64,000 bases of DNA from Terriglobus saanensis SP1PR4. Its GTDB lineage: Bacteria > Acidobacteriota > Terriglobia > Terriglobales > Acidobacteriaceae. The DNA is taken from NCBI RefSeq assembly GCF_000179915.2, contig NC_014963.1, positions 3,162,001 to 3,226,000 on the forward strand, in the 5' to 3' direction. The position numbers were made by a program, and so were the translations under genes. The notes under the pieces were generated by a model that saw only the letters and a list, made by a program, of their open reading frames with translations, had not been told where the DNA came from and searched no databases. How positions within the stretch are numbered: position 1 is the stretch's first letter; each line of letters opens with the position of its first letter. Positions 1 to 64,000 of this stretch are shown one piece after another.

Positions 1-1
1 T

Positions 2-3000
2 GCGCAGGTGATTGCGATTACGTTTACGACGAAGGCGACGGAGGAGATTCGCAACCGCATTCTCTCCGCGCTTTCTTCCGCGTCTCAGGACACTGAGGTT
101 GACAGCTTCGAACGCACGACGCGAGATCTGGCGAAGCAGGTACTGGCCCGCGATGCGGAGCACGGCTGGCAGTTGTTACAACAGCCGGAGCAGTTGAACA
201 TCCGTACGATCGACTCGCTGGCGGCGGAGATTGCACGATCCATGCCTGTGCTGGCGGGCGGCTGGGGGAAGCTTCAGCCGGCCGAAGACGCGTGGCCTCT
301 CTATGCGCGCGCGGCAAGACGCGTGATGTTGAAACTGGGCGGCGAGGATCGCGAACTCCATCAGGCCATTGAGACGATTCTTCTGCATCGCGATGCGAAT
401 CTGGCGGGTGTGGAAGCGCTGATCTGCGGCATGTTGCAGAAGCGGGAGCAGTGGGGCAGCCTGATTCCACTGCGCGGTGCGGAGCTTACAGATGAGTTTC
501 TGGATGAGCAGGTGCTTCCGCGTCTGAATGCGGCGCTGGAGCATAACGTTTGCGTATCGTTGACGCGGCTGCAGAAGGCTTTTCCACGGGCAAGTCTTGC
601 ACGAGTGGCGCAGATTGCGGAGAGTCTGTGCAACGAGCCGGGATACAAGGACAAGGAGAACTTCCTGATTCCGTGCCGGGAGCATTTGTCTCCTCCGGGG
701 ACGGAGTGTGGTCATCTGCCGTATTGGGTGGCTTTGATCGCCCTTCTGATGACGAAAGACAAGGATGGATGGCGGAAGAGCTACCAATCCAACCATGTGA
801 ATCTCATCATTCCGAAACCGGTGCAGGTGGAGTTGAAAGAACTCGTCGATTCGATTCGAAGCCCGGAACTTTCTGCTGCGATTGAGAATGTTCGTTCTGC
901 ACCGTCGCCTCCGTATCCACCGGAGCAGTGGATTGTGGCGAAGGCACTATTCCGGCTGCTGCGCAATGCTCTGGGTGAGTTGCGACTCGTCTTTGCTGAG
1001 GACGGCGAGTGCGACTTTACGGAGGTCTCGCTCTCTGCGCGGGAGGCATTACGCCATGGCAACGGCAAGGGAGATCTTGCGGCGATGATGGGCATGCGTA
1101 TGCAGCATCTATTGATGGACGAGATGCAGGATACCTCCGCGAGCCAGTACGACCTGCTGCAGGCGTTAACCGCAGGGTGGGACGGTTCGAGCCAGACGCT
1201 CTTTCTGGTAGGCGATCCGAAGCAGTCGATCTACCTCTTTCGCGAGGCGAAGGTGGAGCTCTTTCTCAAGGCGCTGACGACGGAACGGTTGGGCGATGTG
1301 CCGCTGAGCCGGTTGGTTCTGACCTCCAACTTCCGTTCGCAGGAGCGGCTGGTGAAGGGTTTCAACGAGGTCTTTCGCTTGCTGTTTCCAGAGCGCGAAG
1401 GAGAGATCGTCTATCACGATGCGACGGCGGAGGTTCCGGCTCAAGAGCATGAGCTTCGTTGGCATGCTACGCCGCTTCCCTACATGGACCGTGCACAGGC
1501 TGGAGCTTATAACAAGCAGCGCGAACGAGAGCAGGCGGAGGAGATTGCGAGTCTGCTGCATGACTGGCGTTCTCGGCCTGTGAGTGTTGCGAAGCCTAAG
1601 GCTTCTTCTGCGGCGGTGCTCGTGCGCACGAAGGCGCATGCGAGCCTCATTATGGAAGTGCTGGCGGAGGCGGGGATTCCCTACCGTGCTGTGGAGATGG
1701 AGCGGCTTGCGGACCGGCAGGAGGTCCTGGATGTGTTGTCCCTGACACGCGCGCTTCTGCATCCGGCGGACCGGACGGCGTGGCTTGCGATCTTTCATGC
1801 TCCGTGGTGTGGGCTGGGGCTTGCAGACCTGCACATTCTTGCGGCTGGCGATGATCCTGCGCAGGCGCAGCGGCCTTTGGAGCAGATGTTGCCGGAGCGA
1901 TTGAAGCTGCTCTCAGAGGCTTCTCGAATCCGTGCGGAAAAGACATGGACGATTCTTTCTGCGGCGCTGGGACAGAGGGGACGGATGCCTCTGGTGCGCT
2001 GGGTGGAACATACGTGGCACCTGTTAGGCGGAGATCTCTGCGCCGGGTCGGAGGGTTCGGCGAATGTGACGCGATTCTTTCATCTTTTAGAGAAGATGAC
2101 CGCGCAGAGGGGGGAGCCAAATCTTTCGGCGCTGCAGGACTCTCTACAGAAGCTCTTTGCTGAACACGCGGCTGCTCCCGATGCAGTCGAGATTCTGACA
2201 ATCCATAAGGCGAAGGGGCTGGAGTGGGACCTGGTGATTGTGCCTTCGTTGGAAAAGACTTCGAGACGGAATGACTCTACCCTGCTCGACTGGGCAGAGT
2301 TCCAATACGAGGATGATCTTGGGGAGATATCGCATCTTCTGCTGGCACCGATCCAGAGCAGTTCGGGTAAACCGGGGTCTCTGAACGATTTCATCCGCGG
2401 GCACCATAATGCCCGGGGAGAAGCGGAGTTGAAGCGGCTTCTTTATGTAGCGACTACGCGGGCGCGGAGCGCGCTGCATCTGTTTGCCTCGCCTGCAACG
2501 AAAAAAGACAACAGCGTGGGCGCGCGCCGAGGAACGCTCTTACATGCTGCGTGGCCGATTGCGGAAGCTCTGTTTGCTGAGCCCGCGCCGGTTCCGACTA
2601 AATTACTTTTCTGGCCGAGTTCCGCAGCGGAACCGCAGGAAGGGAGTGGCCTGGCGCTTGCGGCTGGCGCTGAAGTGGCGGCGAAGAGACCGATCCTGCG
2701 GAGGCTGCGTGCTGACTTTGATCCCAGAGAACGCCTGCTTGCGACGAAGCCTGAAGGAACGGCGAATGTGGACCTGCCCGCGCTTCCGGCGTTTCAGCGC
2801 TCCGGCGGATCGCTCGAAGTGCGCGCCGTGGGTGAAACGGTGCATGCCTTCCTGGAAGAGGTAGCCGCGCGCGTAGCGGAGGATATGTCTGAGGGCACCG
2901 CTGCGAATGCCGCCTTTGAGCAGGAGATGGGAAGACTTAGCTCCACCAAGGGGCGGATGACGAACTATGCGCGGTCGCAGGGGCTATCGCCTCGGGATGC

Positions 3001-3418
3001 GGAGCGTGCGGCGGGACTGGCGTTGGTCGCTCTTGAATCCGCGTTGTCGAGCAAGACGGGGCGGTGGCTTCTGCATCCTCACCCCGGCGCACAGAGCGAG
3101 TTTGGATTGCATACCGCAGATCTGGATTCGCCGGGAGTACATATCCGGATGGACCGGACGTTTCTTGCCGGAGACCAACCGCTTGCAGAGGGTACCTCCG
3201 TGCGATGGATCATCGACTTTAAATCCTCAGAGCATGGGAACCCGGATCACGCTTACTTTGACGTGCAGCGAGCGAAGTACCTGGGACAGATGCAGACCTA
3301 TGCCCAGGCGGCGCGTGCGGTGGGAGAGCAGGCTCAGATTATGCTGGGACTGTACTATCCGCGTATGGATCGTCTGATCTGGTGGCAGGATGAAAAAGAA
3401 GGGTGGCAGATTTCTTGA
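2..3418 (+). CDS. UvrD/AddA-type helicase-nuclease, 5' truncated by window edge
   Basis: This is the C-terminal 1138 residues or so of a superfamily 1 DNA helicase fused to a nuclease, probably a RecBCD/AddAB-like double-strand-break repair enzyme. The reading frame is open from the first bases and begins inside helicase motif Ia (ITFTTKATEEIRNRI), so Walker A lies upstream of the window. Further motifs are visible: a DEMQD helicase motif II near residue 370, LVGDPKQSIY (motif III), LTSNFRSQ (motif IV), LTIHKAKGLEWDLVIVPSL (motif V) and LLYVATTRAR (motif VI). The last 200 residues carry a PD-(D/E)XK nuclease pattern with an upstream Glu (SEFGL), IIDFKSS and QMQTYA. The nuclease end suggests AddA rather than plain UvrD. 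The partner AddB-like subunit is not visible and may lie upstream. Confidence 0.9.
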   Translation, partial: AQVIAITFTTKATEEIRNRILSALSSASQDTEVDSFERTTRDLAKQVLARDAEHGWQLLQQPEQLNIRTIDSLAAEIARSMPVLAGGWGKLQPAEDAWPLYARAARRVMLKLGGEDRELHQAIETILLHRDANLAGVEALICGMLQKREQWGSLIPLRGAELTDEFLDEQVLPRLNAALEHNVCVSLTRLQKAFPRASLARVAQIAESLCNEPGYKDKENFLIPCREHLSPPGTECGHLPYWVALIALLMTKDKDGWRKSYQSNHVNLIIPKPVQVELKELVDSIRSPELSAAIENVRSAPSPPYPPEQWIVAKALFRLLRNALGELRLVFAEDGECDFTEVSLSAREALRHGNGKGDLAAMMGMRMQHLLMDEMQDTSASQYDLLQALTAGWDGSSQTLFLVGDPKQSIYLFREAKVELFLKALTTERLGDVPLSRLVLTSNFRSQERLVKGFNEVFRLLFPEREGEIVYHDATAEVPAQEHELRWHATPLPYMDRAQAGAYNKQREREQAEEIASLLHDWRSRPVSVAKPKASSAAVLVRTKAHASLIMEVLAEAGIPYRAVEMERLADRQEVLDVLSLTRALLHPADRTAWLAIFHAPWCGLGLADLHILAAGDDPAQAQRPLEQMLPERLKLLSEASRIRAEKTWTILSAALGQRGRMPLVRWVEHTWHLLGGDLCAGSEGSANVTRFFHLLEKMTAQRGEPNLSALQDSLQKLFAEHAAAPDAVEILTIHKAKGLEWDLVIVPSLEKTSRRNDSTLLDWAEFQYEDDLGEISHLLLAPIQSSSGKPGSLNDFIRGHHNARGEAELKRLLYVATTRARSALHLFASPATKKDNSVGARRGTLLHAAWPIAEALFAEPAPVPTKLLFWPSSAAEPQEGSGLALAAGAEVAAKRPILRRLRADFDPRERLLATKPEGTANVDLPALPAFQRSGGSLEVRAVGETVHAFLEEVAARVAEDMSEGTAANAAFEQEMGRLSSTKGRMTNYARSQGLSPRDAERAAGLALVALESALSSKTGRWLLHPHPGAQSEFGLHTADLDSPGVHIRMDRTFLAGDQPLAEGTSVRWIIDFKSSEHGNPDHAYFDVQRAKYLGQMQTYAQAARAVGEQAQIMLGLYYPRMDRLIWWQDEKEGWQIS

Positions 3419-3464
3419 GCTCGTCGCAAGTTGTACCCCGCCCGGCCAACCCTATAGCTCCCAT

Positions 3465-3490
3465 GGCACTCCATGAGGGTGAGGGGTGCC
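3465..3490 (+). promoter_or_regulatory. Hairpin that would cover the permease ribosome-binding site
   Basis: GGCACTCC (3465-3472) can pair with GGGGTGCC (3483-3490), with one G-T wobble, around a 10-base loop. The 3' arm holds the GAGGGG Shine-Dalgarno sequence of the permease that starts at 3492. Folding of the leader could therefore limit translation. It may equally be chance in a GC-rich leader. Confidence 0.35.
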
Positions 3491-3491
3491 G

Positions 3492-5360
3492 ATGAGTTTT
3501 GCCGATTGGCTGTTAGCTGATCTCCGTGTTCCGACGACAATCCAGGAACACCCACCCGAAAATGCCTGGTGGCGGGTCATGTGCCTCACCGGTGTGGACT
3601 ACTTTTCCACATTGGGATACCAGCCGGGTATCGCGTTCCTCGCGGCCGGAATCCTATCGCCCTTTGCGACGCTGATCCTGGTGCTGGTCACCCTTGGAGC
3701 TGCTCTCCCCGTGTATAGCCGGGTAGCCAAGGCGAGCCCCAACGGCCAAGGCAGTATCGCGATGTTGCAGAACCTCTTTCCGGATTGGGCGGGCAAGCTC
3801 TTTGTGCTGGCCTTGCTGGGATTTGCAACGACAGACTTTGTCATTACGATGACGCTCTCCGCCGCGGACGCGGCAGCCCATCTGGTGCATAACTCTTTGA
3901 CCCCTCACTGGATGCAGAGCCAGATGGTGGTGACGCTGATCCTACTGATTGGATTGGGAGGGGTCTTCCTGAGAGGCTTCAAGGAGGCGATCACGATCGC
4001 TGTGTGGCTCGTGGGAATCTATCTCATTCTGAATGCGGTTGTGGCCTACGAGGGAGTCGTCCAGCTTGTGCATCACCCGGAGGCGTTGCGCGCATGGCAT
4101 CATGCGCTTTCTCTGCGCGGGCAACATCCTTTCCGCACGCTTGGTCTTCTGCTTCTGCTTTTCCCAAAGCTTGCTCTGGGACTCTCCGGATTTGAGACGG
4201 GCGTCGCTGTGATGCCTCTGATCAAAGCCAAGGATGAGAAACAACGCGTACGCAATACCAAGCGGCTACTGATTACTGCCGCCGTGATCATGAGTGTCTT
4301 CCTGATTGTGACCAGCGTGATTACGACGGTGCTTATCCCGGCAAAGGACTTTGCCGAGGGTGGTGCGGCCAATGGTCGCGCGATGGCATGGCTGGCGCAC
4401 CATTACCTAGGGACGGCGATGGGAACCGCCTATGACGTCAGCACCATCTGCATTCTGGCGTTTGCGGGTGCATCGGCCATGGCGGGCCTGCTCAACCTGA
4501 TTCCACGTTACCTGCCTCGTTTTGGCATGGCGCCGGAGTGGGCCAAGGCTTCGCGTCCCCTCGTGCTGGTGTTTATGGGGATTGCGATCTTTGTCACCGT
4601 GCTCTTCCATGCGGATGTGGACGCACAGGGTGGTGCGTACGCTACCGGCGTTCTGGTATTGATTACATCCGCATCCGTGGCTGTGATGCTGGCGTGCAGA
4701 AATCCAATTTCCCGCTGGTTCTTCACGGGGACGACGGTGGTCTTTGGATATACGACGCTTGCCAATATCTTCGAGCGCCCTGAGGGACTCAAAATCTCTT
4801 CCATCTTTATTGCGGCCATCATCGGTGTTTCGTTGCTCTCGCGCGCCCTTCGGTCGACGGAGCTGCGCGTCACGAGCGTGACCTTCGATGCGAGTGCCGA
4901 GGAACTGCTGCGGGATGACGACGACCAGGTCTTTCGCGTGGTCGCCCATGCACCGGAAGAGGGGGAGACAATCAGCCAGCTTGATGAGAACGACCTAGAG
5001 CTTCGCAAGTTCCATAATCTCGAGTCGGAAGAGTGCCTTTACTTTTTAGAGATCTATCGTTCCGAGGCGTCGGACTTTTCCAATGAGCTTCACGTGAGTG
5101 GGCGGCGCGTGGGATGTCACCGCATTCTTTTTGCAAAGAGTCCCGTTGTGGCGAACTCTATTGCCGCACTCCTGATCTGCTTGGAAGAGCGTACGAAGAA
5201 GGTTCCACATGCATACTTTCGGTGGACCGACGTCAGTCCGTCGAGGAATATCTTCCGCTTCATCTTCCTTGGAGAGGGCGATACAGCACCCTTGACCCAC
5301 GAAGTTTTGCGCAGAGCGGTTCGTGATCCAAACCGACGGCCGATTGTGCACGTAAGTTAA
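3492..5360 (+). CDS. APC-superfamily amino-acid permease with long cytosolic tail
   Basis: An inner-membrane transporter of the amino acid-polyamine-organocation superfamily, probably importing an amino acid or a similar small solute; the substrate cannot be told. About 12 hydrophobic segments occupy roughly residues 40-450. The early stretch [19 protein letters not shown] resembles the first, substrate-binding helix region of APC proteins. A charged, non-membrane tail of about 170 residues follows (from [11 protein letters not shown] onward), longer than in plain members and without a fold I recognise. The ATG at 3492 is preferred over an upstream GTG at 3486 because GAGGGG ends five bases before it. 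It stands alone between the helicase and a small secreted or membrane protein. Confidence 0.8.
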
Positions 5361-5411
5361 GAGCAGAGACGGTTTTCTTATTGCGGGTTGCGTCTCATCA
5401 AGGAACCCTCT

Positions 5412-5807
5412 ATGCTCAAGAGTGTGCTGTGGAGAAACACAAGCCGGGCGTCAAAAAAACGCGGTACGCCGTTCTGGCTCTCTGCGTTTGTTTTTCTCTG
5501 CCTGTCCCTCTTTGTTGTCGGCAGTGTGGCCCAAGCCTGCCATACGCATTCTGAGATAATCGACAGTCTTCCCTCCAGGAGCCAGAGCTCTCATCAGACC
5601 ACCCCTGAGAACTGTCCGCTCTGTACTGCAATGCACTCTGCTTTACACGTCGCCGGGACGTCTGTTGTCTCGCACGTGGAACCGACGATTCGTTTGGTCG
5701 AGCACTACACGCCGACGACTCCTAGTTTTTTTTGGCAATTCGATCTGGCCTGCCGGCCTCCGCCGACTGACATGCTGCGGAGCATGTCGTCGCACGCGAT
5801 CGGATAG
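5412..5807 (+). CDS. Small membrane or secreted protein with CPLC motif (DUF2946-like)
   Basis: A 131-residue protein with one hydrophobic segment (WLSAFVFLCLSLFVVGSVA) followed by QACHTH and, about 40 residues on, ENCPLCTAMHSALH. The Cys/His-rich pattern of a CxHxH and a CPLC group after one membrane anchor resembles the DUF2946 family, whose members often sit beside TonB receptors and metal-handling genes. A role in binding a metal such as copper in the periplasm is inference. The ATG at 5412 is chosen because AAGGA lies eight bases upstream; an earlier TTG at 5388 has no such support. The gene is 78 bp upstream of a TonB receptor on the same strand and is probably co-transcribed with it. 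Confidence 0.65.
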   Translation: MLKSVLWRNTSRASKKRGTPFWLSAFVFLCLSLFVVGSVAQACHTHSEIIDSLPSRSQSSHQTTPENCPLCTAMHSALHVAGTSVVSHVEPTIRLVEHYTPTTPSFFWQFDLACRPPPTDMLRSMSSHAIG

Positions 5808-5885
5808 AGCCTTCCTCCCTCCCGAAGATCGCCTGCCTCTAGCGTTTACCGCTATCCCGTTGTACTCACGGCAGGAGTTTTCCCT

Positions 5886-8456
5886 ATGAACAGAATTTTC
5901 TTTCGGTCGTTCGTCTTTGCGCTCTCGATCTTTCTTTTTGCAGCGGCTTTGAACGCGCAGACGGCCTCAGGATCGCTTTCAGGTATAGTCACCGATTCCA
6001 CAGGCGCTGTCATCCCAGGCGCTACGATTACGATCGAGAATCCCGTCAGCGGATTTAAGCGAAGCTTTACTACAGACAGTGCTGGTCACTTCACGGCAAC
6101 GAATCTACCGTTCAATCGCTATCACGTGACCGCCCTGGCTGCTGGCTTTTCGAGTTCCGCGCAGGATGCGGCGATTCGTGGTGCGGGTGGCAATACCACG
6201 AACTTCCAGCTTTCCATTGGCGTCGCTTCGGAGATCACGGTCGAATCAGACGATATGGTAAGCAACAATCCCGTATCGTCCAACACGATCGATCGCAATC
6301 TCTTCGACAAGCTTCCACTCGAGAGCACCTCTGCTCCCCTCTCTTCGCTTGTAACCCAGAGCACACCTGGAATTGCATCGGATTCGAACGGCCTCTTTCA
6401 TCCGATGGGTGAGCATGCGGATACGACCTTTGCGATTGACGGGCAGTCGATCTCCGATCAGCAGAGCCGTGTCTTCGGCAATCCGCCGTCGACGAACATC
6501 ATTCAGTCGATCAACGTCATCAATGGAATCGCACCTCCGGAGTACGGCGACAAGGCAAGTCTGGTCGTAGAAACGACGACGCGTTCAGGGCTTGGGCTGG
6601 TGAAGCCGACGGGAACGGTCTCCCTTACCTATGGCAGCTTCGGCACAACGACCGCCGCTGCTGCAATTGGGCTTGGAACCAAACGTTTCGGTGACTTTCT
6701 CTCTGTGGATGGAGTGAACGCGGGGCGCTACCTGGATACGCCCGAGTTCCGGCCGGTGCATGATCATGGCAATAACTTTAACGTGTTCGACCGCTTCGAT
6801 TTGAAGCCTACGGAACAGGACGCTTTGCAACTCAATCTTTCGTTTTCACGGTCCTGGTTCCAACAGCCGGACCAGTTCGATCAGGAGACGCAGGACCAGC
6901 GGGCACAGATCTTCAGTTTCAACATTGCCCCATCGTGGACGCATACTCTGAGCGCAAAAAGCCTGTTTACGATTGCTCCCTTTCTGAGGCAGGACAACTT
7001 TCATTACTATCCAAGCAAAGACATCACGGACGACACACCTGTCACCTTGTCGCAGAGTCGTCGCCTACAGCAGGCAGGTGGGCGTGGGGACTTTATCTTC
7101 ACCTCCGGGATTAACACCTTCAAAGTTGGGATTACTGGCAGCCGTTATGGTCTGGCCGAGAGCTTTGGCCTCGGCGTGACCGATCCGACCTTCAATCCCC
7201 CCTGCTTTGACGCCTCCGGCAACCCCGTTACCGACCCGTCGGTCACCAATCCCTCACAATGCGCTGCCCTGGGTTTCACGGCCAATGACGGCTTTCTTTC
7301 TGGGCTGGCACCTTACGATCTCAGCCGTGGTGGCCAGCTTTACCACTTTCAGGGAACGGCTCCTATCTTTGAAGAGGCCGCATATATCTCTGACACGATC
7401 GCCTGGAAGAATTGGACTGTGCTTCTTGGAGGACGCTTCGATAACTACAGCGGCCTCAGCAGCCGATCCATGGCGCAGCCGCGTTTGGGCGTGAGCTACA
7501 CCGTGCCGAAGGCTGGTACCGTGCTCCGGCTTGGATATGGCAAATTCTTCCTGACGCCCTATAACGAGAACCTTATCGTCTCCAGTTCCACCGGCATTGG
7601 TGGACTTGAGAGCACCTCAGCGACACCACTTGCCGCGGTGCCGCTGAAGCCGGCGTCCCGCCATCAGTACAACGCCGGGTTTGAACAGGGTGTGAGCCGT
7701 TATCTCGTTGTCAGTGCCGAGTATTTCTGGAAGTACACGGACCGGGATTTCGATTTCGACATCGTCGTCAACAGTCCGCTGGCGTTCCCGATCCAGTGGC
7801 AGAAGTCGAAGATCGATGGTCTGGGAATCAAGCTGACCGTTCCGAACTACAAGGGATTCTCTGCTTACTCCTCGCTTGGCCACACGCGTTCGCGCTTCTT
7901 CGGACCTGAGGTTGGAGGCGTGTTGTCCAACGATCCCACGGTGAATACCTCTGCTGTCTTCCGTATCGATCACGATCAGGCGTTTCAGCAGTCCACGAAC
8001 GCAACGTATCAGTTCCATCACAGCTTGTATGGCGGGTTTACCTGGCACTACGAGAGTGGACTGGTTGCGGGAGCGGGTCGCGACGATTTGCTGGGTCTGA
8101 CAGGAGATCAGCAGGCGGCGCTTAAGCTGACTTGCGGAAGCCAGGCTGCGACGATCAACAATCCGATCATCGCTTGTGCTCCGAACGATCTAAAGACGCC
8201 TGTTCTGAACCTTCCGGCGGAAGGCACTGAGAACGACGACAAGAATCCGAACCGCGTCGCTCCGCGAACGCTCTTTGACGCGACCGTCGGCTGGGACGAT
8301 ATCTTCCACGTAAAGGATGGCATCAAGACGAACGTCAGCGTTTTGGCAACCAATCTTACGAACAGGTACGCGGTATACAACTTCCTTTCGACGTTCAGCG
8401 GAACGCACTTTGTTTCGCCGCGCGCCATCACGGGGAAGGTGAGCTTCAACTTCTAA
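5886..8456 (+). CDS. TonB-dependent receptor with carboxypeptidase-like N-terminal domain
   Basis: An 856-residue outer-membrane receptor. A signal peptide ending at LNAQ is followed by a carboxypeptidase-regulatory-like domain (SGSLSGIVTDSTGAVIPGATITIENP), a plug region with FAIDGQSISDQQS and PPEYGDKASLVVETTTRSG, and a long beta-barrel that ends in VSFNF, the usual C-terminal aromatic. AGGAG lies seven bases before the ATG. It is shorter than the roughly 1000-residue Oar-like receptors typical of acidobacteria. The preceding CPLC-motif protein hints at a metal chelate as substrate, but this is inference. An intrinsic terminator follows directly. Confidence 0.88.
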   Translation: MNRIFFRSFVFALSIFLFAAALNAQTASGSLSGIVTDSTGAVIPGATITIENPVSGFKRSFTTDSAGHFTATNLPFNRYHVTALAAGFSSSAQDAAIRGAGGNTTNFQLSIGVASEITVESDDMVSNNPVSSNTIDRNLFDKLPLESTSAPLSSLVTQSTPGIASDSNGLFHPMGEHADTTFAIDGQSISDQQSRVFGNPPSTNIIQSINVINGIAPPEYGDKASLVVETTTRSGLGLVKPTGTVSLTYGSFGTTTAAAAIGLGTKRFGDFLSVDGVNAGRYLDTPEFRPVHDHGNNFNVFDRFDLKPTEQDALQLNLSFSRSWFQQPDQFDQETQDQRAQIFSFNIAPSWTHTLSAKSLFTIAPFLRQDNFHYYPSKDITDDTPVTLSQSRRLQQAGGRGDFIFTSGINTFKVGITGSRYGLAESFGLGVTDPTFNPPCFDASGNPVTDPSVTNPSQCAALGFTANDGFLSGLAPYDLSRGGQLYHFQGTAPIFEEAAYISDTIAWKNWTVLLGGRFDNYSGLSSRSMAQPRLGVSYTVPKAGTVLRLGYGKFFLTPYNENLIVSSSTGIGGLESTSATPLAAVPLKPASRHQYNAGFEQGVSRYLVVSAEYFWKYTDRDFDFDIVVNSPLAFPIQWQKSKIDGLGIKLTVPNYKGFSAYSSLGHTRSRFFGPEVGGVLSNDPTVNTSAVFRIDHDQAFQQSTNATYQFHHSLYGGFTWHYESGLVAGAGRDDLLGLTGDQQAALKLTCGSQAATINNPIIACAPNDLKTPVLNLPAEGTENDDKNPNRVAPRTLFDATVGWDDIFHVKDGIKTNVSVLATNLTNRYAVYNFLSTFSGTHFVSPRAITGKVSFNF

Positions 8457-8473
8457 TTGGTACCGAACGAGAA

Positions 8474-8506
8474 GGGCCCGCGAGCGATCGCGGGCCTTTC
8501 TGTTTG
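8474..8506 (+). terminator. Intrinsic terminator after the TonB receptor
   Basis: A perfect 9-bp stem, GGCCCGCGA (8475-8483) with TCGCGGGCC (8488-8496), has a four-base loop and is followed by a T-rich run. It separates the plus-strand receptor from the convergent minus-strand glycosyltransferase. Confidence 0.85.
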
Positions 8507-8525
8507 TAGTTGTGTTGCGGAGAAT

Positions 8526-9503
8526 CTACGAGAGCATGGTCTCTTCCGAAGAGCGAAGCCGAACGATGCGCTCCACAGTGTAAGGAGCGCGGTTCTGGGG
8601 CGAATGGAAGTGGCGGACCTGAAGCTCTCCCAGAAGACCGATCCCCATCATCTGGATCCCTGCCAGAATGGCGACGCTCGCCACGACAAAGAGGGGGCTG
8701 TGTTCCTGCATTACGTGACCATGCGTGAAGAGCTTCAACGCGAGAAGCCAGAGCGAGATTCCAAAGCCAGCCAGCATTCCCAGTGCACCGAAACTTCCGA
8801 AGAAGTGCAGCGGGCGAGTGACGTATTTCAGAAGGAAGCGGATCGTCACCAGATCGAAGAAGACGCGGAAGGTGCGCGAGATACCATAGTGGCTGGTTCC
8901 GTGCATGCGTGGGGGATTGGAGATGGGAATCTCGCAGATGCTTGCGCCGTACCAGCTGGCGAGCGCGGGGATGAAGCGGTGCATCTGGCCGTAGAGGGGG
9001 ATATTTTGAATGACCTCGCGGCGGTAAGCTTTAAAGGTCGTTCCGAAGTCGTGGATATCGACGCCGCTGAGTTTGGCCATGAGCCAGTTGGCCATGCGCG
9101 AGGGGAAGCGCCGCAGGACGAAGTTATCGCCGCGCTGGGCGCGCCAGCCGCTGACGACGTCGTATCCTTCCTCGAGTTTGGCGAGAAAGGCAGGAATCTC
9201 TTCCGGTGCGTGTTGCAGATCGCCGTCCATGGCGAGGATACAATCTCCGCTGGAATGGTCGAAGCCTGCGGCAAGCGCGCTGGTCTGTCCGAAGTTGCGT
9301 CGAAGTTTGATGACGAGGACGCGGCTATCGACGGCAGCGATCTCTTCGAGCAGGCGATAGGTACGGTCACGCGAACCATCGTCGACGAACACGATCTCAA
9401 ACGTGTCGTTGACGTGCTCCATGACGTTTTTGAGGCGGTCATAAAGCGCCGTGACGCTCTCTTCTTCGTTATGGAACGGGACTACGATCGAATATTTTGG
9501 CAC
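8526..9503 (-). CDS. Family 2 glycosyltransferase (dolichol-phosphate mannosyltransferase type)
   Basis: A 325-residue membrane-anchored GT2 enzyme that probably moves a sugar from a nucleotide donor to a polyprenyl phosphate. The N-terminal catalytic domain shows YSIVVPFHNEEESV, EIVFVDDGSRDRT, and the DXD-type AMDGDLQHAPEE. Two hydrophobic helices follow near the C-terminus (FGALGMLAGFGISLWLLAL and LFVVASVAILAGIQMMGIGLL), as in undecaprenyl-phosphate glucosyl/mannosyl transferases such as ArnC or GtrB. The open frame extends far upstream without an ATG and into the next gene's promoter region. The GTG at 9503 (PKYSIVVP) gives the usual family length. It stands alone and converges on the TonB receptor. 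Confidence 0.85.
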   Translation of the reverse strand: MPKYSIVVPFHNEEESVTALYDRLKNVMEHVNDTFEIVFVDDGSRDRTYRLLEEIAAVDSRVLVIKLRRNFGQTSALAAGFDHSSGDCILAMDGDLQHAPEEIPAFLAKLEEGYDVVSGWRAQRGDNFVLRRFPSRMANWLMAKLSGVDIHDFGTTFKAYRREVIQNIPLYGQMHRFIPALASWYGASICEIPISNPPRMHGTSHYGISRTFRVFFDLVTIRFLLKYVTRPLHFFGSFGALGMLAGFGISLWLLALKLFTHGHVMQEHSPLFVVASVAILAGIQMMGIGLLGELQVRHFHSPQNRAPYTVERIVRLRSSEETMLS

Positions 9504-9790
9504 TTCAATATGGTAAACCTTCGGCCGCAGGGTACCAACCTGGATTCTCAGGCAGGGAATGGAATGTTCGAGATCCTGCGGCGTGGGTGATGATGATGGG
9601 GATGCCTCCGAAACAGCCCTATACCGAGACGCCGCACGTGGAGATGGAACCTGACTCCACCGTCCATACACACGCAGGCATTCCGCATCAAAGTATTGAT
9701 GGAACAGAAGTTGTTGCAAAAGAAACCAGCACGAAGGTACCCCATGCAGGTACAACAGAAGAGGATCTTCCCTGGTACAGAGAGGCCGAC

Positions 9791-10198
9791 ATGTTGAAGC
9801 GTATTGTGGCCATCGTGGCAGTGGTTGTAGTTGGCTACCTCTGCTATCTCGGATATAACCGCTACAAAACAAATCGCGATGTAGCGGCGGGCGAGGTCGT
9901 GTCCGACGACCAGAACCAACCGGTGACGCCATCCGAGGGTGATTCGAAGCCAGCGCATGTTACTCAGCCTTCGTCGATGTCTGCTGTCACTAGCCTAAGC
10001 GCACCAAAGATCGATACGATCGCGCCGAATCCACCCAACGGGCGGGCCTTTACCGGTACGGGCAAGTTTCAGGTGTATAGACAGGGGAATATTACCTGGC
10101 GCGTGAATACAGAGTCCGGTGAGAGCTGCATCCTGCTGGCGACGCAGCAGGAATGGCGTAAGCCGATTGTTTACAACCACGGTTGCAACGCCAGCTAG
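9791..10198 (+). CDS. Small single-pass membrane protein of unknown function
   Basis: A 135-residue protein with an N-terminal membrane anchor or signal (IVAIVAVVVVGYLCYLGY), a short acidic linker, and a C-terminal part with FQVYRQGNITWRVNTESGESCIL and WRKPIVYNHGCN. I do not recognise a family. The ATG at 9791 is chosen because AGAGG lies five bases upstream and the hydrophobic segment then follows at once. The frame stays open back to a run of ATG codons at 9590-9602, which would add about 65 polar residues, so the start is uncertain. It is divergent from the GT2 gene and convergent with trpE. Confidence 0.6.
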   Translation: MLKRIVAIVAVVVVGYLCYLGYNRYKTNRDVAAGEVVSDDQNQPVTPSEGDSKPAHVTQPSSMSAVTSLSAPKIDTIAPNPPNGRAFTGTGKFQVYRQGNITWRVNTESGESCILLATQQEWRKPIVYNHGCNAS

Positions 10199-10210
10199 TG
10201 CTTTGTTGAA

Positions 10211-11716
10211 CTATTGTGCACGGGCCCGTTCGATGGCCCGGACTACGGCTTTGGATTTGTTGACCGTTTCTTCAAACTCAGCCTGGGCTACGGAGTCTGC
10301 GACAACGCCGCCGCCCGATTGGATGTGTCCGCGCTCTCCATCCATGAAGAGGGTGCGGATGGCGATGCAGGAGTCCAGGTTTCCGTTGAAATCCGCATAG
10401 AAGATGGAGCCGCCGTAGACGCCGCGGCGTGCCGGTTCGAGTTCTTCGATGACTTCCATGGCGCGGATCTTGGGAGCGCCGGAGAGTGTGCCCGCAGGGA
10501 AGCAGGCGCGGAAGGCGTCGAGGGGCTCCATGTCCTTGCGCAGTGTTCCCTCCAAAGCGGAGACAAGGTGCATCACGTGGGAGTAGCGCTCGACGAACAT
10601 CAGTTCTTTTACTTTCACGGAGCCGTATTCGCTGACGCGGCCAAGATCGTTGCGGCCCAGGTCGACAAGCATGACGTGTTCGGAGACCTCCTTATTGTCT
10701 TCACGGAGGTCTGCTTCGAGCGCGCGATCGTGCTCTGGATCGGTGCCGCGAGGACGTGTGCCAGCGATGGGGTGATATTCGATTCGGCGATCGTGGACGC
10801 GCACGAGAAGCTCCGGCGAAGAACCGACGATGTGCGCTTCCGAGGTCTTGCTTCCCTTCTGCATGGGAAAGCGCAGGAAGTACATGTACGGCGAGGGATT
10901 GACGATGCGCAGCGAGCGGTAGATCTCAAAGGCATCCACGCCGGGAGTGCAGTCGAAGCGCTGGGATAGGACACATTGGAAGATGTCTCCGGCGGCAATG
11001 TACTCTTTCACCTTTTGGACAGACTTCATGTAGTCGCGCTTGGCTGTCCGTGGTGTGAGTTCGAGCTTTCCGGTGTGGGCCTTGCGGCGCTTCGGCCTGG
11101 GCAGGGGCGAGGCAAGACGCCGTTCCAGGCTGCCGAGCCTGCGTAGGGCCTGCGCGTAGGCCGCATCGACATCGGGCTGGCGGGTGAGGTCAGCCGTAAG
11201 GATGAGAAAGATCTCTTTGCGGACGTGGTCAAAGGCGAGGATCTCGTCGAAGAACATGAGGCAGGCGTCCGGGACTCCGAGTTCATCGGCCGCGATGGAC
11301 GGAAGTTTTTCGATCTGACGAACGACGTCGTAGGCGAAGAAGCCCACGGCCCCTGCGGTGAAGGGCGGCAGGCCGGGAAGCTGGGCTGGTTTATGTTCGC
11401 TGAGCGCCTGCTTCAGCGTGGCAAAGACGTCGCCGGTGATCTTCCTGGTCTTCTTTTTCTCTGTCAGCAGGATTTCGGTGCCGCGCGAGACGATCTTTTT
11501 GTATGGGCGGATGCCGATGAAGGTGTAACGACCGACGCGCTCGCCGCCCTCTACGGATTCAAGAAGGAAGGCTTCGGGCTCTGCGGCAGCGATGCGGAGA
11601 AAGGCTGAGACGGGCGTTTCCAGATCGGCCGTGACGGTGCGATAGACGGGCACAAGGGTGTGTTTCTTTGCCAATTTGCGGAAGCTAGCGAGATTAGGCG
11701 TTGCTACGGAAGACAT
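10211..11716 (-). CDS. trpE: Anthranilate synthase component I
   Basis: The large subunit of anthranilate synthase, converting chorismate and ammonia (from the TrpG glutaminase) to anthranilate, the first step of tryptophan synthesis in the cytoplasm. It is 501 residues, normal for TrpE. The N-terminal domain carries the LLESVEGGERVGRYTFIG region, where TrpE binds tryptophan. The chorismate-binding domain shows GDIFQCVLSQRF, PSPYMYFLRFP, IAGTRPRGTDPEHD, DLGRNDLGRV and FPAGTLSGAPKIRAMEVIEELEP. No other trp genes are adjacent. It lies 27 bp downstream of an ABC permease gene, so it may be read from that operon, and no leader or attenuator space is available. Confidence 0.95.
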   Translation of the reverse strand: MSSVATPNLASFRKLAKKHTLVPVYRTVTADLETPVSAFLRIAAAEPEAFLLESVEGGERVGRYTFIGIRPYKKIVSRGTEILLTEKKKTRKITGDVFATLKQALSEHKPAQLPGLPPFTAGAVGFFAYDVVRQIEKLPSIAADELGVPDACLMFFDEILAFDHVRKEIFLILTADLTRQPDVDAAYAQALRRLGSLERRLASPLPRPKRRKAHTGKLELTPRTAKRDYMKSVQKVKEYIAAGDIFQCVLSQRFDCTPGVDAFEIYRSLRIVNPSPYMYFLRFPMQKGSKTSEAHIVGSSPELLVRVHDRRIEYHPIAGTRPRGTDPEHDRALEADLREDNKEVSEHVMLVDLGRNDLGRVSEYGSVKVKELMFVERYSHVMHLVSALEGTLRKDMEPLDAFRACFPAGTLSGAPKIRAMEVIEELEPARRGVYGGSIFYADFNGNLDSCIAIRTLFMDGERGHIQSGGGVVADSVAQAEFEETVNKSKAVVRAIERARAQ

Positions 11717-11743
11717 GCATCCATCGTACCTCGATGGCAGGGG

Positions 11744-12973
11744 CTAGCTGTACCTGACCCAGCGAAGGATCTCCGGCAGTGTGGGCCGTTTGCCGTACAT
11801 CAGGATGCCGACACGGTAGATGCGGGCGGCGAACCAGACGACCGCGCAGATGGAGAGGCTGAGCGTCACGATGGAAAGGCCTACCTGCCAGAGCGGTACA
11901 TCGGCGATCGACAGGCGAAGGAACATCAGCAGAGGCGTAGAGGTGGGAATAAAGGAGAGGATGGTGGAGAGAAGCGAGTTCGGCGCCAGGATGACGGGAG
12001 CCAGAACAAAGGTATTGACCGCCATGGGGAGGGCGATGACCATGTTGAACTGCCGCAGCTCCTGTTCCGAACTTACGAGGGCCCCCACCGCCGCAGCGAT
12101 GGACGAATAGAGCATAAAGCCGAGGATGAAGAAGACCACAAAGGCTACAAGCTGAAAGCCGGATAGTTGGAGCTTGAAGTCTCCTGCGCCCATGAGCGCG
12201 AGTGCTGGGGTGAAGAGCAGGGCCGCGATGCAAAGCACCCAAATACCGACCTGCGTGAGGCCTACCGCACCCACACCGAGGAGCTTACCGCCCATCATAT
12301 CGGAGGGTTTTACGGTGGCGAGCATCACTTCAAAGACACGTGAGCTTTTCTCTTCCACGACCGAACTGGCGACGTTGATGCCGTGCATCATGACGACGAA
12401 GTACATAAGGAAGAAGAGCGCATAGGCGGCGTAGAAGCCGGTGGTGGTATTCGAACTGGAGACGTGTCCATTGCTGACGGTGGCCGTTTGCAGAACCGGC
12501 GTTTTGAGGAGGGCGTCAATGTCGTTCCGCCTCATGCCGCGGTGCAGCAGGCGCTCGCGCGCGAGGACGCGACGGAGAGCGTTGTTGAGTGTTGACTTGG
12601 TGCTGATGTCTCCCTTGGATCCCGAGGAGTAAGTAATGACCGGATCGGGCGTAGAGGAATCGATGAGCAGATAGCCGTCGATGTCCTTCTTCCCGACGGC
12701 GGTGTTCAGTCGCTGCTGCCAACCGGGTGTCGGCTGTTCCACATCGACCAGCATCTCGGAGCTATCGCTCTTTTCCAGCTCTTCCTGCAGGTCGAGCGCT
12801 AGAGCCGAGTCGGAGGAGACGATGGCGATGTGACCGGCGGACTTCGTTCCGCGCGTAGAGAGAAGAATGGCCCCTACCATCACGAGAGGGATGAGGACGG
12901 TGGCAATGGCGAAGGCCCTGGTACGGACGCGTTCCAGATATTCGCGTTTCGCGATGAGGAGCAGGTTACGCAT
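11744..12973 (-). CDS. ABC-2 type transporter permease (NatB-like)
   Basis: A 409-residue inner-membrane permease of an ABC exporter. One N-terminal helix (IATVLIPLVMVGAILLS) is followed by a periplasmic domain of about 150 residues and then five or six helices, including YALFFLMYFVVMMHGINVASSVVEEKSSRVFEVMLATVKP, the typical ABC-2/NatB signature region. This is the architecture of NatB-type sodium or drug exporters. The start overlaps the end of the upstream ATPase gene by eight bases, so the two are translationally coupled. The substrate is unknown. Confidence 0.88.
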   Translation of the reverse strand: MRNLLLIAKREYLERVRTRAFAIATVLIPLVMVGAILLSTRGTKSAGHIAIVSSDSALALDLQEELEKSDSSEMLVDVEQPTPGWQQRLNTAVGKKDIDGYLLIDSSTPDPVITYSSGSKGDISTKSTLNNALRRVLARERLLHRGMRRNDIDALLKTPVLQTATVSNGHVSSSNTTTGFYAAYALFFLMYFVVMMHGINVASSVVEEKSSRVFEVMLATVKPSDMMGGKLLGVGAVGLTQVGIWVLCIAALLFTPALALMGAGDFKLQLSGFQLVAFVVFFILGFMLYSSIAAAVGALVSSEQELRQFNMVIALPMAVNTFVLAPVILAPNSLLSTILSFIPTSTPLLMFLRLSIADVPLWQVGLSIVTLSLSICAVVWFAARIYRVGILMYGKRPTLPEILRWVRYS

Positions 12974-13883
12974 CGACTTTGCCTCCTACGGTAGAGATGA
13001 AGATATCTTCGATGGTGGGTTCCATGACTTCGAAGCGCTGGATGCGTGTCCCATGGTTTACCGCGTAGACCAGGAGGGGCTGCGCGTCTTCTCCGTGCAG
13101 GATGATCTCAGACTGTCCGGCGTAGTTTTTCTGCTCGGCGATGGAGGGATGCTGAAGGAAGCTATCGTCTCCTTCAAAGGTGATGCGGACGCGATTGCGT
13201 GGGTAGCGGCTTTTGATCTCGCGGACGCCACCGCTGAGGACGACGAAGCCACGATGGATGAGGGTGATTTCGTCGCAGAGTTTTTCCACCTGATCGATGC
13301 GGTGGGTGGAGAAGAGGATCGCCTTTCCCTCTTTGCGAAGCTCCAGGAGCGTGTCTTCGAGCAGGCCAGCGTTGACTGGATCCAGGCCGCTAAAGGGCTC
13401 GTCCATGATAATCAGTTCCGGCTCGTGTATGAGCGCGGTGATGAACTGGATCTTCTGTTGCATGCCCTTGGATAGCTCTTCGGCCTTCTTAGGGATGGCC
13501 TCGGTGATCTGCAGGCGTTCGCACCAAGCGTGTGCCCGCTTTGTGGCGACCTGTTCCGAGAGGCCGTGGAGCTGGCCCATGAAGACAAGCTGGTCGATGA
13601 CCTTCATTTTGCGATAGAGGCCGCGCTCTTCCGGGAGATACCCGACCCGCTGGAGATGGTCGCGGGAGAAGGGCTGGCCGAAGAGGCTTACCGTCCCTGC
13701 ATCGGGCACCGTGATGCCGATCATCATGCGAATGGAAGAGGTCTTCCCTGACCCGTTGGGGCCGAGCAGGCCGAACATGGTGCCGGGTTCGATGCGGAGG
13801 CTGACGTTGTCGACTGCGACCTTGGTGTCATACACCTTGCGGACGCTTTTGAGTTCAACAATCGGGGATATAGAGGGAGGCAT
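12966..13883 (-). CDS. ABC transporter ATP-binding protein (NatA-like)
   Basis: The cytoplasmic ATPase of the exporter whose permease follows. In 305 residues it shows Walker A GPNGSGKTS, a Q-loop region, the signature ELSKGMQQKIQF and Walker B ELIIMDEPFSGLDP, with the switch His in FSTHRIDQVE. The last 90 residues form the C-terminal extension often seen in NatA-type ATPases. It is 28 bp downstream of the GntR regulator gene, so the regulator, ATPase, permease and trpE may form one minus-strand operon. Confidence 0.92.
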   Translation of the reverse strand: MPPSISPIVELKSVRKVYDTKVAVDNVSLRIEPGTMFGLLGPNGSGKTSSIRMMIGITVPDAGTVSLFGQPFSRDHLQRVGYLPEERGLYRKMKVIDQLVFMGQLHGLSEQVATKRAHAWCERLQITEAIPKKAEELSKGMQQKIQFITALIHEPELIIMDEPFSGLDPVNAGLLEDTLLELRKEGKAILFSTHRIDQVEKLCDEITLIHRGFVVLSGGVREIKSRYPRNRVRITFEGDDSFLQHPSIAEQKNYAGQSEIILHGEDAQPLLVYAVNHGTRIQRFEVMEPTIEDIFISTVGGKVDA

Positions 13884-13911
13884 CTAAAGGCCAGTTTAGC
13901 AGGCAACATTC

Positions 13912-14580
13912 CTACGGAAGAGGCGACTTTCTGGACGGATCTCTCATCCGCTCCAGCAGCGACAGTTTGACGAACCGGATATGACGGCGCGTTGCCTCCG
14001 CTGCTTCCTCGCGGTCTTTTCTGGCAATCGCGTCGGAGAGCTCCCGATGAGCGGCGGGGGTGTCGGGCGACGTCAGTTGATAGGTCTGGCAGCGGCAGAG
14101 CCAGAGCTTGCTCTGAATATTCGCATGGACTCGCTGCAACTCGCGGTTTCCGGTCGCTTCCACGATCAGTTTGTGAAATGCAATATCTTCGTCGATGTAC
14201 TTTGTCTTTTTGTTCTGTTTGAGAAGCATGCAGGTCCGTTCGACGCTCTCTGAGAGCTGCTCGATCAATTGCGGAGTGATCACCATGGTGTTGGCGGCAA
14301 ACACCTCAATCGCTTCACGAAGATCATAGAGGTCCGCGACCTCCTTCTCCGTGAAGTGATGCAGATAGGCGCCTTTACGCGGCTGGATGCGAAGCAGCCC
14401 CTCGTTTTGCAGGGCGTTCAGGGCTTCGCGCACGGGGGCCTTGCTGATGCCGAGTTCCTGGGCGAAAAAGTCCTCAGTCACTCGATCTCCGTGCTTCAGT
14501 TTCCCCTTGAGAATGTAACGTTTGATGGAGCGATGAGCCTGTTCTGTAAGGCTGTCCGCTTCGACTTTCTCGACATGCAT
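13912..14580 (-). CDS. GntR-family transcriptional regulator (FadR/FCD subfamily)
   Basis: A 222-residue DNA-binding regulator. The winged-helix N-terminus shows SLTEQAHRSIKRYILKGKLKHGDRVTE and GISKAPVREALNALQNEGLL. The FCD-type all-helical ligand domain follows, with DLYDLREAIEVFAA, DIAFHKLIVEATGN and a later HRELSDAIARKDREEAAEATRRH, whose Asp/His residues usually bind a metal next to the effector, often a carboxylate. It lies 59 bp downstream of the M42 peptidase gene on the same strand and next to the natAB genes. The divergent peptidase/TonB-receptor promoter region holds two palindromes that could be its operators (inference). Confidence 0.9.
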   Translation of the reverse strand: MHVEKVEADSLTEQAHRSIKRYILKGKLKHGDRVTEDFFAQELGISKAPVREALNALQNEGLLRIQPRKGAYLHHFTEKEVADLYDLREAIEVFAANTMVITPQLIEQLSESVERTCMLLKQNKKTKYIDEDIAFHKLIVEATGNRELQRVHANIQSKLWLCRCQTYQLTSPDTPAAHRELSDAIARKDREEAAEATRRHIRFVKLSLLERMRDPSRKSPLP

Positions 14581-14639
14581 CTCTTTTCTCTTTCTCTATC
14601 CCAAGGGGCAGTCCCACCCACATGGATCTGACCTGTACC

Positions 14640-16889
14640 CTACCAGCCCTTGGCCAGTATCGTCACTATCGCAGAGAGAGCGTCGAGATCTCGCAGATCG
14701 ATCACTTCCCCGGGAGAGTGAGAGTACCGCAACGGCCAGCTCAGCGGAACGTCGGCCGAGCCGTAACGCTGAAAGGTCGCTCCATCATTTCCACCGCCGG
14801 TTACGCCGTATTGGACAGGCACTTGGTGCTGCTCCGCGAGTGCCTGCACACGCTGCACGAGCGGCCAACTCGCAATGTTGGAGCTATCGATGGCGCGAAC
14901 CACAAAGCCGCCGCCCACCGCAGCGTCGGCAAAGCGATGGGACTCGATGGGTGAATCGGAAGAGACAAAGGTGTCGATTGCGAAGACGGTGGCGGGGGTC
15001 CTCCCTGCTGACGCCGACGCAGCCGCATACTCACCCGCGCCAAGCAAGCCCAATTCTTCCCGTGTGGACCAGACGAAGGTCACATTTCGCTTTGTATTGG
15101 GCCCGAGCTCCCACACTGCGTGAATCATTGCGGCGCAGCCGACGCGGTCATCCAGACTTCTGGCGGAGATGCGTTTCCCAAGCAGAGGGCGATATCGCTT
15201 GGGGATGGTGATTTGATCTCCCACTTTGATGCCAAGTTTTACTACCTCTTCCGCAGAGGAGGCTCCTACGTACATGCTGGCGCTGGCTCGAAAGTCTGCG
15301 GGAAATTTGAAGTGAGTCGATTCCCAGTTTGGCGGCAAGGTTATGACGCCCGCCCTCATTCCGTCTGCTGTATGTACCAGCGCGGGATGTCCCCAGAAGA
15401 AGGCAGGCGAGCCTCCTCCTTTATTGTCCAGTTCCAGAGTGCCGTCGTCCTTGATCGAACGGATCCGAAAGCCCAGTTCGTCAGTATGCGCCATAAAGAC
15501 GATGCCTTCGGACGCATCGCTCTTTGCCGTCACAGCCGAGCCGAGACGGAGGATGAGATTTCCACCTGTATCTATTTCCGGATGGGCCCAGGATGGAAGC
15601 ATTCGTTCGACCGCCTCGCGGGCCATGTGTTCTTGTTCGCTCACGCCATACGCTTCAACCAGCGCCTTCAACAAGACTCCTGATGAAGGAGCCGCGACAG
15701 GCTTCGCAGACAATCCAGGTTCGGTCATCGCTGCAGTAATGAGACTGGGCTGTGACGAAATGGCGATTCCAAGGTGCTTCGCAATCTTCTTTAGCAGATC
15801 TTCGACATCTCGCTCATCCAGGGTTTCCCCGGCGGTCAAGGGATAGAGGAGTGGGATGCTGAGATGAACCGATTGTGCTGGCAACCGGATAGCCGGACCA
15901 TAACCACGCACCAAGACTGGCGCGAAGGCATTCGTTGACCTTGCTTTTCCGGTTGCTCTGAACTCTCTTTCCAACGCGCTCTCCGGCCCGGTGGCAGAGC
16001 CAGAGGCGTCTAAAGCGAGGCTTCCCGAACCGAGTGGTTCCGCGCTCACCATGGATAAGCGCTCGTTCTCCGTCGCTTCCGTGGCGGATGCGCTTCTCGC
16101 TGGCTGCCGCGTACGCCCTAAGTAGATCAGTTCGTCGGGATGGATTGCGGCAACCACGCGCGTCAAGCCTCGCGATCCCGCCCACTGCTGCATAACAAAG
16201 GCCAGTGTGGTCGTTCCGCTTCCGTGCTCCTTGCTAAGGGCATCGGCTAATGCAAGCAGGACGGCAGCACCGTAACGATCACCGACGGCAGTGGCGCTCC
16301 ATTGCGAAAGGCCCACCCGCAGAAGATGTCGTTCCGCAGCGACAGGGCTGAGAAGATCCATTCCAGCACGGAGCACTTCCGCGGCGGAACTGGCACCCAG
16401 GTCGAGATACATATGATCCAGATCGTCCGCATTGGGTACGTCGCCGCGACCGGGTTCGAGGTGGATGGAAAGCCCGGACATCACGGCCGAATGCAGTGTG
16501 CCATCCCGGGCTTCTACTAACATCGGCTGGGCATTATTCAACTCGTTCCAATGAGGGGTCAGACCAGTTTGCGGCAGACGTTGCAATCGGGCATAGCCAT
16601 CCGTTTCGATCCTGCTTATGACATATCCGGGCTCGTCGATTGGAGCAGCGATAAGTCGATGTGGAGCGCCCGATCCGAAGGTCACAGTGAGATTGCCCAT
16701 GGCATCGCGCTGAGGATGCATGCCAGCTAACCTTTGCTCAAGTACCTTGAGCAAAGGGGCTTCATACCCAGTAATCGCGGGAGTTTCTGTAAGTTGACCG
16801 AGGTCTCGGGAGATCGTCTGGGCGCCCAGCGGAGAGAGCATGCCGAATCCGGCAATAAACAGAGTAAACAGTGAAATGGGCTGGCGCAT
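14640..16889 (-). CDS. Secreted M42-family peptidase, tandem duplication with inactive first half
   Basis: A 749-residue secreted protein; a signal peptide ends near GAQT and AGAGG precedes the ATG by four bases. It consists of two M42 (glutamyl aminopeptidase/endoglucanase M type) domains, whereas the family is normally one domain of about 350 residues. The second half keeps the di-metal site: H468 (AHTDE), D580 (SLDDR), E611-E612 (REELG), D639 (AIDT) and H724 (YSHSPGE). In the first half the aligned positions are P83, G203, Q235-W236, H250 and L351, so it cannot bind the metals and is probably a structural or regulatory pseudo-domain. Likely role: trimming peptides outside the cytoplasm, together with the M28 peptidase and TonB receptor encoded divergently. 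Confidence 0.85.
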   Translation of the reverse strand: MRQPISLFTLFIAGFGMLSPLGAQTISRDLGQLTETPAITGYEAPLLKVLEQRLAGMHPQRDAMGNLTVTFGSGAPHRLIAAPIDEPGYVISRIETDGYARLQRLPQTGLTPHWNELNNAQPMLVEARDGTLHSAVMSGLSIHLEPGRGDVPNADDLDHMYLDLGASSAAEVLRAGMDLLSPVAAERHLLRVGLSQWSATAVGDRYGAAVLLALADALSKEHGSGTTTLAFVMQQWAGSRGLTRVVAAIHPDELIYLGRTRQPARSASATEATENERLSMVSAEPLGSGSLALDASGSATGPESALEREFRATGKARSTNAFAPVLVRGYGPAIRLPAQSVHLSIPLLYPLTAGETLDERDVEDLLKKIAKHLGIAISSQPSLITAAMTEPGLSAKPVAAPSSGVLLKALVEAYGVSEQEHMAREAVERMLPSWAHPEIDTGGNLILRLGSAVTAKSDASEGIVFMAHTDELGFRIRSIKDDGTLELDNKGGGSPAFFWGHPALVHTADGMRAGVITLPPNWESTHFKFPADFRASASMYVGASSAEEVVKLGIKVGDQITIPKRYRPLLGKRISARSLDDRVGCAAMIHAVWELGPNTKRNVTFVWSTREELGLLGAGEYAAASASAGRTPATVFAIDTFVSSDSPIESHRFADAAVGGGFVVRAIDSSNIASWPLVQRVQALAEQHQVPVQYGVTGGGNDGATFQRYGSADVPLSWPLRYSHSPGEVIDLRDLDALSAIVTILAKGW

Positions 16890-16969
16890 AAAGCCTCTGT
16901 AGAGGAAATATAGAACGTGACAAATGCTGGATGAATGTCTGATATATTACGGCCACTAGCAACAGATAC

Positions 16970-17007
16970 TTGCATGCAAACTTCTGAAGCGTCGTAAAAA
17001 ATACGAC
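16970..17007. promoter_or_regulatory. Two palindromes in the divergent M42 peptidase/TonB receptor promoter region
   Basis: The 269-bp gap between the two divergent genes contains a perfect 10-bp palindrome, TTGCATGCAA (16970-16979), and 11 bp further GTCGTA (16991-16996) with TACGAC (17002-17007) around five A residues. Either could be an operator of the nearby GntR regulator. No clear -35/-10 pair was recognised. Confidence 0.4.
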
Positions 17008-17158
17008 CTGCTTCTGGAATTTCTATTGCAGTAAGGCTACTTCCTTATCAAGAAGCGGCAAAGATCGCTCTGTGCCTCAAAGCTCATGCAGCAAGTTCCT
17101 TCGATACCTATCAGCAAGCTAGAAGCTGTTTACGCATTTCCTATTCTGGAGGTTGTTG

Positions 17159-20100
17159 ATGCGCGTTCTTCGTCCCTTTCATTTAGTTTTCCTGGTCATG
17201 GTCGGAGCCCTCGTTCCGTGGGTTGCCCTGGCACAGTCCACCGCGACGCTTTCCGGCACAATCACCGATCCGCTTGGCGCGGTTGTTGCCGGCGCTTCGA
17301 TCGTCGTTCACAACTTAGCTACTGGAGCCGATCGTACGATTACTTCGGATAACGCCGGTTCCTACGTCGTTCCTTCGCTGGCACCGAGCGACTACTCGGT
17401 GCGTGTTACGGCCCCTGGTTTTGGAACATACACCCTGCAAAAACTCACGCTGCTGGTTGATGCAAAAACGGGTCTCGACGTTGCGATGAAGCTGGAGTCT
17501 GCAGGTGAAACCGTTCTGGTTGAAAGCGCTACTCCGATCATCGATTCGGAATCGATCACGGTGGGGCAAGTGATTGACCGTCAGACCGTGCAGGAAATCC
17601 CGCTGAATGGCCGCCACTTTCTGGATCTAACGGTACTTACTCCGGGAGGAGTGACCGCGCCGGCTGCGGGATCACTCACGGCCCCCAGTCGCGGCCTTGG
17701 CGCCAACAGCTTTGTGACAGCGGGCAATCGCGAGGATTCGGTGAACTTTCAGATCAACGGCGTCAACCTGAATGACCTGACGCAAAATCAGATTACCTTC
17801 CAGCCCTCTATCAATACCACCTCCGAGTTCAAGATCAACAACCAGACGTTTTCTGCTGAGTATGGTCGCTCCTCTGGCTCTGTCGTCAATGTCAGCACGC
17901 GCTCGGGAACCAATACTTTCCACGGTGAAGCCTTTGAATATCTCCGCAACGAGGCACTCGACGCACGGAATTACTTCAATCCGAAGGGCACGCGAATTGC
18001 CCCACTCAAACGCCATAACTTCGGCGGAGCTTTCGGCGGCCCTATCTGGAAAGACCATACCTTTTTCTTTGCCAGCTACGAAGGCCTGCGCCAGTCGCAA
18101 GGTCTCACTATTAATAGTGGAGTGTTGACCGCCGCTCAGCGTGCGGGAGTAACCGATCCGGTCGCTCGTAATCTTCTGGCGCTTATACCCGTGGCCAACG
18201 ACTCGACGGGATCTCGCTTTGTTGGTATTGCCGGCGGACCCGTTCAAACGGACCAGGGCACGATCGACGTCAGCCAGACCTTCCACTCCAACGATACGGT
18301 GCACGGTTTCTATGCTCTGCAAAAAGATGTCCGCACGGAGCCCACGTTACAAGGCAATACCGTCTCTGGCTTTGGAGACCACCGCGCCGCGACGCGCCAG
18401 GTTCTTACCGTAAACGAAACCCATGTGTTTACGCCCAGGCTGGTCAATGAAGCACGTTTAGGCTTCAACCGCATCTCCATTTCATTCAACCCCAATGTGA
18501 CTACGGACCCGACGACTTTGGGCATTGACACTGGAACCACCGGTCCTAACGGCATTCCCCAGATCACCATCACCGGACCAAACCTAAACTTCGGCGGTCC
18601 TTCCGGTTTCCCGCAGGGACGTTTTGACACGCTCGGAATTTTCTCAGATACAGCGACTTACACGGTCGGGAAACACTCTATCAAGTTCGGTGGAGAGTTC
18701 CGTCGCTTTCTCAATGTGAACTTCTCGCAGGACACAGGCACCATCGGTTTCAATACGATTGCGAACTTCCAGGCTGGTGGAGCGAACAGCTTTACGATTA
18801 CGCCTACGCGTACTTCGAACCGTCTTTACGTCAATGCTCTCGGTGCGTTCGTTCAAGATGCGTGGAAGCCGCTGCCGCAGCTTACCCTCGAACTCGGCCT
18901 GCGCTATGAGTGGAATGGATCACCGATGGATGGCGCCAATCGCCTGGTCGTCTTCGATCTTCCAACAGCGTCACTCTTTCGCGTTGGAACCAACGGGTAC
19001 GGCAACAGCCCCTACCAGCAAAACTACAACTATGAGCCAAGACTAGGGTTTGCCTACGATGTCTTTGGTTCGGGTAAGACCGTTCTCCGAGGTGCATACG
19101 GCTATATGGCCGACCAACCCGAAAGCAATGTGATCGGCAATCTGAATAGCAACCCACCGTTTGCAAATCGTGTGAACTATAGCAACTCTGCCGTGACTAT
19201 CCCACTGAACAACCTCTACAACTCAGCGGGGCTCGCGGGTATCGGCATCAGCGGTGTGCAACGCAATATGCGTAACGCCTACACCGAAACTTTCAACGTG
19301 AATGTACAACATGAATTACCCTTCGGCGTCGTGACCTCAGTTGGGTACTACGGTTCGGTTGGAAAGCACCTGCGGACACCGCTGAACGTAAACCAACCCA
19401 ATGCGGCAGGTGTAAGGCCGTTTCAGTCCATAGCAGCAAGCAGCCCGATTTCGGCAGGCGCAAACATTAGCAACGTCAACATTACGCAGGTTTCTTCCAT
19501 CGGCATGTCCAACTACAACGCGATGTGGTTGACCGCGCGTAAGGCTTTTCGCAATGGCCTGAACTTCAACTTCAACTACAACTATTCGAAGTCGATGGAT
19601 ACGGGCTCATTAAGCGGAACGGTACTGCAGGATGCTACTCGTCCTTATCTCAACTATGGTCCGTCGGACTTTGATACACGTCACCGAATCAGTCTGAACG
19701 CGATTTATACGCTGCCCTTCAGAGGGAATCGGCTCGTCGAAGGATGGCAGCTCTCAGGCATCACTCAATGGCAAACAGGCAACCCGCTGAATATCACGAC
19801 CACCTCAACGTTCACTGGAACTGCTAACGTTCTTCATCCGAACCTGCTGCGACCGGTGCAGTACGGGCTAACGCGTCCGAGCAATGTCACGGTCCAGTGG
19901 TTCAATCCGTCTACCTGCACAACACCTGCGGCAACCTGCACCTTTCAGCTACCATCCACCGGATTTGGAAACATGAGCCGCAATTCACTGGTCGGTCCCG
20001 GTTTCGCGGATACAGACTTCTCGATCGAAAAGAACACCAAGATCACCGAGTCCGTGCAGTTCCAGCTACGTGCCGATGCGTTCGATATTCTCAATCATGC

Positions 20101-20227
20101 GAGTTTTGGCAATCCGACGACCTCGGCAAACTCCACAACGTTCGGTATTATCTCCTCAACCCGCTTCCCCGTTGGAGACCTTGGTTCCTCGCGGCAGCTC
20201 CAAATTATTGGGAAGATCATCTTCTAG
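17159..20227 (+). CDS. Oar-like TonB-dependent receptor
   Basis: A 1022-residue outer-membrane receptor of the Oar-like type that is abundant in acidobacteria. A signal peptide ends at ALAQS. A carboxypeptidase-regulatory-like domain follows ([24 protein letters not shown]), then the plug with [29 protein letters not shown] and [22 protein letters not shown], then a large barrel that ends in IIGKIIF. The ATG at 17159 has GGAGG six bases upstream; a TTG at 17153 is less likely. A secreted M28 peptidase follows after 95 bp, and an M42 peptidase is divergent, so peptides are a likely substrate (inference). Confidence 0.92.
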   Translation: [1022 protein letters not shown]

Positions 20228-20322
20228 CCGTGGACCGCTCTTTGTCGATGCAGTGCCTTCAGTTCTCAGGCACTGCGTTGCTTCTTCCATTCTAAGTTCG
20301 GTGAAATTTTTGAAGGAGTCTG

Positions 20323-21858
20323 ATGAAAACGGGTTTATTCCTTACTGCCATTGCAATCGCTGCCTCTACGTCGTTCGCTCAGAAACACTCCGGTACACCG
20401 CAGGAGAGTGTTGATTACAAAGCTTTCGGCGCTCCGATCACGAAGGCTGTTCCCGACCAGCAGATAGCTGCAGCCCTCAAAGCCGTATCGAGCGACCGGC
20501 TCAAGGCAAACATTGCGCGCTTGGTGGATTTCAGCAATCGGTCCACGATCTCCTCCACAGAGACAGATCTGAAGCCTGGCACCGGTGTTCTGGCAGCGGC
20601 CGATTGGATCAAGTCACAGTTTGAGCTGTACAGCAGGGATTGCGGCGGTTGCCTAGAGGTTCACGTTGATGAGTTCATCGAAGAACCGCAGCAGGCCGGG
20701 TTGGGGGGAAGCCGGCCGCGCATTCTCAAACCGACTCCACTTCGCAATGTGTATGCCATCCTCCGCGGCACAGATCCAGCTGCCTCGAAGCGGATGTATC
20801 TTGTCACCGGACATTACGACACACGCGAAACCGACGTGATGGATACGCATTCGTTTGCGCCCGGCGCTAACGATGACTCGAGCGGTACGGCGGTGTCCAT
20901 GGAATCGGCGCGGGTGCTGAGTAAGTACAAATTCCCAGCGACCATTGTCTTTGTAGCCGTTGCGGGTGAGGAGCAAGGTCTGAATGGGTCTCATCATCTC
21001 TCGCTTTTGGCAAAGAAAGAGGGGTGGCAGCTCGAGGGTGTATTGAACAACGACATCGTGGGCGGCGATACGACTCCTGGGGAGACGCTCCAGAATAAGT
21101 CGTTTGTTCGCATCTTTTCGCAAGGTATTTTGCCTTCCGCTCCCATCGAACAGATTCGCCAGATGCTAACACTGGGAATGGACAACGACTCCCCTTCCCG
21201 TGAGTTGGCCCGTGAGGTGCTCGACGCCGACAGAACGTACTTCTCTTCAAAGGCAATGGGGAAGTCTGCCAGCATTGCACCAAACTTTGCAGGAGTAATG
21301 GAACTTCGGCTGGATCGTTATCTGCGTGGAGGCGATCACAAGAGTTTTTCGGATGAAGGCTTCCCTGCGGTTCGATTTACGGAGTGGCGTGAAAACTACG
21401 ATCATCAGCATCAACACGTTCGCATCGAAAATGGGAAAGAATACGGCGATCTGCTCAAGTTTGATGACTTCAATTACATCGCGAACGTAGCCCGTTTGAA
21501 CATGGCGACCCTTGCAACTCTCGCCAATTCTCCTGGAATTCCCCAGAATGTGCGTGTCGTTACATCGAATCTGGATAATCGCACGATCTTAAAGTGGAGC
21601 GCTCCGAGCGCATTCAGTGCAGCGGCCCACTATCAGATTGTGTGGCGTGAAACTGCCTCTACAGATTGGCAGTATGCGGTCAACGCGGACGGTCTCAAAG
21701 ATCAGCTGAAGATGGTTGACTCGGAATTCGCTGCGACATTGCCTGTGTCCAAAGATAACGTCTACTTTGGGATACGTGCATGCGATGCAGCAAGCCACTG
21801 CAGCGCCGCCGTGGCTCCAATTCCTGAACGGACTGCGACTCCTGCACGGAAACAATAG
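20323..21858 (+). CDS. Secreted M28-family zinc aminopeptidase with C-terminal fibronectin-III-like domain
   Basis: A 511-residue exported peptidase. AAGGAG precedes the ATG, and the signal peptide ends near STSFAQ. The M28 catalytic domain shows the first zinc ligands in VTGHYDTRETD, then PGANDDSSGTA, the catalytic/ligand Glu pair in VAVAGEEQGLNGS, an Asp ligand in LNNDIVGG and a final His in NYDHQHQHV. From about residue 405 (PGIPQNVRVV) a fibronectin-III-like beta domain of 90 residues follows, with ILKWSAP and YQIVWRE. It probably releases N-terminal amino acids in the periplasm or outside, feeding the TonB receptor upstream. Confidence 0.9.
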   Translation: MKTGLFLTAIAIAASTSFAQKHSGTPQESVDYKAFGAPITKAVPDQQIAAALKAVSSDRLKANIARLVDFSNRSTISSTETDLKPGTGVLAAADWIKSQFELYSRDCGGCLEVHVDEFIEEPQQAGLGGSRPRILKPTPLRNVYAILRGTDPAASKRMYLVTGHYDTRETDVMDTHSFAPGANDDSSGTAVSMESARVLSKYKFPATIVFVAVAGEEQGLNGSHHLSLLAKKEGWQLEGVLNNDIVGGDTTPGETLQNKSFVRIFSQGILPSAPIEQIRQMLTLGMDNDSPSRELAREVLDADRTYFSSKAMGKSASIAPNFAGVMELRLDRYLRGGDHKSFSDEGFPAVRFTEWRENYDHQHQHVRIENGKEYGDLLKFDDFNYIANVARLNMATLATLANSPGIPQNVRVVTSNLDNRTILKWSAPSAFSAAAHYQIVWRETASTDWQYAVNADGLKDQLKMVDSEFAATLPVSKDNVYFGIRACDAASHCSAAVAPIPERTATPARKQ

Positions 21859-21876
21859 GAGCGTAGTTTACAAACG

Positions 21877-21909
21877 ATGCAGGCACATCCTAGATGGCCG
21901 TGCCTGCAT
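21877..21909. terminator. Strong hairpin between convergent genes
   Basis: ATGCAGGCAC (21877-21886) pairs perfectly with GTGCCTGCAT (21900-21909). The 3' arm overlaps the last codons of the epimerase gene. No U-run follows on either strand, so it is at best an atypical terminator or a 3'-end-protecting hairpin for the converging M28 peptidase and epimerase transcripts. Confidence 0.4.
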
Positions 21910-22921
21910 AAACAGCACTTACTTCTGTATCGGTGTAATCTTCAACCTTTGTAATCTGTTCTTCAATCCAACGATAAGTCTTTTCCATTCCATCACGGAG
22001 CAAGATCGATGGTTCCCAGCCAAGACGATCCATAATCATCGTATTGTCGCTGTTGCGACCGTTGACTCCTCTGGGCGCGGTCAAATCGTAGGTGCGTCGA
22101 AGACGGATCCCTGCGATCTCTTCGGCGATGTCAACTAACTGGTTAATGCTGACAAGCTCGCTTGAACCCAGATTGATAGGTTCGTTGATATTGCTGTTCA
22201 TAATTCTCTGCGTGCCATAAATGCAGTCATCGATAAAGGTGAAGCTACGAGTCTGGTGTCCATCTCCCCAGATGTTGATTTCATGTAAGCCAGACATTCT
22301 TGCTTCGATGACTTTACGACAGATTGCCGCTGGCGCTTTCTCCCGTCCACCTCGCCACGTTCCATTTGGGCCGTAGACATTGTGATAGCGAGCCACTCTG
22401 CATATCAGGCCAAAATCTTCCTCGAAGTGACGGCACATCCGCTCGCTGAATAGCTTCTCCCAGCCATAGCCATCTTCGGGCATGGCGGGATAAGCATCCT
22501 GCTCTTTCAGGGCAATCACATTAGCATGGGTCTGCCGATCGGCGTTGTAGACGCAGGCCGATGAGGCATAGAAGAACCTCTCAACCCCTGTCTCACAGGC
22601 AGCCAGAAGCAGATTAGTGTTTGTCATGACATTGAGCATGCACAGAGCTTTGTTTTTCTCGATGAAGCCCATGCCGCCCATGTCCGCTGCCAGTTGGTAG
22701 ACCTGATCCACTCCCCTGGTTGCTGTCAAACAATGACGCTTCTGTTTGAGATCGAGCGAGAGGTTTTCCACCCCTGCGGCTACCTGATGCCAGTCCTTAA
22801 GTGGCTTGACATCCACGGCACGGACAACTCTGACGCCCTGGGCCAGAAGATCTTTGACAAGATGACCACCGATGAACCCACCGGCTCCGCAAACAACTAC
22901 CTTTGGCGACTCGATATCCAT
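21890..22921 (-). CDS. NAD-dependent sugar epimerase, GDP-mannose 3,5-epimerase-like
   Basis: A 343-residue extended short-chain dehydrogenase acting on a nucleotide sugar in the cytoplasm. It shows the NAD-binding GAGGFIGGHL, the LAADMGGMGFIEKN stretch that closely resembles GDP-mannose 3,5-epimerases, SSACVY with the catalytic Ser, and YGWEKLFSE with the Tyr and Lys. RYHNVYGPNGTWRGGREKAPAAICRK also fits that group. The ATG at 22921 (DIESPK) is chosen because GAGAG lies six bases upstream and the fold starts at once; the frame stays open to 22987. It is the last gene of the exopolysaccharide locus and has its own 11-bp-repeat box. Confidence 0.85.
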   Translation of the reverse strand: MDIESPKVVVCGAGGFIGGHLVKDLLAQGVRVVRAVDVKPLKDWHQVAAGVENLSLDLKQKRHCLTATRGVDQVYQLAADMGGMGFIEKNKALCMLNVMTNTNLLLAACETGVERFFYASSACVYNADRQTHANVIALKEQDAYPAMPEDGYGWEKLFSERMCRHFEEDFGLICRVARYHNVYGPNGTWRGGREKAPAAICRKVIEARMSGLHEINIWGDGHQTRSFTFIDDCIYGTQRIMNSNINEPINLGSSELVSINQLVDIAEEIAGIRLRRTYDLTAPRGVNGRNSDNTMIMDRLGWEPSILLRDGMEKTYRWIEEQITKVEDYTDTEVSAVYAGTAI

Positions 22922-23037
22922 TGTGATCTCTCGCCTCACTTTACGAACGTTTTGACGAGCCCGGTGCATCACTCTGAGGGATGACACGCCGTTGATCGTC
23001 AGCTTAAAGCCACTTTATGCGTGGAGAGCCGAAAGAT

Positions 23038-23075
23038 TGTCAGGACCCTGTCATCGGATTGTCAGGACACTTTCA
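23038..23075 (-). promoter_or_regulatory. 11-bp-repeat box upstream of the epimerase gene
   Basis: Read toward the epimerase gene, the half-sites are TGAAA, TGACA, TGACA and TGACA, each starting exactly 11 bp after the previous one (first bases at 23075, 23064, 23053 and 23042 on the minus strand). The box lies about 115 bp before the start codon. Its regular spacing places all half-sites on one DNA face. Confidence 0.7.
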
Positions 23076-23110
23076 GACAAATCTCGTGTGGGCGCGTTTT
23101 TCGGGGAAGA

Positions 23111-23842
23111 TTAGAGTTCTCTTGCAAGCACACAGATTTGGAACGGACGAAATGATGGAAAGGCACGAAGGATCTTCATCGCGCCCATCTTGAGCTTGTT
23201 ACCGCTTTTATCCTGGATCCAGTTGAAATAAGAATGTTGGAGACACCTTAGCCCCACGCTCTCGGCGATACTGCAAAGTTCCTGTCGCGTATATTCCCTG
23301 ACGTGTCCGGGATTAGTCGAGTAGAGCCGTAGTCGTTCATAAGGATTCTGACCAAACACCAATCGAACTCTCTTGCCAATCTCGGCGGCATTGGGAGTCG
23401 TGCAAATGAGAATTCCACGCTCGGTCAGTAGAGAACTGAGGGCAGCCAACACGAACTCCGGCGCTACGCACAAGTGCTCAATGACCTCTGAAAACACAAT
23501 CAGGTCGAAACGCTCGCAATCAGGCCAACTCAAGACGCTCTGCGAGTTCAGAAGGTCGAAGGTGATGTGAGGGACAGTGACCATTTCGCTTGTCTCACGA
23601 TGGCCTCCATCGTCGATCAATGGATCCAGACCCAGCGTGTGGACATTCCGGTAGAAGTTCAGGAGATGTGCGGTAAGCTCACTTCTTCCGATATCAAGCA
23701 CGCGTGCGGAAGCATCTGGAACCTGCTTTCGACACAATCTCAGAATATCGGCAAAGCGAGTTTTATGCGTCTCAAGATAATTGCGCCTGGATTGATCCCC
23801 ACAAGTATCCGCCTTCTCTTTTTCAATGAGTTGAGTCAGCAT
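23111..23842 (-). CDS. Class I SAM-dependent methyltransferase
   Basis: A 243-residue Rossmann methyltransferase. Motif I is present in slightly unusual form (ARVLDIGRSELTAHLL), followed by the acidic TLGLDPL, FDLIVFSEVIEHL (motif II) and LLTERGILICTTPN. Its place after the polymerase-like gene suggests methylation of a sugar in the exopolysaccharide or of its lipid-linked precursor. The start is uncertain: ATG 23842 is used, but a TTG at 23869 has a better AGGGGG site upstream. It is 56 bp downstream of the polymerase-like gene on the same strand. Confidence 0.82.
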   Translation of the reverse strand: MLTQLIEKEKADTCGDQSRRNYLETHKTRFADILRLCRKQVPDASARVLDIGRSELTAHLLNFYRNVHTLGLDPLIDDGGHRETSEMVTVPHITFDLLNSQSVLSWPDCERFDLIVFSEVIEHLCVAPEFVLAALSSLLTERGILICTTPNAAEIGKRVRLVFGQNPYERLRLYSTNPGHVREYTRQELCSIAESVGLRCLQHSYFNWIQDKSGNKLKMGAMKILRAFPSFRPFQICVLAREL

Positions 23843-23925
23843 ATGTCCGACATTCGTTCGATGAGACAAGCTTCCCCCTATCGTTATCTTGGATTATGAA
23901 GTCTACCCAGTCTTCGGACTGAATC

Positions 23926-25206
23926 TCACAGAGCTGACGAACTTGTGATACCCTGGCAAATTTCAGCAGCCCGATAGGAAAGGGTAGTGACTGGATGACC
24001 GTCCATCGTGTGTCCTCGCTCCAGCAGCAGACTGAACATAATGATTGCCCACAGTGGAAGCGAAAAATCGCATACTTCGGTGTCTGCAATTCCGCGTATC
24101 AGGACGAAAAGCAGCAAAGTGAGATAGAAAGTTCTCAAAGAGCCAGTGACGAATCTCCGAATCTGCAGATAGAAGCTGCCGTAAAGTCCCACCATCATGC
24201 AGACTCCCACCACTCCGTAGGAATAGAACTGCTGGAGTAGTTCGTTGTGTGCACTTCGAGCTTCGAATTCGCCGAAGGATGGAATCACTTTCCAGATGGA
24301 ATAGAAACCGTAACCAGCCCATGGTTGCTTTATCGCTTGATCCAGGACGACCGCCCAAATCGTGAGACGACCGGTAAGTGTCTCAGGACTATTACCAGCA
24401 TCTAAATAAATGCTGAAATAAGAGAATAAGAGGCTCGAAAATGCTATGGCAACGAGTATGACAATCGAAATAATGAGCAGTTTTGTTTTTCTGCTCATCG
24501 ATTTTTCCCTTAAAAGAAAGAAAGCTTCAGCCAACAAAAATCCGATAATTGTTGTTTTACTTAGGCTTCGGAGAAGGGTCACTCCAAGCAAGAGTGCCAG
24601 GATCCAAAACCTTGCTACTTTCTGTTGCATAAGATATTGAGCAAAGAAAAAAGCAAAGCCACACAAATAACCAATCTGGTTCGCCCCAAGCAGTTCATCA
24701 TCTCCAAGTCTCAGATCCGATTGTCCTGGCAGAAGCCATGCGATGATTGCGACGGCACATGCACCCCAGACATAGCCTTTCATCAGAGAGTGCATGAAGT
24801 CTCTCATAGGCTCCAAACGACAAAGCAAGACCACCACCGCCGCATCGGCAGCCATCGCACACCAATATGCAACAGCAGCAGACAGAGAAATTGTAGAGCT
24901 CCAGAACAGGCTGCAACAGGAAAAGGCAAGAAACAGCACTACCCATTGAATACTGGGAAGCTTCAACATGCTTCCGAACGTACGGTCTGCAGCTCCCACC
25001 GACTGGAAGGCAACGACAATCAGAAGCAAATAGTTCAGCGCGAAGCTGATCGCGGTTCCGACCTGCGGATCGGTTCCCAGAACCCGCACGGCAAGGAGCA
25101 TGATAAAGAGCCGAAATGAAAAGAAAAACCCGACCACAAAGGGCAGCCCCGTATCAACCAGCAATGCGGCGGGTTCTTCAACGTAATGGTTACTCTCTGC
25201 GCTCAT
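23926..25206 (-). CDS. O-antigen ligase/polymerase-like membrane protein (Wzy type)
   Basis: A 426-residue integral membrane protein with about 11-12 hydrophobic segments and a larger periplasmic loop around ILDAGNSPETLTGRLTIWAVVLDQAIKQPWAGYGFYSIW. The TGRLTIW...PWAGYGF pattern and a following ARSAHNELLQ are typical of the Wzy_C/O-antigen ligase family. It probably polymerises lipid-linked repeat units on the periplasmic side. It lies 38 bp downstream of a cytochrome c gene and upstream of a methyltransferase, all apparently one unit. Being a Wzy-type protein, it should need a Wzx flippase, which is not encoded in the window. Confidence 0.82.
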   Translation of the reverse strand: MSAESNHYVEEPAALLVDTGLPFVVGFFFSFRLFIMLLAVRVLGTDPQVGTAISFALNYLLLIVVAFQSVGAADRTFGSMLKLPSIQWVVLFLAFSCCSLFWSSTISLSAAVAYWCAMAADAAVVVLLCRLEPMRDFMHSLMKGYVWGACAVAIIAWLLPGQSDLRLGDDELLGANQIGYLCGFAFFFAQYLMQQKVARFWILALLLGVTLLRSLSKTTIIGFLLAEAFFLLREKSMSRKTKLLIISIVILVAIAFSSLLFSYFSIYLDAGNSPETLTGRLTIWAVVLDQAIKQPWAGYGFYSIWKVIPSFGEFEARSAHNELLQQFYSYGVVGVCMMVGLYGSFYLQIRRFVTGSLRTFYLTLLLFVLIRGIADTEVCDFSLPLWAIIMFSLLLERGHTMDGHPVTTLSYRAAEICQGITSSSAL

Positions 25207-25244
25207 AAATACTGCTGCCTCTTACGCACCTGACGCTCGTCGTT

Positions 25245-25715
25245 TCAATGGGTATATATCTCTGGAACGCCTTGGCTGCCTGCGGGAGGTAGGTGACGCA
25301 GAAAAACAACAATTGACCAGAGCTCGTCGTCACTCAAAGTCCCTTTGGAACCGGGCATTCCTGACGGACGGATTCCGTTGTCCAGGATCCACTTGAGTTG
25401 ACCGTCTGTATATCGCTGTACATCCTCCGAAGCTAACGAAGGAATTGGCGGTGAGATGTGGTCGGCAAACGGAATGCCTGTGTTCTGCCCATCCATGCCG
25501 TGGCATGCGATGCAGTAGTGGGAGAATGCTTCCTTGCCGTCGTCCCAATTTTCATGGGTATAGGGCAAGGGATTTTTTTGTTTCTTGTTCCCCACAAAAA
25601 CGTGATGCTTGGCAAAGGTGATAGTTTTAGTTTCGAGCTTACTCGGTGGATTGGCCTTGCATCCAGCCAATCCCACCATGCAGATTGCAGCGAACGCAGT
25701 CAGAGAATTGCGCAT
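25245..25715 (-). CDS. Mono-heme cytochrome c lipoprotein
   Basis: A 156-residue periplasmic cytochrome c. The N-terminus has a lipoprotein signal (CMVGLAGC), so it is probably anchored to a membrane. One heme site, CIACHGMDG, and a later GIRPSGMPGSKGTLSDDELW supply the His and Met axial ligands of a class I fold. The ATG at 25715 follows the stop codon of the CuA-type cupredoxin gene by two bases, so the two proteins are translationally coupled and probably exchange electrons. Finding it directly before a polysaccharide polymerase gene is unusual. Confidence 0.88.
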   Translation of the reverse strand: MRNSLTAFAAICMVGLAGCKANPPSKLETKTITFAKHHVFVGNKKQKNPLPYTHENWDDGKEAFSHYCIACHGMDGQNTGIPFADHISPPIPSLASEDVQRYTDGQLKWILDNGIRPSGMPGSKGTLSDDELWSIVVFLRHLPPAGSQGVPEIYTH

Positions 25716-25717
25716 AT

Positions 25718-26083
25718 CTAGTCCACGACGTGCAGCGTCAGGGCCATGCCGCCGTGACCGGAACCGCAAAAGACTGAGCAATGACCTACAAAGTCACCGG
25801 CCCTATCCGGGGTGAAGCGCAACTCCGCGGTGCCGCCTTTATCGATCTTCGCATTCAAATTTAGTTCTCTAAAGCGCAGTCCATGCGCTACATCCAAGCT
25901 CTTGATGGAAAGCACAACCGGCTGCCCCTTCTTCACGGTGATCTCGCCCGGTTCGTACGCAAAACGTTTAGCCGTGATTTCGATCCGTTTCGGTGCTTCC
26001 TGCGCACGAACTGCGTGGCTGGACAACACACCTGTGGCTACCATCGCACTGCATAGAACCAATAGCATGAACTTCGTTTTCAT
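25718..26083 (-). CDS. Periplasmic CuA-type cupredoxin (COX2-like soluble domain)
   Basis: A 121-residue exported copper protein. A signal peptide ends near HAVRAQ. The cupredoxin fold carries H67 (DVAHGL) and C102, C106, H110 and M113 in HCSVFCGSGHGGM. This spacing is that of the binuclear CuA centre of cytochrome oxidase subunit II, but the two membrane helices of a real subunit II are absent. The ATG at 26083 has GGAG five bases upstream. The gene starts a unit with a cytochrome c, the polymerase and a methyltransferase, behind an 11-bp-repeat box. A role in passing electrons to or from a periplasmic redox step is inference. Confidence 0.85.
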   Translation of the reverse strand: MKTKFMLLVLCSAMVATGVLSSHAVRAQEAPKRIEITAKRFAYEPGEITVKKGQPVVLSIKSLDVAHGLRFRELNLNAKIDKGGTAELRFTPDRAGDFVGHCSVFCGSGHGGMALTLHVVD

Positions 26084-26212
26084 GAACACTCCTTCTGAAT
26101 CTTTTCCCTGTAGGTTTCCGACAATCGATCTCGACTTGAACGACTATGGGCGTAATGACCCGAATCTGTAACTACCGGTCATACTCACAGTAGCCATTCG
26201 ATGGCCAGCGGT

Positions 26213-26250
26213 TGTCATGTCGTGGTTAGTCAATTGTCACGAGATTGTTT
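26213..26250 (-). promoter_or_regulatory. 11-bp-repeat box upstream of the cupredoxin unit
   Basis: Read toward the cupredoxin gene, the half-sites are AAACA, TGACA, TAACC and TGACA at exact 11-bp steps. It ends about 130 bp before the start codon. Over some 45 bp it is strikingly similar to the box at 51753-51790. The 243-bp gap around it (26086-26329) holds no other feature that I can support. Confidence 0.65.
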
Positions 26251-26329
26251 TGATAAGAGGTGACGTAATTGGCCATAGACGTCATTCACTATGAGAAAGA
26301 GTGATCGCTCTCTCCTGCCGGGATAACAA

Positions 26330-26785
26330 TCACCGTCCTCCATTACTGGCGCAAACGGCAATTTTCTCAGAGACACGATGCCAGGTTTCTGTTTTCCCAA
26401 AGATCGGAGCTCCAATATAGCCGCGGAGTTTCAGATCATTGCCCTCCACGGACATGGTGCCATGATAGGTTCTTCCGGATTTTGGATCGTAAAGTGCTCC
26501 GCCCGACGCATGGGTTGGGTCGGTGAGCGAAAAATGGCTACCTATCTCGAGGTTGCATAAAGCTCGATTTCTCTGTCCGGGATTTAGATTGTGAATATCG
26601 ACTGTGGCAGGTGCATGTGCACTAACAGAGATTATCTTCATGCAGACTTCAGTCCCGCAATATCCGATTCGCAGGACTGAACCCGTGGGTTCTCGCCAGT
26701 CACCCAAGAGGGTTGACTTCTGTGCCCTCAGTACGGTGGAACAGACCATCAATCCAACTAATAAAACAGCGGATTTGCATCGCAT
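26330..26785 (-). CDS. DUF2147-like secreted protein
   Basis: A 151-residue exported protein. A signal peptide (AVLLVGLMVCSTVLRAQ) is followed by a small beta-rich domain beginning LLGDWREPTGSVLRIGYCGTEVCMKIISV, the usual opening of DUF2147 proteins, and containing LTDPTHASGGALYDPKSGRTYHGTMSVEGNDLKLRGYIG. The function of the family is unknown. AAGGA lies before the ATG at 26785; the open frame extends further upstream without a ribosome site. It follows the WecG-type gene by 79 bp and appears to end the long export/assembly unit. Confidence 0.75.
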   Translation of the reverse strand: MRCKSAVLLVGLMVCSTVLRAQKSTLLGDWREPTGSVLRIGYCGTEVCMKIISVSAHAPATVDIHNLNPGQRNRALCNLEIGSHFSLTDPTHASGGALYDPKSGRTYHGTMSVEGNDLKLRGYIGAPIFGKTETWHRVSEKIAVCASNGGR

Positions 26786-26864
26786 ACAGCTTCCTTCTCT
26801 AAAAGATGAATTCGGCGCTTTATTTCTCAGACACACGAGCGCAGAGACAGTCAGCTTACATCCT

Positions 26865-27764
26865 CTACTTTTTCGTTTGACTGCTCATTGGAGCAGGCGC
26901 GGTTGGGGTTCTCGGATAGCGACGCAGTTTTAGCATCTGCAGCGTAATATTCCAGACAAATGCGGGATTATTGCTGAGATAGCGACGCCACAGCCTCTTA
27001 GGATCCTGCATCAATCGATGCAGCCACTGCAGACCAGCGCGCTTGATCCAAGGCGCACAATCGCGGACGCGACCCGTGTGATAGTCAAACGCTGCTCCTA
27101 CACCCACTAACAGGGGCACCTGGAGACGACCCACATATTGCGCCATGAATCGCTCCTGCTTTGGCGTGCTCAACCCTACCCATAGAATATGTGGTTTTGA
27201 GTCGCGCAACTGCGCCATGAGTGCGCCCTCCTCGTCTGTATTCAAGCTTCTAAAAGGAGGCGTAAAATTTCCGACAATTTGCAGACCTGGAAATCTCGTT
27301 TCTAAAACTTCTTTGAGTTCTTCCGCAACGCCGGGTTGTCCTCCGTACAGGAAGTGACGATAGCCCCGATCTAGGGAAAGTTGACACATCGCCGACATGA
27401 AATCAGGGCCAAAGACCCGGTCCATATCGGCAAACCCCTGCAGATGACCTACCCAAGACATAGGCATGCCATCCGGGGTATTGATAGCCGCGTGATTCAG
27501 GATCTCGCAGAATTCGGCGTCTTTCTGGGCCTCCATCACCCCATGGACACCGGTCACACAGATGTATCCAGGATGCCCTTCTGAAATCCATCGATCTGCC
27601 AGATCCACACCACTGCTCATGTTAATCGCCGACACTTTTACGCCGAGGACATCGGCATGTTCGTGGCTAAAGGCCGAAGTAGATGTGGTGCTCTCTTCGC
27701 CGCAGTAGCAAGAGGAGATTGCCGAGTCGTTTACTTCAGTTGGAGATCCAGAATGCTTCGTCAT
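26865..27764 (-). CDS. WecG/TagA/CpsF-family glycosyltransferase
   Basis: A 299-residue peripheral inner-membrane glycosyltransferase of family GT26, which adds a second sugar to a polyprenyl-pyrophosphate-linked monosaccharide. Family signatures are visible: INTPDGMPMSWVG, DRVFGPDFM, RHFLYGGQPGVAEELKEVL, ILWVGLSTPKQERFMAQY and LLVGVGAAFDYHTG. The N-terminal 35 residues are extra and rich in Ser, Cys and Glu. The start overlaps the end of the initiating sugar-transferase gene by four bases (ATGA), which fits consecutive action on the same lipid-linked intermediate. Confidence 0.92.
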   Translation of the reverse strand: MTKHSGSPTEVNDSAISSCYCGEESTTSTSAFSHEHADVLGVKVSAINMSSGVDLADRWISEGHPGYICVTGVHGVMEAQKDAEFCEILNHAAINTPDGMPMSWVGHLQGFADMDRVFGPDFMSAMCQLSLDRGYRHFLYGGQPGVAEELKEVLETRFPGLQIVGNFTPPFRSLNTDEEGALMAQLRDSKPHILWVGLSTPKQERFMAQYVGRLQVPLLVGVGAAFDYHTGRVRDCAPWIKRAGLQWLHRLMQDPKRLWRRYLSNNPAFVWNITLQMLKLRRYPRTPTAPAPMSSQTKK

Positions 27765-28921
27765 ACTCCTCCGCGCATTGCAAAGAACAGGGTGTGGATG
27801 AGAATTGCAAGATCCATATACAGGGTTCGACTCCTGATGTAAGAAAGGTCGTGATGTATGTTCTCGTGAATAGGGAACGCTCTGTCGCGGCTAAGTTGCC
27901 AGAGACCTGTGATCCCTGGCATTACCCGAAGTCGTTGCCGCTGGCGCGCGTTATAACTGCGCACGACGAAAGGCATCTCAGGGCGAGGTCCGACCAACGA
28001 CATCTCTCCCCGGAAGACATTGATGAGTTGAGGGAGTTCATCCAGGCTGGTCTGGCGCAGAATTCTGCCGATTTTCGTGATGCGTGGATCGCTAGATGTC
28101 TGTGGTGAGCGTTCATATCTCCGTGCTCCGGAAGACATCGAACGAAATTTGTACATTCGGAAGAGCTTCCCATTTTGGCCCACTCTTCTCTGCACAAAGA
28201 GCGCTGGACCTGGCGAACTTACGCAAATGAGCAGAGCAAACAAAATAAAAACAGGCAAAAGCAGCACCAGAAGGACAGAAGAGACAAGAAGATCGACCAA
28301 CCGCTTGCTGAAGACATAGTGACGGGGAGCGTATGTCGACTTTTCGTCAGCAAGAGCCCTCGTCCGTCTTGGCGCAACTGCACCTCCCATTTTGTCCGAT
28401 TCGTCTGCAACTATTTGCCCGATATCCAAGCTTCGATACGACACTCTCAGGATTATTCGCCGGAACAACTTGTTCTGGATTGCTAACAATGGAGGCATCA
28501 GAACGAAGGCCAAAACCATTGCGGAACGAGGAAGCTCCAGTCTCAGAAGAAAACTAGCGGGCACTATGACGAGAAGAGATTGTATCGACATCCTAACGGT
28601 AGCCGCCGTTTCATGGATCGGACTAAGGTTGTCGTATGCGGTATAAGAGCTTTTTCGTTGTAATAGCGTGGTGGCAAACAGAGCGGCTACACAGAGAACG
28701 CCGAGCTCGGATCCAAGCGGATATCTGACCGAATTGTTTCGATGGGAGAGTAGCAGAAACGCTACAAACGCCGTGCCGACACAGAGGAGAAAGTCAGCTA
28801 CAAACTTGGACACGACGAAACCTCGCAAGAATAGCCTGTTTGAAGTCGTCTGCCGCTGCTCGCAGGACTGTGCTTCTGTCTCTCGATATAGTTCCGAAAC
28901 GTAGGAATCAGATGTCGTCAT
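27761..28921 (-). CDS. Initiating polyprenyl-phosphate sugar transferase (WbaP/WcaJ-like, shortened)
   Basis: A 386-residue membrane enzyme that transfers a sugar phosphate to undecaprenyl phosphate, the first committed step of exopolysaccharide assembly. Four N-terminal hydrophobic segments are followed, after a short linker, by the catalytic domain: SKRLVDLLVSSVLLVLLLPVF (re-entrant helix), FVQRRVGQNGKLFRMYKFRSM, RITKIGRILRQTSLDELPQLINV, MSLVGPRPEMP and PGITGLWQL. The cytosolic CoA-binding-like domain normally between the helices and the catalytic part (about 130 residues in WbaP) appears almost wholly missing. The ATG at 28921 has GGAG eight bases upstream. Confidence 0.9.
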   Translation of the reverse strand: MTTSDSYVSELYRETEAQSCEQRQTTSNRLFLRGFVVSKFVADFLLCVGTAFVAFLLLSHRNNSVRYPLGSELGVLCVAALFATTLLQRKSSYTAYDNLSPIHETAATVRMSIQSLLVIVPASFLLRLELPRSAMVLAFVLMPPLLAIQNKLFRRIILRVSYRSLDIGQIVADESDKMGGAVAPRRTRALADEKSTYAPRHYVFSKRLVDLLVSSVLLVLLLPVFILFALLICVSSPGPALFVQRRVGQNGKLFRMYKFRSMSSGARRYERSPQTSSDPRITKIGRILRQTSLDELPQLINVFRGEMSLVGPRPEMPFVVRSYNARQRQRLRVMPGITGLWQLSRDRAFPIHENIHHDLSYIRSRTLYMDLAILIHTLFFAMRGGV

Positions 28922-28964
28922 GCTCATCTCTCCGTCTCTTCTACAAGTAGTCCGGTTGCTTCTT

Positions 28965-30155
28965 TCATAACGAATGCTCTTTGGGTGTGGGTGCCTGAAT
29001 CGAAGCGGTATAGTGAGTACCTCTCAAGCGGTACGCTGAAGGCAAAAGCTCGCGATAGAGGTTTACATATTGAGTTCCCAGCACTTCAGACGAAAACTGT
29101 GGCAGAGACACAGGAGAGGGTGGGGGATCCTGAAGACTTTCAAGGATGGCCTGTGAGAACTTCTCCTCTGCGTCGGAGCTCAAAGCAATAAACCGACAGT
29201 GCTGTTCGTCGATCTCCCGAAAGGCAGGGATATCCGAACAGACAACACGGCAACCTGCGAGCAACGCTTCGGCAACAGGTAGCCCAAAGCCCTCTGTCTC
29301 CGAAGGCGCCGCGAGCGCCTCGCAACGGGTATAGCACCACTGCAGTGCCGGTTCAGAGAGCCCTTGCAGAAACACTATTCTTTTACTCAACCCTAAGTCA
29401 GATATGAGCCGAAAGATACGAGGTGTCTCTGGCCCCGTGATGCCGATGATTACCAGCTTCATCTCTGGATGAACTAATTTTTCACGAAGTAGCCGATGAA
29501 GGACCCGGATGAGGAGAGGGACGTTCTTGTTTTTACGATGCTGCGCAACAACGAGCAGGAAGGGCTCACCCTGCCAGTCGGGTATGGGAGATTGCTTTGC
29601 GCAAACTAACTCTGGCTCCACACAGTTGTAAATCCGGAGCGCCTTCCCCCACGTGCGCCGTGGCGCGTAAAGCCGCATGCGGAGCTTCGTAGTGTCAGAC
29701 ACACAGGCGATTGCGTCAACGCTTCGCAGACATTGCTGCAGAATCATGCGGTTGAAAAATACCTTGGGAAAACCGAAGTTTCCCGGAATCTCATATGGAT
29801 AAAGATCATGCAGTGTCAACACGATGGGACATGAGATCGCGGACGCGTTCACTGGAACCGGATACGAAAGATGCACGACATCAGGCTGAATCTGCGCAAC
29901 TAACTCCGGCAGTCGTCGATAATACCAGAGGTTTCGACTCAAGAGGCTTTGCTCCATGTCGGCAACATACGTCGTGACTCGGTGCATCGCATTCAAGCCT
30001 GCTGTTTGTGCCAGCTCACGCTGCCACGGAGCAAGCACCAGATGCACCGCTAAGATCTCCTTTCTTTGCAGAAGGCAGCGCACGAGATTGAATGCGTGCC
30101 GTTGCAGGCCCGAGATGTTAGACGAGAACTGTGCCGCAGTGATAAGGACTTTCAC
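28965..30155 (-). CDS. Family 4 glycosyltransferase
   Basis: A 396-residue cytosolic GT-B glycosyltransferase that extends the lipid-linked repeat unit. The N-terminal half has SSNISGLQRHAFNLVRCLL and PDVVHLSYPVP; the C-terminal half has EPFLLVVAQHRKNKNVPLLIRVLHRL and the donor-binding SETEGFGLPVAEALLAGCRVVCSDIPAFREI with its EX7E motif. It starts at GTG 30155 behind an AGGGGA site. A gap of 145 bp separates it from the chain-length regulator gene; I see no 11-bp-repeat box there, so read-through from upstream is likely. Confidence 0.9.
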   Translation of the reverse strand: MKVLITAAQFSSNISGLQRHAFNLVRCLLQRKEILAVHLVLAPWQRELAQTAGLNAMHRVTTYVADMEQSLLSRNLWYYRRLPELVAQIQPDVVHLSYPVPVNASAISCPIVLTLHDLYPYEIPGNFGFPKVFFNRMILQQCLRSVDAIACVSDTTKLRMRLYAPRRTWGKALRIYNCVEPELVCAKQSPIPDWQGEPFLLVVAQHRKNKNVPLLIRVLHRLLREKLVHPEMKLVIIGITGPETPRIFRLISDLGLSKRIVFLQGLSEPALQWCYTRCEALAAPSETEGFGLPVAEALLAGCRVVCSDIPAFREIDEQHCRFIALSSDAEEKFSQAILESLQDPPPSPVSLPQFSSEVLGTQYVNLYRELLPSAYRLRGTHYTASIQAPTPKEHSL

Positions 30156-30300
30156 AGTTAAGCTTTCCCCTGCATTTCCAAGAGGACAGGAGTGAAACGC
30201 ATTGAGTGCATGGTCTTACCGTCCCGGCCACGATGCTGATTGAGCGGCACATACCTCCGTGTCGCTGCATCTTCACTTAGACGTTTCATTGCCTGCCTCT

Positions 30301-31620
30301 TCATGCGGCATTCTTCCTTGAAGAAATGATCGAGTGAATTCGTCTGCGGATCACAGGAACTGCTTCCGCAGCAAGAGTTTTGCGTGGATCATTGGGATTG
30401 AGCTTGGCCCATGCTTCGCGGAAGAGAAGGGTGCCGGACGTTGCCGCAAACGCAAGAAATGTCAGGGCGAGAGCTACGATGAGACGCGGCGGAAACGATT
30501 TCTTTTCTGGCACTCCTGGCGCGTCAATGACGCTCACGACCGGAACATCCTTCGCTTCTTCAAGGCGGGCCAATTCATACTGCTGCGTTAGGAGTTCGAA
30601 GACGGCCTCCTGCACTTTCACACGTCGATAAAGATCTGCGTACGGGACCGCGAGGCGTGGCAGTTGTCGCAAGGGAGGGTAGAGTGATCCTTTATCATCG
30701 TCCGAGGTGGCGGGGCCGTCAGCCTCGGAACTTGCCGATCGTAGGGGAGCCGAGGTGCCGGTCATCTGTACGAGGTCTTTTTGGAGAGACGCGATGCGCG
30801 CTTCAGTTTCTTTTACCCGGATATTGCTGTCGCCATAAATCTGGCGCAAAGATTGGAGACCAGACTGCGCAACGAGCATCTCCGCCTGCACGCGCGCTCC
30901 TGCTTCGACCATCGCCCGCGTCTGTTCTTTGATATCGATCGTACTGTTCTTGCTCGAAAACTCGCTTAGCTCAAGCTGCGCTTGTTCAAGATCGTTTCGG
31001 ACAGAATCAAGTCGATGCTCGATGAAGATGCGTTCCCGGTGCCCACTCGACGTACTGGTCTGCGTGACCAGCTTGTTCAATTCGTCCAGATAGGCTTGTG
31101 CTATATCGCGGGCACGTACAGGATCTCTATCTTCCACTTCGATCGTGATGACGCCGCTCTTCTTGTCATCAGAGATCTTTGTTACCCGACCAAGGTGTTT
31201 GGCAGCATCGGCGTTATAGCGACTGTGATAGATCCGCTTGAGGTCAAAGCGCTGGATAATATGGCCACGGACTGTTCCGCTTTGCAATAAACTGACGAAG
31301 AGTGCGGTCGTGGTATGTCCGCCGAGCAGTCCACTGGCAAGGCTACCAAGCGCACCAAGTCCTCCTCCTCCACGACCGCCGGCAAGCGCCGCCAGCATCA
31401 TCGCACCACCGCCTTGTTGATCAGGCGGCATAATGCTGGCCGTGGACTTGTACTGCTTCGGAATCGTGAAGGCGATCCCCAGACTTAAGACGAGCGAAAT
31501 CACTGTAACACGGGCCAGCAGCTTTCGGTGCTGCCACAGCAAGGATGCACGGACGGCCCAGTTGGCTGGAATCCGTTTGCTGTTTTCGGTAGGCACGTAT
31601 GTGGGAGGAGCTATGTTCAT
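30301..31620 (-). CDS. Wzz/GNVR-type polysaccharide chain-length regulator without kinase domain
   Basis: A 439-residue polysaccharide co-polymerase of the inner membrane. Two helices (VTVISLVLSLGIAFTI and LIVALALTFLAFAATSGTLLF) flank a large periplasmic coiled-coil region rich in Glu, Gln and Leu (residues 180-300). PDQQGGGAMMLAALAGGRGGGGLGALGSL is a glycine-rich loop found in GNVR-type members. VPVVSVIDAPGVPEKKSFPPR is the Pro-rich segment before the second helix. No Walker A motif or tyrosine-rich tail follows, so there is no BY-kinase domain, and none is encoded nearby. The start overlaps the Wzi-like gene by four bases. Confidence 0.9.
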   Translation of the reverse strand: MNIAPPTYVPTENSKRIPANWAVRASLLWQHRKLLARVTVISLVLSLGIAFTIPKQYKSTASIMPPDQQGGGAMMLAALAGGRGGGGLGALGSLASGLLGGHTTTALFVSLLQSGTVRGHIIQRFDLKRIYHSRYNADAAKHLGRVTKISDDKKSGVITIEVEDRDPVRARDIAQAYLDELNKLVTQTSTSSGHRERIFIEHRLDSVRNDLEQAQLELSEFSSKNSTIDIKEQTRAMVEAGARVQAEMLVAQSGLQSLRQIYGDSNIRVKETEARIASLQKDLVQMTGTSAPLRSASSEADGPATSDDDKGSLYPPLRQLPRLAVPYADLYRRVKVQEAVFELLTQQYELARLEEAKDVPVVSVIDAPGVPEKKSFPPRLIVALALTFLAFAATSGTLLFREAWAKLNPNDPRKTLAAEAVPVIRRRIHSIISSRKNAA

Positions 31621-33317
31621 TTTGTTTTTCCCATCGGTCTATAAGAAAGCTGGAGTGTGAATTCGTTATTCCGCTGCGGCTGTAGGGACAGCATTGGGAA
31701 CCGCCACCACTCTGTCTGGTTTTCGAGACGCAGCTGCCATTCGGGACGAAGGGCGATATCGGCAGAGACACGCAGATCCCGAAGTGATCCTCCACCCAGG
31801 AATTCGCTGCTTGCATTCATATTGCGGTTGCTTACCTCGATGGAGGAGCGCGGTGAAAGCTGCCAGGTCGCCCATAGCTGCTCCCCGTAACCTTCCCGAC
31901 CGATCCAACTGCCGATGAGTTGGCGATTATTGGTGTAGCCGGTTAGATAGTGGACGTTGAAGTAGTAGTAGCCGGGAAACTCATTACGATGAGGCGCAAT
32001 CAGACCTTCCGCGCGGAGGGTTACATGGGGCAATCGTGGGACACATCGGAGAGCGAAGCCTGAGATCCATACACTCCGCTTTGGATAGTTGAGTGGAAAC
32101 GGTTCATCTTCGGTGAAGGCATCGACATATCCTGTAAGACATGTTCGGAGACCGGGGATCCTATACTGCGCATCGAAAGCGATGCGCCGATCGCCCGGAT
32201 CCTTCTCTTCGTCCCCTTCCCCAGCGGAAAAAACACTCTTCAGAAAGGTCGAGCTAGTGAGCGGGGCACCCTTACCGCCGAAGATCACGGTGCGCGAAAC
32301 GCCGAACTGAAAATTCGGTGTTGGCTCAAAGGTGAACTTCTCGCCATGGATCCATGGCTGGTTCTTGAGCGCGGCACCCGAGCTTCCAAAAACCGTATCC
32401 TGTGCTTGCACATACTGCGTGCCGGAGAGGCGTCCGACGAGAAACTGCGCGCGGATTGGACCGAGCAGCTTTAGAAATCCCGGCAGCTCAATGGGCTGGA
32501 CGCGGTCATAGCGAAGCATGGTGATTGGCTCAGCATTATTACTGAAAAGAGTCGAACCGCTCCTCGCAGGACCCCACCAAAGGGTCTGCTTTCCGAAAGT
32601 AAACTGATTATTGGCGAACGCAAAAGAGACATTTGCGTCCAGTAACCGTCCGCGGAGAAAGTGCGATGGCGGCCCTGCAGCCCCGAATGGCGTGAAGTCC
32701 GCGATAGCTATTTGCTGTTGAGCCTGAGCGTTGGGAAGAGGGGCAGCAGGAACACGCTGGATTTCGCTCCTGACGTATGCAGCAAAGGGTCCAGCGGTGG
32801 CTCGTATCGAAAAACCTGAGTAGAGATTCGTGCCCTGGCCGAAGGGGCGTCCATTCTCGTTCACCAGAGTTTCTGCGAAGTGGTAACCGTCTGTCAGCGG
32901 TCGCCCTGCGATCGCCGTGGTGCGCTGGTCGACGGACTCAATCCGAAACTCCGTGTTGCGCTCCCCTTCGCGCCGTCGTAGTTCCAACGCGAACTCTTGT
33001 CTCAGACTCCGCAGGGTAGCGGCTGTATCGTGGCTAACTGACTCATCTGCCGTAAGCTCCTTGGCCTCTTCCAGAAGGCGGGCGCAGTCGAGTCGAGTCC
33101 AAGGGCGTAGATTGAAGAACGCGCTCTGGACGTAGCCTTTGGACGCGAGAAGTTCGAAGGCTGGGTACACCCAGCTCTCAACCGGCACATACGTTGACGC
33201 CATGTTGGCGACATCCCGTTCGGGCGTATCGTAAAGGTCGGAAGATGCTGCGGCTTGTCGAGTCACGATCAACATGAAACCCATAAAAATCACCATGAGC
33301 CTGCGAGACACTAACAT
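31617..33317 (-). CDS. Capsule assembly Wzi-family outer-membrane protein
   Basis: A 566-residue outer-membrane beta-barrel protein that probably attaches or organises exopolysaccharide at the cell surface. After a signal sequence (LMVIFMGFMLIVTRQAAASS) come a helical segment with STYVPVESWVYPAFELLASKGYVQSAFFNLRPWTR, typical of Wzi N-termini, and long alternating barrel strands with FTFGKQTLWWGPARSGS, a motif conserved in Wzi-like proteins, ending near LQLSYRP. The ATG at 33317, five bases after the stop of the export gene, is preferred to an upstream codon at 33401 that would overlap it by 79 bp. Confidence 0.85.
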   Translation of the reverse strand: MLVSRRLMVIFMGFMLIVTRQAAASSDLYDTPERDVANMASTYVPVESWVYPAFELLASKGYVQSAFFNLRPWTRLDCARLLEEAKELTADESVSHDTAATLRSLRQEFALELRRREGERNTEFRIESVDQRTTAIAGRPLTDGYHFAETLVNENGRPFGQGTNLYSGFSIRATAGPFAAYVRSEIQRVPAAPLPNAQAQQQIAIADFTPFGAAGPPSHFLRGRLLDANVSFAFANNQFTFGKQTLWWGPARSGSTLFSNNAEPITMLRYDRVQPIELPGFLKLLGPIRAQFLVGRLSGTQYVQAQDTVFGSSGAALKNQPWIHGEKFTFEPTPNFQFGVSRTVIFGGKGAPLTSSTFLKSVFSAGEGDEEKDPGDRRIAFDAQYRIPGLRTCLTGYVDAFTEDEPFPLNYPKRSVWISGFALRCVPRLPHVTLRAEGLIAPHRNEFPGYYYFNVHYLTGYTNNRQLIGSWIGREGYGEQLWATWQLSPRSSIEVSNRNMNASSEFLGGGSLRDLRVSADIALRPEWQLRLENQTEWWRFPMLSLQPQRNNEFTLQLSYRPMGKTK

Positions 33318-33322
33318 CAGAC

Positions 33323-36316
33323 CTACAGGGTTGCTGCTGCGATACCGCCGGTAATAGCGATAGAAGAGGCGATCTGAGCCGTGGTCAAGATATTTCGCCA
33401 CAGCAGCGAGGAGCCGATGATCTTTTGCGGTACGACGACGACATCTCCAGGATTGAGTTTGGTTGAAAGCACCTTCGCGTCAAACCAGCCACTGGAAGAG
33501 TGGCGACCCACAACCGAACCGTTTGCGCGGATGATAAAAATCTCTTTGTGATTAGCTGTTCCATTGGTTCCTCCCGCGTGGCTCAGATACCAGGCGGCCG
33601 TTTTGCCAGGGGCATAGGTGAGCGCAGTGGCGTTGTAGACCTGACCCGAAACAAGGACGAAGCCGGGACGTTTCGGAATTGTCAATACGTCGCCCCGCCG
33701 CAGCTCAATATCCGCCGGCGTATTCGCCCAGCTGTCGATGTCCGCACTAATATGGATTACCATGCGGCCCGTGGAGGGGTGGCTTTTGAGCTGTGCTAGA
33801 GACTGCTCCTGCTGCGCTTTGATCAACTGCAAGGTTCCTCCGGTGTCTCCGGACCCAAGCGCCGGCCCGAGACGTGCAGCCGCGGAGTTGGTTTGAATTT
33901 GCTGGATGAGTTCCTGCCGACTCTTCTCCTGGAGTTGACGGACCTGCTCACGGATCATGACCGCGCCTTCGGCATACGCGGTATCGCGCAGACCTCCAGC
34001 ACGTCGGAGGACAGAGCTTAGATGCTCTCCCTCCTGAAAGCCATAACTTCCAGGAAATTTGATCTGGCCTTCGATCGTTACCGCCTGGCCGATATCATTC
34101 CAACCTGTGATCTGGTGAATGGTAAGAATGTCGCCCGGCTTGAGCGGGACGTCTACATTTGTCTCCGTACCCGCAACGGCAGCTCCGATCCGAATGGTTG
34201 CGAGCTGACCCGCGACCCGATTGCCGCCTTCCACGCCGTAGCTGGTAAGATCGGCGCTGTCCAGTAGAGCATCCCGTTTGAATCCTCCAGCCATCCGCAC
34301 CAGCTGAGCGGTAGTCATGCCTTTCGAGAGTGGATACGTTCCCGGCCTAAGCACTTCACCATGAATGGTCACCTTGGGCACATCTATTTCGTACCGTCCA
34401 AAGACGCGGACAGTATCGAAGGGCTGAAGCGGCACGTTGGCGTTCCCGATGAGGACTTCAGGAACATCGAAGGCAATTGTTTCCGCATGAAGATCAGGAG
34501 GAACGAGACGAATGATCTCGCCATGGGCTGCGGGCTCTGGCAGCATGTCCTGATAGCTGCGGAGTACATCGCTAAGCCTCATGCCATCAGCGAAAGGCAA
34601 ACGGCCAGGGCGCACAACATGCCCTTGCAGATAAATAGCGCGCTCGCTATAGGGGAGGATGGGTGCGATATAAACGCGATCTCCATCTTTGACCGCGAAT
34701 TGGTCGATAGCGGCGCGATTGGCCTGGAGATCTTGCCCGCTGGGGCCGTTTAGCGTAACGGTCTCGCGCTGACGATTGGCATCAATGCGCTCAATCGTGA
34801 TGTGGCTGAGGGAGGCAGCCGCTGTTACGCCACCTGCGTCTTCAATGACTGAAGTAAGCGTCGACTCGCCAGGCTTGAGTTCATAAATAGCAGGTCGCTT
34901 GACTGCGCCTGAGACAGCAACCTGCGGACCCGCGGGAGGAACCTGCAGAGTATCTCCGCTTTCGAAATGGGCGCTGTTCTTTTGGACTCCATGGAGAAGG
35001 AAGTCGTAGAGATCGATATCTTCGATTTTTTGCTGTCCACGAGAGTGCCGAACGATGCGGAGCGAACCGACGGAGGTTGGGCCGCCAGCCGCATAAAGCG
35101 CACTCAGCGGAGTCGCGAGCGAACTGATATCGTAGCCGCCGGGCCGCTGCACATCTCCGACAACATAGACACGGACTGAGCGCAGACGAGAGATCGTAAC
35201 GGAGACCTGGACATTGCGATACTGCCGCTTGAGCGCACCTTCAATCAGGCCCTCCGCTCGCTGAAGTGGAAGCCCAGCCACCTGGAGCGAACCTGCTTCA
35301 GGCAGAAGAACTTGACCTTCCCGGTCGACCACGCGCGTGGTGCTTTGGGTCACGCCACCCCACATATTGATCTTGAGCGTGTCGCCTGGACCGACGACAT
35401 AGTCTGGCCCCAGAGAGACATCAAGCGGGGTGTCTCCGCTCGAGACCCCTTGGCCCATGGAAGAGGAAAGGTCTCGATTTGTGAAAACCTCAGAGCCGAA
35501 CCGCTTGAGCGGTCTAGATTGTTCCGGGATCTGCGTGTACAGATCACGCATGGAGCGCAGATTATAAGGCGTAGTTCGATGAACAACCTTTGGGGCATCC
35601 GTGGACGCATTCGTATCCTGGCGCTCCCGCTTTGTCGCGTTATTCGAGCGGTTCGTCCCGGAGTTTGCAGTGGGTGACGGTGGGGCGTCACTTTGGTCAA
35701 GATTTGAAGTGCCCGTACTCTGGCCATCCCCTATGCTCATGTCTCCAGGTTGAGTGCTCCCGGCGCCGGTACCCTGAAGACCGTTTTGTGAGACGTACCC
35801 TCTTGCACGAAGGTAGGTTGTGATATTGGCACGCACGCTGGCGTTCGTTGAAATCTGGTTGTAAAGCATTTCGTCGGTGATATTGCTTGCTTCGACCTGC
35901 ATACCCTGTTGCTGCATACGATCGGCAACCTGCGACTTCACCTCCATCGTCAGATCGGGATTTTGCTGAAGAATCTGAATAATCTGGTCAGCGGGTAGAG
36001 GTGCGACGGGGGCATCCAAATTGCTTGAAGTTGTATTACCGGGAGTTGTCGAGGAAGTGCGATCGTCCACAGAGTCCGAGCTCGAGCTGGAAGTCGAGCT
36101 TCCGCCAAAAGCCATCGCGGACGCGCTGGTATCTTCATCCGTCGAAGACGAAGATTGTGAAGCATTCTGTGCCGGATCCTGGCCGAGTAAACCCTGTGCC
36201 CTTTCACTTACTGCGAAGAACAACAACAAGCACCCAACAAAAATCTTGGGCAGCAGCACTATCCGATTTTTTCGGGCAAGAAAGGAGTTCAAATGCTTGT
36301 GTCGCTTCAACGTCAT
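33323..36316 (-). CDS. Polysaccharide export protein with multiple SLBB domains (Wza type)
   Basis: A 997-residue periplasmic/outer-membrane export protein. After the signal segment (IFVGCLLLFFAVSERAQG) lies a Ser/Thr/Asp/Asn-rich low-complexity region to about residue 260. Then follows the poly-export domain (LGPDYVVGPGDTLKINMWGGV, VDREGQVLLPEAGSLQVAG) and at least five SLBB repeats marked by VVGDVQRPGGY, VSGAVKRPAIYEL, LQGHVVRPGRLPF, IHGEVLRPGTYPL, IEGQIKFPGSYGF and VSGQVYNATA. The end is hydrophobic (IASSIAITGGIAAATL). It is far longer than E. coli Wza (about 380 residues). ATG 36316 fits the signal sequence and leaves room for the box at 36409-36435; an ATG at 36403 is possible. Confidence 0.88.
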   Translation of the reverse strand: MTLKRHKHLNSFLARKNRIVLLPKIFVGCLLLFFAVSERAQGLLGQDPAQNASQSSSSTDEDTSASAMAFGGSSTSSSSSDSVDDRTSSTTPGNTTSSNLDAPVAPLPADQIIQILQQNPDLTMEVKSQVADRMQQQGMQVEASNITDEMLYNQISTNASVRANITTYLRARGYVSQNGLQGTGAGSTQPGDMSIGDGQSTGTSNLDQSDAPPSPTANSGTNRSNNATKRERQDTNASTDAPKVVHRTTPYNLRSMRDLYTQIPEQSRPLKRFGSEVFTNRDLSSSMGQGVSSGDTPLDVSLGPDYVVGPGDTLKINMWGGVTQSTTRVVDREGQVLLPEAGSLQVAGLPLQRAEGLIEGALKRQYRNVQVSVTISRLRSVRVYVVGDVQRPGGYDISSLATPLSALYAAGGPTSVGSLRIVRHSRGQQKIEDIDLYDFLLHGVQKNSAHFESGDTLQVPPAGPQVAVSGAVKRPAIYELKPGESTLTSVIEDAGGVTAAASLSHITIERIDANRQRETVTLNGPSGQDLQANRAAIDQFAVKDGDRVYIAPILPYSERAIYLQGHVVRPGRLPFADGMRLSDVLRSYQDMLPEPAAHGEIIRLVPPDLHAETIAFDVPEVLIGNANVPLQPFDTVRVFGRYEIDVPKVTIHGEVLRPGTYPLSKGMTTAQLVRMAGGFKRDALLDSADLTSYGVEGGNRVAGQLATIRIGAAVAGTETNVDVPLKPGDILTIHQITGWNDIGQAVTIEGQIKFPGSYGFQEGEHLSSVLRRAGGLRDTAYAEGAVMIREQVRQLQEKSRQELIQQIQTNSAAARLGPALGSGDTGGTLQLIKAQQEQSLAQLKSHPSTGRMVIHISADIDSWANTPADIELRRGDVLTIPKRPGFVLVSGQVYNATALTYAPGKTAAWYLSHAGGTNGTANHKEIFIIRANGSVVGRHSSSGWFDAKVLSTKLNPGDVVVVPQKIIGSSLLWRNILTTAQIASSIAITGGIAAATL

Positions 36317-36408
36317 ATGGTCACACCAGAAAGTGGGGCGCTCTGCCTTGGCAGTCAGCTCTTCCTTATTGACCCTAGAGAGCAAGCACATCCGCGGTGT
36401 CATGGGTG

Positions 36409-36435
36409 AGTCAGTGATTTGTCATTCTTTTGTTG
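36409..36435 (-). promoter_or_regulatory. 11-bp-repeat box upstream of the export/assembly unit
   Basis: Read toward the SLBB export gene, the half-sites are CAACA, TGACA and TGACT at exact 11-bp steps (plus-strand positions 36431-36435, 36420-36424 and 36409-36413). It would serve the longest unit, from the export gene through the Wzi, Wzz, GT4, sugar-transferase, WecG and DUF2147 genes. Confidence 0.6.
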
Positions 36436-36485
36436 CTTCGTGCTTCCTCTCGCGCTGCCTGCTGAAATCCATCGCCGTCCTTGAG

Positions 36486-36523
36486 TGACAATCAATTGAC
36501 AAAGGTCAGACGAACGGGAGACA
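36486..36523 (+). promoter_or_regulatory. 11-bp-repeat box upstream of the barrel protein/cytochrome/ribBA unit
   Basis: Half-sites TGACA (36486), TGACA (36497), AGACG (36508) and AGACA (36519) are at exact 11-bp steps, 33 bp before the first possible start codon. Sequence identity with the box at 40270-40307 continues through the spacers, over about 44 bp with only six or so differences. Confidence 0.75.
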
Positions 36524-36555
36524 CGCAGTAAGTGGCCTATCGCTAACTTGCAGAT

Positions 36556-37605
36556 ATGTCGCGATCCATTCTGCGTTCTTCTCTCTCTGAAATGGCACGG
36601 CCAACCAAACGCATTGCTCTGGTTGTGGCCATGCTCTGCGCGGTACGATACGGGGCCGCACAAGATACGCCGCTGCTGTCTGGCGGTGTTGGGTTTCTAA
36701 CCAGCACCAACGGCGGTAACACGACCTACTCGCCGGTCATCGAGCCCTTGATCGCTATACCGATTGGGGATCGTTTCCTCGTTGAGTCGAGGGCCATCCT
36801 GATTGAGTCCTTTGTCCCAGATCAGACGGGATACGATCACAATCACTTCATTGCGCTCACTTATCTTCAGGGTGACTATCTTGCATCGCGTCACCTGACC
36901 ATCGTTGGCGGCAGTTTCCTGACGCCCTTCGGTACGTTTAACGAGCGCCTTTCTCCTGTATGGATCAATAATCTGCAGGATGGACCGCTGATTGCGGGCT
37001 TGGGCACGGGAACCGGCACCGGGCTTGGAGGCGAACTGCGCGGGTCTGCGATCTCACGCAATAAGTACTCTATCGATTATGTCGGTTACTTCTCCGCCCG
37101 GAGCGGAAACGAACAGTTCAACTCCCAACGTTCTGCCGGTGGCCGGGTGAGTTTATACCTGCCGGACAACCGCGTGGAGGTGGGTCTCTCCTACGGGCGG
37201 CTGTTACAGGGAACGCAGGAAAACTTCTATGGCATGCATGTCTGGTGGGAACCCAAAGATACCGCGTTTCGGCTCCGTTCGGAGTTTGCACGTGCGCATC
37301 ATGCGCAGGGCTACTGGATTGAGGCGGACTATCGAACAAAGGCTTTCGGTGGTCTGGACAGTTGGGTCGGACGTATCGAGCCTGTGCTTCGCATGCAGCA
37401 GACGTTCCGTCGCGACCAGATCGTGAGCGATGGCCTGCCGCTGGTAAACACGCAACGTGTTGACTTCGGTCTTGACTACAACCTACCGCACAACACGAGA
37501 ATTCTCACCAGCTACGCGCGGCAGTTCTCTTCCACTGGCGATAAAAACATCTGGGAAACAGGGATCGTCTATCGCTTCCTCTTCCCGACCTGGAAAGGAA
37601 AATAA
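36556..37605 (+). CDS. Outer-membrane beta-barrel protein of unknown function
   Basis: A 349-residue exported protein with alternating beta-strand sequence and a C-terminal VYRFLFPTWKGK strand, consistent with a porin-like barrel. It includes a glycine-rich stretch (LIAGLGTGTGTGLGGELRG). I cannot name a family. The signal peptide begins at a second ATG (36592, ARPTKRIALVVAMLCAV), which may be the true start; neither ATG has a clear ribosome site. It is coupled to a cytochrome c gene two bases downstream, so it may be an outer-membrane partner of that redox protein. It is divergent from the SLBB export gene. Confidence 0.7.
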   Translation: MSRSILRSSLSEMARPTKRIALVVAMLCAVRYGAAQDTPLLSGGVGFLTSTNGGNTTYSPVIEPLIAIPIGDRFLVESRAILIESFVPDQTGYDHNHFIALTYLQGDYLASRHLTIVGGSFLTPFGTFNERLSPVWINNLQDGPLIAGLGTGTGTGLGGELRGSAISRNKYSIDYVGYFSARSGNEQFNSQRSAGGRVSLYLPDNRVEVGLSYGRLLQGTQENFYGMHVWWEPKDTAFRLRSEFARAHHAQGYWIEADYRTKAFGGLDSWVGRIEPVLRMQQTFRRDQIVSDGLPLVNTQRVDFGLDYNLPHNTRILTSYARQFSSTGDKNIWETGIVYRFLFPTWKGK

Positions 37606-37607
37606 AG

Positions 37608-37931
37608 ATGATGAGCCCGAAACATATTCTTGGATGCGCACTCGGCCTCGGGGCCGTCCTTTTACCTCTCGTCGCCGCAGTTCATGCCCAGACTACACCG
37701 GCCCAGCAACCAGCAGCGCAGGTCGATCAAAAGCCGCCAGCTCCACCGCAGAAGACAGCACAGGTTCACAGCGACGGAGAGCGTATCTTTGCGCAGAACT
37801 GCTCTCGCTGCCATACCGCGCCCGACGGCTTCCCGCCTCGTATCTCCGGTACCGTTGTACGTCATATGCGTGTGCGAGCTCAACTTAGTCAGCACGATGA
37901 GGAAGAACTGCTTCGCTTCTTTAACCCGTAA
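37608..37931 (+). CDS. Small periplasmic cytochrome c
   Basis: A 107-residue exported protein with a signal peptide ending at VHAQT, a Pro/Gln-rich linker and a single heme site CSRCHTAPDGFPP. A Met in VVRHMRVRAQLSQHDEEELLRFF may be the distal ligand. The fold is close to the minimum size for a class I cytochrome c. The start lies two bases after the stop of the barrel-protein gene, with AAGGA inside that gene's end, so expression is coupled. Together with the cytochrome and CuA protein at 25-26 kb it gives this polysaccharide locus three electron-transfer proteins. Confidence 0.85.
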   Translation: MMSPKHILGCALGLGAVLLPLVAAVHAQTTPAQQPAAQVDQKPPAPPQKTAQVHSDGERIFAQNCSRCHTAPDGFPPRISGTVVRHMRVRAQLSQHDEEELLRFFNP

Positions 37932-37997
37932 ACAGTCAATCTGCGCAGACGCTTTCGAATGCGCAGAGAACAAGTTACCTGCATGGGATGGATAGGT

Positions 37998-39212
37998 ATG
38001 CCAACGCCGTTTGTCACTGTTCCAGAAGCGCTCGAAGAGTTCGCTCGCGGGCGTATGATTGTCGTCGTGGATGACGAAGACCGCGAAAACGAAGGCGATC
38101 TGACGCTCGCCGCAGAGTTTGTAACTCCTGAGGCCATCAACTTCATGGCGACGTTTGGCAGAGGTCTTATCTGCTTGACTCTAACCGAAGATTGGGCCGA
38201 CCACATGCGTCTTGGTCCAATGGCCCAGGAGAATACCTCTCGCTTTGGCACAGCATTTACCCAAAGCATTGAAGCAAGAGAGGGCGTTACGACAGGAATC
38301 TCTGCGCACGATCGCGCCCACACCATTCGTGTCGCCATTGATCCGGATTCAACGGCACAAGACCTCGCACGTCCTGGGCATATCTTTCCACTACGCGCCC
38401 GCAAGGGAGGCGTTCTGGTGCGCGCCGGACAGACGGAAGCTTCTGTAGATTTGGCTAAAATGGCGGGGCTCAATCCAGCGGGCGTCATCTGCGAGATCAT
38501 GAAAAGCGATGGCACCATGGCACGCGTTCCGGACCTGATTGCATTTTGCAACGAGCACGGTCTCAAGATGCTCACCGTCGCAGAACTCATTCGCCATCGG
38601 CGACAACATGAACGCTATGTTCGAAGAACTTCTGAAGAGAGACTGCCCACAGCGTTTGCCGACTTCCGCATGATCCGTTTCGAAAGTGAAATCGACAGCA
38701 GAGAATCCCATGCGGCTCTTGTTTTGGGGGATGTCGCAGATTCTCAACCAGTACTTGTGCGCGTTCATCGGCAGTGCCTTCGGGGAGACGTCTTCAACTC
38801 GACATCCTGCAACTGCCGTCGTTTCGTCGATCAAAGCTTGTACGCTATCGCCCAAGAGGGCCGCGGCGCATTGGTCTACCTGGATAATCTGGGACAAGGA
38901 TGTCACACGGAAGAAGCAGCGGATCCAGCGGGCGTATTGCACAGCGAGGGATACGGGAGCGAGGGGACACTGCGTCACGTCGGAATCGGCGGACAGATCT
39001 TGAGCGACCTCGGGATTCAGAAGATCAGGCTTCTGACAAATACACCGACCCACATCCCCGCGTTGGCAGGATTCGGCCTGGAAATTGTGGAATTCGTTCC
39101 CCTTTTGCTCGACACACAGTTACACCTGTCTGCCTGCAAACCACCAGAAGATCCCTGGTTCACTACTGTCGAAGCTCACGCGCTCATGCGCCAGAGTATC
39201 GACCTTCTGTAG
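37998..39212 (+). CDS. ribBA: RibBA: DHBP synthase fused to a degenerate GTP cyclohydrolase II domain
   Basis: A 404-residue riboflavin-pathway protein. The N-terminal DHBP synthase half, which makes dihydroxybutanone phosphate from ribulose 5-phosphate, has the acidic loop VVVDDEDRENEGDL, GRGLICL, REGVTTGISAHDRAHTI and RPGHIFPL, so it looks active. The C-terminal GTP cyclohydrolase II half keeps the zinc cysteines (RQCLRGDVFNSTSCNC). Where active enzymes have EGRGIGL followed by the EAN segment, it reads NLGQGCHTEE and lacks the EAN part, so it is probably inactive. An intact ribA lies at 48.9 kb. ATG 37998 is chosen on the usual RibB start; earlier in-frame ATGs exist at 37959 and 37983. 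It is 66 bp after the cytochrome gene. Confidence 0.88.
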   Translation: MPTPFVTVPEALEEFARGRMIVVVDDEDRENEGDLTLAAEFVTPEAINFMATFGRGLICLTLTEDWADHMRLGPMAQENTSRFGTAFTQSIEAREGVTTGISAHDRAHTIRVAIDPDSTAQDLARPGHIFPLRARKGGVLVRAGQTEASVDLAKMAGLNPAGVICEIMKSDGTMARVPDLIAFCNEHGLKMLTVAELIRHRRQHERYVRRTSEERLPTAFADFRMIRFESEIDSRESHAALVLGDVADSQPVLVRVHRQCLRGDVFNSTSCNCRRFVDQSLYAIAQEGRGALVYLDNLGQGCHTEEAADPAGVLHSEGYGSEGTLRHVGIGGQILSDLGIQKIRLLTNTPTHIPALAGFGLEIVEFVPLLLDTQLHLSACKPPEDPWFTTVEAHALMRQSIDLL

Positions 39213-39275
39213 AGAAAGGATCTCGACTTCTCACCGAAACCCTTCTTTGTTGATGGCGACAGCCTGCCTCAACGG

Positions 39276-40214
39276 CTAAGTAAGTTGGCCGACCATGCGC
39301 GCATACCGAGCGCGCAGCGATGACGATTCGGCCGTCTCCGCCAAATATTCCAATTCGGCTTTAGAGGGCCGAAAGTTCAGTGGCAGGCGCTTCCAGTAGT
39401 ACTTGAGATCGTCGGATTGCCAACCAGCATAGGTCTTTTCCCAGGACTTCCCGGATTCGCCTGCGTACACGAGATTGGAAGGATTGAGGACGCGCCGGGC
39501 ATCCTGGAATCTGCAATCGAGCGAGAGACGCATCTGCCCAGACACGTTTGGCGAAGCCGCGTGTACGGTCAGACTGTGGAAGATCAGTACGTCTCCCGCA
39601 TGGATATTGCCGCCGACCCACTCATCGCCAACCGCGTCCTCCGCTTTGATTTCGGGGACATGAAGATTTTCTCGTTCGTGATACTGAACACCATAACGGT
39701 GGGAGCCTTCGAGAATCCTCAAAGGGCCTACATCTACTGGACAATCATGAAGAGGAATCCACGTCGTGAAAAACTCGGGATCTCCTCCCATAAACTCGTA
39801 ATCCTGATGGGCATGCACTACGAGACGTTCGCAACGAGGAAAGATCAGCCGGCCAATCGGCTTCGGATGCACCAGAAGCTCTTCGCCGACAAGCATCTTC
39901 ATCACCTTCCGCAATGCGGGTTGATGCGGCAGTGCGTGAAAGGATTCGAGGTTGAATACTTCCTGGTAGACACGCTTGAAGATCGGGTCCGGATCGCCGC
40001 ACGCGGCATCGCGCTCAGCTACTCGCTCCAAAGGGCTGTACTCCGGCACGAGCCACTGAGCGGCGGAAAGAATCCGCGTCACGTCTGCTAATACGGAATG
40101 CACAGCCTCCTTAGGCAAAAGCCCCCGGACCAATGCATACCCTCTGGAACTGACCTCATTCTGAAGCACGTCTGCTGTGAGACTTTCTGCTTTGAGTTCG
40201 TGAAAAGCTTTCAC
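39276..40214 (-). CDS. Phytanoyl-CoA dioxygenase (PhyH) family oxygenase
   Basis: A 312-residue Fe(II)/2-oxoglutarate-dependent oxygenase. The iron site is visible as HAHQDYEFMGGDPEFFT (His and Asp) and the distal His in FHSLTVHAASPN; MRLSLDCRF supplies the Arg that binds 2-oxoglutarate. Members hydroxylate small molecules, including secondary-metabolite scaffolds; the substrate here is unknown. GTG at 40214 is chosen because GGAGG lies seven bases upstream; an earlier GTG at 40247 is less likely. It is transcribed alone, convergent with ribBA, and has its own 11-bp-repeat box. Confidence 0.87.
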   Translation of the reverse strand: MKAFHELKAESLTADVLQNEVSSRGYALVRGLLPKEAVHSVLADVTRILSAAQWLVPEYSPLERVAERDAACGDPDPIFKRVYQEVFNLESFHALPHQPALRKVMKMLVGEELLVHPKPIGRLIFPRCERLVVHAHQDYEFMGGDPEFFTTWIPLHDCPVDVGPLRILEGSHRYGVQYHERENLHVPEIKAEDAVGDEWVGGNIHAGDVLIFHSLTVHAASPNVSGQMRLSLDCRFQDARRVLNPSNLVYAGESGKSWEKTYAGWQSDDLKYYWKRLPLNFRPSKAELEYLAETAESSSLRARYARMVGQLT

Positions 40215-40269
40215 GTCGTTACCTCCGCCGAACGGAAATCGTGGCACAGTAGTTACGCTAACGATGCGG

Positions 40270-40307
40270 TGTCTTCTGATCGTCTGCCCTTTGTCAATTC
40301 ATTGTCA
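40270..40307 (-). promoter_or_regulatory. 11-bp-repeat box upstream of the PhyH gene
   Basis: Read toward the PhyH gene, the half-sites are TGACA, TGACA, AGACG and AGACA at exact 11-bp steps, ending 56 bp before the start codon. Both half-sites and spacers nearly match the box at 36486-36523. Confidence 0.75.
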
Positions 40308-40372
40308 CGGTTCAATTCTGGCGACCAAACCGGAAAACGATACTTCTTAGGGAACAATGCGTCGCAGAGCGG

Positions 40373-40399
40373 TGACAAGTTCCTTACCTTGAAATGACA
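40373..40399 (+). promoter_or_regulatory. 11-bp-repeat box upstream of the HprK-like kinase gene
   Basis: Half-sites TGACA (40373), TTACC (40384) and TGACA (40395) lie at exact 11-bp steps, 80 bp before the kinase start codon. The degenerate middle half-site resembles the TAACC at the same place in the box at 26213-26250. Confidence 0.55.
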
Positions 40400-40478
40400 A
40401 TCCTTGTCGTACGGCTCGTTAGACTCGGCGTAACTTATCAAATCTCAAAAGGTACGAAGAGCGGAACGAAAGGCGATT

Positions 40479-41498
40479 ATGACCAGCGAACTCACCGAGC
40501 AAACAGTTCCGGGAGAGATTGCCAGGCAGTCCCCTGCACGGCCGCAGAACGCTCTGCTCTACGATATGGAGCTTCCCCTGCGGGGGGTCTTTTATCCACT
40601 CGGTTTTGCTGTCGAAATTCTCACGAACGATCCTGAAGTGCTTCGGGCCGCAGATGAAAGCTTCGGACACGTCCATGAAAATCGAGGAGCCACAACACTT
40701 CAGATACGCATCGGCATCAGCGAGGGAGCTAATCGCGCATGTCCGCCGGAGCCGACGCGCCGAGAGTATAACCACTTATATTCGCTAGTCGCCGATGTGG
40801 AAAATCAGGCACTCTTGGATCTTAAAACCTGTACCAGCTTCGCATGGCTGAAGAAGTCCACCCTGAAAAACAGGCTCTACTTTCGCTACAACTTTCTCGA
40901 AAAGATGGTTTACCTCCTGCTCGGTGCTTCTGTGGTCACGGATCTGCACGCGGCCTGTGTTGGTAAAGAAGGAAAAGGCATTTTGCTGTGCGGTGACTCT
41001 GGCGCGGGCAAGTCCACTTTGGCGTATGCCTGCGCACGTGCTGGGTGGACTTATACCTCGGACGACACAAGTTATCTCATCAATCAGTCCGAAGCTCCTC
41101 GTGTCATTGGACACGCACATCGTGTGCGCTTTCGTCCGGCTGCGAGGGAATTATTTCCGGAGTTGGCAGCGCATGCGGTGACACCGCGCATGGAAGGAAA
41201 ACCCTCCATTGAGGTTCCTGTCTCTGAACTACCTGTTCTCAGGAGTGCCAGCGAAGCCAAAGTATATGCAATCGTCTATCTTAACCGTTACCCCTCCGCA
41301 ACCGGGAGCCTGATGTCACTACCCAAAGGCACGGCCATACAGCGCATGTGTAACGAGCTCTTTTCTGCTGGTGATATTCGTGCGCAGCACGAGGCTATCC
41401 TTCAGCAAGCGTTCGCCGACGTCCCCACATACGAGATCGAATACTCTGACTCAGAACAGGCAATTCACCAGCTCGACCTTCTGATCACTCGGACCTAA
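40479..41498 (+). CDS. HprK-like P-loop kinase
   Basis: A 339-residue protein whose C-terminal half resembles the HPr serine kinase domain: Walker A GDSGAGKSTLAYACARAG, then TYTSDDTSYL matching the acidic pair that follows the P-loop in HprK. The N-terminal 150 residues have no fold I recognise. It is not a housekeeping HprK, since it lacks the usual N-terminal domain and the phosphocarrier partner genes. Related kinases occur in exopolysaccharide/exosortase loci and in some lasso-peptide clusters, where one type phosphorylates the peptide. AAAGG lies five bases before the ATG. A nucleotidyltransferase-like gene of a kind often found with such kinases is in the same locus at 50.4 kb. Confidence 0.8.
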   Translation: MTSELTEQTVPGEIARQSPARPQNALLYDMELPLRGVFYPLGFAVEILTNDPEVLRAADESFGHVHENRGATTLQIRIGISEGANRACPPEPTRREYNHLYSLVADVENQALLDLKTCTSFAWLKKSTLKNRLYFRYNFLEKMVYLLLGASVVTDLHAACVGKEGKGILLCGDSGAGKSTLAYACARAGWTYTSDDTSYLINQSEAPRVIGHAHRVRFRPAARELFPELAAHAVTPRMEGKPSIEVPVSELPVLRSASEAKVYAIVYLNRYPSATGSLMSLPKGTAIQRMCNELFSAGDIRAQHEAILQQAFADVPTYEIEYSDSEQAIHQLDLLITRT

Positions 41499-41513
41499 AG
41501 CCCTGCAAGTTGT

Positions 41514-43625
41514 TTATGGAATCACTTTTCGCCGCGCGACGGCTGTAAACCAGACGCTTCTGCCACAGTCCGTACCATAAAGCAGCGTTTGCGAGTCACT
41601 TTCCCAGGCAGGCTGAATCTGATTGCACGGAACATCGGCGACTCTGCGTATTGCTCCGCTTGCCCGATTCCGAATCCAAAGATTCCAGACGCCATGGTCG
41701 AGATGGCTGTAAGCCATCCACCGACCATCGGGAGAGAGTGCCGGATAGCGCGAAGCCTCCAAGGAAATCGGAGTATTGACGTGTGCAGCGTCCGTCCAAT
41801 AGATCTGAGGCAAGTGGCCATCTTCTGTTGCGGAGAATGCATATTCCTTTTCGGAAAGAAAAGATGCTTCGTAGACATTCAGCTGAATTGGTGTAAGTGC
41901 TACTTCGGTTGTGTTGCTAGACTCAAGCCTTCTCCGCACCATCAGACGCCCACGACCGTGGTTATCGCGGACAAACGCCAGAGTCTGGCCATCTTCTGAA
42001 AGCATTGGTTCATGCGCGTCCTCGATCACAACTTCCGAAGGATTGTTGAGATCCACGATCTGTGAGCCAGAGCTTGATGCACGCTCCACTAGGACATGCC
42101 CGTAGCCGCTGGTGAAGGAAAGGTCATCATAGGGAGCATCGATACTGGAATCGGCCGAGACTTTGCCTTGGTTCTCCATAACCAAATGGTAGCCAGTGAA
42201 AGTAAATGCTGCGTAACGAATTCCGTCGGCCGTGGATTGTGGGCCGGAGCTGAGAAAGCCCTGCGCTTGCAGAGGCACGCGATAGGCATACTCCTGCCGC
42301 TCTGCACGTTGTACGCGAAGTGTTGATCGTGCACTCAGGATCACGGTTGCGGTCAAACCCACACCCCACACATAACGGCTCCAGTCCTTCGTCGAGCCAC
42401 TCTCACGCCTGCGATTCCACATGAGTGCATACGTTCCGAAGAGCACCGCCATCATCAGAGGAAGTCGCGGAACATACAGGAGGAAAACAAGGCCCAATGG
42501 TCTGGACGGCGCAGAGACTGGAAATCCGATGCCGAGATAAGCAAAGACCAGCGCCGCTAGCCAGCCATACCGTCGCTGCCGAAGTAAGATCGCTGCAAGC
42601 ACACACACGGGAAAGACCATGAGAACGAAGGTGTAGGAAGCGGGGATCGTGGAGATAGTGAGAGATGCGGTGAGCAGGGCCGACCACTCCAGTAGAACTC
42701 GTTCTTTGCTTTCGTCGTCCCTGCGAATTAGCAGGATGGCAGGCGCGAGCGCCAGCATCTGTAGAGTGGGCGCTAAAAGCGCGTAACAGAGCGGCGAATT
42801 ATGCCAGGGATGTGGGTTCCACTGAGGTTCCGAAAGAAAAAGGCGATGCAGGACGCCGGAGATCGAGGCGCTCGAAGCGTAGGCCCCGAGCCAATCTCCG
42901 CGCATTATCCAGGGCAATTGTTCTTGTAGCCAGTTGCGATGTGCATTAAGGCCAAAGGCTGCGATGGAGACCACAACAGCAGAAATTCCAGTAGTCACGC
43001 CAGCTATGAGCGCACGCCAATCTCTGCGCTGCAGAAAGAATATAAAAAGGATTAGCGGAAACACCTTGCAGACCGCGGCCACTGCGAGGAGTCCCCCGGC
43101 AAGACTTCGATGTCTACGTAGATAGCAGAAGCATGCTCCGGAGATCAGCAGCAACAAAAGCACATAAAACTGACCGTACAACAAATTTCGATGCAAAGGA
43201 AAACTGAGAAACAGGATGAGAGCGACTCGTCGAGAACCTAAACCTGTAATCGACCGTAATATCCAACCGATTGGAATCAGGAAGGCAAGATTCAGAAGGA
43301 TCCAAATATGTTTCGCAGTGAGCGGTGTAAGTCCGGTGAGTGGCCATGCGGCCAGGGTCGAGAACGGTGTGACCGATACCAGTCCGATCACGCGAGTATC
43401 GACGGCACGATGATCCTTCTCTCGTTCGATCCAGGCCCATTCATACATTCGTGAAGTGTCATACCCTTCGTGCACGAGTCGCGCGGCCATATAGTAGTTT
43501 GGGAAATCGGTATTCAAGGTGCGCCAGGCACGAGGCAGGGTATGCATGCCAAGAAAAAGAACGGCCAGACAAAGTACCGTACGTTCAAGCCAACAAACAA
43601 CATGCTGAGTTTGCGTAGTAATCAC
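41514..43625 (-). CDS. GT87-like mannosyltransferase fused to a TolB-like beta-propeller
   Basis: A 703-residue protein. The N-terminal part (about residues 15-440) has 10-12 hydrophobic helices and a first periplasmic loop with LNTDFPNYYMAARLVHEG, as in polyprenyl-phosphate-mannose-dependent GT87 (DUF2029) glycosyltransferases. The last 220 residues are soluble and contain repeated propeller blades: HEPMLSEDGQTLAFVRD, RYPALSPDGRWMAYSHLDHGVWNLWIRN and IQPAWESDSQTLLYGTD, typical of TolB/WD40-like domains. The propeller probably lies in the periplasm, perhaps binding acceptor or assembly partners (inference). It is a single-gene unit with an 11-bp-repeat box 33 bp upstream and is convergent with the kinase gene. 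Confidence 0.82.
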   Translation of the reverse strand: MITTQTQHVVCWLERTVLCLAVLFLGMHTLPRAWRTLNTDFPNYYMAARLVHEGYDTSRMYEWAWIEREKDHRAVDTRVIGLVSVTPFSTLAAWPLTGLTPLTAKHIWILLNLAFLIPIGWILRSITGLGSRRVALILFLSFPLHRNLLYGQFYVLLLLLISGACFCYLRRHRSLAGGLLAVAAVCKVFPLILFIFFLQRRDWRALIAGVTTGISAVVVSIAAFGLNAHRNWLQEQLPWIMRGDWLGAYASSASISGVLHRLFLSEPQWNPHPWHNSPLCYALLAPTLQMLALAPAILLIRRDDESKERVLLEWSALLTASLTISTIPASYTFVLMVFPVCVLAAILLRQRRYGWLAALVFAYLGIGFPVSAPSRPLGLVFLLYVPRLPLMMAVLFGTYALMWNRRRESGSTKDWSRYVWGVGLTATVILSARSTLRVQRAERQEYAYRVPLQAQGFLSSGPQSTADGIRYAAFTFTGYHLVMENQGKVSADSSIDAPYDDLSFTSGYGHVLVERASSSGSQIVDLNNPSEVVIEDAHEPMLSEDGQTLAFVRDNHGRGRLMVRRRLESSNTTEVALTPIQLNVYEASFLSEKEYAFSATEDGHLPQIYWTDAAHVNTPISLEASRYPALSPDGRWMAYSHLDHGVWNLWIRNRASGAIRRVADVPCNQIQPAWESDSQTLLYGTDCGRSVWFTAVARRKVIP

Positions 43626-43657
43626 AACTCAGCGTAGCTGCACTCCACGGAGACAGT

Positions 43658-43695
43658 TGTCAGTTTCTTGTGAGACGAATGTCATCCAAGTGTTG
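43658..43695 (-). promoter_or_regulatory. 11-bp-repeat box upstream of the GT87-propeller gene
   Basis: Read toward the GT87 gene, the half-sites are CAACA, TGACA, TCACA and TGACA at exact 11-bp steps. The box overlaps the 3' end of the UGT coding sequence, which makes its regularity more notable because the DNA is also coding. Confidence 0.65.
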
Positions 43696-44997
43696 TCCAC
43701 TGGATGTTCTGGAGGCTCGCCTTCTCAAAGCCTCTTCCATGATGTCTGCGGCACGCTCGAGACCCAGGATGGAGCGCATTTGTGCTTGCAACTTCTGGGC
43801 GGCACCCCAATAGCCTGGATCATTTTGCACTTTCATAATCGCGGTGTGGATCTGCTGAGTCGAACGGTTTTCTATCGAAAGCACCTCTGCAGCGCCGAGT
43901 CTTTCCAAACGAGCGGCGACTGCCGGTTGATCCAGAACCATGGGAAGCGCAACCATTGGTTTTCCTTCCATCAGTGTTTCCAGCACAGTGTTCGGTCCAG
44001 CGTGCGTAATGACGATTTCAGCTTTCTTTAAAAGTTCAAGTTGTGGAGCATTGCTGACGACCAGAGGATTTCCGGGAAGATCTGCGAAGGATGCCGGGTC
44101 TCGCCGCCCACCGAGGGAAATCACTAACTGCACATTCAAACTCCTGCAGGCCTCAGCAACTCGGTGGAAGATCATAGGATCGTTCTTTCGCGTCGTGCCC
44201 AGCGATGCGTAGATCAAAGGGCGGCCATCCAGTAAGTCCCATGGAAATCCGATCGATGCTCTGGTTCTTTCTTCGATAAAGGGGCCAGTGTAAAAGAAGC
44301 TTTCGGGGAGCGACGGTCGGGGTAGATCAAAGCACTGCGGTATCTGTGTAATATGCGCCAACTCTGGATAGGTCTTTTGAATCTCGCGAGTAGGCCCAAG
44401 ACCAATTTGCATCCTATATTGATCCAACCTGCGACACACAGGACCTCTCATGCGAAGCACAGAAACTTCCAGTATTTCCCTCTGCAAACGTTCAAGCCAC
44501 GAACCGCGAGCCACGATGGACCGAGGAGCATCCCAACCGAAGTTATGCGGTATAGACGTGGACACGATGAAGTAAGGCAGATGCAGCATTTCAGCCACGG
44601 TGGGGCCGGACAACGCAATCTCACCCACGACGAGCGCATCTACTCCGGTGTTACAAATCGCCGCGGGAAGCACCCGGAGAAACGTCTCCATGTCTCCGGC
44701 GATACGGTCCACACCATTACATATCGCTGCGAGACGGGATGAGGGCTTGTCTCGTCTTCCGGGACTGGAGTTGCACTCGCCGATCGCGCAAAACTCCAAG
44801 CCCTGCTGGCGTATCTTCTGCTCAAGTGCAGAACTCTGGAAAAATGTAACCCGGTGCCCTCGATCGACCAATTTTCGCGACAAAGCAATCAACGGGTTAA
44901 GATGCCCGGTGCCTTTATAGGAAAGTACACCGAAGTGTGACATCGCTTTCTTTGCGACCGGAGCGAGCGGCTCGCCAGCATTTGCCTTATCGAGCAT
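43660..44997 (-). CDS. UGT/MGT-family glycosyltransferase (family 1)
   Basis: A 445-residue soluble GT-B glycosyltransferase of the type that decorates small molecules (macrolides, carotenoids, glycolipids). The N-terminus has FGVLSYKGTGHLNPLIALSRKLVDRGHRVTFF; the donor-binding end has PLIYASLGT and HAGPNTVLETLMEGKPMVALPMVLDQPAVAARLERLGAAEVL, the family 1 signature. ATG 44997 overlaps the amidohydrolase stop codon (TAATG). It is the last gene of a four-gene coupled unit with a radical SAM enzyme, a methyltransferase and an amidohydrolase, so its acceptor is probably the product of those enzymes. Confidence 0.88.
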   Translation of the reverse strand: MLDKANAGEPLAPVAKKAMSHFGVLSYKGTGHLNPLIALSRKLVDRGHRVTFFQSSALEQKIRQQGLEFCAIGECNSSPGRRDKPSSRLAAICNGVDRIAGDMETFLRVLPAAICNTGVDALVVGEIALSGPTVAEMLHLPYFIVSTSIPHNFGWDAPRSIVARGSWLERLQREILEVSVLRMRGPVCRRLDQYRMQIGLGPTREIQKTYPELAHITQIPQCFDLPRPSLPESFFYTGPFIEERTRASIGFPWDLLDGRPLIYASLGTTRKNDPMIFHRVAEACRSLNVQLVISLGGRRDPASFADLPGNPLVVSNAPQLELLKKAEIVITHAGPNTVLETLMEGKPMVALPMVLDQPAVAARLERLGAAEVLSIENRSTQQIHTAIMKVQNDPGYWGAAQKLQAQMRSILGLERAADIMEEALRRRASRTSSGQHLDDIRLTRN

Positions 44998-46244
44998 TAC
45001 TGCAGTACCGGAGAACAGACCGTCCGCCCTCCCAGACGCACTTCGCCTGCACCGAGAACCTCTTCCGCCCGGCGTAATAACTCTTTGACCGGCGCGCGTA
45101 GCCAACGCACCACCCCCTCAACCAAGAGAGGCTCTAGTCCTTCTTTCACCTGAGATGGAAGTCTTTTCCAAACTTCCTCCGAAGCCAGTTGCACGCGTCC
45201 CGCGATCATTACGAACTCTATCTCTATCATCGAAAGTGTCTGTAATCTGCTTGCTGCGTTGTGGCCCGTATCCCGAATAGCGACCAGATCGCCCGGCCCT
45301 AAGATCCGGATCTTTCCTTCGCCATCTTTCAATCGAAGTATGGTTGCGGCGGCCTCCGTCACCATGCGATAGGCACTCTCCGGCGTGATGCTGCAAGACC
45401 TGATCGCAAACCTGACCTCATCGAGCAAGTCCCCTGCTGCGGTCAGAGGTGAATCATTCCCGAGAGCGACGCTTTCTATTTTGCCCAGCAAATTCATATC
45501 CGGAAGCTTGCCGAAGAGGAACATGTTGGAAGAGGGACAGACAATGAGCGATGCCCCTCTCTCCTGCACCAATGCGACACCTTCGTGATCCATAGCCAGG
45601 CCATGAACAAGCACGGTATGCGCATCCAACAATCCAAGCCGATAAAGTTCGAATACTTCATCACGAGCTTGATCATCCACTCCTTCACACGCATGCAGGA
45701 TGAAGACGCTTCCTTCTGGGGTCGCACAACGGGCCGCACGAAGATCGCCTCCCAAAGCGAGAGAGTGTCCCCATCCAAAGTGCCGCACTACCTTGATGGG
45801 AAATTCTCTCTTTTGCAGCTCCGACCAAAACTTGTCATGGTGGCATGCTGTCGTGACGCCGCAAAGAAGATTTCGTATCCCTCCCCACCACAGGCGGACA
45901 TCTTTAGGAACGGACTTATGCTTTGCGATTACCTCGGGAAACCGAACGTGTATGTCTTCGCCCCATTCGATGTAGTTCTGGTACAGCGGATTTCCAAGCC
46001 TTGGGTAAAGGGCGAACTGCAGATGATCGTGCGCATTTACCAAGCCAGGAAGCAACAGGAAGCCGCTCAGGTCGATCTCTGTTTCTCCAGATACCAGTGG
46101 CAGTGACATGGTTCCATCACGCACTACCTGTGTCAGATGCCCACCCGCGATGTGTATGGAAGCTCGAAATGTCTCCTGTGGTCCGATGGCACAACGAGCC
46201 CCATGCAGAGATACTTCGTCACTCTCGTGCCAAGAGTCACGCAT
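44997..46244 (-). CDS. Amidohydrolase-superfamily metal-dependent hydrolase
   Basis: A 415-residue cytosolic enzyme of the ATZ/TRZ-chlorohydrolase branch of the amidohydrolase superfamily. Metal-binding and catalytic residues are visible: the HxH-type NAHDHLQF, ILHACEG, VHGLAMDHEG and the Asp in LGNDSPLTAAG. An N- and C-terminal beta-sandwich surrounds the barrel, with GFLLLPGLVNAHDH at the start and PGDLVAIRD near the end. The reaction is probably a deamination or hydrolysis of a C-N bond; the substrate is unknown. ATG 46244 overlaps the upstream methyltransferase end by eight bases; in-frame starts further up would overlap more. Confidence 0.87.
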   Translation of the reverse strand: MRDSWHESDEVSLHGARCAIGPQETFRASIHIAGGHLTQVVRDGTMSLPLVSGETEIDLSGFLLLPGLVNAHDHLQFALYPRLGNPLYQNYIEWGEDIHVRFPEVIAKHKSVPKDVRLWWGGIRNLLCGVTTACHHDKFWSELQKREFPIKVVRHFGWGHSLALGGDLRAARCATPEGSVFILHACEGVDDQARDEVFELYRLGLLDAHTVLVHGLAMDHEGVALVQERGASLIVCPSSNMFLFGKLPDMNLLGKIESVALGNDSPLTAAGDLLDEVRFAIRSCSITPESAYRMVTEAAATILRLKDGEGKIRILGPGDLVAIRDTGHNAASRLQTLSMIEIEFVMIAGRVQLASEEVWKRLPSQVKEGLEPLLVEGVVRWLRAPVKELLRRAEEVLGAGEVRLGGRTVCSPVLQ

Positions 46245-47220
46245 GTTTCCGCGCCACATAAATCCGAAAGCGGGACGGTTCTCGCCGGCGGCGTAGTCTT
46301 GCGATCCACGGACGCATGAACCACTTGAAGCCATACCAGGGAGAGTGCACTGTCCAACGAATGGAAAACTCTTCCTCCAACCTGCGCAACCGCTCGTCGG
46401 TCAGATATTCAAGACTTTTCACCGAATTGGATGCCGTATCAAAGCGCTGAAGAAATATGGCCTGGCGTTCTGCGACCATTTGCCTTCCACTTTCCTCCCG
46501 CGCATACCATGGGGTGTCACTGATGACGACCATTCCTCCGCGTTTGACGCAACGCATGGCCTCGCGGAGAGTCGCAACATAATCTTCGGAGTAATGAAAG
46601 GAGGCATTGAAGATAACTACGTCGAACTGCTCACTCTGAAATGGCAGACGCACCAGTTCTGCCTGGAATCGTGGCAGAGGATTTGGAAGACGTTTTTGAT
46701 AGGTCACAGCGGCCGCGAGGCCATCGTACTTGTTCGTGAGCAGGTCCACCGCGACAGGTTGATACCCGGCAAGAGCGAGTCGAAAGCTCATCCAGCAGTT
46801 GCCTGCGCCAAGGTCCAGAACCTTCTCATATCCAAGGTTGGGCTTCAGCACACGTTTCATCAGAAAGTCGTAACTCCGCGCTCTGATCTCCCACTGCCTG
46901 CTGTTTTTGCCAGTTAAGTCCTGATACGGAAGTCTTAGATAGTACTCTTCACTCTGGCTACCTCGGCCCTCTGCTGCACGGATTCGCTCGTAATCCTGGA
47001 TAAATTGGGCGTAGTACTGAATTCTCTCTTCGGGCAAAGCATGTACGATTCCGTTGCTAGTCTGCATGCGGAATGCGCACCTGGGACAATTCAATCCATC
47101 GACATCGGTCACGCAAGAGGGACACTGGAGGCTCACACCGCAATGTGCATCAGCGTCCCCGCGGCCCGTCTCGTCGACGCGGGCCTGAATATCTCCGTAA
47201 GCCATCGGGCGCGCCTGCAT
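46237..47220 (-). CDS. Class I SAM methyltransferase with N-terminal zinc-ribbon-like segment
   Basis: A 327-residue methyltransferase. The first 60 residues carry LQCPSCVTDVDGLNCPRCAFRM, two CPxC pairs that look like a zinc ribbon. The Rossmann domain then shows EKVLDLGAGNCWMSFRLALAGYQPVAVDL (motif I and acidic loop), FDVVIFNASFHYSED and VKRGGMVVISDTPWY. This layout is found in Ubi/MenG-like small-molecule methyltransferases. The start codon directly abuts the stop of the radical SAM gene, so expression is coupled. The methylated substrate is probably shared with the adjacent radical SAM, amidohydrolase and glycosyltransferase proteins. Confidence 0.85.
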   Translation of the reverse strand: MQARPMAYGDIQARVDETGRGDADAHCGVSLQCPSCVTDVDGLNCPRCAFRMQTSNGIVHALPEERIQYYAQFIQDYERIRAAEGRGSQSEEYYLRLPYQDLTGKNSRQWEIRARSYDFLMKRVLKPNLGYEKVLDLGAGNCWMSFRLALAGYQPVAVDLLTNKYDGLAAAVTYQKRLPNPLPRFQAELVRLPFQSEQFDVVIFNASFHYSEDYVATLREAMRCVKRGGMVVISDTPWYAREESGRQMVAERQAIFLQRFDTASNSVKSLEYLTDERLRRLEEEFSIRWTVHSPWYGFKWFMRPWIARLRRRREPSRFRIYVARKHA

Positions 47221-48714
47221 CTATGCTTTCCTGATTGAAATCAGCTGCTCGACGGGCACAATCACTGGAGGAATGAAGCCTTCCGCGGTTTCAGAAAACG
47301 AGAGGGCTTCCGCATCCCGGCTTATTGGTTCTAACTGATCCACCGTTCGCCATAAGGCTGCGACCCTGGCGTCCGTCTCTCCGGATGAATCGGCCACGCG
47401 CCACGAATCAACCTCGGCATGCAGAGCTTCGCGGACAGCACGATAAAAGTCTGTCGTATAGGCGGCTCTGAACATGATGCAGAGGTCGTCGCTGTCGGCC
47501 CAGTTACGCTTGGCGCCAAGTTGCATCTGGACGCGCTCATAGAAGGCTGTCCCCGGCAGTGGATACGAAAAGGAGATTCCAATGTCGTCAGGTCGTAACT
47601 TCCGAACCAAAGCGATCGTCTGCTGAAGCTCGACCCAGGTTTCACCCGGATAGCCGAACTGTAGAAAGAAGCATGCGCGAATGCCCGCCGCTTTCAGCCG
47701 CTCACGAGAAGCCACTATCGCATCGAGAGTAATGTCCTTGTCCATCGCGTCTAGGATGGTTTGAGCACCAGACTCTACGCCCATCCAAACCTCTGCACAT
47801 CCTGCAGTCTTCAAATGCAGTACAGTTTCTTCACCCATCAGATCGGCGCGCGACTGCACTTTGAACGGCACCGCTGCATTTCGTTTCGTAACCTCTTCTG
47901 CAAACTCTTTTACCCAGTGGCGATTCAGCGCGAAGATATCGTCACCGAACCAGATGTGTTCTACCCCTGCGCGCTTGAGCAACTCCATCTCTTCCGCGAC
48001 CGCTGAAGCTGCGCGAAGATGAAAGCGATTGCCGGAGATCGGTTTTGCACACCAGTTGCAGCGAAACGGACAGCCGCGACTGGCGACCATGTTCGTTGAA
48101 AAATAGCCATGTGCGCCAAGCCATGCTGCGCGATATGGTTCCAAGTCGATCAGATCACGAGCGGGGAGAGAGAGATGTGCCCAGGCAGGGTTCTTTGCTA
48201 ATCGTTGCGGGCTACTCACCATCTGCCCCTGCTCATCAAGTTTTATGAGTCCATCCTGCTCTGATAAATGGGTCCCCGTAAGGATCGAAGAGCATAGTTC
48301 TACAAGGACGTTTTCTGCCTCTCCACAAAGGACATAGTCGAATCCGTTCTCGAGAAATAATTCTGGGCTATCTGTGGAATCGGAACCGTGAATGATGACG
48401 ATAGCGCCGATGTCCCTGGAAGCTTTCGCAATCTCCCAGGCTACTTCCCTCATTCGCGTCAGACACATCTTTGAGAGAAAGTTGAAGTCATCCTCATATA
48501 CGGCAACGATCTTTGGCCGGTGCTGCAGCAGCATCGCCAGGAACTTCTCAGCGGGAGGTTCAAGCATCGCATCGAAGACGGCGACTGAGATGCCGTGATC
48601 GCGCAGTGCCGTGGCAGCGTAGAGCGTACCGATCGGCGTATATGGCTGCATCTTGCGCAGCTGCTTTGCGTCGTACGGTAGGTGATACGAATGAGTGAGT
48701 AGAACATCAGCCAA
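47221..48714 (-). CDS. B12-binding-domain-type radical SAM enzyme
   Basis: A 497-residue radical SAM protein. The iron-sulfur motif CPFRCNWC (CX3CX2C) follows SRG, as is usual in the class. The N-terminal 170 residues have the Rossmann layout of cobalamin-binding domains (TPIGTLYAATALRDHGISVAVFDA, IVIIHGSDSTDSPE), but the classical DxHxxG base-off motif is not evident. EHIWFGDDIFALN and VWMGVESGAQTILDAMDKD are typical of B12-type radical SAM proteins such as BchE- and PhpK-like enzymes. It is the first gene of the coupled quartet. The reaction (methylation, cyclisation or rearrangement) cannot be told from sequence. Confidence 0.87.
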   Translation of the reverse strand: MADVLLTHSYHLPYDAKQLRKMQPYTPIGTLYAATALRDHGISVAVFDAMLEPPAEKFLAMLLQHRPKIVAVYEDDFNFLSKMCLTRMREVAWEIAKASRDIGAIVIIHGSDSTDSPELFLENGFDYVLCGEAENVLVELCSSILTGTHLSEQDGLIKLDEQGQMVSSPQRLAKNPAWAHLSLPARDLIDLEPYRAAWLGAHGYFSTNMVASRGCPFRCNWCAKPISGNRFHLRAASAVAEEMELLKRAGVEHIWFGDDIFALNRHWVKEFAEEVTKRNAAVPFKVQSRADLMGEETVLHLKTAGCAEVWMGVESGAQTILDAMDKDITLDAIVASRERLKAAGIRACFFLQFGYPGETWVELQQTIALVRKLRPDDIGISFSYPLPGTAFYERVQMQLGAKRNWADSDDLCIMFRAAYTTDFYRAVREALHAEVDSWRVADSSGETDARVAALWRTVDQLEPISRDAEALSFSETAEGFIPPVIVPVEQLISIRKA

Positions 48715-48830
48715 GGTTCACCTCGGTCGTAGCCCATCGGCCATATTGTGACTGGGTATTCCACGGAACTAAAGACAATGAGGACTTCCGTTTCATGATG
48801 CCCAGCGTAGCCTTTCGCAAGCCACCCACT

Positions 48831-48857
48831 TGTCTCAAGAATGTCAACTCAATGTCA
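48831..48857 (-). promoter_or_regulatory. 11-bp-repeat box upstream of the radical SAM quartet
   Basis: Read toward the radical SAM gene, the half-sites are TGACA, TGACA and AGACA at exact 11-bp steps, ending 117 bp before its start codon. It lies immediately past the stop of the upstream ribA gene. Confidence 0.65.
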
Positions 48858-48861
48858 TCCT

Positions 48862-49518
48862 TTACCGAATGAGATCTGGCCGGGTAAAGTGCTCTACTTT
48901 ATTCGGCGCTAAGTCGGAAATATGGCCCATCTTCTCGCGTTTAACGGCAAGATAGTACTCGGAATAGGGGCTTCCTGGCACATCGGCACTCAAACGCTCG
49001 ATCACTTCAATTCCAGCGGCCGCGACTGCGTCGATTTTCTCTGGATTGTTCGTCATCAACCGTATGGAGGGGATTTTGAGAAACCGGAGAATCTCGACTG
49101 GTAGTCGATAGTCACGCAGGTCAGCGGCATGTCCCAACTGCAAATTGGCTTCGATTGTGTCGAGACCTCGCTCCTGGAGTGCATAGGCGCGCAGCTTTTC
49201 CATAAGACCGATCCCACGCCCCTCCTGATGCTCATAGAGCAGTATCCCGGTGCCTTCTTCGGCAATGACGCGCAACGCCAAGTGAAGCTGATCGTGGCAG
49301 TCGCAGCGCAGCGAGTGAAATACGTCGCCAGTGGTGCATTGCGAATGAATGCGAACTACAGGTGGTGAGTTATGAATGTCGCCAAGCACGAGGGCCAAAG
49401 CGCTCTCCTGGTATCCATTCCCTGTTTCGCTTCCCTGGTGAACGCCCTCAAACCCTAGCAGGCGAAAATTGGCCCAGCGTGTTGGAAGACTGACTTCAGC
49501 GATTTGTCTCAATGTCAT
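48862..49518 (-). CDS. ribA: GTP cyclohydrolase II
   Basis: A 218-residue stand-alone RibA, which opens GTP to give the pyrimidine precursor of riboflavin. All family features are present: zinc cysteines in SQCTTGDVFHSLRCDC, LYEHQEGRGIGLMEKLRAYALQERGLDTIEANLQLGHAADLRDY and IRLMTNNPEKIDA. The open frame extends to 49731 but the family start is matched by ATG 49518; the ribosome site is weak. It is third in a unit with a nucleotidyltransferase-like and a methyltransferase gene, 79 bp after the latter. It can supply the activity that the degenerate half of RibBA at 38 kb seems to lack. Confidence 0.92.
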   Translation of the reverse strand: MTLRQIAEVSLPTRWANFRLLGFEGVHQGSETGNGYQESALALVLGDIHNSPPVVRIHSQCTTGDVFHSLRCDCHDQLHLALRVIAEEGTGILLYEHQEGRGIGLMEKLRAYALQERGLDTIEANLQLGHAADLRDYRLPVEILRFLKIPSIRLMTNNPEKIDAVAAAGIEVIERLSADVPGSPYSEYYLAVKREKMGHISDLAPNKVEHFTRPDLIR

Positions 49519-49597
49519 CAACGTCGTTAGTCCCTGAAATATGTACGGCCCGTGTTGAAGAAGAGTTGTTGTTTCACTCTTCGTGGAGTTTTGAATC

Positions 49598-50410
49598 TTA
49601 TTGTTCTGTGCGGCGAAATTGGTACAGCACGTGATCTCCCAGCATCGCCAGAGGATGGGAAAGAACACGGTCCCAGCGCTCCATCGCTGCGAGCAGTCGT
49701 GGTTGTTTCGAAATCCACGGCTCTGCCGCACTGGGCGGCACGGTCACGCCGATGCCGATTCTCTGTTCGAGGGCAAACCAGGGAGAAAATGCGCGGACTA
49801 TCTCCGAGCGACGGTGATAGACAACCTGAAACTCGCGTTTTGCCAATCTGGCCGATACAGCGCCGCGCTTCCAACGGCGAAGCGCCAGATGCGGCCGTCC
49901 GCGAAGACTCTCTACAACCATTTCTCCGGGGCAACAAGTACCGAAAAATACCAGCATCGCGGCCGAACCAGGCTTCAAAAGGCGGGCCAACCCACACGCG
50001 ACGGGCTCAAGATCGGCGACGCAGTTGAGTGGCGCGAAGTTGGAAAAAGCTCCATCGAACGATGGTCGGCCCAACGATAGATAGCGCGTGGCAAAGTCTT
50101 TCATCTCTTCTCCCGCGGCAATCTCCGCGGAGGAACCAAATGGCCGTAGCTTTTGCTTTGCCAGTTTCACCATCGTTGGTGAGGGGTCGGTAAGCAGCAC
50201 TTCGAATCCACGCTGCGCGAGAAAGCATGCATCTTCGCCCGTGCCGCCACCGATCTCCAGGACGCGCCCGCCCGCAGGAAACTGTTGAAGCAACGCTGTA
50301 CGTACCGCGCGTCGCTGTGCGCTCACACTCTCCCATACGCCAAAACGCGAGTCGAACGCTGGTGCAATCGCGTCAAAGGCAAAAGCCGCTGGGCGTAAAG
50401 AAGAAGTCAT
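49598..50410 (-). CDS. Class I SAM-dependent methyltransferase
   Basis: A 270-residue methyltransferase beginning FAFDAIAPAFDSRFGVWESVSAQRRAVRTALL, typical of small-molecule methyltransferases of the UbiE type. Motif I is GGRVLEIGGGTGEDACFLAQRGFEVLLTDPS; later FDGAFSNFAPLNCVADL and LKPGSAAMLVFFG. The C-terminal third is basic and may bind the substrate. Its ATG overlaps the end of the nucleotidyltransferase-like gene by four bases (ATGA). The substrate is unknown. Confidence 0.87.
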   Translation of the reverse strand: MTSSLRPAAFAFDAIAPAFDSRFGVWESVSAQRRAVRTALLQQFPAGGRVLEIGGGTGEDACFLAQRGFEVLLTDPSPTMVKLAKQKLRPFGSSAEIAAGEEMKDFATRYLSLGRPSFDGAFSNFAPLNCVADLEPVACGLARLLKPGSAAMLVFFGTCCPGEMVVESLRGRPHLALRRWKRGAVSARLAKREFQVVYHRRSEIVRAFSPWFALEQRIGIGVTVPPSAAEPWISKQPRLLAAMERWDRVLSHPLAMLGDHVLYQFRRTEQ

Positions 50411-51717
50411 ATAGGAAGCCGATCCAAATGCCGCTGCCAGCGATACGACTCGACAGCATAACGAAAACCCTCCACAGCGTGAAAGCGCAGGCGGGAAAGA
50501 ATGAAGCGGGTTTGCACACGATACCGCGCAATGCGAGTCGAAATCGTTTCGTGCGATAGAGAACGGATCACAATCGGTGGTAGCTTCGACGGAAGCAGCG
50601 ATTTCTTAATCGGACGCCTACCCGAAACACCCGCTGTTTCGAGCTCCCTCTGCAGTAAGAGGTAAAGCTTGGAGCCCGGATGCTTTCCGAAAACAGTTCG
50701 GCGGCCATATAGATCTACCCAAAGCAGAGCCGAGGGAGGAAGGGCTCCCACAGTCCAATCCATCAGCATCTCGGGAGCGAAATCACCCATAATGTTAGTG
50801 ATCAAATAAATTACCACTCCAATTCCCAAGGAGGCCCTTGGGTCGCGCTCCGCCGTAGCGCGCAAATCTCGCCAGAACCTATCGTCGTCGTAACGCGCGA
50901 GTACATGGCGGTAGAACTCGAGAAGGTGTGCTGTACGGGAAAACTCACTGCAAACATCCTTGAAGGCATGCAAGCCCTGGCCCAGAAACAGATCGATAGG
51001 CGACAGTACAGGCATGGTCAGGCCGCATATCTCTCGAGGAACGATGCGGGCCAATCGCGAAGTTTGGCTAGAGGTCTCGGTTTCCAGATGCAACTCCACA
51101 GCACGGTCGGGGAGATCCTTGTAAAAATCTTTTGTGGAGACGTGCGGCGTCTCGTTGAGCTTGAACTCCCAACTCTTGCCGCTGATCGCGTACAAGCGAT
51201 AGCCCCTCCTCTCAAGAACCCGGCGAGCTTCGGGAACGCTTCGCTCGGCGATGAGGTAATCAAGATCAAATTGATGCCGCAGTTCGGGACGAGGCACCGA
51301 AATCGGACAGAGCGATACGCCCTTCATGACGGCGTAGGAAAGACCGGCCTGCTGAAACTCTCGCTGGAGGGCAATCGACTCCTCCAGCATGCCCTGCGTC
51401 CGTTTCTTGTTGTCGTCCATGTTCTGTTGCAAGCGGTCGAGAACGGGTTGCGGAAGCGTGTCGCGCAGCCCCAATTCCTTGAACCGCTCGAGCAGATAAA
51501 GGGTAAGACCGCTGACGTCGAGCCAATGTAGCAATCTCTGCCATTCTCTGCTGGAAAGATGGAGCAGCTGTCCGACTTGATCGGGAACGGGAGAGGAAAA
51601 GCTGAGTAAGATGGCCTCATGTATCTTCTGCTCGCGACTCAAGGGCTTCGATACGTCACCGTTCTTCAGGCGGCGTAGCAAAGAGCGGGTGCGAATTTGT
51701 ACCGAATCCAGGGCCAT
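50407..51717 (-). CDS. Nucleotidyltransferase-fold protein (NTP_transf_5-like)
   Basis: A 436-residue protein with the layout of the nucleotidyltransferase family PF14907: a helical start (SFSSPVPDQVGQLLHLSSREWQRLLHWLD, LLERFKELGL), then GLSYAVMKGVSLCPISVPRPELRHQFDLDYLIAERSVPEARRVLERRGYRL, containing the Asp-x-Asp (DLD) expected to bind metal. Such proteins occur with HprK-like kinases in polysaccharide loci and in some lasso-peptide clusters; their reaction is mostly unproven. Here the kinase-like gene is 9 kb away but under the same type of box. It heads a unit with a methyltransferase and ribA. Confidence 0.75.
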   Translation of the reverse strand: MALDSVQIRTRSLLRRLKNGDVSKPLSREQKIHEAILLSFSSPVPDQVGQLLHLSSREWQRLLHWLDVSGLTLYLLERFKELGLRDTLPQPVLDRLQQNMDDNKKRTQGMLEESIALQREFQQAGLSYAVMKGVSLCPISVPRPELRHQFDLDYLIAERSVPEARRVLERRGYRLYAISGKSWEFKLNETPHVSTKDFYKDLPDRAVELHLETETSSQTSRLARIVPREICGLTMPVLSPIDLFLGQGLHAFKDVCSEFSRTAHLLEFYRHVLARYDDDRFWRDLRATAERDPRASLGIGVVIYLITNIMGDFAPEMLMDWTVGALPPSALLWVDLYGRRTVFGKHPGSKLYLLLQRELETAGVSGRRPIKKSLLPSKLPPIVIRSLSHETISTRIARYRVQTRFILSRLRFHAVEGFRYAVESYRWQRHLDRLPI

Positions 51718-51752
51718 GCTGTCGTGAGACTAATGACCCCGACGAATAGGGT

Positions 51753-51790
51753 TGTCATCTCGTGGTCAGGTAATTGTCACGCCTTTGTTG
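51753..51790 (-). promoter_or_regulatory. 11-bp-repeat box upstream of the nucleotidyltransferase/methyltransferase/ribA unit
   Basis: Read toward the gene, the half-sites are CAACA, TGACA, TGACC and TGACA at exact 11-bp steps, ending 36 bp before the start codon. It marks the right-hand edge of the box-controlled locus. The remaining gap up to recG at 51949 shows nothing else I can name. Confidence 0.7.
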
Positions 51791-51948
51791 GATTTTGAAG
51801 AAAAGACTAAGGCCGGCGAGTACCTCACGCGTGTAGGTTGCAACGGCGGAGCAGAAATGCGGCAACGAGCTTGAGATCCAGATCCCTCTTCTAAGCCTTC
51901 ATCCGTCGCCAGCCCACACATGCGACGAAATTGATAGCATCGCTCTTG

Positions 51949-54192
51949 ATGGATCTTTCTACCCATGTGAAGTTTGTGAAGGGCGTTGGCGAACGCAACG
52001 CCGCTGCGCTGGTGCAGCGTGGCGTGGAAACGGTCGAGGACCTGCTATACCACCTGCCCTTTCGCTATGAAGACCGCCTGCATCCGCGCCCCATCGCGGA
52101 GTTGAAGGCGGGAGAGATGGCCAGCGTCATTGGCGAGGTACGCGGGAGCGTCCTTTTACACACGCGTTCCATGCCTCTGTTTGAGATGACTGTGGCGCAA
52201 GGCGTGGACACCGTGAAAGCCATGTGGTTTCGCGGGACCTATCTCAAGGACAAGTTCAAGCTGGGGCAGACCGTCGCGCTTTACGGAAAAATGGAGCCGT
52301 CACGGTCGAACGCAGGTAAGTTCAAGATGCTGCAGCCCCAGTTCGAAATCCTTCCTGAGCCTGGCGAAGAGGGCGGCTTCGAGATGCTGGAGATGGGGCG
52401 CATTGTGCCCGTGTACGAGACGCTCGGCGGTACGACCGCGTGGGGCGCCAAGCTGGGATCGAAGTGGATGCGACGCGTGGTATGGGATGTTCTGGAAGAG
52501 CTTGGTCGGGAGGGGACGCTCGACGAGCCGCTGCCGGGTGCGCTCCGCAAGAAGCTTGGACTGATGGATAGGCTCGAGGCCTTGCGCCGCGTGCACTTTC
52601 CGGAAGCCGGAACCTCTATGGTCGATCTTCAGAGCTCCGCGACACCCGCGCATCGGCGTCTGATCTTTGAAGAACTCTTCTACCTCGAACTTGGGCTGGA
52701 GTTGAAGCGGAAGCGTATGCGTGAGCGTACCGGTGTTCCCTTTACGACAGGCACAAAGGTGCGCGAGGCGATCAAACGCGTGCTTCCATTTCACCCGACG
52801 CCCGCGCAGAAACGTGTTCTGGGGGAGATCGTCGCCGATATGCAGAAGCCGCAGCCCATGCGGAGACTTCTGCAGGGCGATGTGGGTTCGGGCAAAACGA
52901 TCGTAGCGATGCAGGCTGCCATCGTCGCGATTGAAAACGGGTATCAAGCAGCCCTGATGGCCCCTACCGAGATCCTGGCAACACAGCACTATCTCAGCGC
53001 GAAGAAGCTGCTGGGCGATTCGTATACAGTCACCCTGCTCACGGGATCTCTGGATGCGCAGCAGAAGCGTCTGAATCGGCGCAAGATTTTTGCTGGTGAG
53101 AGCGAGCTTGTGGTGGGGACGCAGGCGCTCATTCAGGAGAAGGTTGATTTTGCGAACCTTGGTCTCGTGATTGTGGATGAGCAACATCGCTTTGGCGTTC
53201 GACAGCGATTCACGCTGATGAAGAAGCCTGGGACCGGCGACCCGGATGTTCTGGTGATGACGGCTACACCTATTCCGCGAACGCTGGCGATGACGGTTTA
53301 CGGCGACCTGGATGTGAGCGTGCTCGACGAGCTTCCTCCGGGGAGAACGCCGATTGTTACGCGACGCACGGGGGAAGAACGATCGGAAGAGGTGTGGGCC
53401 TTTGTTCTGAAGCAGGTGAAGATGGGACGTCAGGCCTACATCGTGTATCCGATGATCGAAGGCGCAAAGGAAGACCAGCCGGAGCTGGACTTCGCTGTCG
53501 ATCCTCCTGCAGAAGTAGAGGAGCCGAAGAAGCGGGCTGCGAAGAAAGCGACGAAGCCCAAGAAGCTCTTCAGCGAGAAAACCGTCATGCGCAGCGCGAC
53601 CGAGATGTATGACCACCTTCGTGCCGGAGCGCTCCGCGACATACGTCTGGGGCTGCTGCACGGCAAGCTCAGCGCAGATGAAAAAGAAGTCACCATGCGC
53701 CGCTTTCAGAGAGGCGAGATTGACGTCCTCGTGGCTACGACCGTCATCGAAGTGGGCGTGGATGTCCCGAACGCCAGTGTGATGGTGATCGAGCATGCAG
53801 AGCGGTTCGGTATGGCGCAGATGCACCAGCTGCGCGGACGTGTAGGGCGTGGAGCGGCAAAGAGCTATTGCATCCTTGTTACCGGTGCACGTGTAAGTCC
53901 GCAGGCGGAAGAGCGCGTAGGAGCTATGGTTCGTACGCAGAACGGCTTCGAACTTGCCGAGTTGGACCTTGCCCAACGCGGCCCTGGTGAGTTCTTCGGA
54001 ACACGACAGGCGGGCATGCCTGATTTCCGTGTAGCGAGCTTGCTGCGAGACCGCGATCTACTGGAGATGGCTAAGAAGGAAGCCGCCCGATTTATCGAGC
54101 GGCCCTATGACGTACCTGAAGTAGAGCGGGAGATGGTGCGGTCTCAGCTCAAACACCAGTGGCAGCGACGCTATGGGCTGGTGGAAGCCTAA
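51949..54192 (+). CDS. recG: ATP-dependent DNA helicase RecG
   Basis: A 747-residue branch-migration helicase that reverses stalled forks and processes Holliday-type junctions. The N-terminal wedge domain begins VKFVKGVGERNAAALVQRGVETVEDLLYHLPFRYEDR. The helicase core shows LLQGDVGSGKTIVAM (Walker A), VDEQHRFGVRQR (motif II), MTATPIPRTLAMTVYGDLD (motif III) and GRVGRG (motif VI). An unusual insert of about 35 residues rich in Lys, Ala, Glu and Pro (EVEEPKKRAAKKATKPKK) interrupts the second helicase domain. The ATG at 51949 matches the family start. It is the first gene right of the polysaccharide locus and has no box of its own orientation. Confidence 0.96.
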   Translation: MDLSTHVKFVKGVGERNAAALVQRGVETVEDLLYHLPFRYEDRLHPRPIAELKAGEMASVIGEVRGSVLLHTRSMPLFEMTVAQGVDTVKAMWFRGTYLKDKFKLGQTVALYGKMEPSRSNAGKFKMLQPQFEILPEPGEEGGFEMLEMGRIVPVYETLGGTTAWGAKLGSKWMRRVVWDVLEELGREGTLDEPLPGALRKKLGLMDRLEALRRVHFPEAGTSMVDLQSSATPAHRRLIFEELFYLELGLELKRKRMRERTGVPFTTGTKVREAIKRVLPFHPTPAQKRVLGEIVADMQKPQPMRRLLQGDVGSGKTIVAMQAAIVAIENGYQAALMAPTEILATQHYLSAKKLLGDSYTVTLLTGSLDAQQKRLNRRKIFAGESELVVGTQALIQEKVDFANLGLVIVDEQHRFGVRQRFTLMKKPGTGDPDVLVMTATPIPRTLAMTVYGDLDVSVLDELPPGRTPIVTRRTGEERSEEVWAFVLKQVKMGRQAYIVYPMIEGAKEDQPELDFAVDPPAEVEEPKKRAAKKATKPKKLFSEKTVMRSATEMYDHLRAGALRDIRLGLLHGKLSADEKEVTMRRFQRGEIDVLVATTVIEVGVDVPNASVMVIEHAERFGMAQMHQLRGRVGRGAAKSYCILVTGARVSPQAEERVGAMVRTQNGFELAELDLAQRGPGEFFGTRQAGMPDFRVASLLRDRDLLEMAKKEAARFIERPYDVPEVEREMVRSQLKHQWQRRYGLVEA

Positions 54193-54204
54193 GGTCGCGC
54201 CTGC

Positions 54205-54642
54205 TTACGAAGCGAGTGCTGTGATGTGTAACTCCACTGCGGGCTGCGATTGAACAGCCTTCTTTGGGCCACGCTTGCGTGCTACGAGGATGCGAACGCG
54301 CTCCAGAAGTTCTACAGGAGAGGATGCGCCTTTGGGCAAAAAGACATCCGCGTTGCTTCCTCGATCCAGCGAGTTGACCGTGCCCGAGACCATGAGCGTG
54401 GGAAGAGCGGGATGCAGCTCACGCGCACGTCGAATGAGTTCGTTGCCATCCATCTGGGGCATGAGCAGATCACAGAGAAGAAGGTCGAGGGAACCCGGTG
54501 CAATACCCGCGATGATCTCAAGTGCCTCACTGCCACGCTGGGCACTCAGGACACGGTATCCGCGAGTTTCGAGGAGGAACGTACGGATGGCAAGGGTTTG
54601 TTCATTGTCATCGACGCAGAGAATGATTTTCTTTGGACGCAT
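54205..54642 (-). CDS. Single-domain response regulator (receiver only)
   Basis: A 145-residue cytosolic receiver-domain protein: ILCVDDNEQTLAI gives the acidic pair, LDLLLCDLLMPQMDGNEL the phospho-acceptor Asp, TLMVSGT the conserved Thr/Ser position and FLPKG the Lys. There is no DNA-binding or enzymatic output domain, so it probably acts by protein contact or in a phosphorelay. No histidine kinase is nearby. It is convergent with recG, with 12 bp between. It cannot itself bind the 11-bp-repeat boxes. Confidence 0.9.
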   Translation of the reverse strand: MRPKKIILCVDDNEQTLAIRTFLLETRGYRVLSAQRGSEALEIIAGIAPGSLDLLLCDLLMPQMDGNELIRRARELHPALPTLMVSGTVNSLDRGSNADVFLPKGASSPVELLERVRILVARKRGPKKAVQSQPAVELHITALAS

Positions 54643-55035
54643 TTTTTAACTATTTCCTTCCGTGCTTGAAGAGGCCTAAAGTGAGGCAGTGTTACGAAAA
54701 CTTGCGGTACAGACGAAGATTTCCCGTCTGCGCCGAAAGGTGCAGTGGCTCCGAAGGCCTGAGAAAGCGCCCCATGAGCGGAGTCGCACACATTTAAAAA
54801 AAGTGCGACTTTCGATATTGTTTGGAGCTTTTTTCAGTGAGCTCTTGTGCTGCTTTGATTCGGCGTCGTGGATGACTACCGATCGACTTCCCAACAGTAC
54901 GGAGCGCCATGGAACTTGGCAACCGTGAATTTTCTGTGCATTTCTAGGGTTTTCATCGTTGCGCTTCCACCGTTTTTTTCATGTGTGCGCAAACATTGGG
55001 CAAGGTGTGTATCAGCCTGTGGGAAAGCAACGGAT
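54643..55035. other. Intergenic region of 393 bp without a recognisable gene
   Basis: No convincing ORF lies between the receiver gene and the PhzF gene. The part nearest the receiver gene has some small inverted repeats, for example CAGACG (54710-54715) with CGTCTG (54725-54730), and an A/T-rich stretch with a run of seven A residues near 54796. It presumably holds the receiver promoter on the minus strand. A structured leader RNA is possible, but no known riboswitch pattern was matched. Confidence 0.4.
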
Positions 55036-55953
55036 TCAGGGAAGGAAAAAGCGTCCTTTTGCAACATGGATGGTGCGACCTCCAATAAACACTTTTCCCA
55101 CTCCGTCCTCGGTACGCGTAGCGCTTGCGATGATCCGACTCGGACGAAGCATCTCGAGCCCCTGCTTAAGCACGATCGGGGTTCCACTAGGCGCAACGCT
55201 GTGATGGACCAGATAACTCACAGCGCATCCAGCGGCGGATCCTGTGGCTGGATCTTCCCCGTTGTAGAACTGCATGCGTGCGTGCCAGGTTTCTGACTCG
55301 CTTTCCGAACGAGCCACGCAATAGAAAAACCTGGCGCCCGTTGTCGCCAAATACTGGGTTGACTTGTCTGGGGGAATCGAGAGTCGTGAGAGAACGGATG
55401 GATCGCGCAGAGCCACGATGCAAAACGACAAGCCTGTGGATACTGTCTGAGGTTCCAGGGATGCGTCGAGGTCTTCTGGCAGTAGACCGAGTGCCTTTGC
55501 TACGGCAGCATGGCTATGCGTTTCGCTGAACACAGGGTCGAACTGCTGCATTTCACCATAGATGCCCCGCTCTCCATCAGAGGACGGTTTGAACTGAACG
55601 TCGATGACGCCACCCTTCAGTCGCATCCTGATCTTCGAAGAACCGCGAAGCACAGGATGATTCCAGCAGAGCCAGCTTGCCGTGCCAAGTGTCGGATGCC
55701 CGGCAAAGGGGAGTTCCTCCTGCGTGGTGAAGATGCGCACCTGAACACCCTCCCGCGCCTCGGCTTCGGCGTCCTGCGGAAGAATGAAAGTGGTCTCGGA
55801 GAGATTTGTCTCTCGCGCAAGCGACTGCATCTGCGCGGTGGAGAGGCCGGTTCCGTCGTGGAAGATCGCCAGCATGTTGCCTTCGTAGGCAGCTTCGGCG
55901 AAGACGTCGACCTGGGACCAGGCCAGTTCACGTTGCGGGATGGGGTTTGACAT
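55036..55953 (-). CDS. PhzF-family isomerase/epimerase-like protein
   Basis: A 305-residue protein of the diaminopimelate-epimerase-fold PhzF family. It shows WSQVDVFAEAAYEGNMLAIFHDGTGLSTAQMQSLARETNLSETTFIL (with the family Glu in SETTF), the first-domain motif ELPFAGHPTLGTASWL and the second-domain EDPATGSAAGCAVSYLV. Outside phenazine clusters the physiological reaction of such proteins is unknown. The ATG at 55953 has a strong AAGGAG four bases upstream; the much longer open frame reaching 56403 runs into the divergent peroxiredoxin gene and is not credible. It stands alone. Confidence 0.92.
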   Translation of the reverse strand: MSNPIPQRELAWSQVDVFAEAAYEGNMLAIFHDGTGLSTAQMQSLARETNLSETTFILPQDAEAEAREGVQVRIFTTQEELPFAGHPTLGTASWLCWNHPVLRGSSKIRMRLKGGVIDVQFKPSSDGERGIYGEMQQFDPVFSETHSHAAVAKALGLLPEDLDASLEPQTVSTGLSFCIVALRDPSVLSRLSIPPDKSTQYLATTGARFFYCVARSESESETWHARMQFYNGEDPATGSAAGCAVSYLVHHSVAPSGTPIVLKQGLEMLRPSRIIASATRTEDGVGKVFIGGRTIHVAKGRFFLP

Positions 55954-56098
55954 GAAGCTCCTTCGTGGATATTGTTGCAAATGATGAAGAAGTTCTCCAC
56001 ATTCGTCTATTCCTGCCGCTGCTGTTGCTGTGGCCCGGTAGGGGTGTGTGGATGAGCCATTCTGAGGACGAGTAAAAAACGAATCCAAAGAAGACTTA

Positions 56099-56131
56099 GA
56101 ACCCACCCAAGGCACCCGCCGGGTGGGTTTT
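56099..56131 (+). terminator. Terminator-like hairpin in the peroxiredoxin leader
   Basis: ACCCACCC (56101-56108) pairs with GGGTGGGT (56121-56128), extended by an A-T pair, with a 12-base loop and a short T run after it. It lies 40 bp before the peroxiredoxin start with no upstream plus-strand gene to terminate, so it could be a leader attenuator or the end of an unseen small transcript. Confidence 0.5.
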
Positions 56132-56172
56132 GCATTGCACCCCCAACCAAATCTGTACCGAGGCAAAAGATC

Positions 56173-56829
56173 ATGTCCCTTCGTATCAACGATATTGCAC
56201 CCGACTTCACGGCAGAGACAACGGAAGGCACAATCCACTTTCACGAGTGGATTGGCGATAACTGGGCAGTGCTGTTTTCGCACCCCAAAGACTTTACCCC
56301 AGTCTGCACGACGGAACTGGGTGCAGTGGCCGGTCTCGAAAAGCAGTTTGCTCAGCGCGGCGTAAAGGTTCTCGGCCTGAGTGTCGACCCAGTCGACAAC
56401 CACACTAAGTGGGCAGAGGACATCAAGGATGTCAGCGGCTTCCCGGTTGAATTTCCAATGATCGGCGACCCTCAGTTGAAGGTCGCGAAGCTTTATGACA
56501 TGCTCCCCGCGGATGCAGGCGAGACGAGCGAAGGACGGACACCCGCGAACAATGCACCGGTACGCACGGTCTTCGTGATTGGACCGGACAAGCGGATCAA
56601 ACTGACCATGGCCTACCCCATGACAACGGGGCGTAACTTTGACGAGATCCTACGCGTTCTGGACAGCATCCAGCTGACGGCGAAGCACAAGGTGGCCACC
56701 CCGGCAAACTGGAAGCAGGGTGAGGACGTCATCATTACGGGCGCAGTCTCCAATGAAGAAGCCGCTACGGTCTTTCCTGGATACAAAACCGTAAAGCCTT
56801 ATCTGCGGACGACGACACAACCCAAATAA
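56173..56829 (+). CDS. 1-Cys peroxiredoxin (Prx6 type)
   Basis: A 218-residue cytosolic thiol peroxidase that reduces hydrogen peroxide and organic hydroperoxides. The peroxidatic site is FSHPKDFTPVCTTELGA, with Pro, Thr and Cys. RTVFVIGPDKRIKLTMAYPMTTGRNFDEILRVLDSIQL and the long C-terminal arm (VATPANWKQGEDVIITGAVSNEEA) identify the Prx6 branch. No second, resolving Cys is present, consistent with a 1-Cys mechanism. GAGG lies nine bases before the ATG. It is followed by tRNA-Cys and is divergent from the PhzF gene. Confidence 0.95.
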   Translation: MSLRINDIAPDFTAETTEGTIHFHEWIGDNWAVLFSHPKDFTPVCTTELGAVAGLEKQFAQRGVKVLGLSVDPVDNHTKWAEDIKDVSGFPVEFPMIGDPQLKVAKLYDMLPADAGETSEGRTPANNAPVRTVFVIGPDKRIKLTMAYPMTTGRNFDEILRVLDSIQLTAKHKVATPANWKQGEDVIITGAVSNEEAATVFPGYKTVKPYLRTTTQPK

Positions 56830-56849
56830 GCGCAGTAAGATAGAGACAA

Positions 56850-56878
56850 CTCCGCCGTGCTGTTTTTGCGCGGCGGAG
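56850..56878 (+). other. GC-rich hairpin between peroxiredoxin gene and tRNA-Cys
   Basis: CTCCGCCG (56850-56857) pairs with CGGCGGAG (56871-56878), with further inner pairing around a TGTTTTT loop. The T run is in the loop, not after the stem, so this is probably not a standard terminator. It ends four bases before the tRNA and may guide processing of a joint transcript. Confidence 0.45.
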
Positions 56879-56882
56879 ATGA

Positions 56883-56958
56883 GGACCGATGGCGAAGTGG
56901 TTAACGCGCTGGTCTGCAAAACCAGTACTCATGGGTTCAAATCCCATTCGGTCCTCCA
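56883..56958 (+). tRNA. tRNA-Cys (GCA)
   Basis: A complete cloverleaf: acceptor GGACCGA with TCGGTCC, discriminator T (U73, the identity base of cysteine tRNAs) and an encoded CCA at 56956-56958. The anticodon stem CTGGT/ACCAG encloses the loop CTGCAAA with anticodon GCA at 56916-56918. The T arm reads GGGTTCAAATCCC. It is the only tRNA gene seen in the window. Confidence 0.96.
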
Positions 56959-56970
56959 ATCAATTCGCAG

Positions 56971-57000
56971 AAAAGCCCACCTGAGCAGGTGGGCTTTTTT
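56971..57000 (+). terminator. Intrinsic terminator after tRNA-Cys
   Basis: A 12-bp stem, AAAAGCCCACCT (56971-56982) with AGGTGGGCTTTT, has a GAGC loop and a run of six T residues. It ends the tRNA transcript and, because of the A run on the other side, may also end the minus-strand permease transcript. Confidence 0.92.
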
Positions 57001-57035
57001 CTGGATGCGCCGCGCTCTAAGTCAAAGCCAAGTGA

Positions 57036-59687
57036 TTAATTGCTACGCAAAGCGATCATCGGATCAACCCGAGAGGCGCGTCGTGCGGGGAGGTACCCTG
57101 CGACCAGGGCAACGAGCGTCAATAGAACGATCATTGCAACAAAGGTGAGTGGATCGGCAGGTTTCGTGCCGAAGAGAAGTGAACTGATGCTACGTGCCAC
57201 CACGAATGAAAAGATAGTTCCGAGGCCGACACCTAGCATCGCGATTCTGAGCGTTGCCAGGACGACGCCGCGCTGTACGCGTTCCCGACTGGCTCCAAGA
57301 GCCATACGAATGCCGATCTCCTGTGTCTGCCTTGCGACCGTGTAGGAGATCACGCCATAGATTCCAAGTGACGCAAGAATCAATCCGAGAGCGGCGAAGA
57401 TCCCGACGAGGATGGCAAAAAAACGTCTAGGAGCAGACGCGCGATCGACGAGGCCCTGCACTGGTTTGAGCGTTACGACTGCCTGTGACGGATTCATGAC
57501 GCGCAGTTTTGCCATCACGCTGGGCGTTAGCACCTCGGGCGGCAACTCCGAGCGGATCACCACCTCCGCTTTCGCCAACTCACCATGGCCGACCGGTACA
57601 TATACCTGGGGACTCGATTCAGCTTCCAGGCTGCTGTCCTGAACGTCGTCGATCACGCCTATCACCCGTGTATCGCCAGCCCCAATTCCTTGTGCGAGTT
57701 TTCCGATGGGGTCCTCGTTCGGCCACTCTCGTCGCGCAGCGGTTCGGTTGATGATAATGAACGATTCAGTCGCGGAAGAGTCGCTCCATTGGAAGTCTCG
57801 GCCACGCCAAACGCGCATTCCCATGGTCTGCAGATAGCCGGGCGTAACGATGTAGACGAGCGCGTCTTTATTTTCTCCATCTTTGACCGCTTTTCCTTTG
57901 GCACGCAATTCCCAACTCCGACCATGCTCCAGCGGTAAGTTATCTGTAATGCCTGCAGACTGAACCCCGGGAATGGAACGAATCTGACGAATTGCTTCCT
58001 GTAAGCTGGCCCAGCGCTTCGCCAGGCTTGCTGCGCCGCCGCCATCGTAATCGGTGCGGTAGTCCATGCGGATGGAAGAGACGTGTGTGGGCTCGAAACC
58101 AAGATCGACCTGCATCACCTGCAGGAAGCTGCGCAACAATAAACCAGCACCAACCACGAGGACACAAGCCAGGGCAACTTCTGAGATCACCAGAGCAGAC
58201 CTCAAACGATCGTACTTTCTGCCATCACTCGTTCCGTGTCCGGAGTCTTTTAGAGATTCCTGCAAATTCCCTGCAGACATCTTCAAGCCAGGAGCCAATC
58301 CGAAGAGCAGGCCTACTGTGACGGTGAGCACGATGGTCCAGAGCAGTGCGGTGCCATCCACGCGCACACTGCTCATGAGCGGTAAGGCCACGGATCCCTG
58401 GTGCGCCAAATAGTACGTGAGTGCGTATGCAAGGAGTAATCCGAGCATTGCCCCCGTTCCAGAGAGTAGAAGACTCTCTGTCATCAACTGACGAACCAAT
58501 CGCGCGCGGCCAGCACCTAACGCTACACGCAGGGCAAACTCCTTGCTTCGTGAAGCTGCGCGTGCGACTAAAAGGTTGGACAGGTTTACACAGACGATCA
58601 GCAGAATCAAACCCACGGCGCACCACAGTACCTCGAGCGAACGCCGCAGCTTTCCGCTGACCTCTTCTTTTAATCCGGTGATTTTTGTGTCATAGTCCGT
58701 GCCAGCCTGGTGCCCCAACGATGCGTTGATCTGCGGAAGCAAGGTCTTCGCTTCGGCCTGTGTCTGCGCGAGCGTAACGCCTGGTCGCATACGGCCGACA
58801 AGGGCCAGCATGTGCCCCCAGTTGCGCACATTTTCCGTCACCAGCGGAATGAAGTAATCCATCTTAGCTCCCGGCGCAAAGACAGCACCGAAATCAAAGC
58901 GGGATGGAAGTACACCCACCACGGTCATCGTGTCTTTGTCCAGGGTGATCGTTTGTCCGATGATCTTTGGATCTGCGTTGAACTGTCGCTGCCAGAAGGG
59001 ATAGCTCAGCATCACGGCCGGAGGTCCGCCCTTCACCGCCTCAGTGTGCAGAAACTGACGTCCCAACACAGGCTCAACTCCGAGTACTTTGAAGAAGTCC
59101 TCCAGAACCCATACACCGGCCACGGGCTTCGGTTCTCCGTAGTGCATCAACTTTGTTTCACCCACAGAGAGGTAGGGGACAAATCCAGTAAGGTTTTGCA
59201 GCGAACGGCTGTCCTGCTTGTACGCCTCATAGTCATCGACGCGATACGACGTGTCGGAGAGACCGCCCTTGCCGAAATTGCCCGCCATCCAGACCAACTG
59301 TTGGGCATCGTGAAATGGGAGGGGCCGTAACAGAATCGTATTGACGACACTGAAGACGACGACATTGGCACCGATGCCGAGCGCGAGAATCAGGATGGAG
59401 ATGCAGGCGAATCCACGGTCGCGGAGAAGGGTTCGCAGAGTGTAGCGAATGTCCTGCCGCAGAACATCCAGCCACTGCCCGGGCCGCTGCTCATCGCACG
59501 CCTCGCGCGTTCGTTCGACGCCGCCGAAGTCAATCATTGCCCTACGACGCGCTTCGTCAGGGGACATGCCGGCGTCGACGTTTGCTTCGATGGACCGCTC
59601 GATGTGGAGACGGATCTCTTCTTCAAGATTCTCTGCGGGAGGACGGTTGAAAAAGAAACGCAGACGTGTGAGCAGTTCGCGGATCAT
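57036..59687 (-). CDS. ADOP-family FtsX-like permease
   Basis: An 883-residue membrane protein of the acidobacterial duplicated orphan permease type. The first 90 residues are cytosolic (LRFFFNRPPAENLEEEIRLHIERSIEANVDAGMSPDEARRRAMIDFGG), then there are two MacB-like periplasmic regions and eight helices in two sets of four. Each half ends in an FtsX core: SNLLVARAASRSKEFALRVALGAGRARLVRQLMTESLLL, and GVISYTVARQTQEIGIRMALGASRERVQRGVV. No ATPase gene is adjacent, as is usual for the group. ATG 59687 overlaps the padR stop (ATGA). The substrate is unknown. Confidence 0.9.
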   Translation of the reverse strand: MIRELLTRLRFFFNRPPAENLEEEIRLHIERSIEANVDAGMSPDEARRRAMIDFGGVERTREACDEQRPGQWLDVLRQDIRYTLRTLLRDRGFACISILILALGIGANVVVFSVVNTILLRPLPFHDAQQLVWMAGNFGKGGLSDTSYRVDDYEAYKQDSRSLQNLTGFVPYLSVGETKLMHYGEPKPVAGVWVLEDFFKVLGVEPVLGRQFLHTEAVKGGPPAVMLSYPFWQRQFNADPKIIGQTITLDKDTMTVVGVLPSRFDFGAVFAPGAKMDYFIPLVTENVRNWGHMLALVGRMRPGVTLAQTQAEAKTLLPQINASLGHQAGTDYDTKITGLKEEVSGKLRRSLEVLWCAVGLILLIVCVNLSNLLVARAASRSKEFALRVALGAGRARLVRQLMTESLLLSGTGAMLGLLLAYALTYYLAHQGSVALPLMSSVRVDGTALLWTIVLTVTVGLLFGLAPGLKMSAGNLQESLKDSGHGTSDGRKYDRLRSALVISEVALACVLVVGAGLLLRSFLQVMQVDLGFEPTHVSSIRMDYRTDYDGGGAASLAKRWASLQEAIRQIRSIPGVQSAGITDNLPLEHGRSWELRAKGKAVKDGENKDALVYIVTPGYLQTMGMRVWRGRDFQWSDSSATESFIIINRTAARREWPNEDPIGKLAQGIGAGDTRVIGVIDDVQDSSLEAESSPQVYVPVGHGELAKAEVVIRSELPPEVLTPSVMAKLRVMNPSQAVVTLKPVQGLVDRASAPRRFFAILVGIFAALGLILASLGIYGVISYTVARQTQEIGIRMALGASRERVQRGVVLATLRIAMLGVGLGTIFSFVVARSISSLLFGTKPADPLTFVAMIVLLTLVALVAGYLPARRASRVDPMIALRSN

Positions 59688-60028
59688 GCGGACACCTCCG
59701 CGCCTTGCCCCAGCACAAGCGCGATGGCCGTGCTTAAACGATTCCACTGTTGTAGTTCGGCTTTGAGCTGCTTCTCACCAGCGCGCGTCAATGAATAGAA
59801 CTTGGCGCGGCGGTTGTTCTCGGATGAGCCCCAGTCGGATTCAATCCAACCCTTGTACTCCAGACGGTGCAGCGCGGGGTAGAGAGAACCCTGTCCAATC
59901 TGCAGAACATCTTTTGAGACATTTTGAATGCGACTGGCGATACCCCACCCGTGCATGGGCTCCAGAGCCAAAGTTCGCAAGATCAGAACGTCCAGCGTTC
60001 CCTGCAATAAATCGGTCGATGGCGGCAT
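59684..60028 (-). CDS. PadR-family transcriptional regulator
   Basis: A 114-residue winged-helix repressor. It begins DLLQGTLDVLILRTLALEPMHGWGIASRI, with the PadR signature IGQGSLYPALHRLEYKGWIESDWGSSENNRRAKFYSLTRAGEKQL. The ATG at 60028 has AGGGGAG upstream. It is coupled to the ADOP permease gene that follows and very probably controls it and itself through the inverted repeat at 60037-60089. The inducer is unknown; PadR proteins of this kind often respond to a small molecule that the transporter handles. Confidence 0.92.
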   Translation of the reverse strand: MPPSTDLLQGTLDVLILRTLALEPMHGWGIASRIQNVSKDVLQIGQGSLYPALHRLEYKGWIESDWGSSENNRRAKFYSLTRAGEKQLKAELQQWNRLSTAIALVLGQGAEVSA

Positions 60029-60036
60029 GCAATTCT

Positions 60037-60089
60037 CCCCTTGACGTTCGACAACAGGATGCAATCTGCTCTTGTCGAATGTCAAGGGG
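60037..60089. promoter_or_regulatory. Long inverted repeat in front of padR, probable PadR operator
   Basis: The arm CCCCTTGACGTTCGACAA (60037-60054) and the arm at 60072-60089 are reverse complements with one mismatch in 18 positions, separated by 17 bp. The left arm overlaps the padR ribosome-binding site, so binding would block both transcription and translation start. Each arm has a core that reads TTCGACAA. Confidence 0.7.
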
Positions 60090-60126
60090 AATATGGGATT
60101 ACATTTTATTTTCCGGGGAGCCTGCC

Positions 60127-61542
60127 TTACTGCCAGCCGCCACCAAGTGCTGCGTAGAGCTGGACAAGCGTGAGTGCCTCATTCTGCTGTGCAGTCACCA
60201 AGCTCAATTGCGCGGAAAAGAGATTCGAGTCGGTGGTGAGCACTTCCAGGTAGCCAGTTGAGCCCCCCTGATACCGGATGCGGGCGAGACGGGTAGCATC
60301 CTTTGCGGCATCAACAAGAAGTTGCTGCTGCTCGCGATAGGCACGTTGCTTATTCACTGCAATCAAGGCATTAGAGACATCGCGGAAGGCGCCAGCGATA
60401 GTTTTCTGATAGTTCAGAACCATCTCTTTCTCCGTTTGCTGAGAAAGACGAAGCTGACCGCGAAGCTTGCCTCCGGCGAAGAGAGGCTGCGACAGCGAAC
60501 CGATGCCGTATACCGTTTGTGCACCACTCTTGAAGATATCCGGGAAGCTGTCTCCACCTACACCGCCCGAAGCACTAATCGAGAGCTGAGGGAAGAACTG
60601 TGCTCGGGCCACGCCAATGTTTGCATTCGCCGCCTTGAGCTGCGCTTCCGTTTGTTGAATGTCAGGACGGCGCTCCAGAAGCTCAGAGGGCAGACCGACG
60701 GGAAGATTCTGAGGCACCGGCGAAAGCGCAGTCGGCGAACTCCGGATGATCGTGCCGGGGTTATCGCCCAATAGGAACTTGATCGCGTTCTCCTGCTGCT
60801 GTACCTGCTGCTCAAGCTGCGGGATCTGCGAGGATGCTGTGTACAAAAGCTGCTCGGCCTGACGAACATCCGAGAGCGGGACGGAGCCACCGGTTTCCAA
60901 CTGGCGTGTAAGACCGACAGAGTCCTGGCGGATCTTGTAAGTCTGCCGCGCGATCTCGAGCTGGTGATCGAGGGCACGGAGCTGGATGTACGCAGTGACT
61001 ACCTGCTGCACCAGCGTGAGACGGACGGCGCGCTGGGCCCAGGTCTGGGCGAGAAGCTGATCCCGCGCAGCTTCTGTTTGTTTGCGATAGAGGCCCCAGA
61101 AATCGGGGTTCCACGCTGCGGACAGATTGAACGATCCAACGACGAGAGGGCTGGTGATCGAGCTTCCGCCGATCGAAGGAATCTCCGCACCAGCGCCGGT
61201 TCCACCGGCACTGATCGTGGGAAACTGTTGCGAGCGTGTGATCTGCACCTGCGCCTGTTGCTCGAGGATACGTTGCGCAGCAATCCGCAGATCGTAGTTG
61301 TTGGCAAGAGCCTGAGTGATGAGCGCCTGGAGCTCCGGCTCTTTGAAGATTTGCGTCCATTGCTGATCGGCTATGGAGTTCTTGGCCTCTCCAACAATAG
61401 CCTCATCATCCGCGCCGCGGAAGGCTGGAGGTGCGGGATAAACGGGACGCTTGTACTTCGGTCCGACGTTGCAGCCAGCCAGTACGAGCGCCATGGAGCC
61501 ACCAAGGACAGCCATGCTGCCAAGTTTCAGAAGGGTTTTCAT
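60127..61542 (-). CDS. RND efflux outer-membrane channel (NodT/TolC-like lipoprotein)
   Basis: A 471-residue outer-membrane factor of a tripartite efflux pump. A lipoprotein signal ends in LVLAGCNVGPKYKRP, the typical NodT/OprM start. Two outer-membrane efflux repeats follow: WTQIFKEPELQALITQALANNYDLRIAAQRILEQQAQVQITRSQQFP in the first and LLERRPDIQQTEAQLKAANANIGVARAQFFPQLSISASGG in the second, with RYQGGSTGYLEVLTTDSNLFSAQ near the end. The start overlaps the end of the RND pump gene by four bases, so the two are one operon. The membrane-fusion gene should lie further upstream, beyond the window. Confidence 0.94.
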   Translation of the reverse strand: MKTLLKLGSMAVLGGSMALVLAGCNVGPKYKRPVYPAPPAFRGADDEAIVGEAKNSIADQQWTQIFKEPELQALITQALANNYDLRIAAQRILEQQAQVQITRSQQFPTISAGGTGAGAEIPSIGGSSITSPLVVGSFNLSAAWNPDFWGLYRKQTEAARDQLLAQTWAQRAVRLTLVQQVVTAYIQLRALDHQLEIARQTYKIRQDSVGLTRQLETGGSVPLSDVRQAEQLLYTASSQIPQLEQQVQQQENAIKFLLGDNPGTIIRSSPTALSPVPQNLPVGLPSELLERRPDIQQTEAQLKAANANIGVARAQFFPQLSISASGGVGGDSFPDIFKSGAQTVYGIGSLSQPLFAGGKLRGQLRLSQQTEKEMVLNYQKTIAGAFRDVSNALIAVNKQRAYREQQQLLVDAAKDATRLARIRYQGGSTGYLEVLTTDSNLFSAQLSLVTAQQNEALTLVQLYAALGGGWQ

Positions 61543-64000
61543 GCGTGACCTCCTGGGGTCAGAGTTTTGCCTTCTGTTTGCGGGCCGCCGCCTGCCGCTT
61601 TACCAAGAACAACGGGGTCGACGTCAGGCTTGGAGTCCATCGTGGTTCCCTTGCCGCCCCGCGTGTAGCGATGCGAGACGTATTCTACGAAGGAAAAGGT
61701 GACCGGGATAAAGAGAATGCCGATCACAGTGGACAGCGCCATACCGCCGACGACCACGGTGCCGAGGATGCGTCGCGATACTGAGCCTGCGCCTGTTGCG
61801 GTCCATAGAGGTAAGCAACCACAGATAAAGGCAAGCGCGGTCATCACGATGGGACGGAAGCGAAGACGTGCGGCGTTGAGTGCTGCCTCCGAGATACTCT
61901 GACCAGACTCGTAGTTCGTCTTCGCGAATTCCACGATCAGGATGGCGTTCTTTGCAGACAAGCCGATGAGCATGACCAGACCGATGGTGGCAAAGACATC
62001 GTTTTCAAGCGATCGGATATTCAACGCAAGATATGCGCCGAGGATTGCGACGGGGGTACTGAGAAGAACGCTGAACGGCAGGGTCCAGCTTTCATACAGT
62101 GCTGCGAGAATCAGGAAGACGAAGAGGAGCGAGAGTCCGAAGACGACCCAGGACGGTAGACCCTGAGATGCCTTGTGTTCCTGGTAGGACATACCGGCGT
62201 AGTCGAAGCCCATACCTGGCGGCATGCTCTGCGCGAAGGTCTCTTCGAGCGCCTTCATCACCTGCCCGGAACTGTACCCCGGAGCGCCCACGATACTGAT
62301 CTGGGTGGCGTTGTACTCATTGAATCGGTAGATGAACTCCGGTCCATTGATCTTCTTGATGTTGACCAGCGCGGACAGAGGCACCTGGCTTCCATTTGCA
62401 CTTCGAACGTAGAACTGATTGATATTCTCTATCTTGCTTCGAGTGACACCTTCCGCTTCGACGTAAGTCTGCCACTGTCGACCAAATCGGTTGAAGTAGT
62501 TGGTGAGATAGCCTCCCATAAAGGTCTGCATGGTGGTGTAGACATCGCTGAGTGCGACCTGCTGCTGAATGACCTTCTCTTTGTCCACGGCCGCGTAGAT
62601 CTGCGGTACGGCAGGGAGATAAGCAGGAATTGCAGCGATGACTTCCGGACGCTTCTTCAGAGCTCCGAGGAAGGCACCGAGGTTTTTCGTAAGGAACATC
62701 GGATCATCGTTGCCCGAGCGATCCTGAAGAACAAAGGTGACGCCGCCAGAGGTACCTACACCGGGAATGGAAGGCGGCGGGAAGCTGAAGGCGATACCAT
62801 CAGGATTTCCTGCGAGTTGTTTCGCCATGCTTGCCTGGATCGCGGTGAACTGCTCTTCCTTCGACTTGCGCAAATCCCAATCCTTCAACGAAACGAAGAA
62901 GAAGGCGGTGTTGGTGCTCTGCGTCTGGGTAAGAAGACTAAAGCCGTTGACCTGAATGACACCGCGAACACCGGGGGTCTTCAAGAGAGCGTCCGAGATC
63001 TTCAAAGCAGCTTCATCCGTACGCTGCAAGGACGAAGCATCTGGCAGTTGCAGAGCGACGAAGGCGTAGCCCTGATCTTCCGTAGGGATAAAGCCCGTGG
63101 GAAGCTTCGAACCGAAGAGCACGGCCAGGACACCCACACCGACCAGCACCAGCATGGAGAGACCGGACTTGTGCAGCAGAACGCTCGAGGTAGAAACGTA
63201 GCTTTCGGTGGTTCTGCCGAAGATGCGGTTGAACCAGCTGAAGAAGCGACCGAGCAGACCGGGCTTCCTCTCTTTGTCCCTGGGCTTCAAGAGCAGCGAG
63301 GCAAGAGCGGGGCTGAGGGTAAGCGCGTTGAAGGCAGAGATTAGAACCGAGATCGCAATGGTGATCGCGAATTGCTGGTAGAGACGTCCGGTGATTCCAG
63401 GAATCGCAGCGGTCGGGATGAATACTGCGGCAAGGATCAAGGCAATACCGATGACCGGGCCAGATACTTCTTCCATCGCCTTGTAGGTGGCGTCCTGCGG
63501 GGTCATGCCCTCGTCGATATGGTGCTCGACGGCTTCCACCACGATGATGGCATCGTCGACGACGAGACCGATCGCCAGCACAAGACCAAAGAGCGAAAGC
63601 GTATTGATCGAGAAGCCAAGCGCCGGGAAGATGATGAACGTACCGATGAGCGAAACCGGAACAGCAAGCAGGGGGATGAGCGTGGCGCGCCATCCCTGCA
63701 GGAAGATGAAGACCACGACGACTACGAGCGCGAGGGCTTCGCAGAGGGTAAGGATGATTTCGTGAATGCCAGCGGTAACAGCCTTGGTGGTGTCGAGGGG
63801 AACGTCATACTTCAGACCTGCCGGGAAGCTTGTAGAAAGTTCAGCAAGACGCTTGTTGACGAGCTTGGAGACTTCTACGGCGTTCGAACCAGGAAGCTGG
63901 TAGACACCGAGAACACCGGCTGGCGCTTTGTTATAACGACCATTCAGCGTATAGAACTGCTGACCGAGCTCGACGCGTGCAACGTCTGAAAGATGCACGA
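61539..64000 (-). CDS. RND-family efflux pump (HAE1 type), 5' end beyond window
   Basis: About 820 C-terminal residues of an inner-membrane proton-driven RND exporter, which in full should be about 1050 residues. The window edge cuts it at the end of the first porter region (MHLSDVARVELGQQFYTLNGRYNKAPAGVLGVYQLPGSNAVEV). Helix 4 with its proton-relay acidic pair is present in FGLVLAIGLVVDDAIIVVEAVEHH, and the second half has FATIGLVMLIGLSAKNAILIVEFAK with the conserved Lys. PTGFIPTEDQGYAFVALQLPDA marks the second porter region. It is of the multidrug (AcrB/MexB) type rather than the metal type; the substrate is unknown. Confidence 0.94.
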   Translation of the reverse strand, partial: VHLSDVARVELGQQFYTLNGRYNKAPAGVLGVYQLPGSNAVEVSKLVNKRLAELSTSFPAGLKYDVPLDTTKAVTAGIHEIILTLCEALALVVVVVFIFLQGWRATLIPLLAVPVSLIGTFIIFPALGFSINTLSLFGLVLAIGLVVDDAIIVVEAVEHHIDEGMTPQDATYKAMEEVSGPVIGIALILAAVFIPTAAIPGITGRLYQQFAITIAISVLISAFNALTLSPALASLLLKPRDKERKPGLLGRFFSWFNRIFGRTTESYVSTSSVLLHKSGLSMLVLVGVGVLAVLFGSKLPTGFIPTEDQGYAFVALQLPDASSLQRTDEAALKISDALLKTPGVRGVIQVNGFSLLTQTQSTNTAFFFVSLKDWDLRKSKEEQFTAIQASMAKQLAGNPDGIAFSFPPPSIPGVGTSGGVTFVLQDRSGNDDPMFLTKNLGAFLGALKKRPEVIAAIPAYLPAVPQIYAAVDKEKVIQQQVALSDVYTTMQTFMGGYLTNYFNRFGRQWQTYVEAEGVTRSKIENINQFYVRSANGSQVPLSALVNIKKINGPEFIYRFNEYNATQISIVGAPGYSSGQVMKALEETFAQSMPPGMGFDYAGMSYQEHKASQGLPSWVVFGLSLLFVFLILAALYESWTLPFSVLLSTPVAILGAYLALNIRSLENDVFATIGLVMLIGLSAKNAILIVEFAKTNYESGQSISEAALNAARLRFRPIVMTALAFICGCLPLWTATGAGSVSRRILGTVVVGGMALSTVIGILFIPVTFSFVEYVSHRYTRGGKGTTMDSKPDVDPVVLGKAAGGGPQTEGKTLTPGGHA

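Follow-up and report, generated by a model that had tools for sequence, protein, structure and literature searches.

Genes and boxes of the locus

The window analysed here is a stretch of 64,000 nt from Terriglobus saanensis SP1PR4 (NC_014963.1, 3,162,001-3,226,000, forward strand); positions without a prefix refer to it. It contains a locus of about 29 kb of the sugar-coat (polysaccharide) type, composed of nine gene units with one box leading each. The boxes follow the pattern TGACA-N6-TGACA-N6-TGACA, with three or four half-sites at 11-bp steps; weak half-sites differing from TGACA in two of five bases (CAACA, AAACA, TTACC, AGACG) are common at outer or middle places. A sequence-only reading had reported nine boxes, each showing TGACA on the coding strand of the gene that follows, and had matched them to nine units delimited by strand changes and gaps. 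Both points were confirmed, the orientation in 9/9 boxes, with the limits of one box corrected from 36409-36435 to 36398-36435.

Box 1 (23038-23075, minus strand; TGAAA, TGACA, TGACA, TGACA) lies ahead of an NAD-dependent epimerase gene (21890-22987), with a predicted -10, TAAAGT, at 23012-23017; here and below, the -10 is on the strand of its box. Box 2 (26213-26250, minus; AAACA, TGACA, TAACC, TGACA; predicted -10 TACTGT, 26187-26192) heads a cupredoxin, cytochrome c, Wzy and methyltransferase unit (23111-26089). Box 3 (36398-36435, minus; CAACA, TGACA, TGACT, TGACA; predicted -10 TAGGGT, 36372-36377) heads the unit for Wza, Wzi, Wzz, a glycosyltransferase, WecG and a DUF2147 protein (26330-36403). 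The first open reading frame start of the Wza gene, 36403, falls within this box, and the ATG at 36316 is thus the likelier start. Box 4 (36486-36523, plus; TGACA, TGACA, AGACG, AGACA) precedes a barrel-like gene (36556-37605), a small cytochrome-like gene and RibBA (36556-39212). Its predicted -10, TAACTT (36544-36549), ends 6 nt ahead of the ATG, so that a leaderless transcript is possible. The AlphaFold model of the barrel-like protein (mean pLDDT 51, about 16 strands) was too weak for a fold search.

Box 5 (40270-40307, minus; TGACA, TGACA, AGACG, AGACA) precedes a PhyH dioxygenase gene (39276-40247) and has a possible -10, TACTGT (40246-40251), at +23 from the fourth half-site, or alternatively TAGCGT (40255-40260) at +25 from the third. 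Box 6 (40373-40399, plus; TGACA, TTACC, TGACA; predicted -10 TAGACT, 40420-40425) leads an HprK-like gene (40479-41498), and box 7 (43658-43695, minus; CAACA, TGACA, TCACA, TGACA; predicted -10 TACGCT, 43631-43636, at +26) a GT87 gene (41514-43625). Box 8 (48831-48857, minus; TGACA, TGACA, AGACA; predicted -10 TACGCT, 48804-48809, also at +26) heads a B12-radical SAM, methyltransferase, amidohydrolase and UDP-glycosyltransferase unit (43660-48714). The last unit (48862-51717), encoding an NTP_transf_5 protein, a methyltransferase and GTP cyclohydrolase II, follows box 9 (51753-51790, minus; CAACA, TGACA, TGACC, TGACA; predicted -10 TAGTCT, 51727-51732).

Distribution in the genome

With up to two mismatches, the triple box forms nine clusters in the window, whereas 300 dinucleotide shuffles averaged 0.1 and never exceeded 2. 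The whole genome holds 27 registers at 22 distinct places (counted by hand). An equal frequency of boxes across the genome had been raised as a possible outcome; the frequency is unequal, with 9 of the 22 places in the locus of about 29 kb, or 0.6% of the genome. A composite of box and -10 (up to three mismatches) has 18 genome matches, against none for the reversed control. The nine boxes are therefore real, chance being refuted by shuffles and reversed controls.

Up to three mismatches, the window yields one further place only (27445-27471), which is intragenic, so the earlier remark that no boxes precede genes outside the range is true for the window. The proposal that the boxes mark the limits of the regulon is not supported: boxes with a -10 also lie ahead of two distant TIGR03118 surface-protein genes and, one mismatch off, of a TonB-dependent receptor gene outside the locus, and a box precedes the candidate regulator gene described below. 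The predicted regulon thus reaches past the locus.

Promoter layout

Measured from the first base of the last TGACA, a -10-like TAnnnT starts 25-26 nt downstream in 55 of 71 aligned boxes (43 at +25, 12 at +26), leaving a spacer of 20-21 nt, while other offsets average 0.5 of 71 boxes. The alignment kept 71 of 72 boxes after one weaker overlapping duplicate was dropped, and boxes too close to a locus end were skipped; all nine boxes of the window are in it, as are some that lie outside polysaccharide loci. Predicted -10s lie downstream of the window boxes, at +25 or +26 in eight of the nine and at +23 in the ninth (box 5). In a hold-out set from 14 genomes, two of which (G159 and G203) had also supplied boxes to the first set, TAnnnT stands at +25 or +26 in 15 of 20 boxes (12 and 3, respectively), and other offsets average 0.1 of 20. 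Three of the five exceptions (L115, L117, L128) are reverse-orientation boxes ahead of regulator genes; the remaining two are L112 and L124. The boxes are, on this evidence, predicted to be promoter parts.

TGACA is also the core of the -35 consensus and has a -10 downstream, and the array could be read as a sigma-factor element of repeated TTGACA hexamers. However, just 2 of 71 boxes have a T immediately ahead of the last TGACA, the spacer is 20-21 nt rather than 17, three or four half-sites recur with a spacing of one DNA turn, and they are reversed in the regulator promoters, which makes this reading highly improbable. An origin by chance or by common ancestry of duplicated promoter DNA would fit the shortness of the boxes and the shared descent of related loci. 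Beyond the shuffles and reversed controls, however, conservation in the 71 aligned promoters is almost nil outside box and -10; such an origin has next to no credibility.

Conservation across the family

A scan of 200 genomes of the family gave 411 matches to the box versus 17 to the reversed pattern, and 122 genomes have at least one match. Box clusters were picked by eye, for holding several boxes, among the matches listed, and some of the resulting stretches are adjoining pieces of one locus; 15 of these 20 stretches (9 of 13 genomes) carry homologs of genes of the window locus, and 4 of the 13 genomes lacked the genes or the boxes. In these stretches, the box precedes 27 of 44 genes that head units in the window, compared with 2 of 51 other genes. 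Loci fetched via the radical SAM protein give 28 of 61 versus 1 of 63 (p = 8e-10); the sample of relatives was the best 80 of 546 and may overlap the other genome set. The genes or the boxes were missing from 5 of 26 close radical SAM loci.

RibBA was left out of the head-gene counts (box in 0/1 radical SAM-fetched and 1/1 box-fetched cases). The cupredoxin head has a box in 0/5 radical SAM-fetched loci and in 4/8 box-fetched stretches. Wza heads in radical SAM-fetched loci have a box in 3/5 cases, with no -10 in the searched stretch, which ends near the over-long start. A search based on Wzi was dropped as a route to the same locus: the homologs found (best 45% identity) lie in other capsule loci, and no box was present in the 20 stretches around them (18 of relatives, 2 of the T. 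saanensis genome). The box is therefore linked with loci of this type rather than with capsules at large.

A candidate regulator

The sequence-only reading had proposed a single OmpR/PhoB-type regulator for all nine units, encoded outside the window. This is supported as the most likely arrangement, and a strong candidate lies about 650 kb away in the same genome: an OmpR/PhoB-type response regulator (RR; C1:2536953-2537669) with an N-terminal receiver (PF00072, E = 1.5e-28) and a C-terminal Trans_reg_C winged helix (PF00486, E = 2.6e-26; L003:5951-6670). Its gene adjoins a histidine kinase gene (C1:2535139-2536950; HAMP/HATPase_c protein), and a kinase homolog adjoins the RR in 29 of 30 orthologs; the two are presumably partners. 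The recognition helix is near-invariant in the 30 RR orthologs and different in 14 control RRs. The best NCBIfam score is that of the MtrA model (198.9 bits), and MtrA (PDB 2gwr) is also the best full-length match among solved structures (169 bits), yet the model cut-off of 300 is not reached and the RR was not identified as MtrA.

Several observations tie this RR to the boxes. Nine close homologs occur within the 20 box stretches, and orthologs lie in or beside the box clusters of relatives. A box pair is found upstream of 26 of 30 RR orthologs (the best locus from each of 30 genomes, T. saanensis included), compared with 1 of the 14 other OmpR-type RRs of T. saanensis. With an ortholog cut-off of E 1e-70, set after the spread was seen, a box occurs in 98 of 107 genomes with an RR ortholog versus 24 of 93 without (77/84 versus 17/66 among genomes at least 90% complete). 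Within 18 mixed genera (89 genomes), none of 20,000 permutations matched the observed difference. Nine of the 107 genomes with the RR have no box match. Five of the 24 box-bearing genomes without it have three or more matches; four of these are less than 90% complete, and G089 is 95% complete.

The boxes might instead be bound by one of the 14 other OmpR-type RRs or by a one-component regulator, the candidate RR being only co-regulated. A box at the RR gene would be expected of a target and of a self-regulator alike, and the unrelated RR C1:3440951 of T. saanensis also has a box upstream. Against this, RR genes and box number go together both across and within genera, the RR genes are located in box clusters or next to them, and in 27 of 30 pair hits their box faces one way, the reverse of targets; this alternative is considered unlikely. 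RR paralogs (about 53-59% identity) also lie beside boxes in other genera, and two or more regulators may therefore share the box. Within the RR group, subgroups of about 60-80% and 53-60% identity can be told apart.

In the Pho boxes of E. coli and others, built from TGTCA/TGACA half-sites, the coding strand carries TGTCA beside the -10, and at phoA 16 nt separate the start of the last TGTCA from the -10. The boxes could be Pho boxes of the phosphate regulator PhoB, reversed, since the other strand carries the same half-site (TGTCA every 11 bp) and PhoB is among the best PDB matches to the DNA-binding domain of the RR. Both systems share an OmpR/PhoB-family DNA-binding domain and tandem direct repeats at one-turn spacing. 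However, TGACA is here on the coding strand at targets, in three or four half-sites, the last of which starts 25 nt before the -10. The RR scores below the cut-offs of the NCBIfam PhoB models (194.5 bits versus 296.2 for TIGR02154; 145.2 versus 471 for PRK10161), and RR C1:2685900, one of 10 scanned among the 14 other RRs, scores higher, at 224.2, also under the cut-off. The targets here are polysaccharide and surface-protein genes, and no pst, phoU, phoA or phosphatase gene is among the annotated box-led genes, a small part of the 411 matches. Control by PhoB thus appears quite improbable. According to PMC4971064, the Pho box replaces the -35 near the -10, as the boxes here would.

Proposed mechanism and box orientation

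Each box is very probably the operator part of a promoter for RR C1:2536953-2537669, with the kinase beside it. This explanation draws on features computed here, namely the box, the fixed -10, conservation, co-occurrence, synteny and the box before the RR gene. From these we infer binding, phosphorylation, activation rather than repression, a signal and a product, as follows. An extracytoplasmic signal would lead the kinase to phosphorylate the RR, dimers of which would occupy three or four TGACA half-sites head-to-tail, spaced by one DNA turn, at about -70 to -33. The last half-site would overlap the -35 region of promoters devoid of a consensus -35, and RNA polymerase would be recruited to the TAnnnT -10, 20-21 nt downstream. 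All nine units would rise together, yielding a polysaccharide coat and redox-type companion proteins.

The RR gene is preceded by a two-half-site box, which suggests that the RR is probably self-regulating. This box is the reverse of those at targets, with TGTCA on the coding strand; the TGACA orientation noted earlier thus holds at targets and fails at the regulator's own gene. A conserved element, about cAGAATAGA, lies near +53 to +63 in RR promoters; taken as a candidate -10, it would place the two half-sites of the RR promoter near -61, where they are probably centred, whereas the last pair of the three or four at targets would be centred near -41. No conserved TAnnnT was seen by eye at the mirrored distance in 26 aligned RR promoters, and a divergent promoter from this box was discarded.

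Box orientation may even be a functional code, the RR working one way at its own promoter and the opposite way at targets, as part of an acidobacterial master system, common to the family, that would govern a matrix of polysaccharide, redox proteins and anchored beta-propeller proteins; this wider reading is tentative and rather doubtful. If the code holds, at one promoter type the RR would touch RNA polymerase by a surface other than that of the PhoB-sigma contact.

Comparison with other regulators

The PrsK/PrsR system of XrtA/PEP-CTERM exopolysaccharide control uses an NtrC-type regulator at sigma-54 promoters. The predicted system does not fit this type, the candidate regulator being OmpR-type and the -10 of TAnnnT type.

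In PMC3335776, the OmpR-family regulator PhoP of Salmonella has a box of (T/G)GTTTA half-sites that may be direct or reversed, its position and direction being linked to the -10; inverting the box abolished expression from two promoters in which it is direct. In contrast to the PhoP boxes described there, the target boxes seen here all face the same way, and the box at the regulator gene faces the opposite way. CenR of Rhodobacter sphaeroides, also OmpR-family, controls envelope genes through a direct-repeat box less than 100 bp upstream (TGA-N8-TGA, for which the paper states 10 bp between half-site starts) and is the predicted activator of 42 of 59 units; its sites at activated genes lie upstream of the -35, and its regulon concerns essential cell division (PMC9275681). 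The likeness of CenR to the RR lies in family, envelope targets and a direct-repeat box.

VbrR (PDB 7e1b) has a recognition helix very similar to that of the RR (15 of 21 residues identical, YN to QKL). Its Arg190, which aligns to an arginine of the RR, is essential for DNA binding, and its half-sites are TTCTAAT/TTCATCG, as reported in PMC10157535. VbrR differs from the RR in its genes and its host.

Significance

Acidobacteria abound in soil, and exopolysaccharide production has been described for several of them. Among the matches listed from the open-access literature, no regulator or operator for acidobacterial exopolysaccharide is described. The system predicted here would be a two-component regulon that is new but of a known kind, and its promoter layout is unusual. 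Boxes at the targets and at the regulator gene face opposite ways, which offers a natural test of how an OmpR-type activator gains access to RNA polymerase. The analysis yields a candidate two-component system and a promoter grammar precise enough for target-gene prediction in genomes of the family, together with a list of genes that seemingly belong to one coat-building programme, several of them without a known function.

Box-led units of the polysaccharide locus

The nine boxes, each with three or four TGACA half-sites at 11-bp steps, lie at window positions 23038-23075, 26213-26250, 36398-36435, 36486-36523, 40270-40307, 40373-40399, 43658-43695, 48831-48857 and 51753-51790. Positions and strand are as the sequence-only reading had described, the coding strand of the following gene always carrying TGACA; only the third, drawn there as 36409-36435, needed its extent changed. 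Each box contains one register of three half-sites with at most two mismatches, and the half-sites are variable, outer ones such as CAACA agreeing at 3/5 bases only. The boxes exceed chance: the window holds nine box clusters versus a mean of 0.1 and a maximum of 2 in 300 dinucleotide shuffles. When up to two mismatches are allowed, the whole genome (5,095,226 bases) contains 27 registers, which fall at 22 separate places; the expected uneven distribution was found, nine of these places being inside the 29-kb locus. At up to three mismatches there are 77 matches versus 28 for the reversed pattern.

Strand changes and gaps divide the locus into nine units, and one box heads each, as had been proposed. 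Pfam and NCBIfam matches identify polysaccharide export and assembly genes (Wza with SLBB, Wzz, Wzi, Wzy_C, WecG, Bac_transf, GT4, GT87, UDPGT and epimerase) and companions encoding cupredoxin, cytochromes c, RibBA, a second GTP cyclohydrolase II, a B12-radical SAM protein, methyltransferases, an amidohydrolase, a PhyH dioxygenase, an HprK-like protein and NTP_transf_5. The longest reading frame of the Wza gene (33323-36403) starts at 36403, within a box, so ATG 36316 is the likelier start. RibBA (37959-39212) and the second GTP cyclohydrolase II (48862-49731) share a polysaccharide locus with B12-radical SAM and methyltransferase genes, an association suggestive of a small molecule derived from GTP or a flavin. 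The genes for cytochrome c and cupredoxin (25245-26089, 37608-37931) belong to box-led units, and their homologs occur in box loci of several genera.

A predicted -10 element at a fixed distance

We drew 71 boxes from the window, from three further sites in this genome and from related loci, and aligned them on the start of their last TGACA, from which offsets are counted. The strongest conserved downstream feature is TAnnnT starting at +25 (T in 49, A in 49 and T in 55 of 71). It is complete at +25 in 43/71 boxes and at +26 in 12/71, with other offsets averaging 0.5. Among 20 hold-out boxes from 14 genomes, two of which also contributed to the first set, it occurs at +25 in 12 and at +26 in three; three of the five without it precede response regulator genes, in reverse orientation. 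Within the window, TAnnnT lies at +25/+26 for eight of nine boxes; the ninth, before PhyH, has it at +23. A reading of the last half-site as a TTGACA -35 hexamer is ruled out because T precedes it in only 2/71 boxes; the 20-21 nt gap to the -10 also exceeds the spacing of a standard -35/-10 pair. Judged from this alignment, the box is promoter DNA, and a four-site array would span about -70 to -33 if the -10 sits at -12.

The gene at 36556-37605, conserved and box-led in several genera, has no Pfam or NCBIfam match, and a low-confidence structure model gives it about 16 strands in a barrel-like arrangement. Its predicted -10 stops 6 nt short of the ATG; in two related loci (L066, L077) the distance to an ATG is 6-7 nt. 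These distances suggest a leaderless transcript.

Boxes in related genomes

A family-wide search of 200 genomes allowing one mismatch returned 411 matches, which occur in clusters, versus 17 for the reversed pattern; 122 genomes have at least one box. Stretches chosen by boxes alone contain homologs of window-locus genes in 15 of 20 cases (9/13 genomes), with boxes preceding unk349, PhyH, HprK, GT87, radical SAM, NTP5, Wza and other genes. With the radical SAM protein as query and the best 80 of 546 loci taken, boxes are found in 21 of the 26 closest loci, all titled acidobacterial (57 boxes in all, 42 of them followed by a -10 at +24 to +27). None occurs in the other 54, of which about 13 are titled acidobacterial, including one titled Acidobacteriaceae, and the remainder belong to other phyla; the reversed control has no match in all 80. 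Across the 26 loci, a box stands at 28/61 homologs of the nine unit-heading genes versus 1/63 other genes (p = 8e-10, one RibBA case, 0/1, left out). Against this link, the cupredoxin head is boxed in 0/5 cases, and the radical SAM gene, counted in all 26 loci, has a box in seven.

The composite of box and -10 has 18 matches in this genome at up to three mismatches versus none for the control. Two of the best precede paralogous TIGR03118 genes (positions 6162-7802 of stretch L002 and 7158-8906 of L005), both with a 'lipo-invert' putative C-terminal anchoring domain, and a third TIGR03118 gene lies behind a box in another genus. Box-led genes in relatives also encode Kelch or delta-60 beta-propellers, ferritin-like proteins, sugar O-methyltransferases and homologs of the barrel-like protein; two of the ten box-led proteins of one scanned set had no match.

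A candidate response regulator

A further box of this genome is found 75 bp before an OmpR/PhoB-type response regulator gene (contig C1, 2536953-2537669), about 650 kb from the locus. The 20 box-chosen stretches encode nine close homologs (215-364 bits, the weakest truncated by its stretch end), each within a box cluster or next to one. Orthologs were also fetched by protein alone, one best locus per genome from 30 genomes: a TGACA pair (at most one mismatch) lies within 250 bp upstream in 26/30, versus 10 pair matches in 101 kb elsewhere and an upstream pair in 1/14 other OmpR-type regulators of this genome. A kinase homolog adjoins in 29/30 loci; its Pfam domains are HAMP and HATPase_c, with weak CHASE4/dCache_3 matches. 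The recognition helix YPTTRTVDNQILKLRQKL is nearly invariant in the 30 orthologs and differs in the 14 control regulators.

When a genome is counted as having the regulator at a best E-value of 1e-70 or lower, a threshold set after the spread had been viewed, boxes are present in 98/107 genomes with it versus 24/93 without (p = 7.5e-23, relatedness uncorrected), and in 77/84 versus 17/66 of genomes at least 90% complete. In the 18 genera with both states (89 genomes), 0/20,000 permutations reach the observed difference; genus g73 runs opposite. The earlier proposal of a single regulator keeps its core, with the likely regulator located at C1:2536953-2537669, and loses the idea that the boxes mark the regulon's limits.

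The protein scores below the PhoB and MtrA cut-offs, and another regulator of this genome outscores it on the PhoB model (10 of 14 others scanned). Its recognition helix closely resembles the VbrR helix (15/21 residues); VbrR no longer bound DNA once the arginine at the aligned position was changed (PMC10157535). In other genera, regulators with 53-59% identity to it (L072, L073, L078, L115, L117, L128) lie beside boxes, some of them in the neighbourhood of Kelch, ferritin-like or cytochrome genes, and may represent a paralogous regulator using the same box. A box (TTACA, TGACA, TTACA; C1:3441695-3441721) also precedes another OmpR-type regulator gene of this genome, on its coding strand, making a regulatory cascade possible.

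Proposed mode of action and distribution

Dimers of the regulator would bind head-to-tail on three or four half-sites, beside a -10 without a consensus -35, an arrangement that would fit a class II type activator. At its own gene the half-site pair has the opposite orientation to that at the targets, TGTCA being on the coding strand in 27/30 pair matches, and we infer that this contrast matters functionally. A conserved element lies about 40 nt downstream of the pair; if it is the -10, the pair would be centred near -61. There are precedents: Salmonella PhoP has a box that occurs in both orientations (PMC3335776), and CenR is an OmpR-type regulator of envelope genes with direct-repeat sites (PMC9275681). 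Titles and abstract openings among the open-access matches listed mention no acidobacterial regulator with this box, nor does the part of PMC7074687 consulted describe the present system. In a class survey of 200 genomes (composite pattern, at most two mismatches), the own family gave 113 matches in 41 genomes (control 1) and the other 159 genomes gave 46 (control 2); thus, the system thins out beyond the family yet persists.
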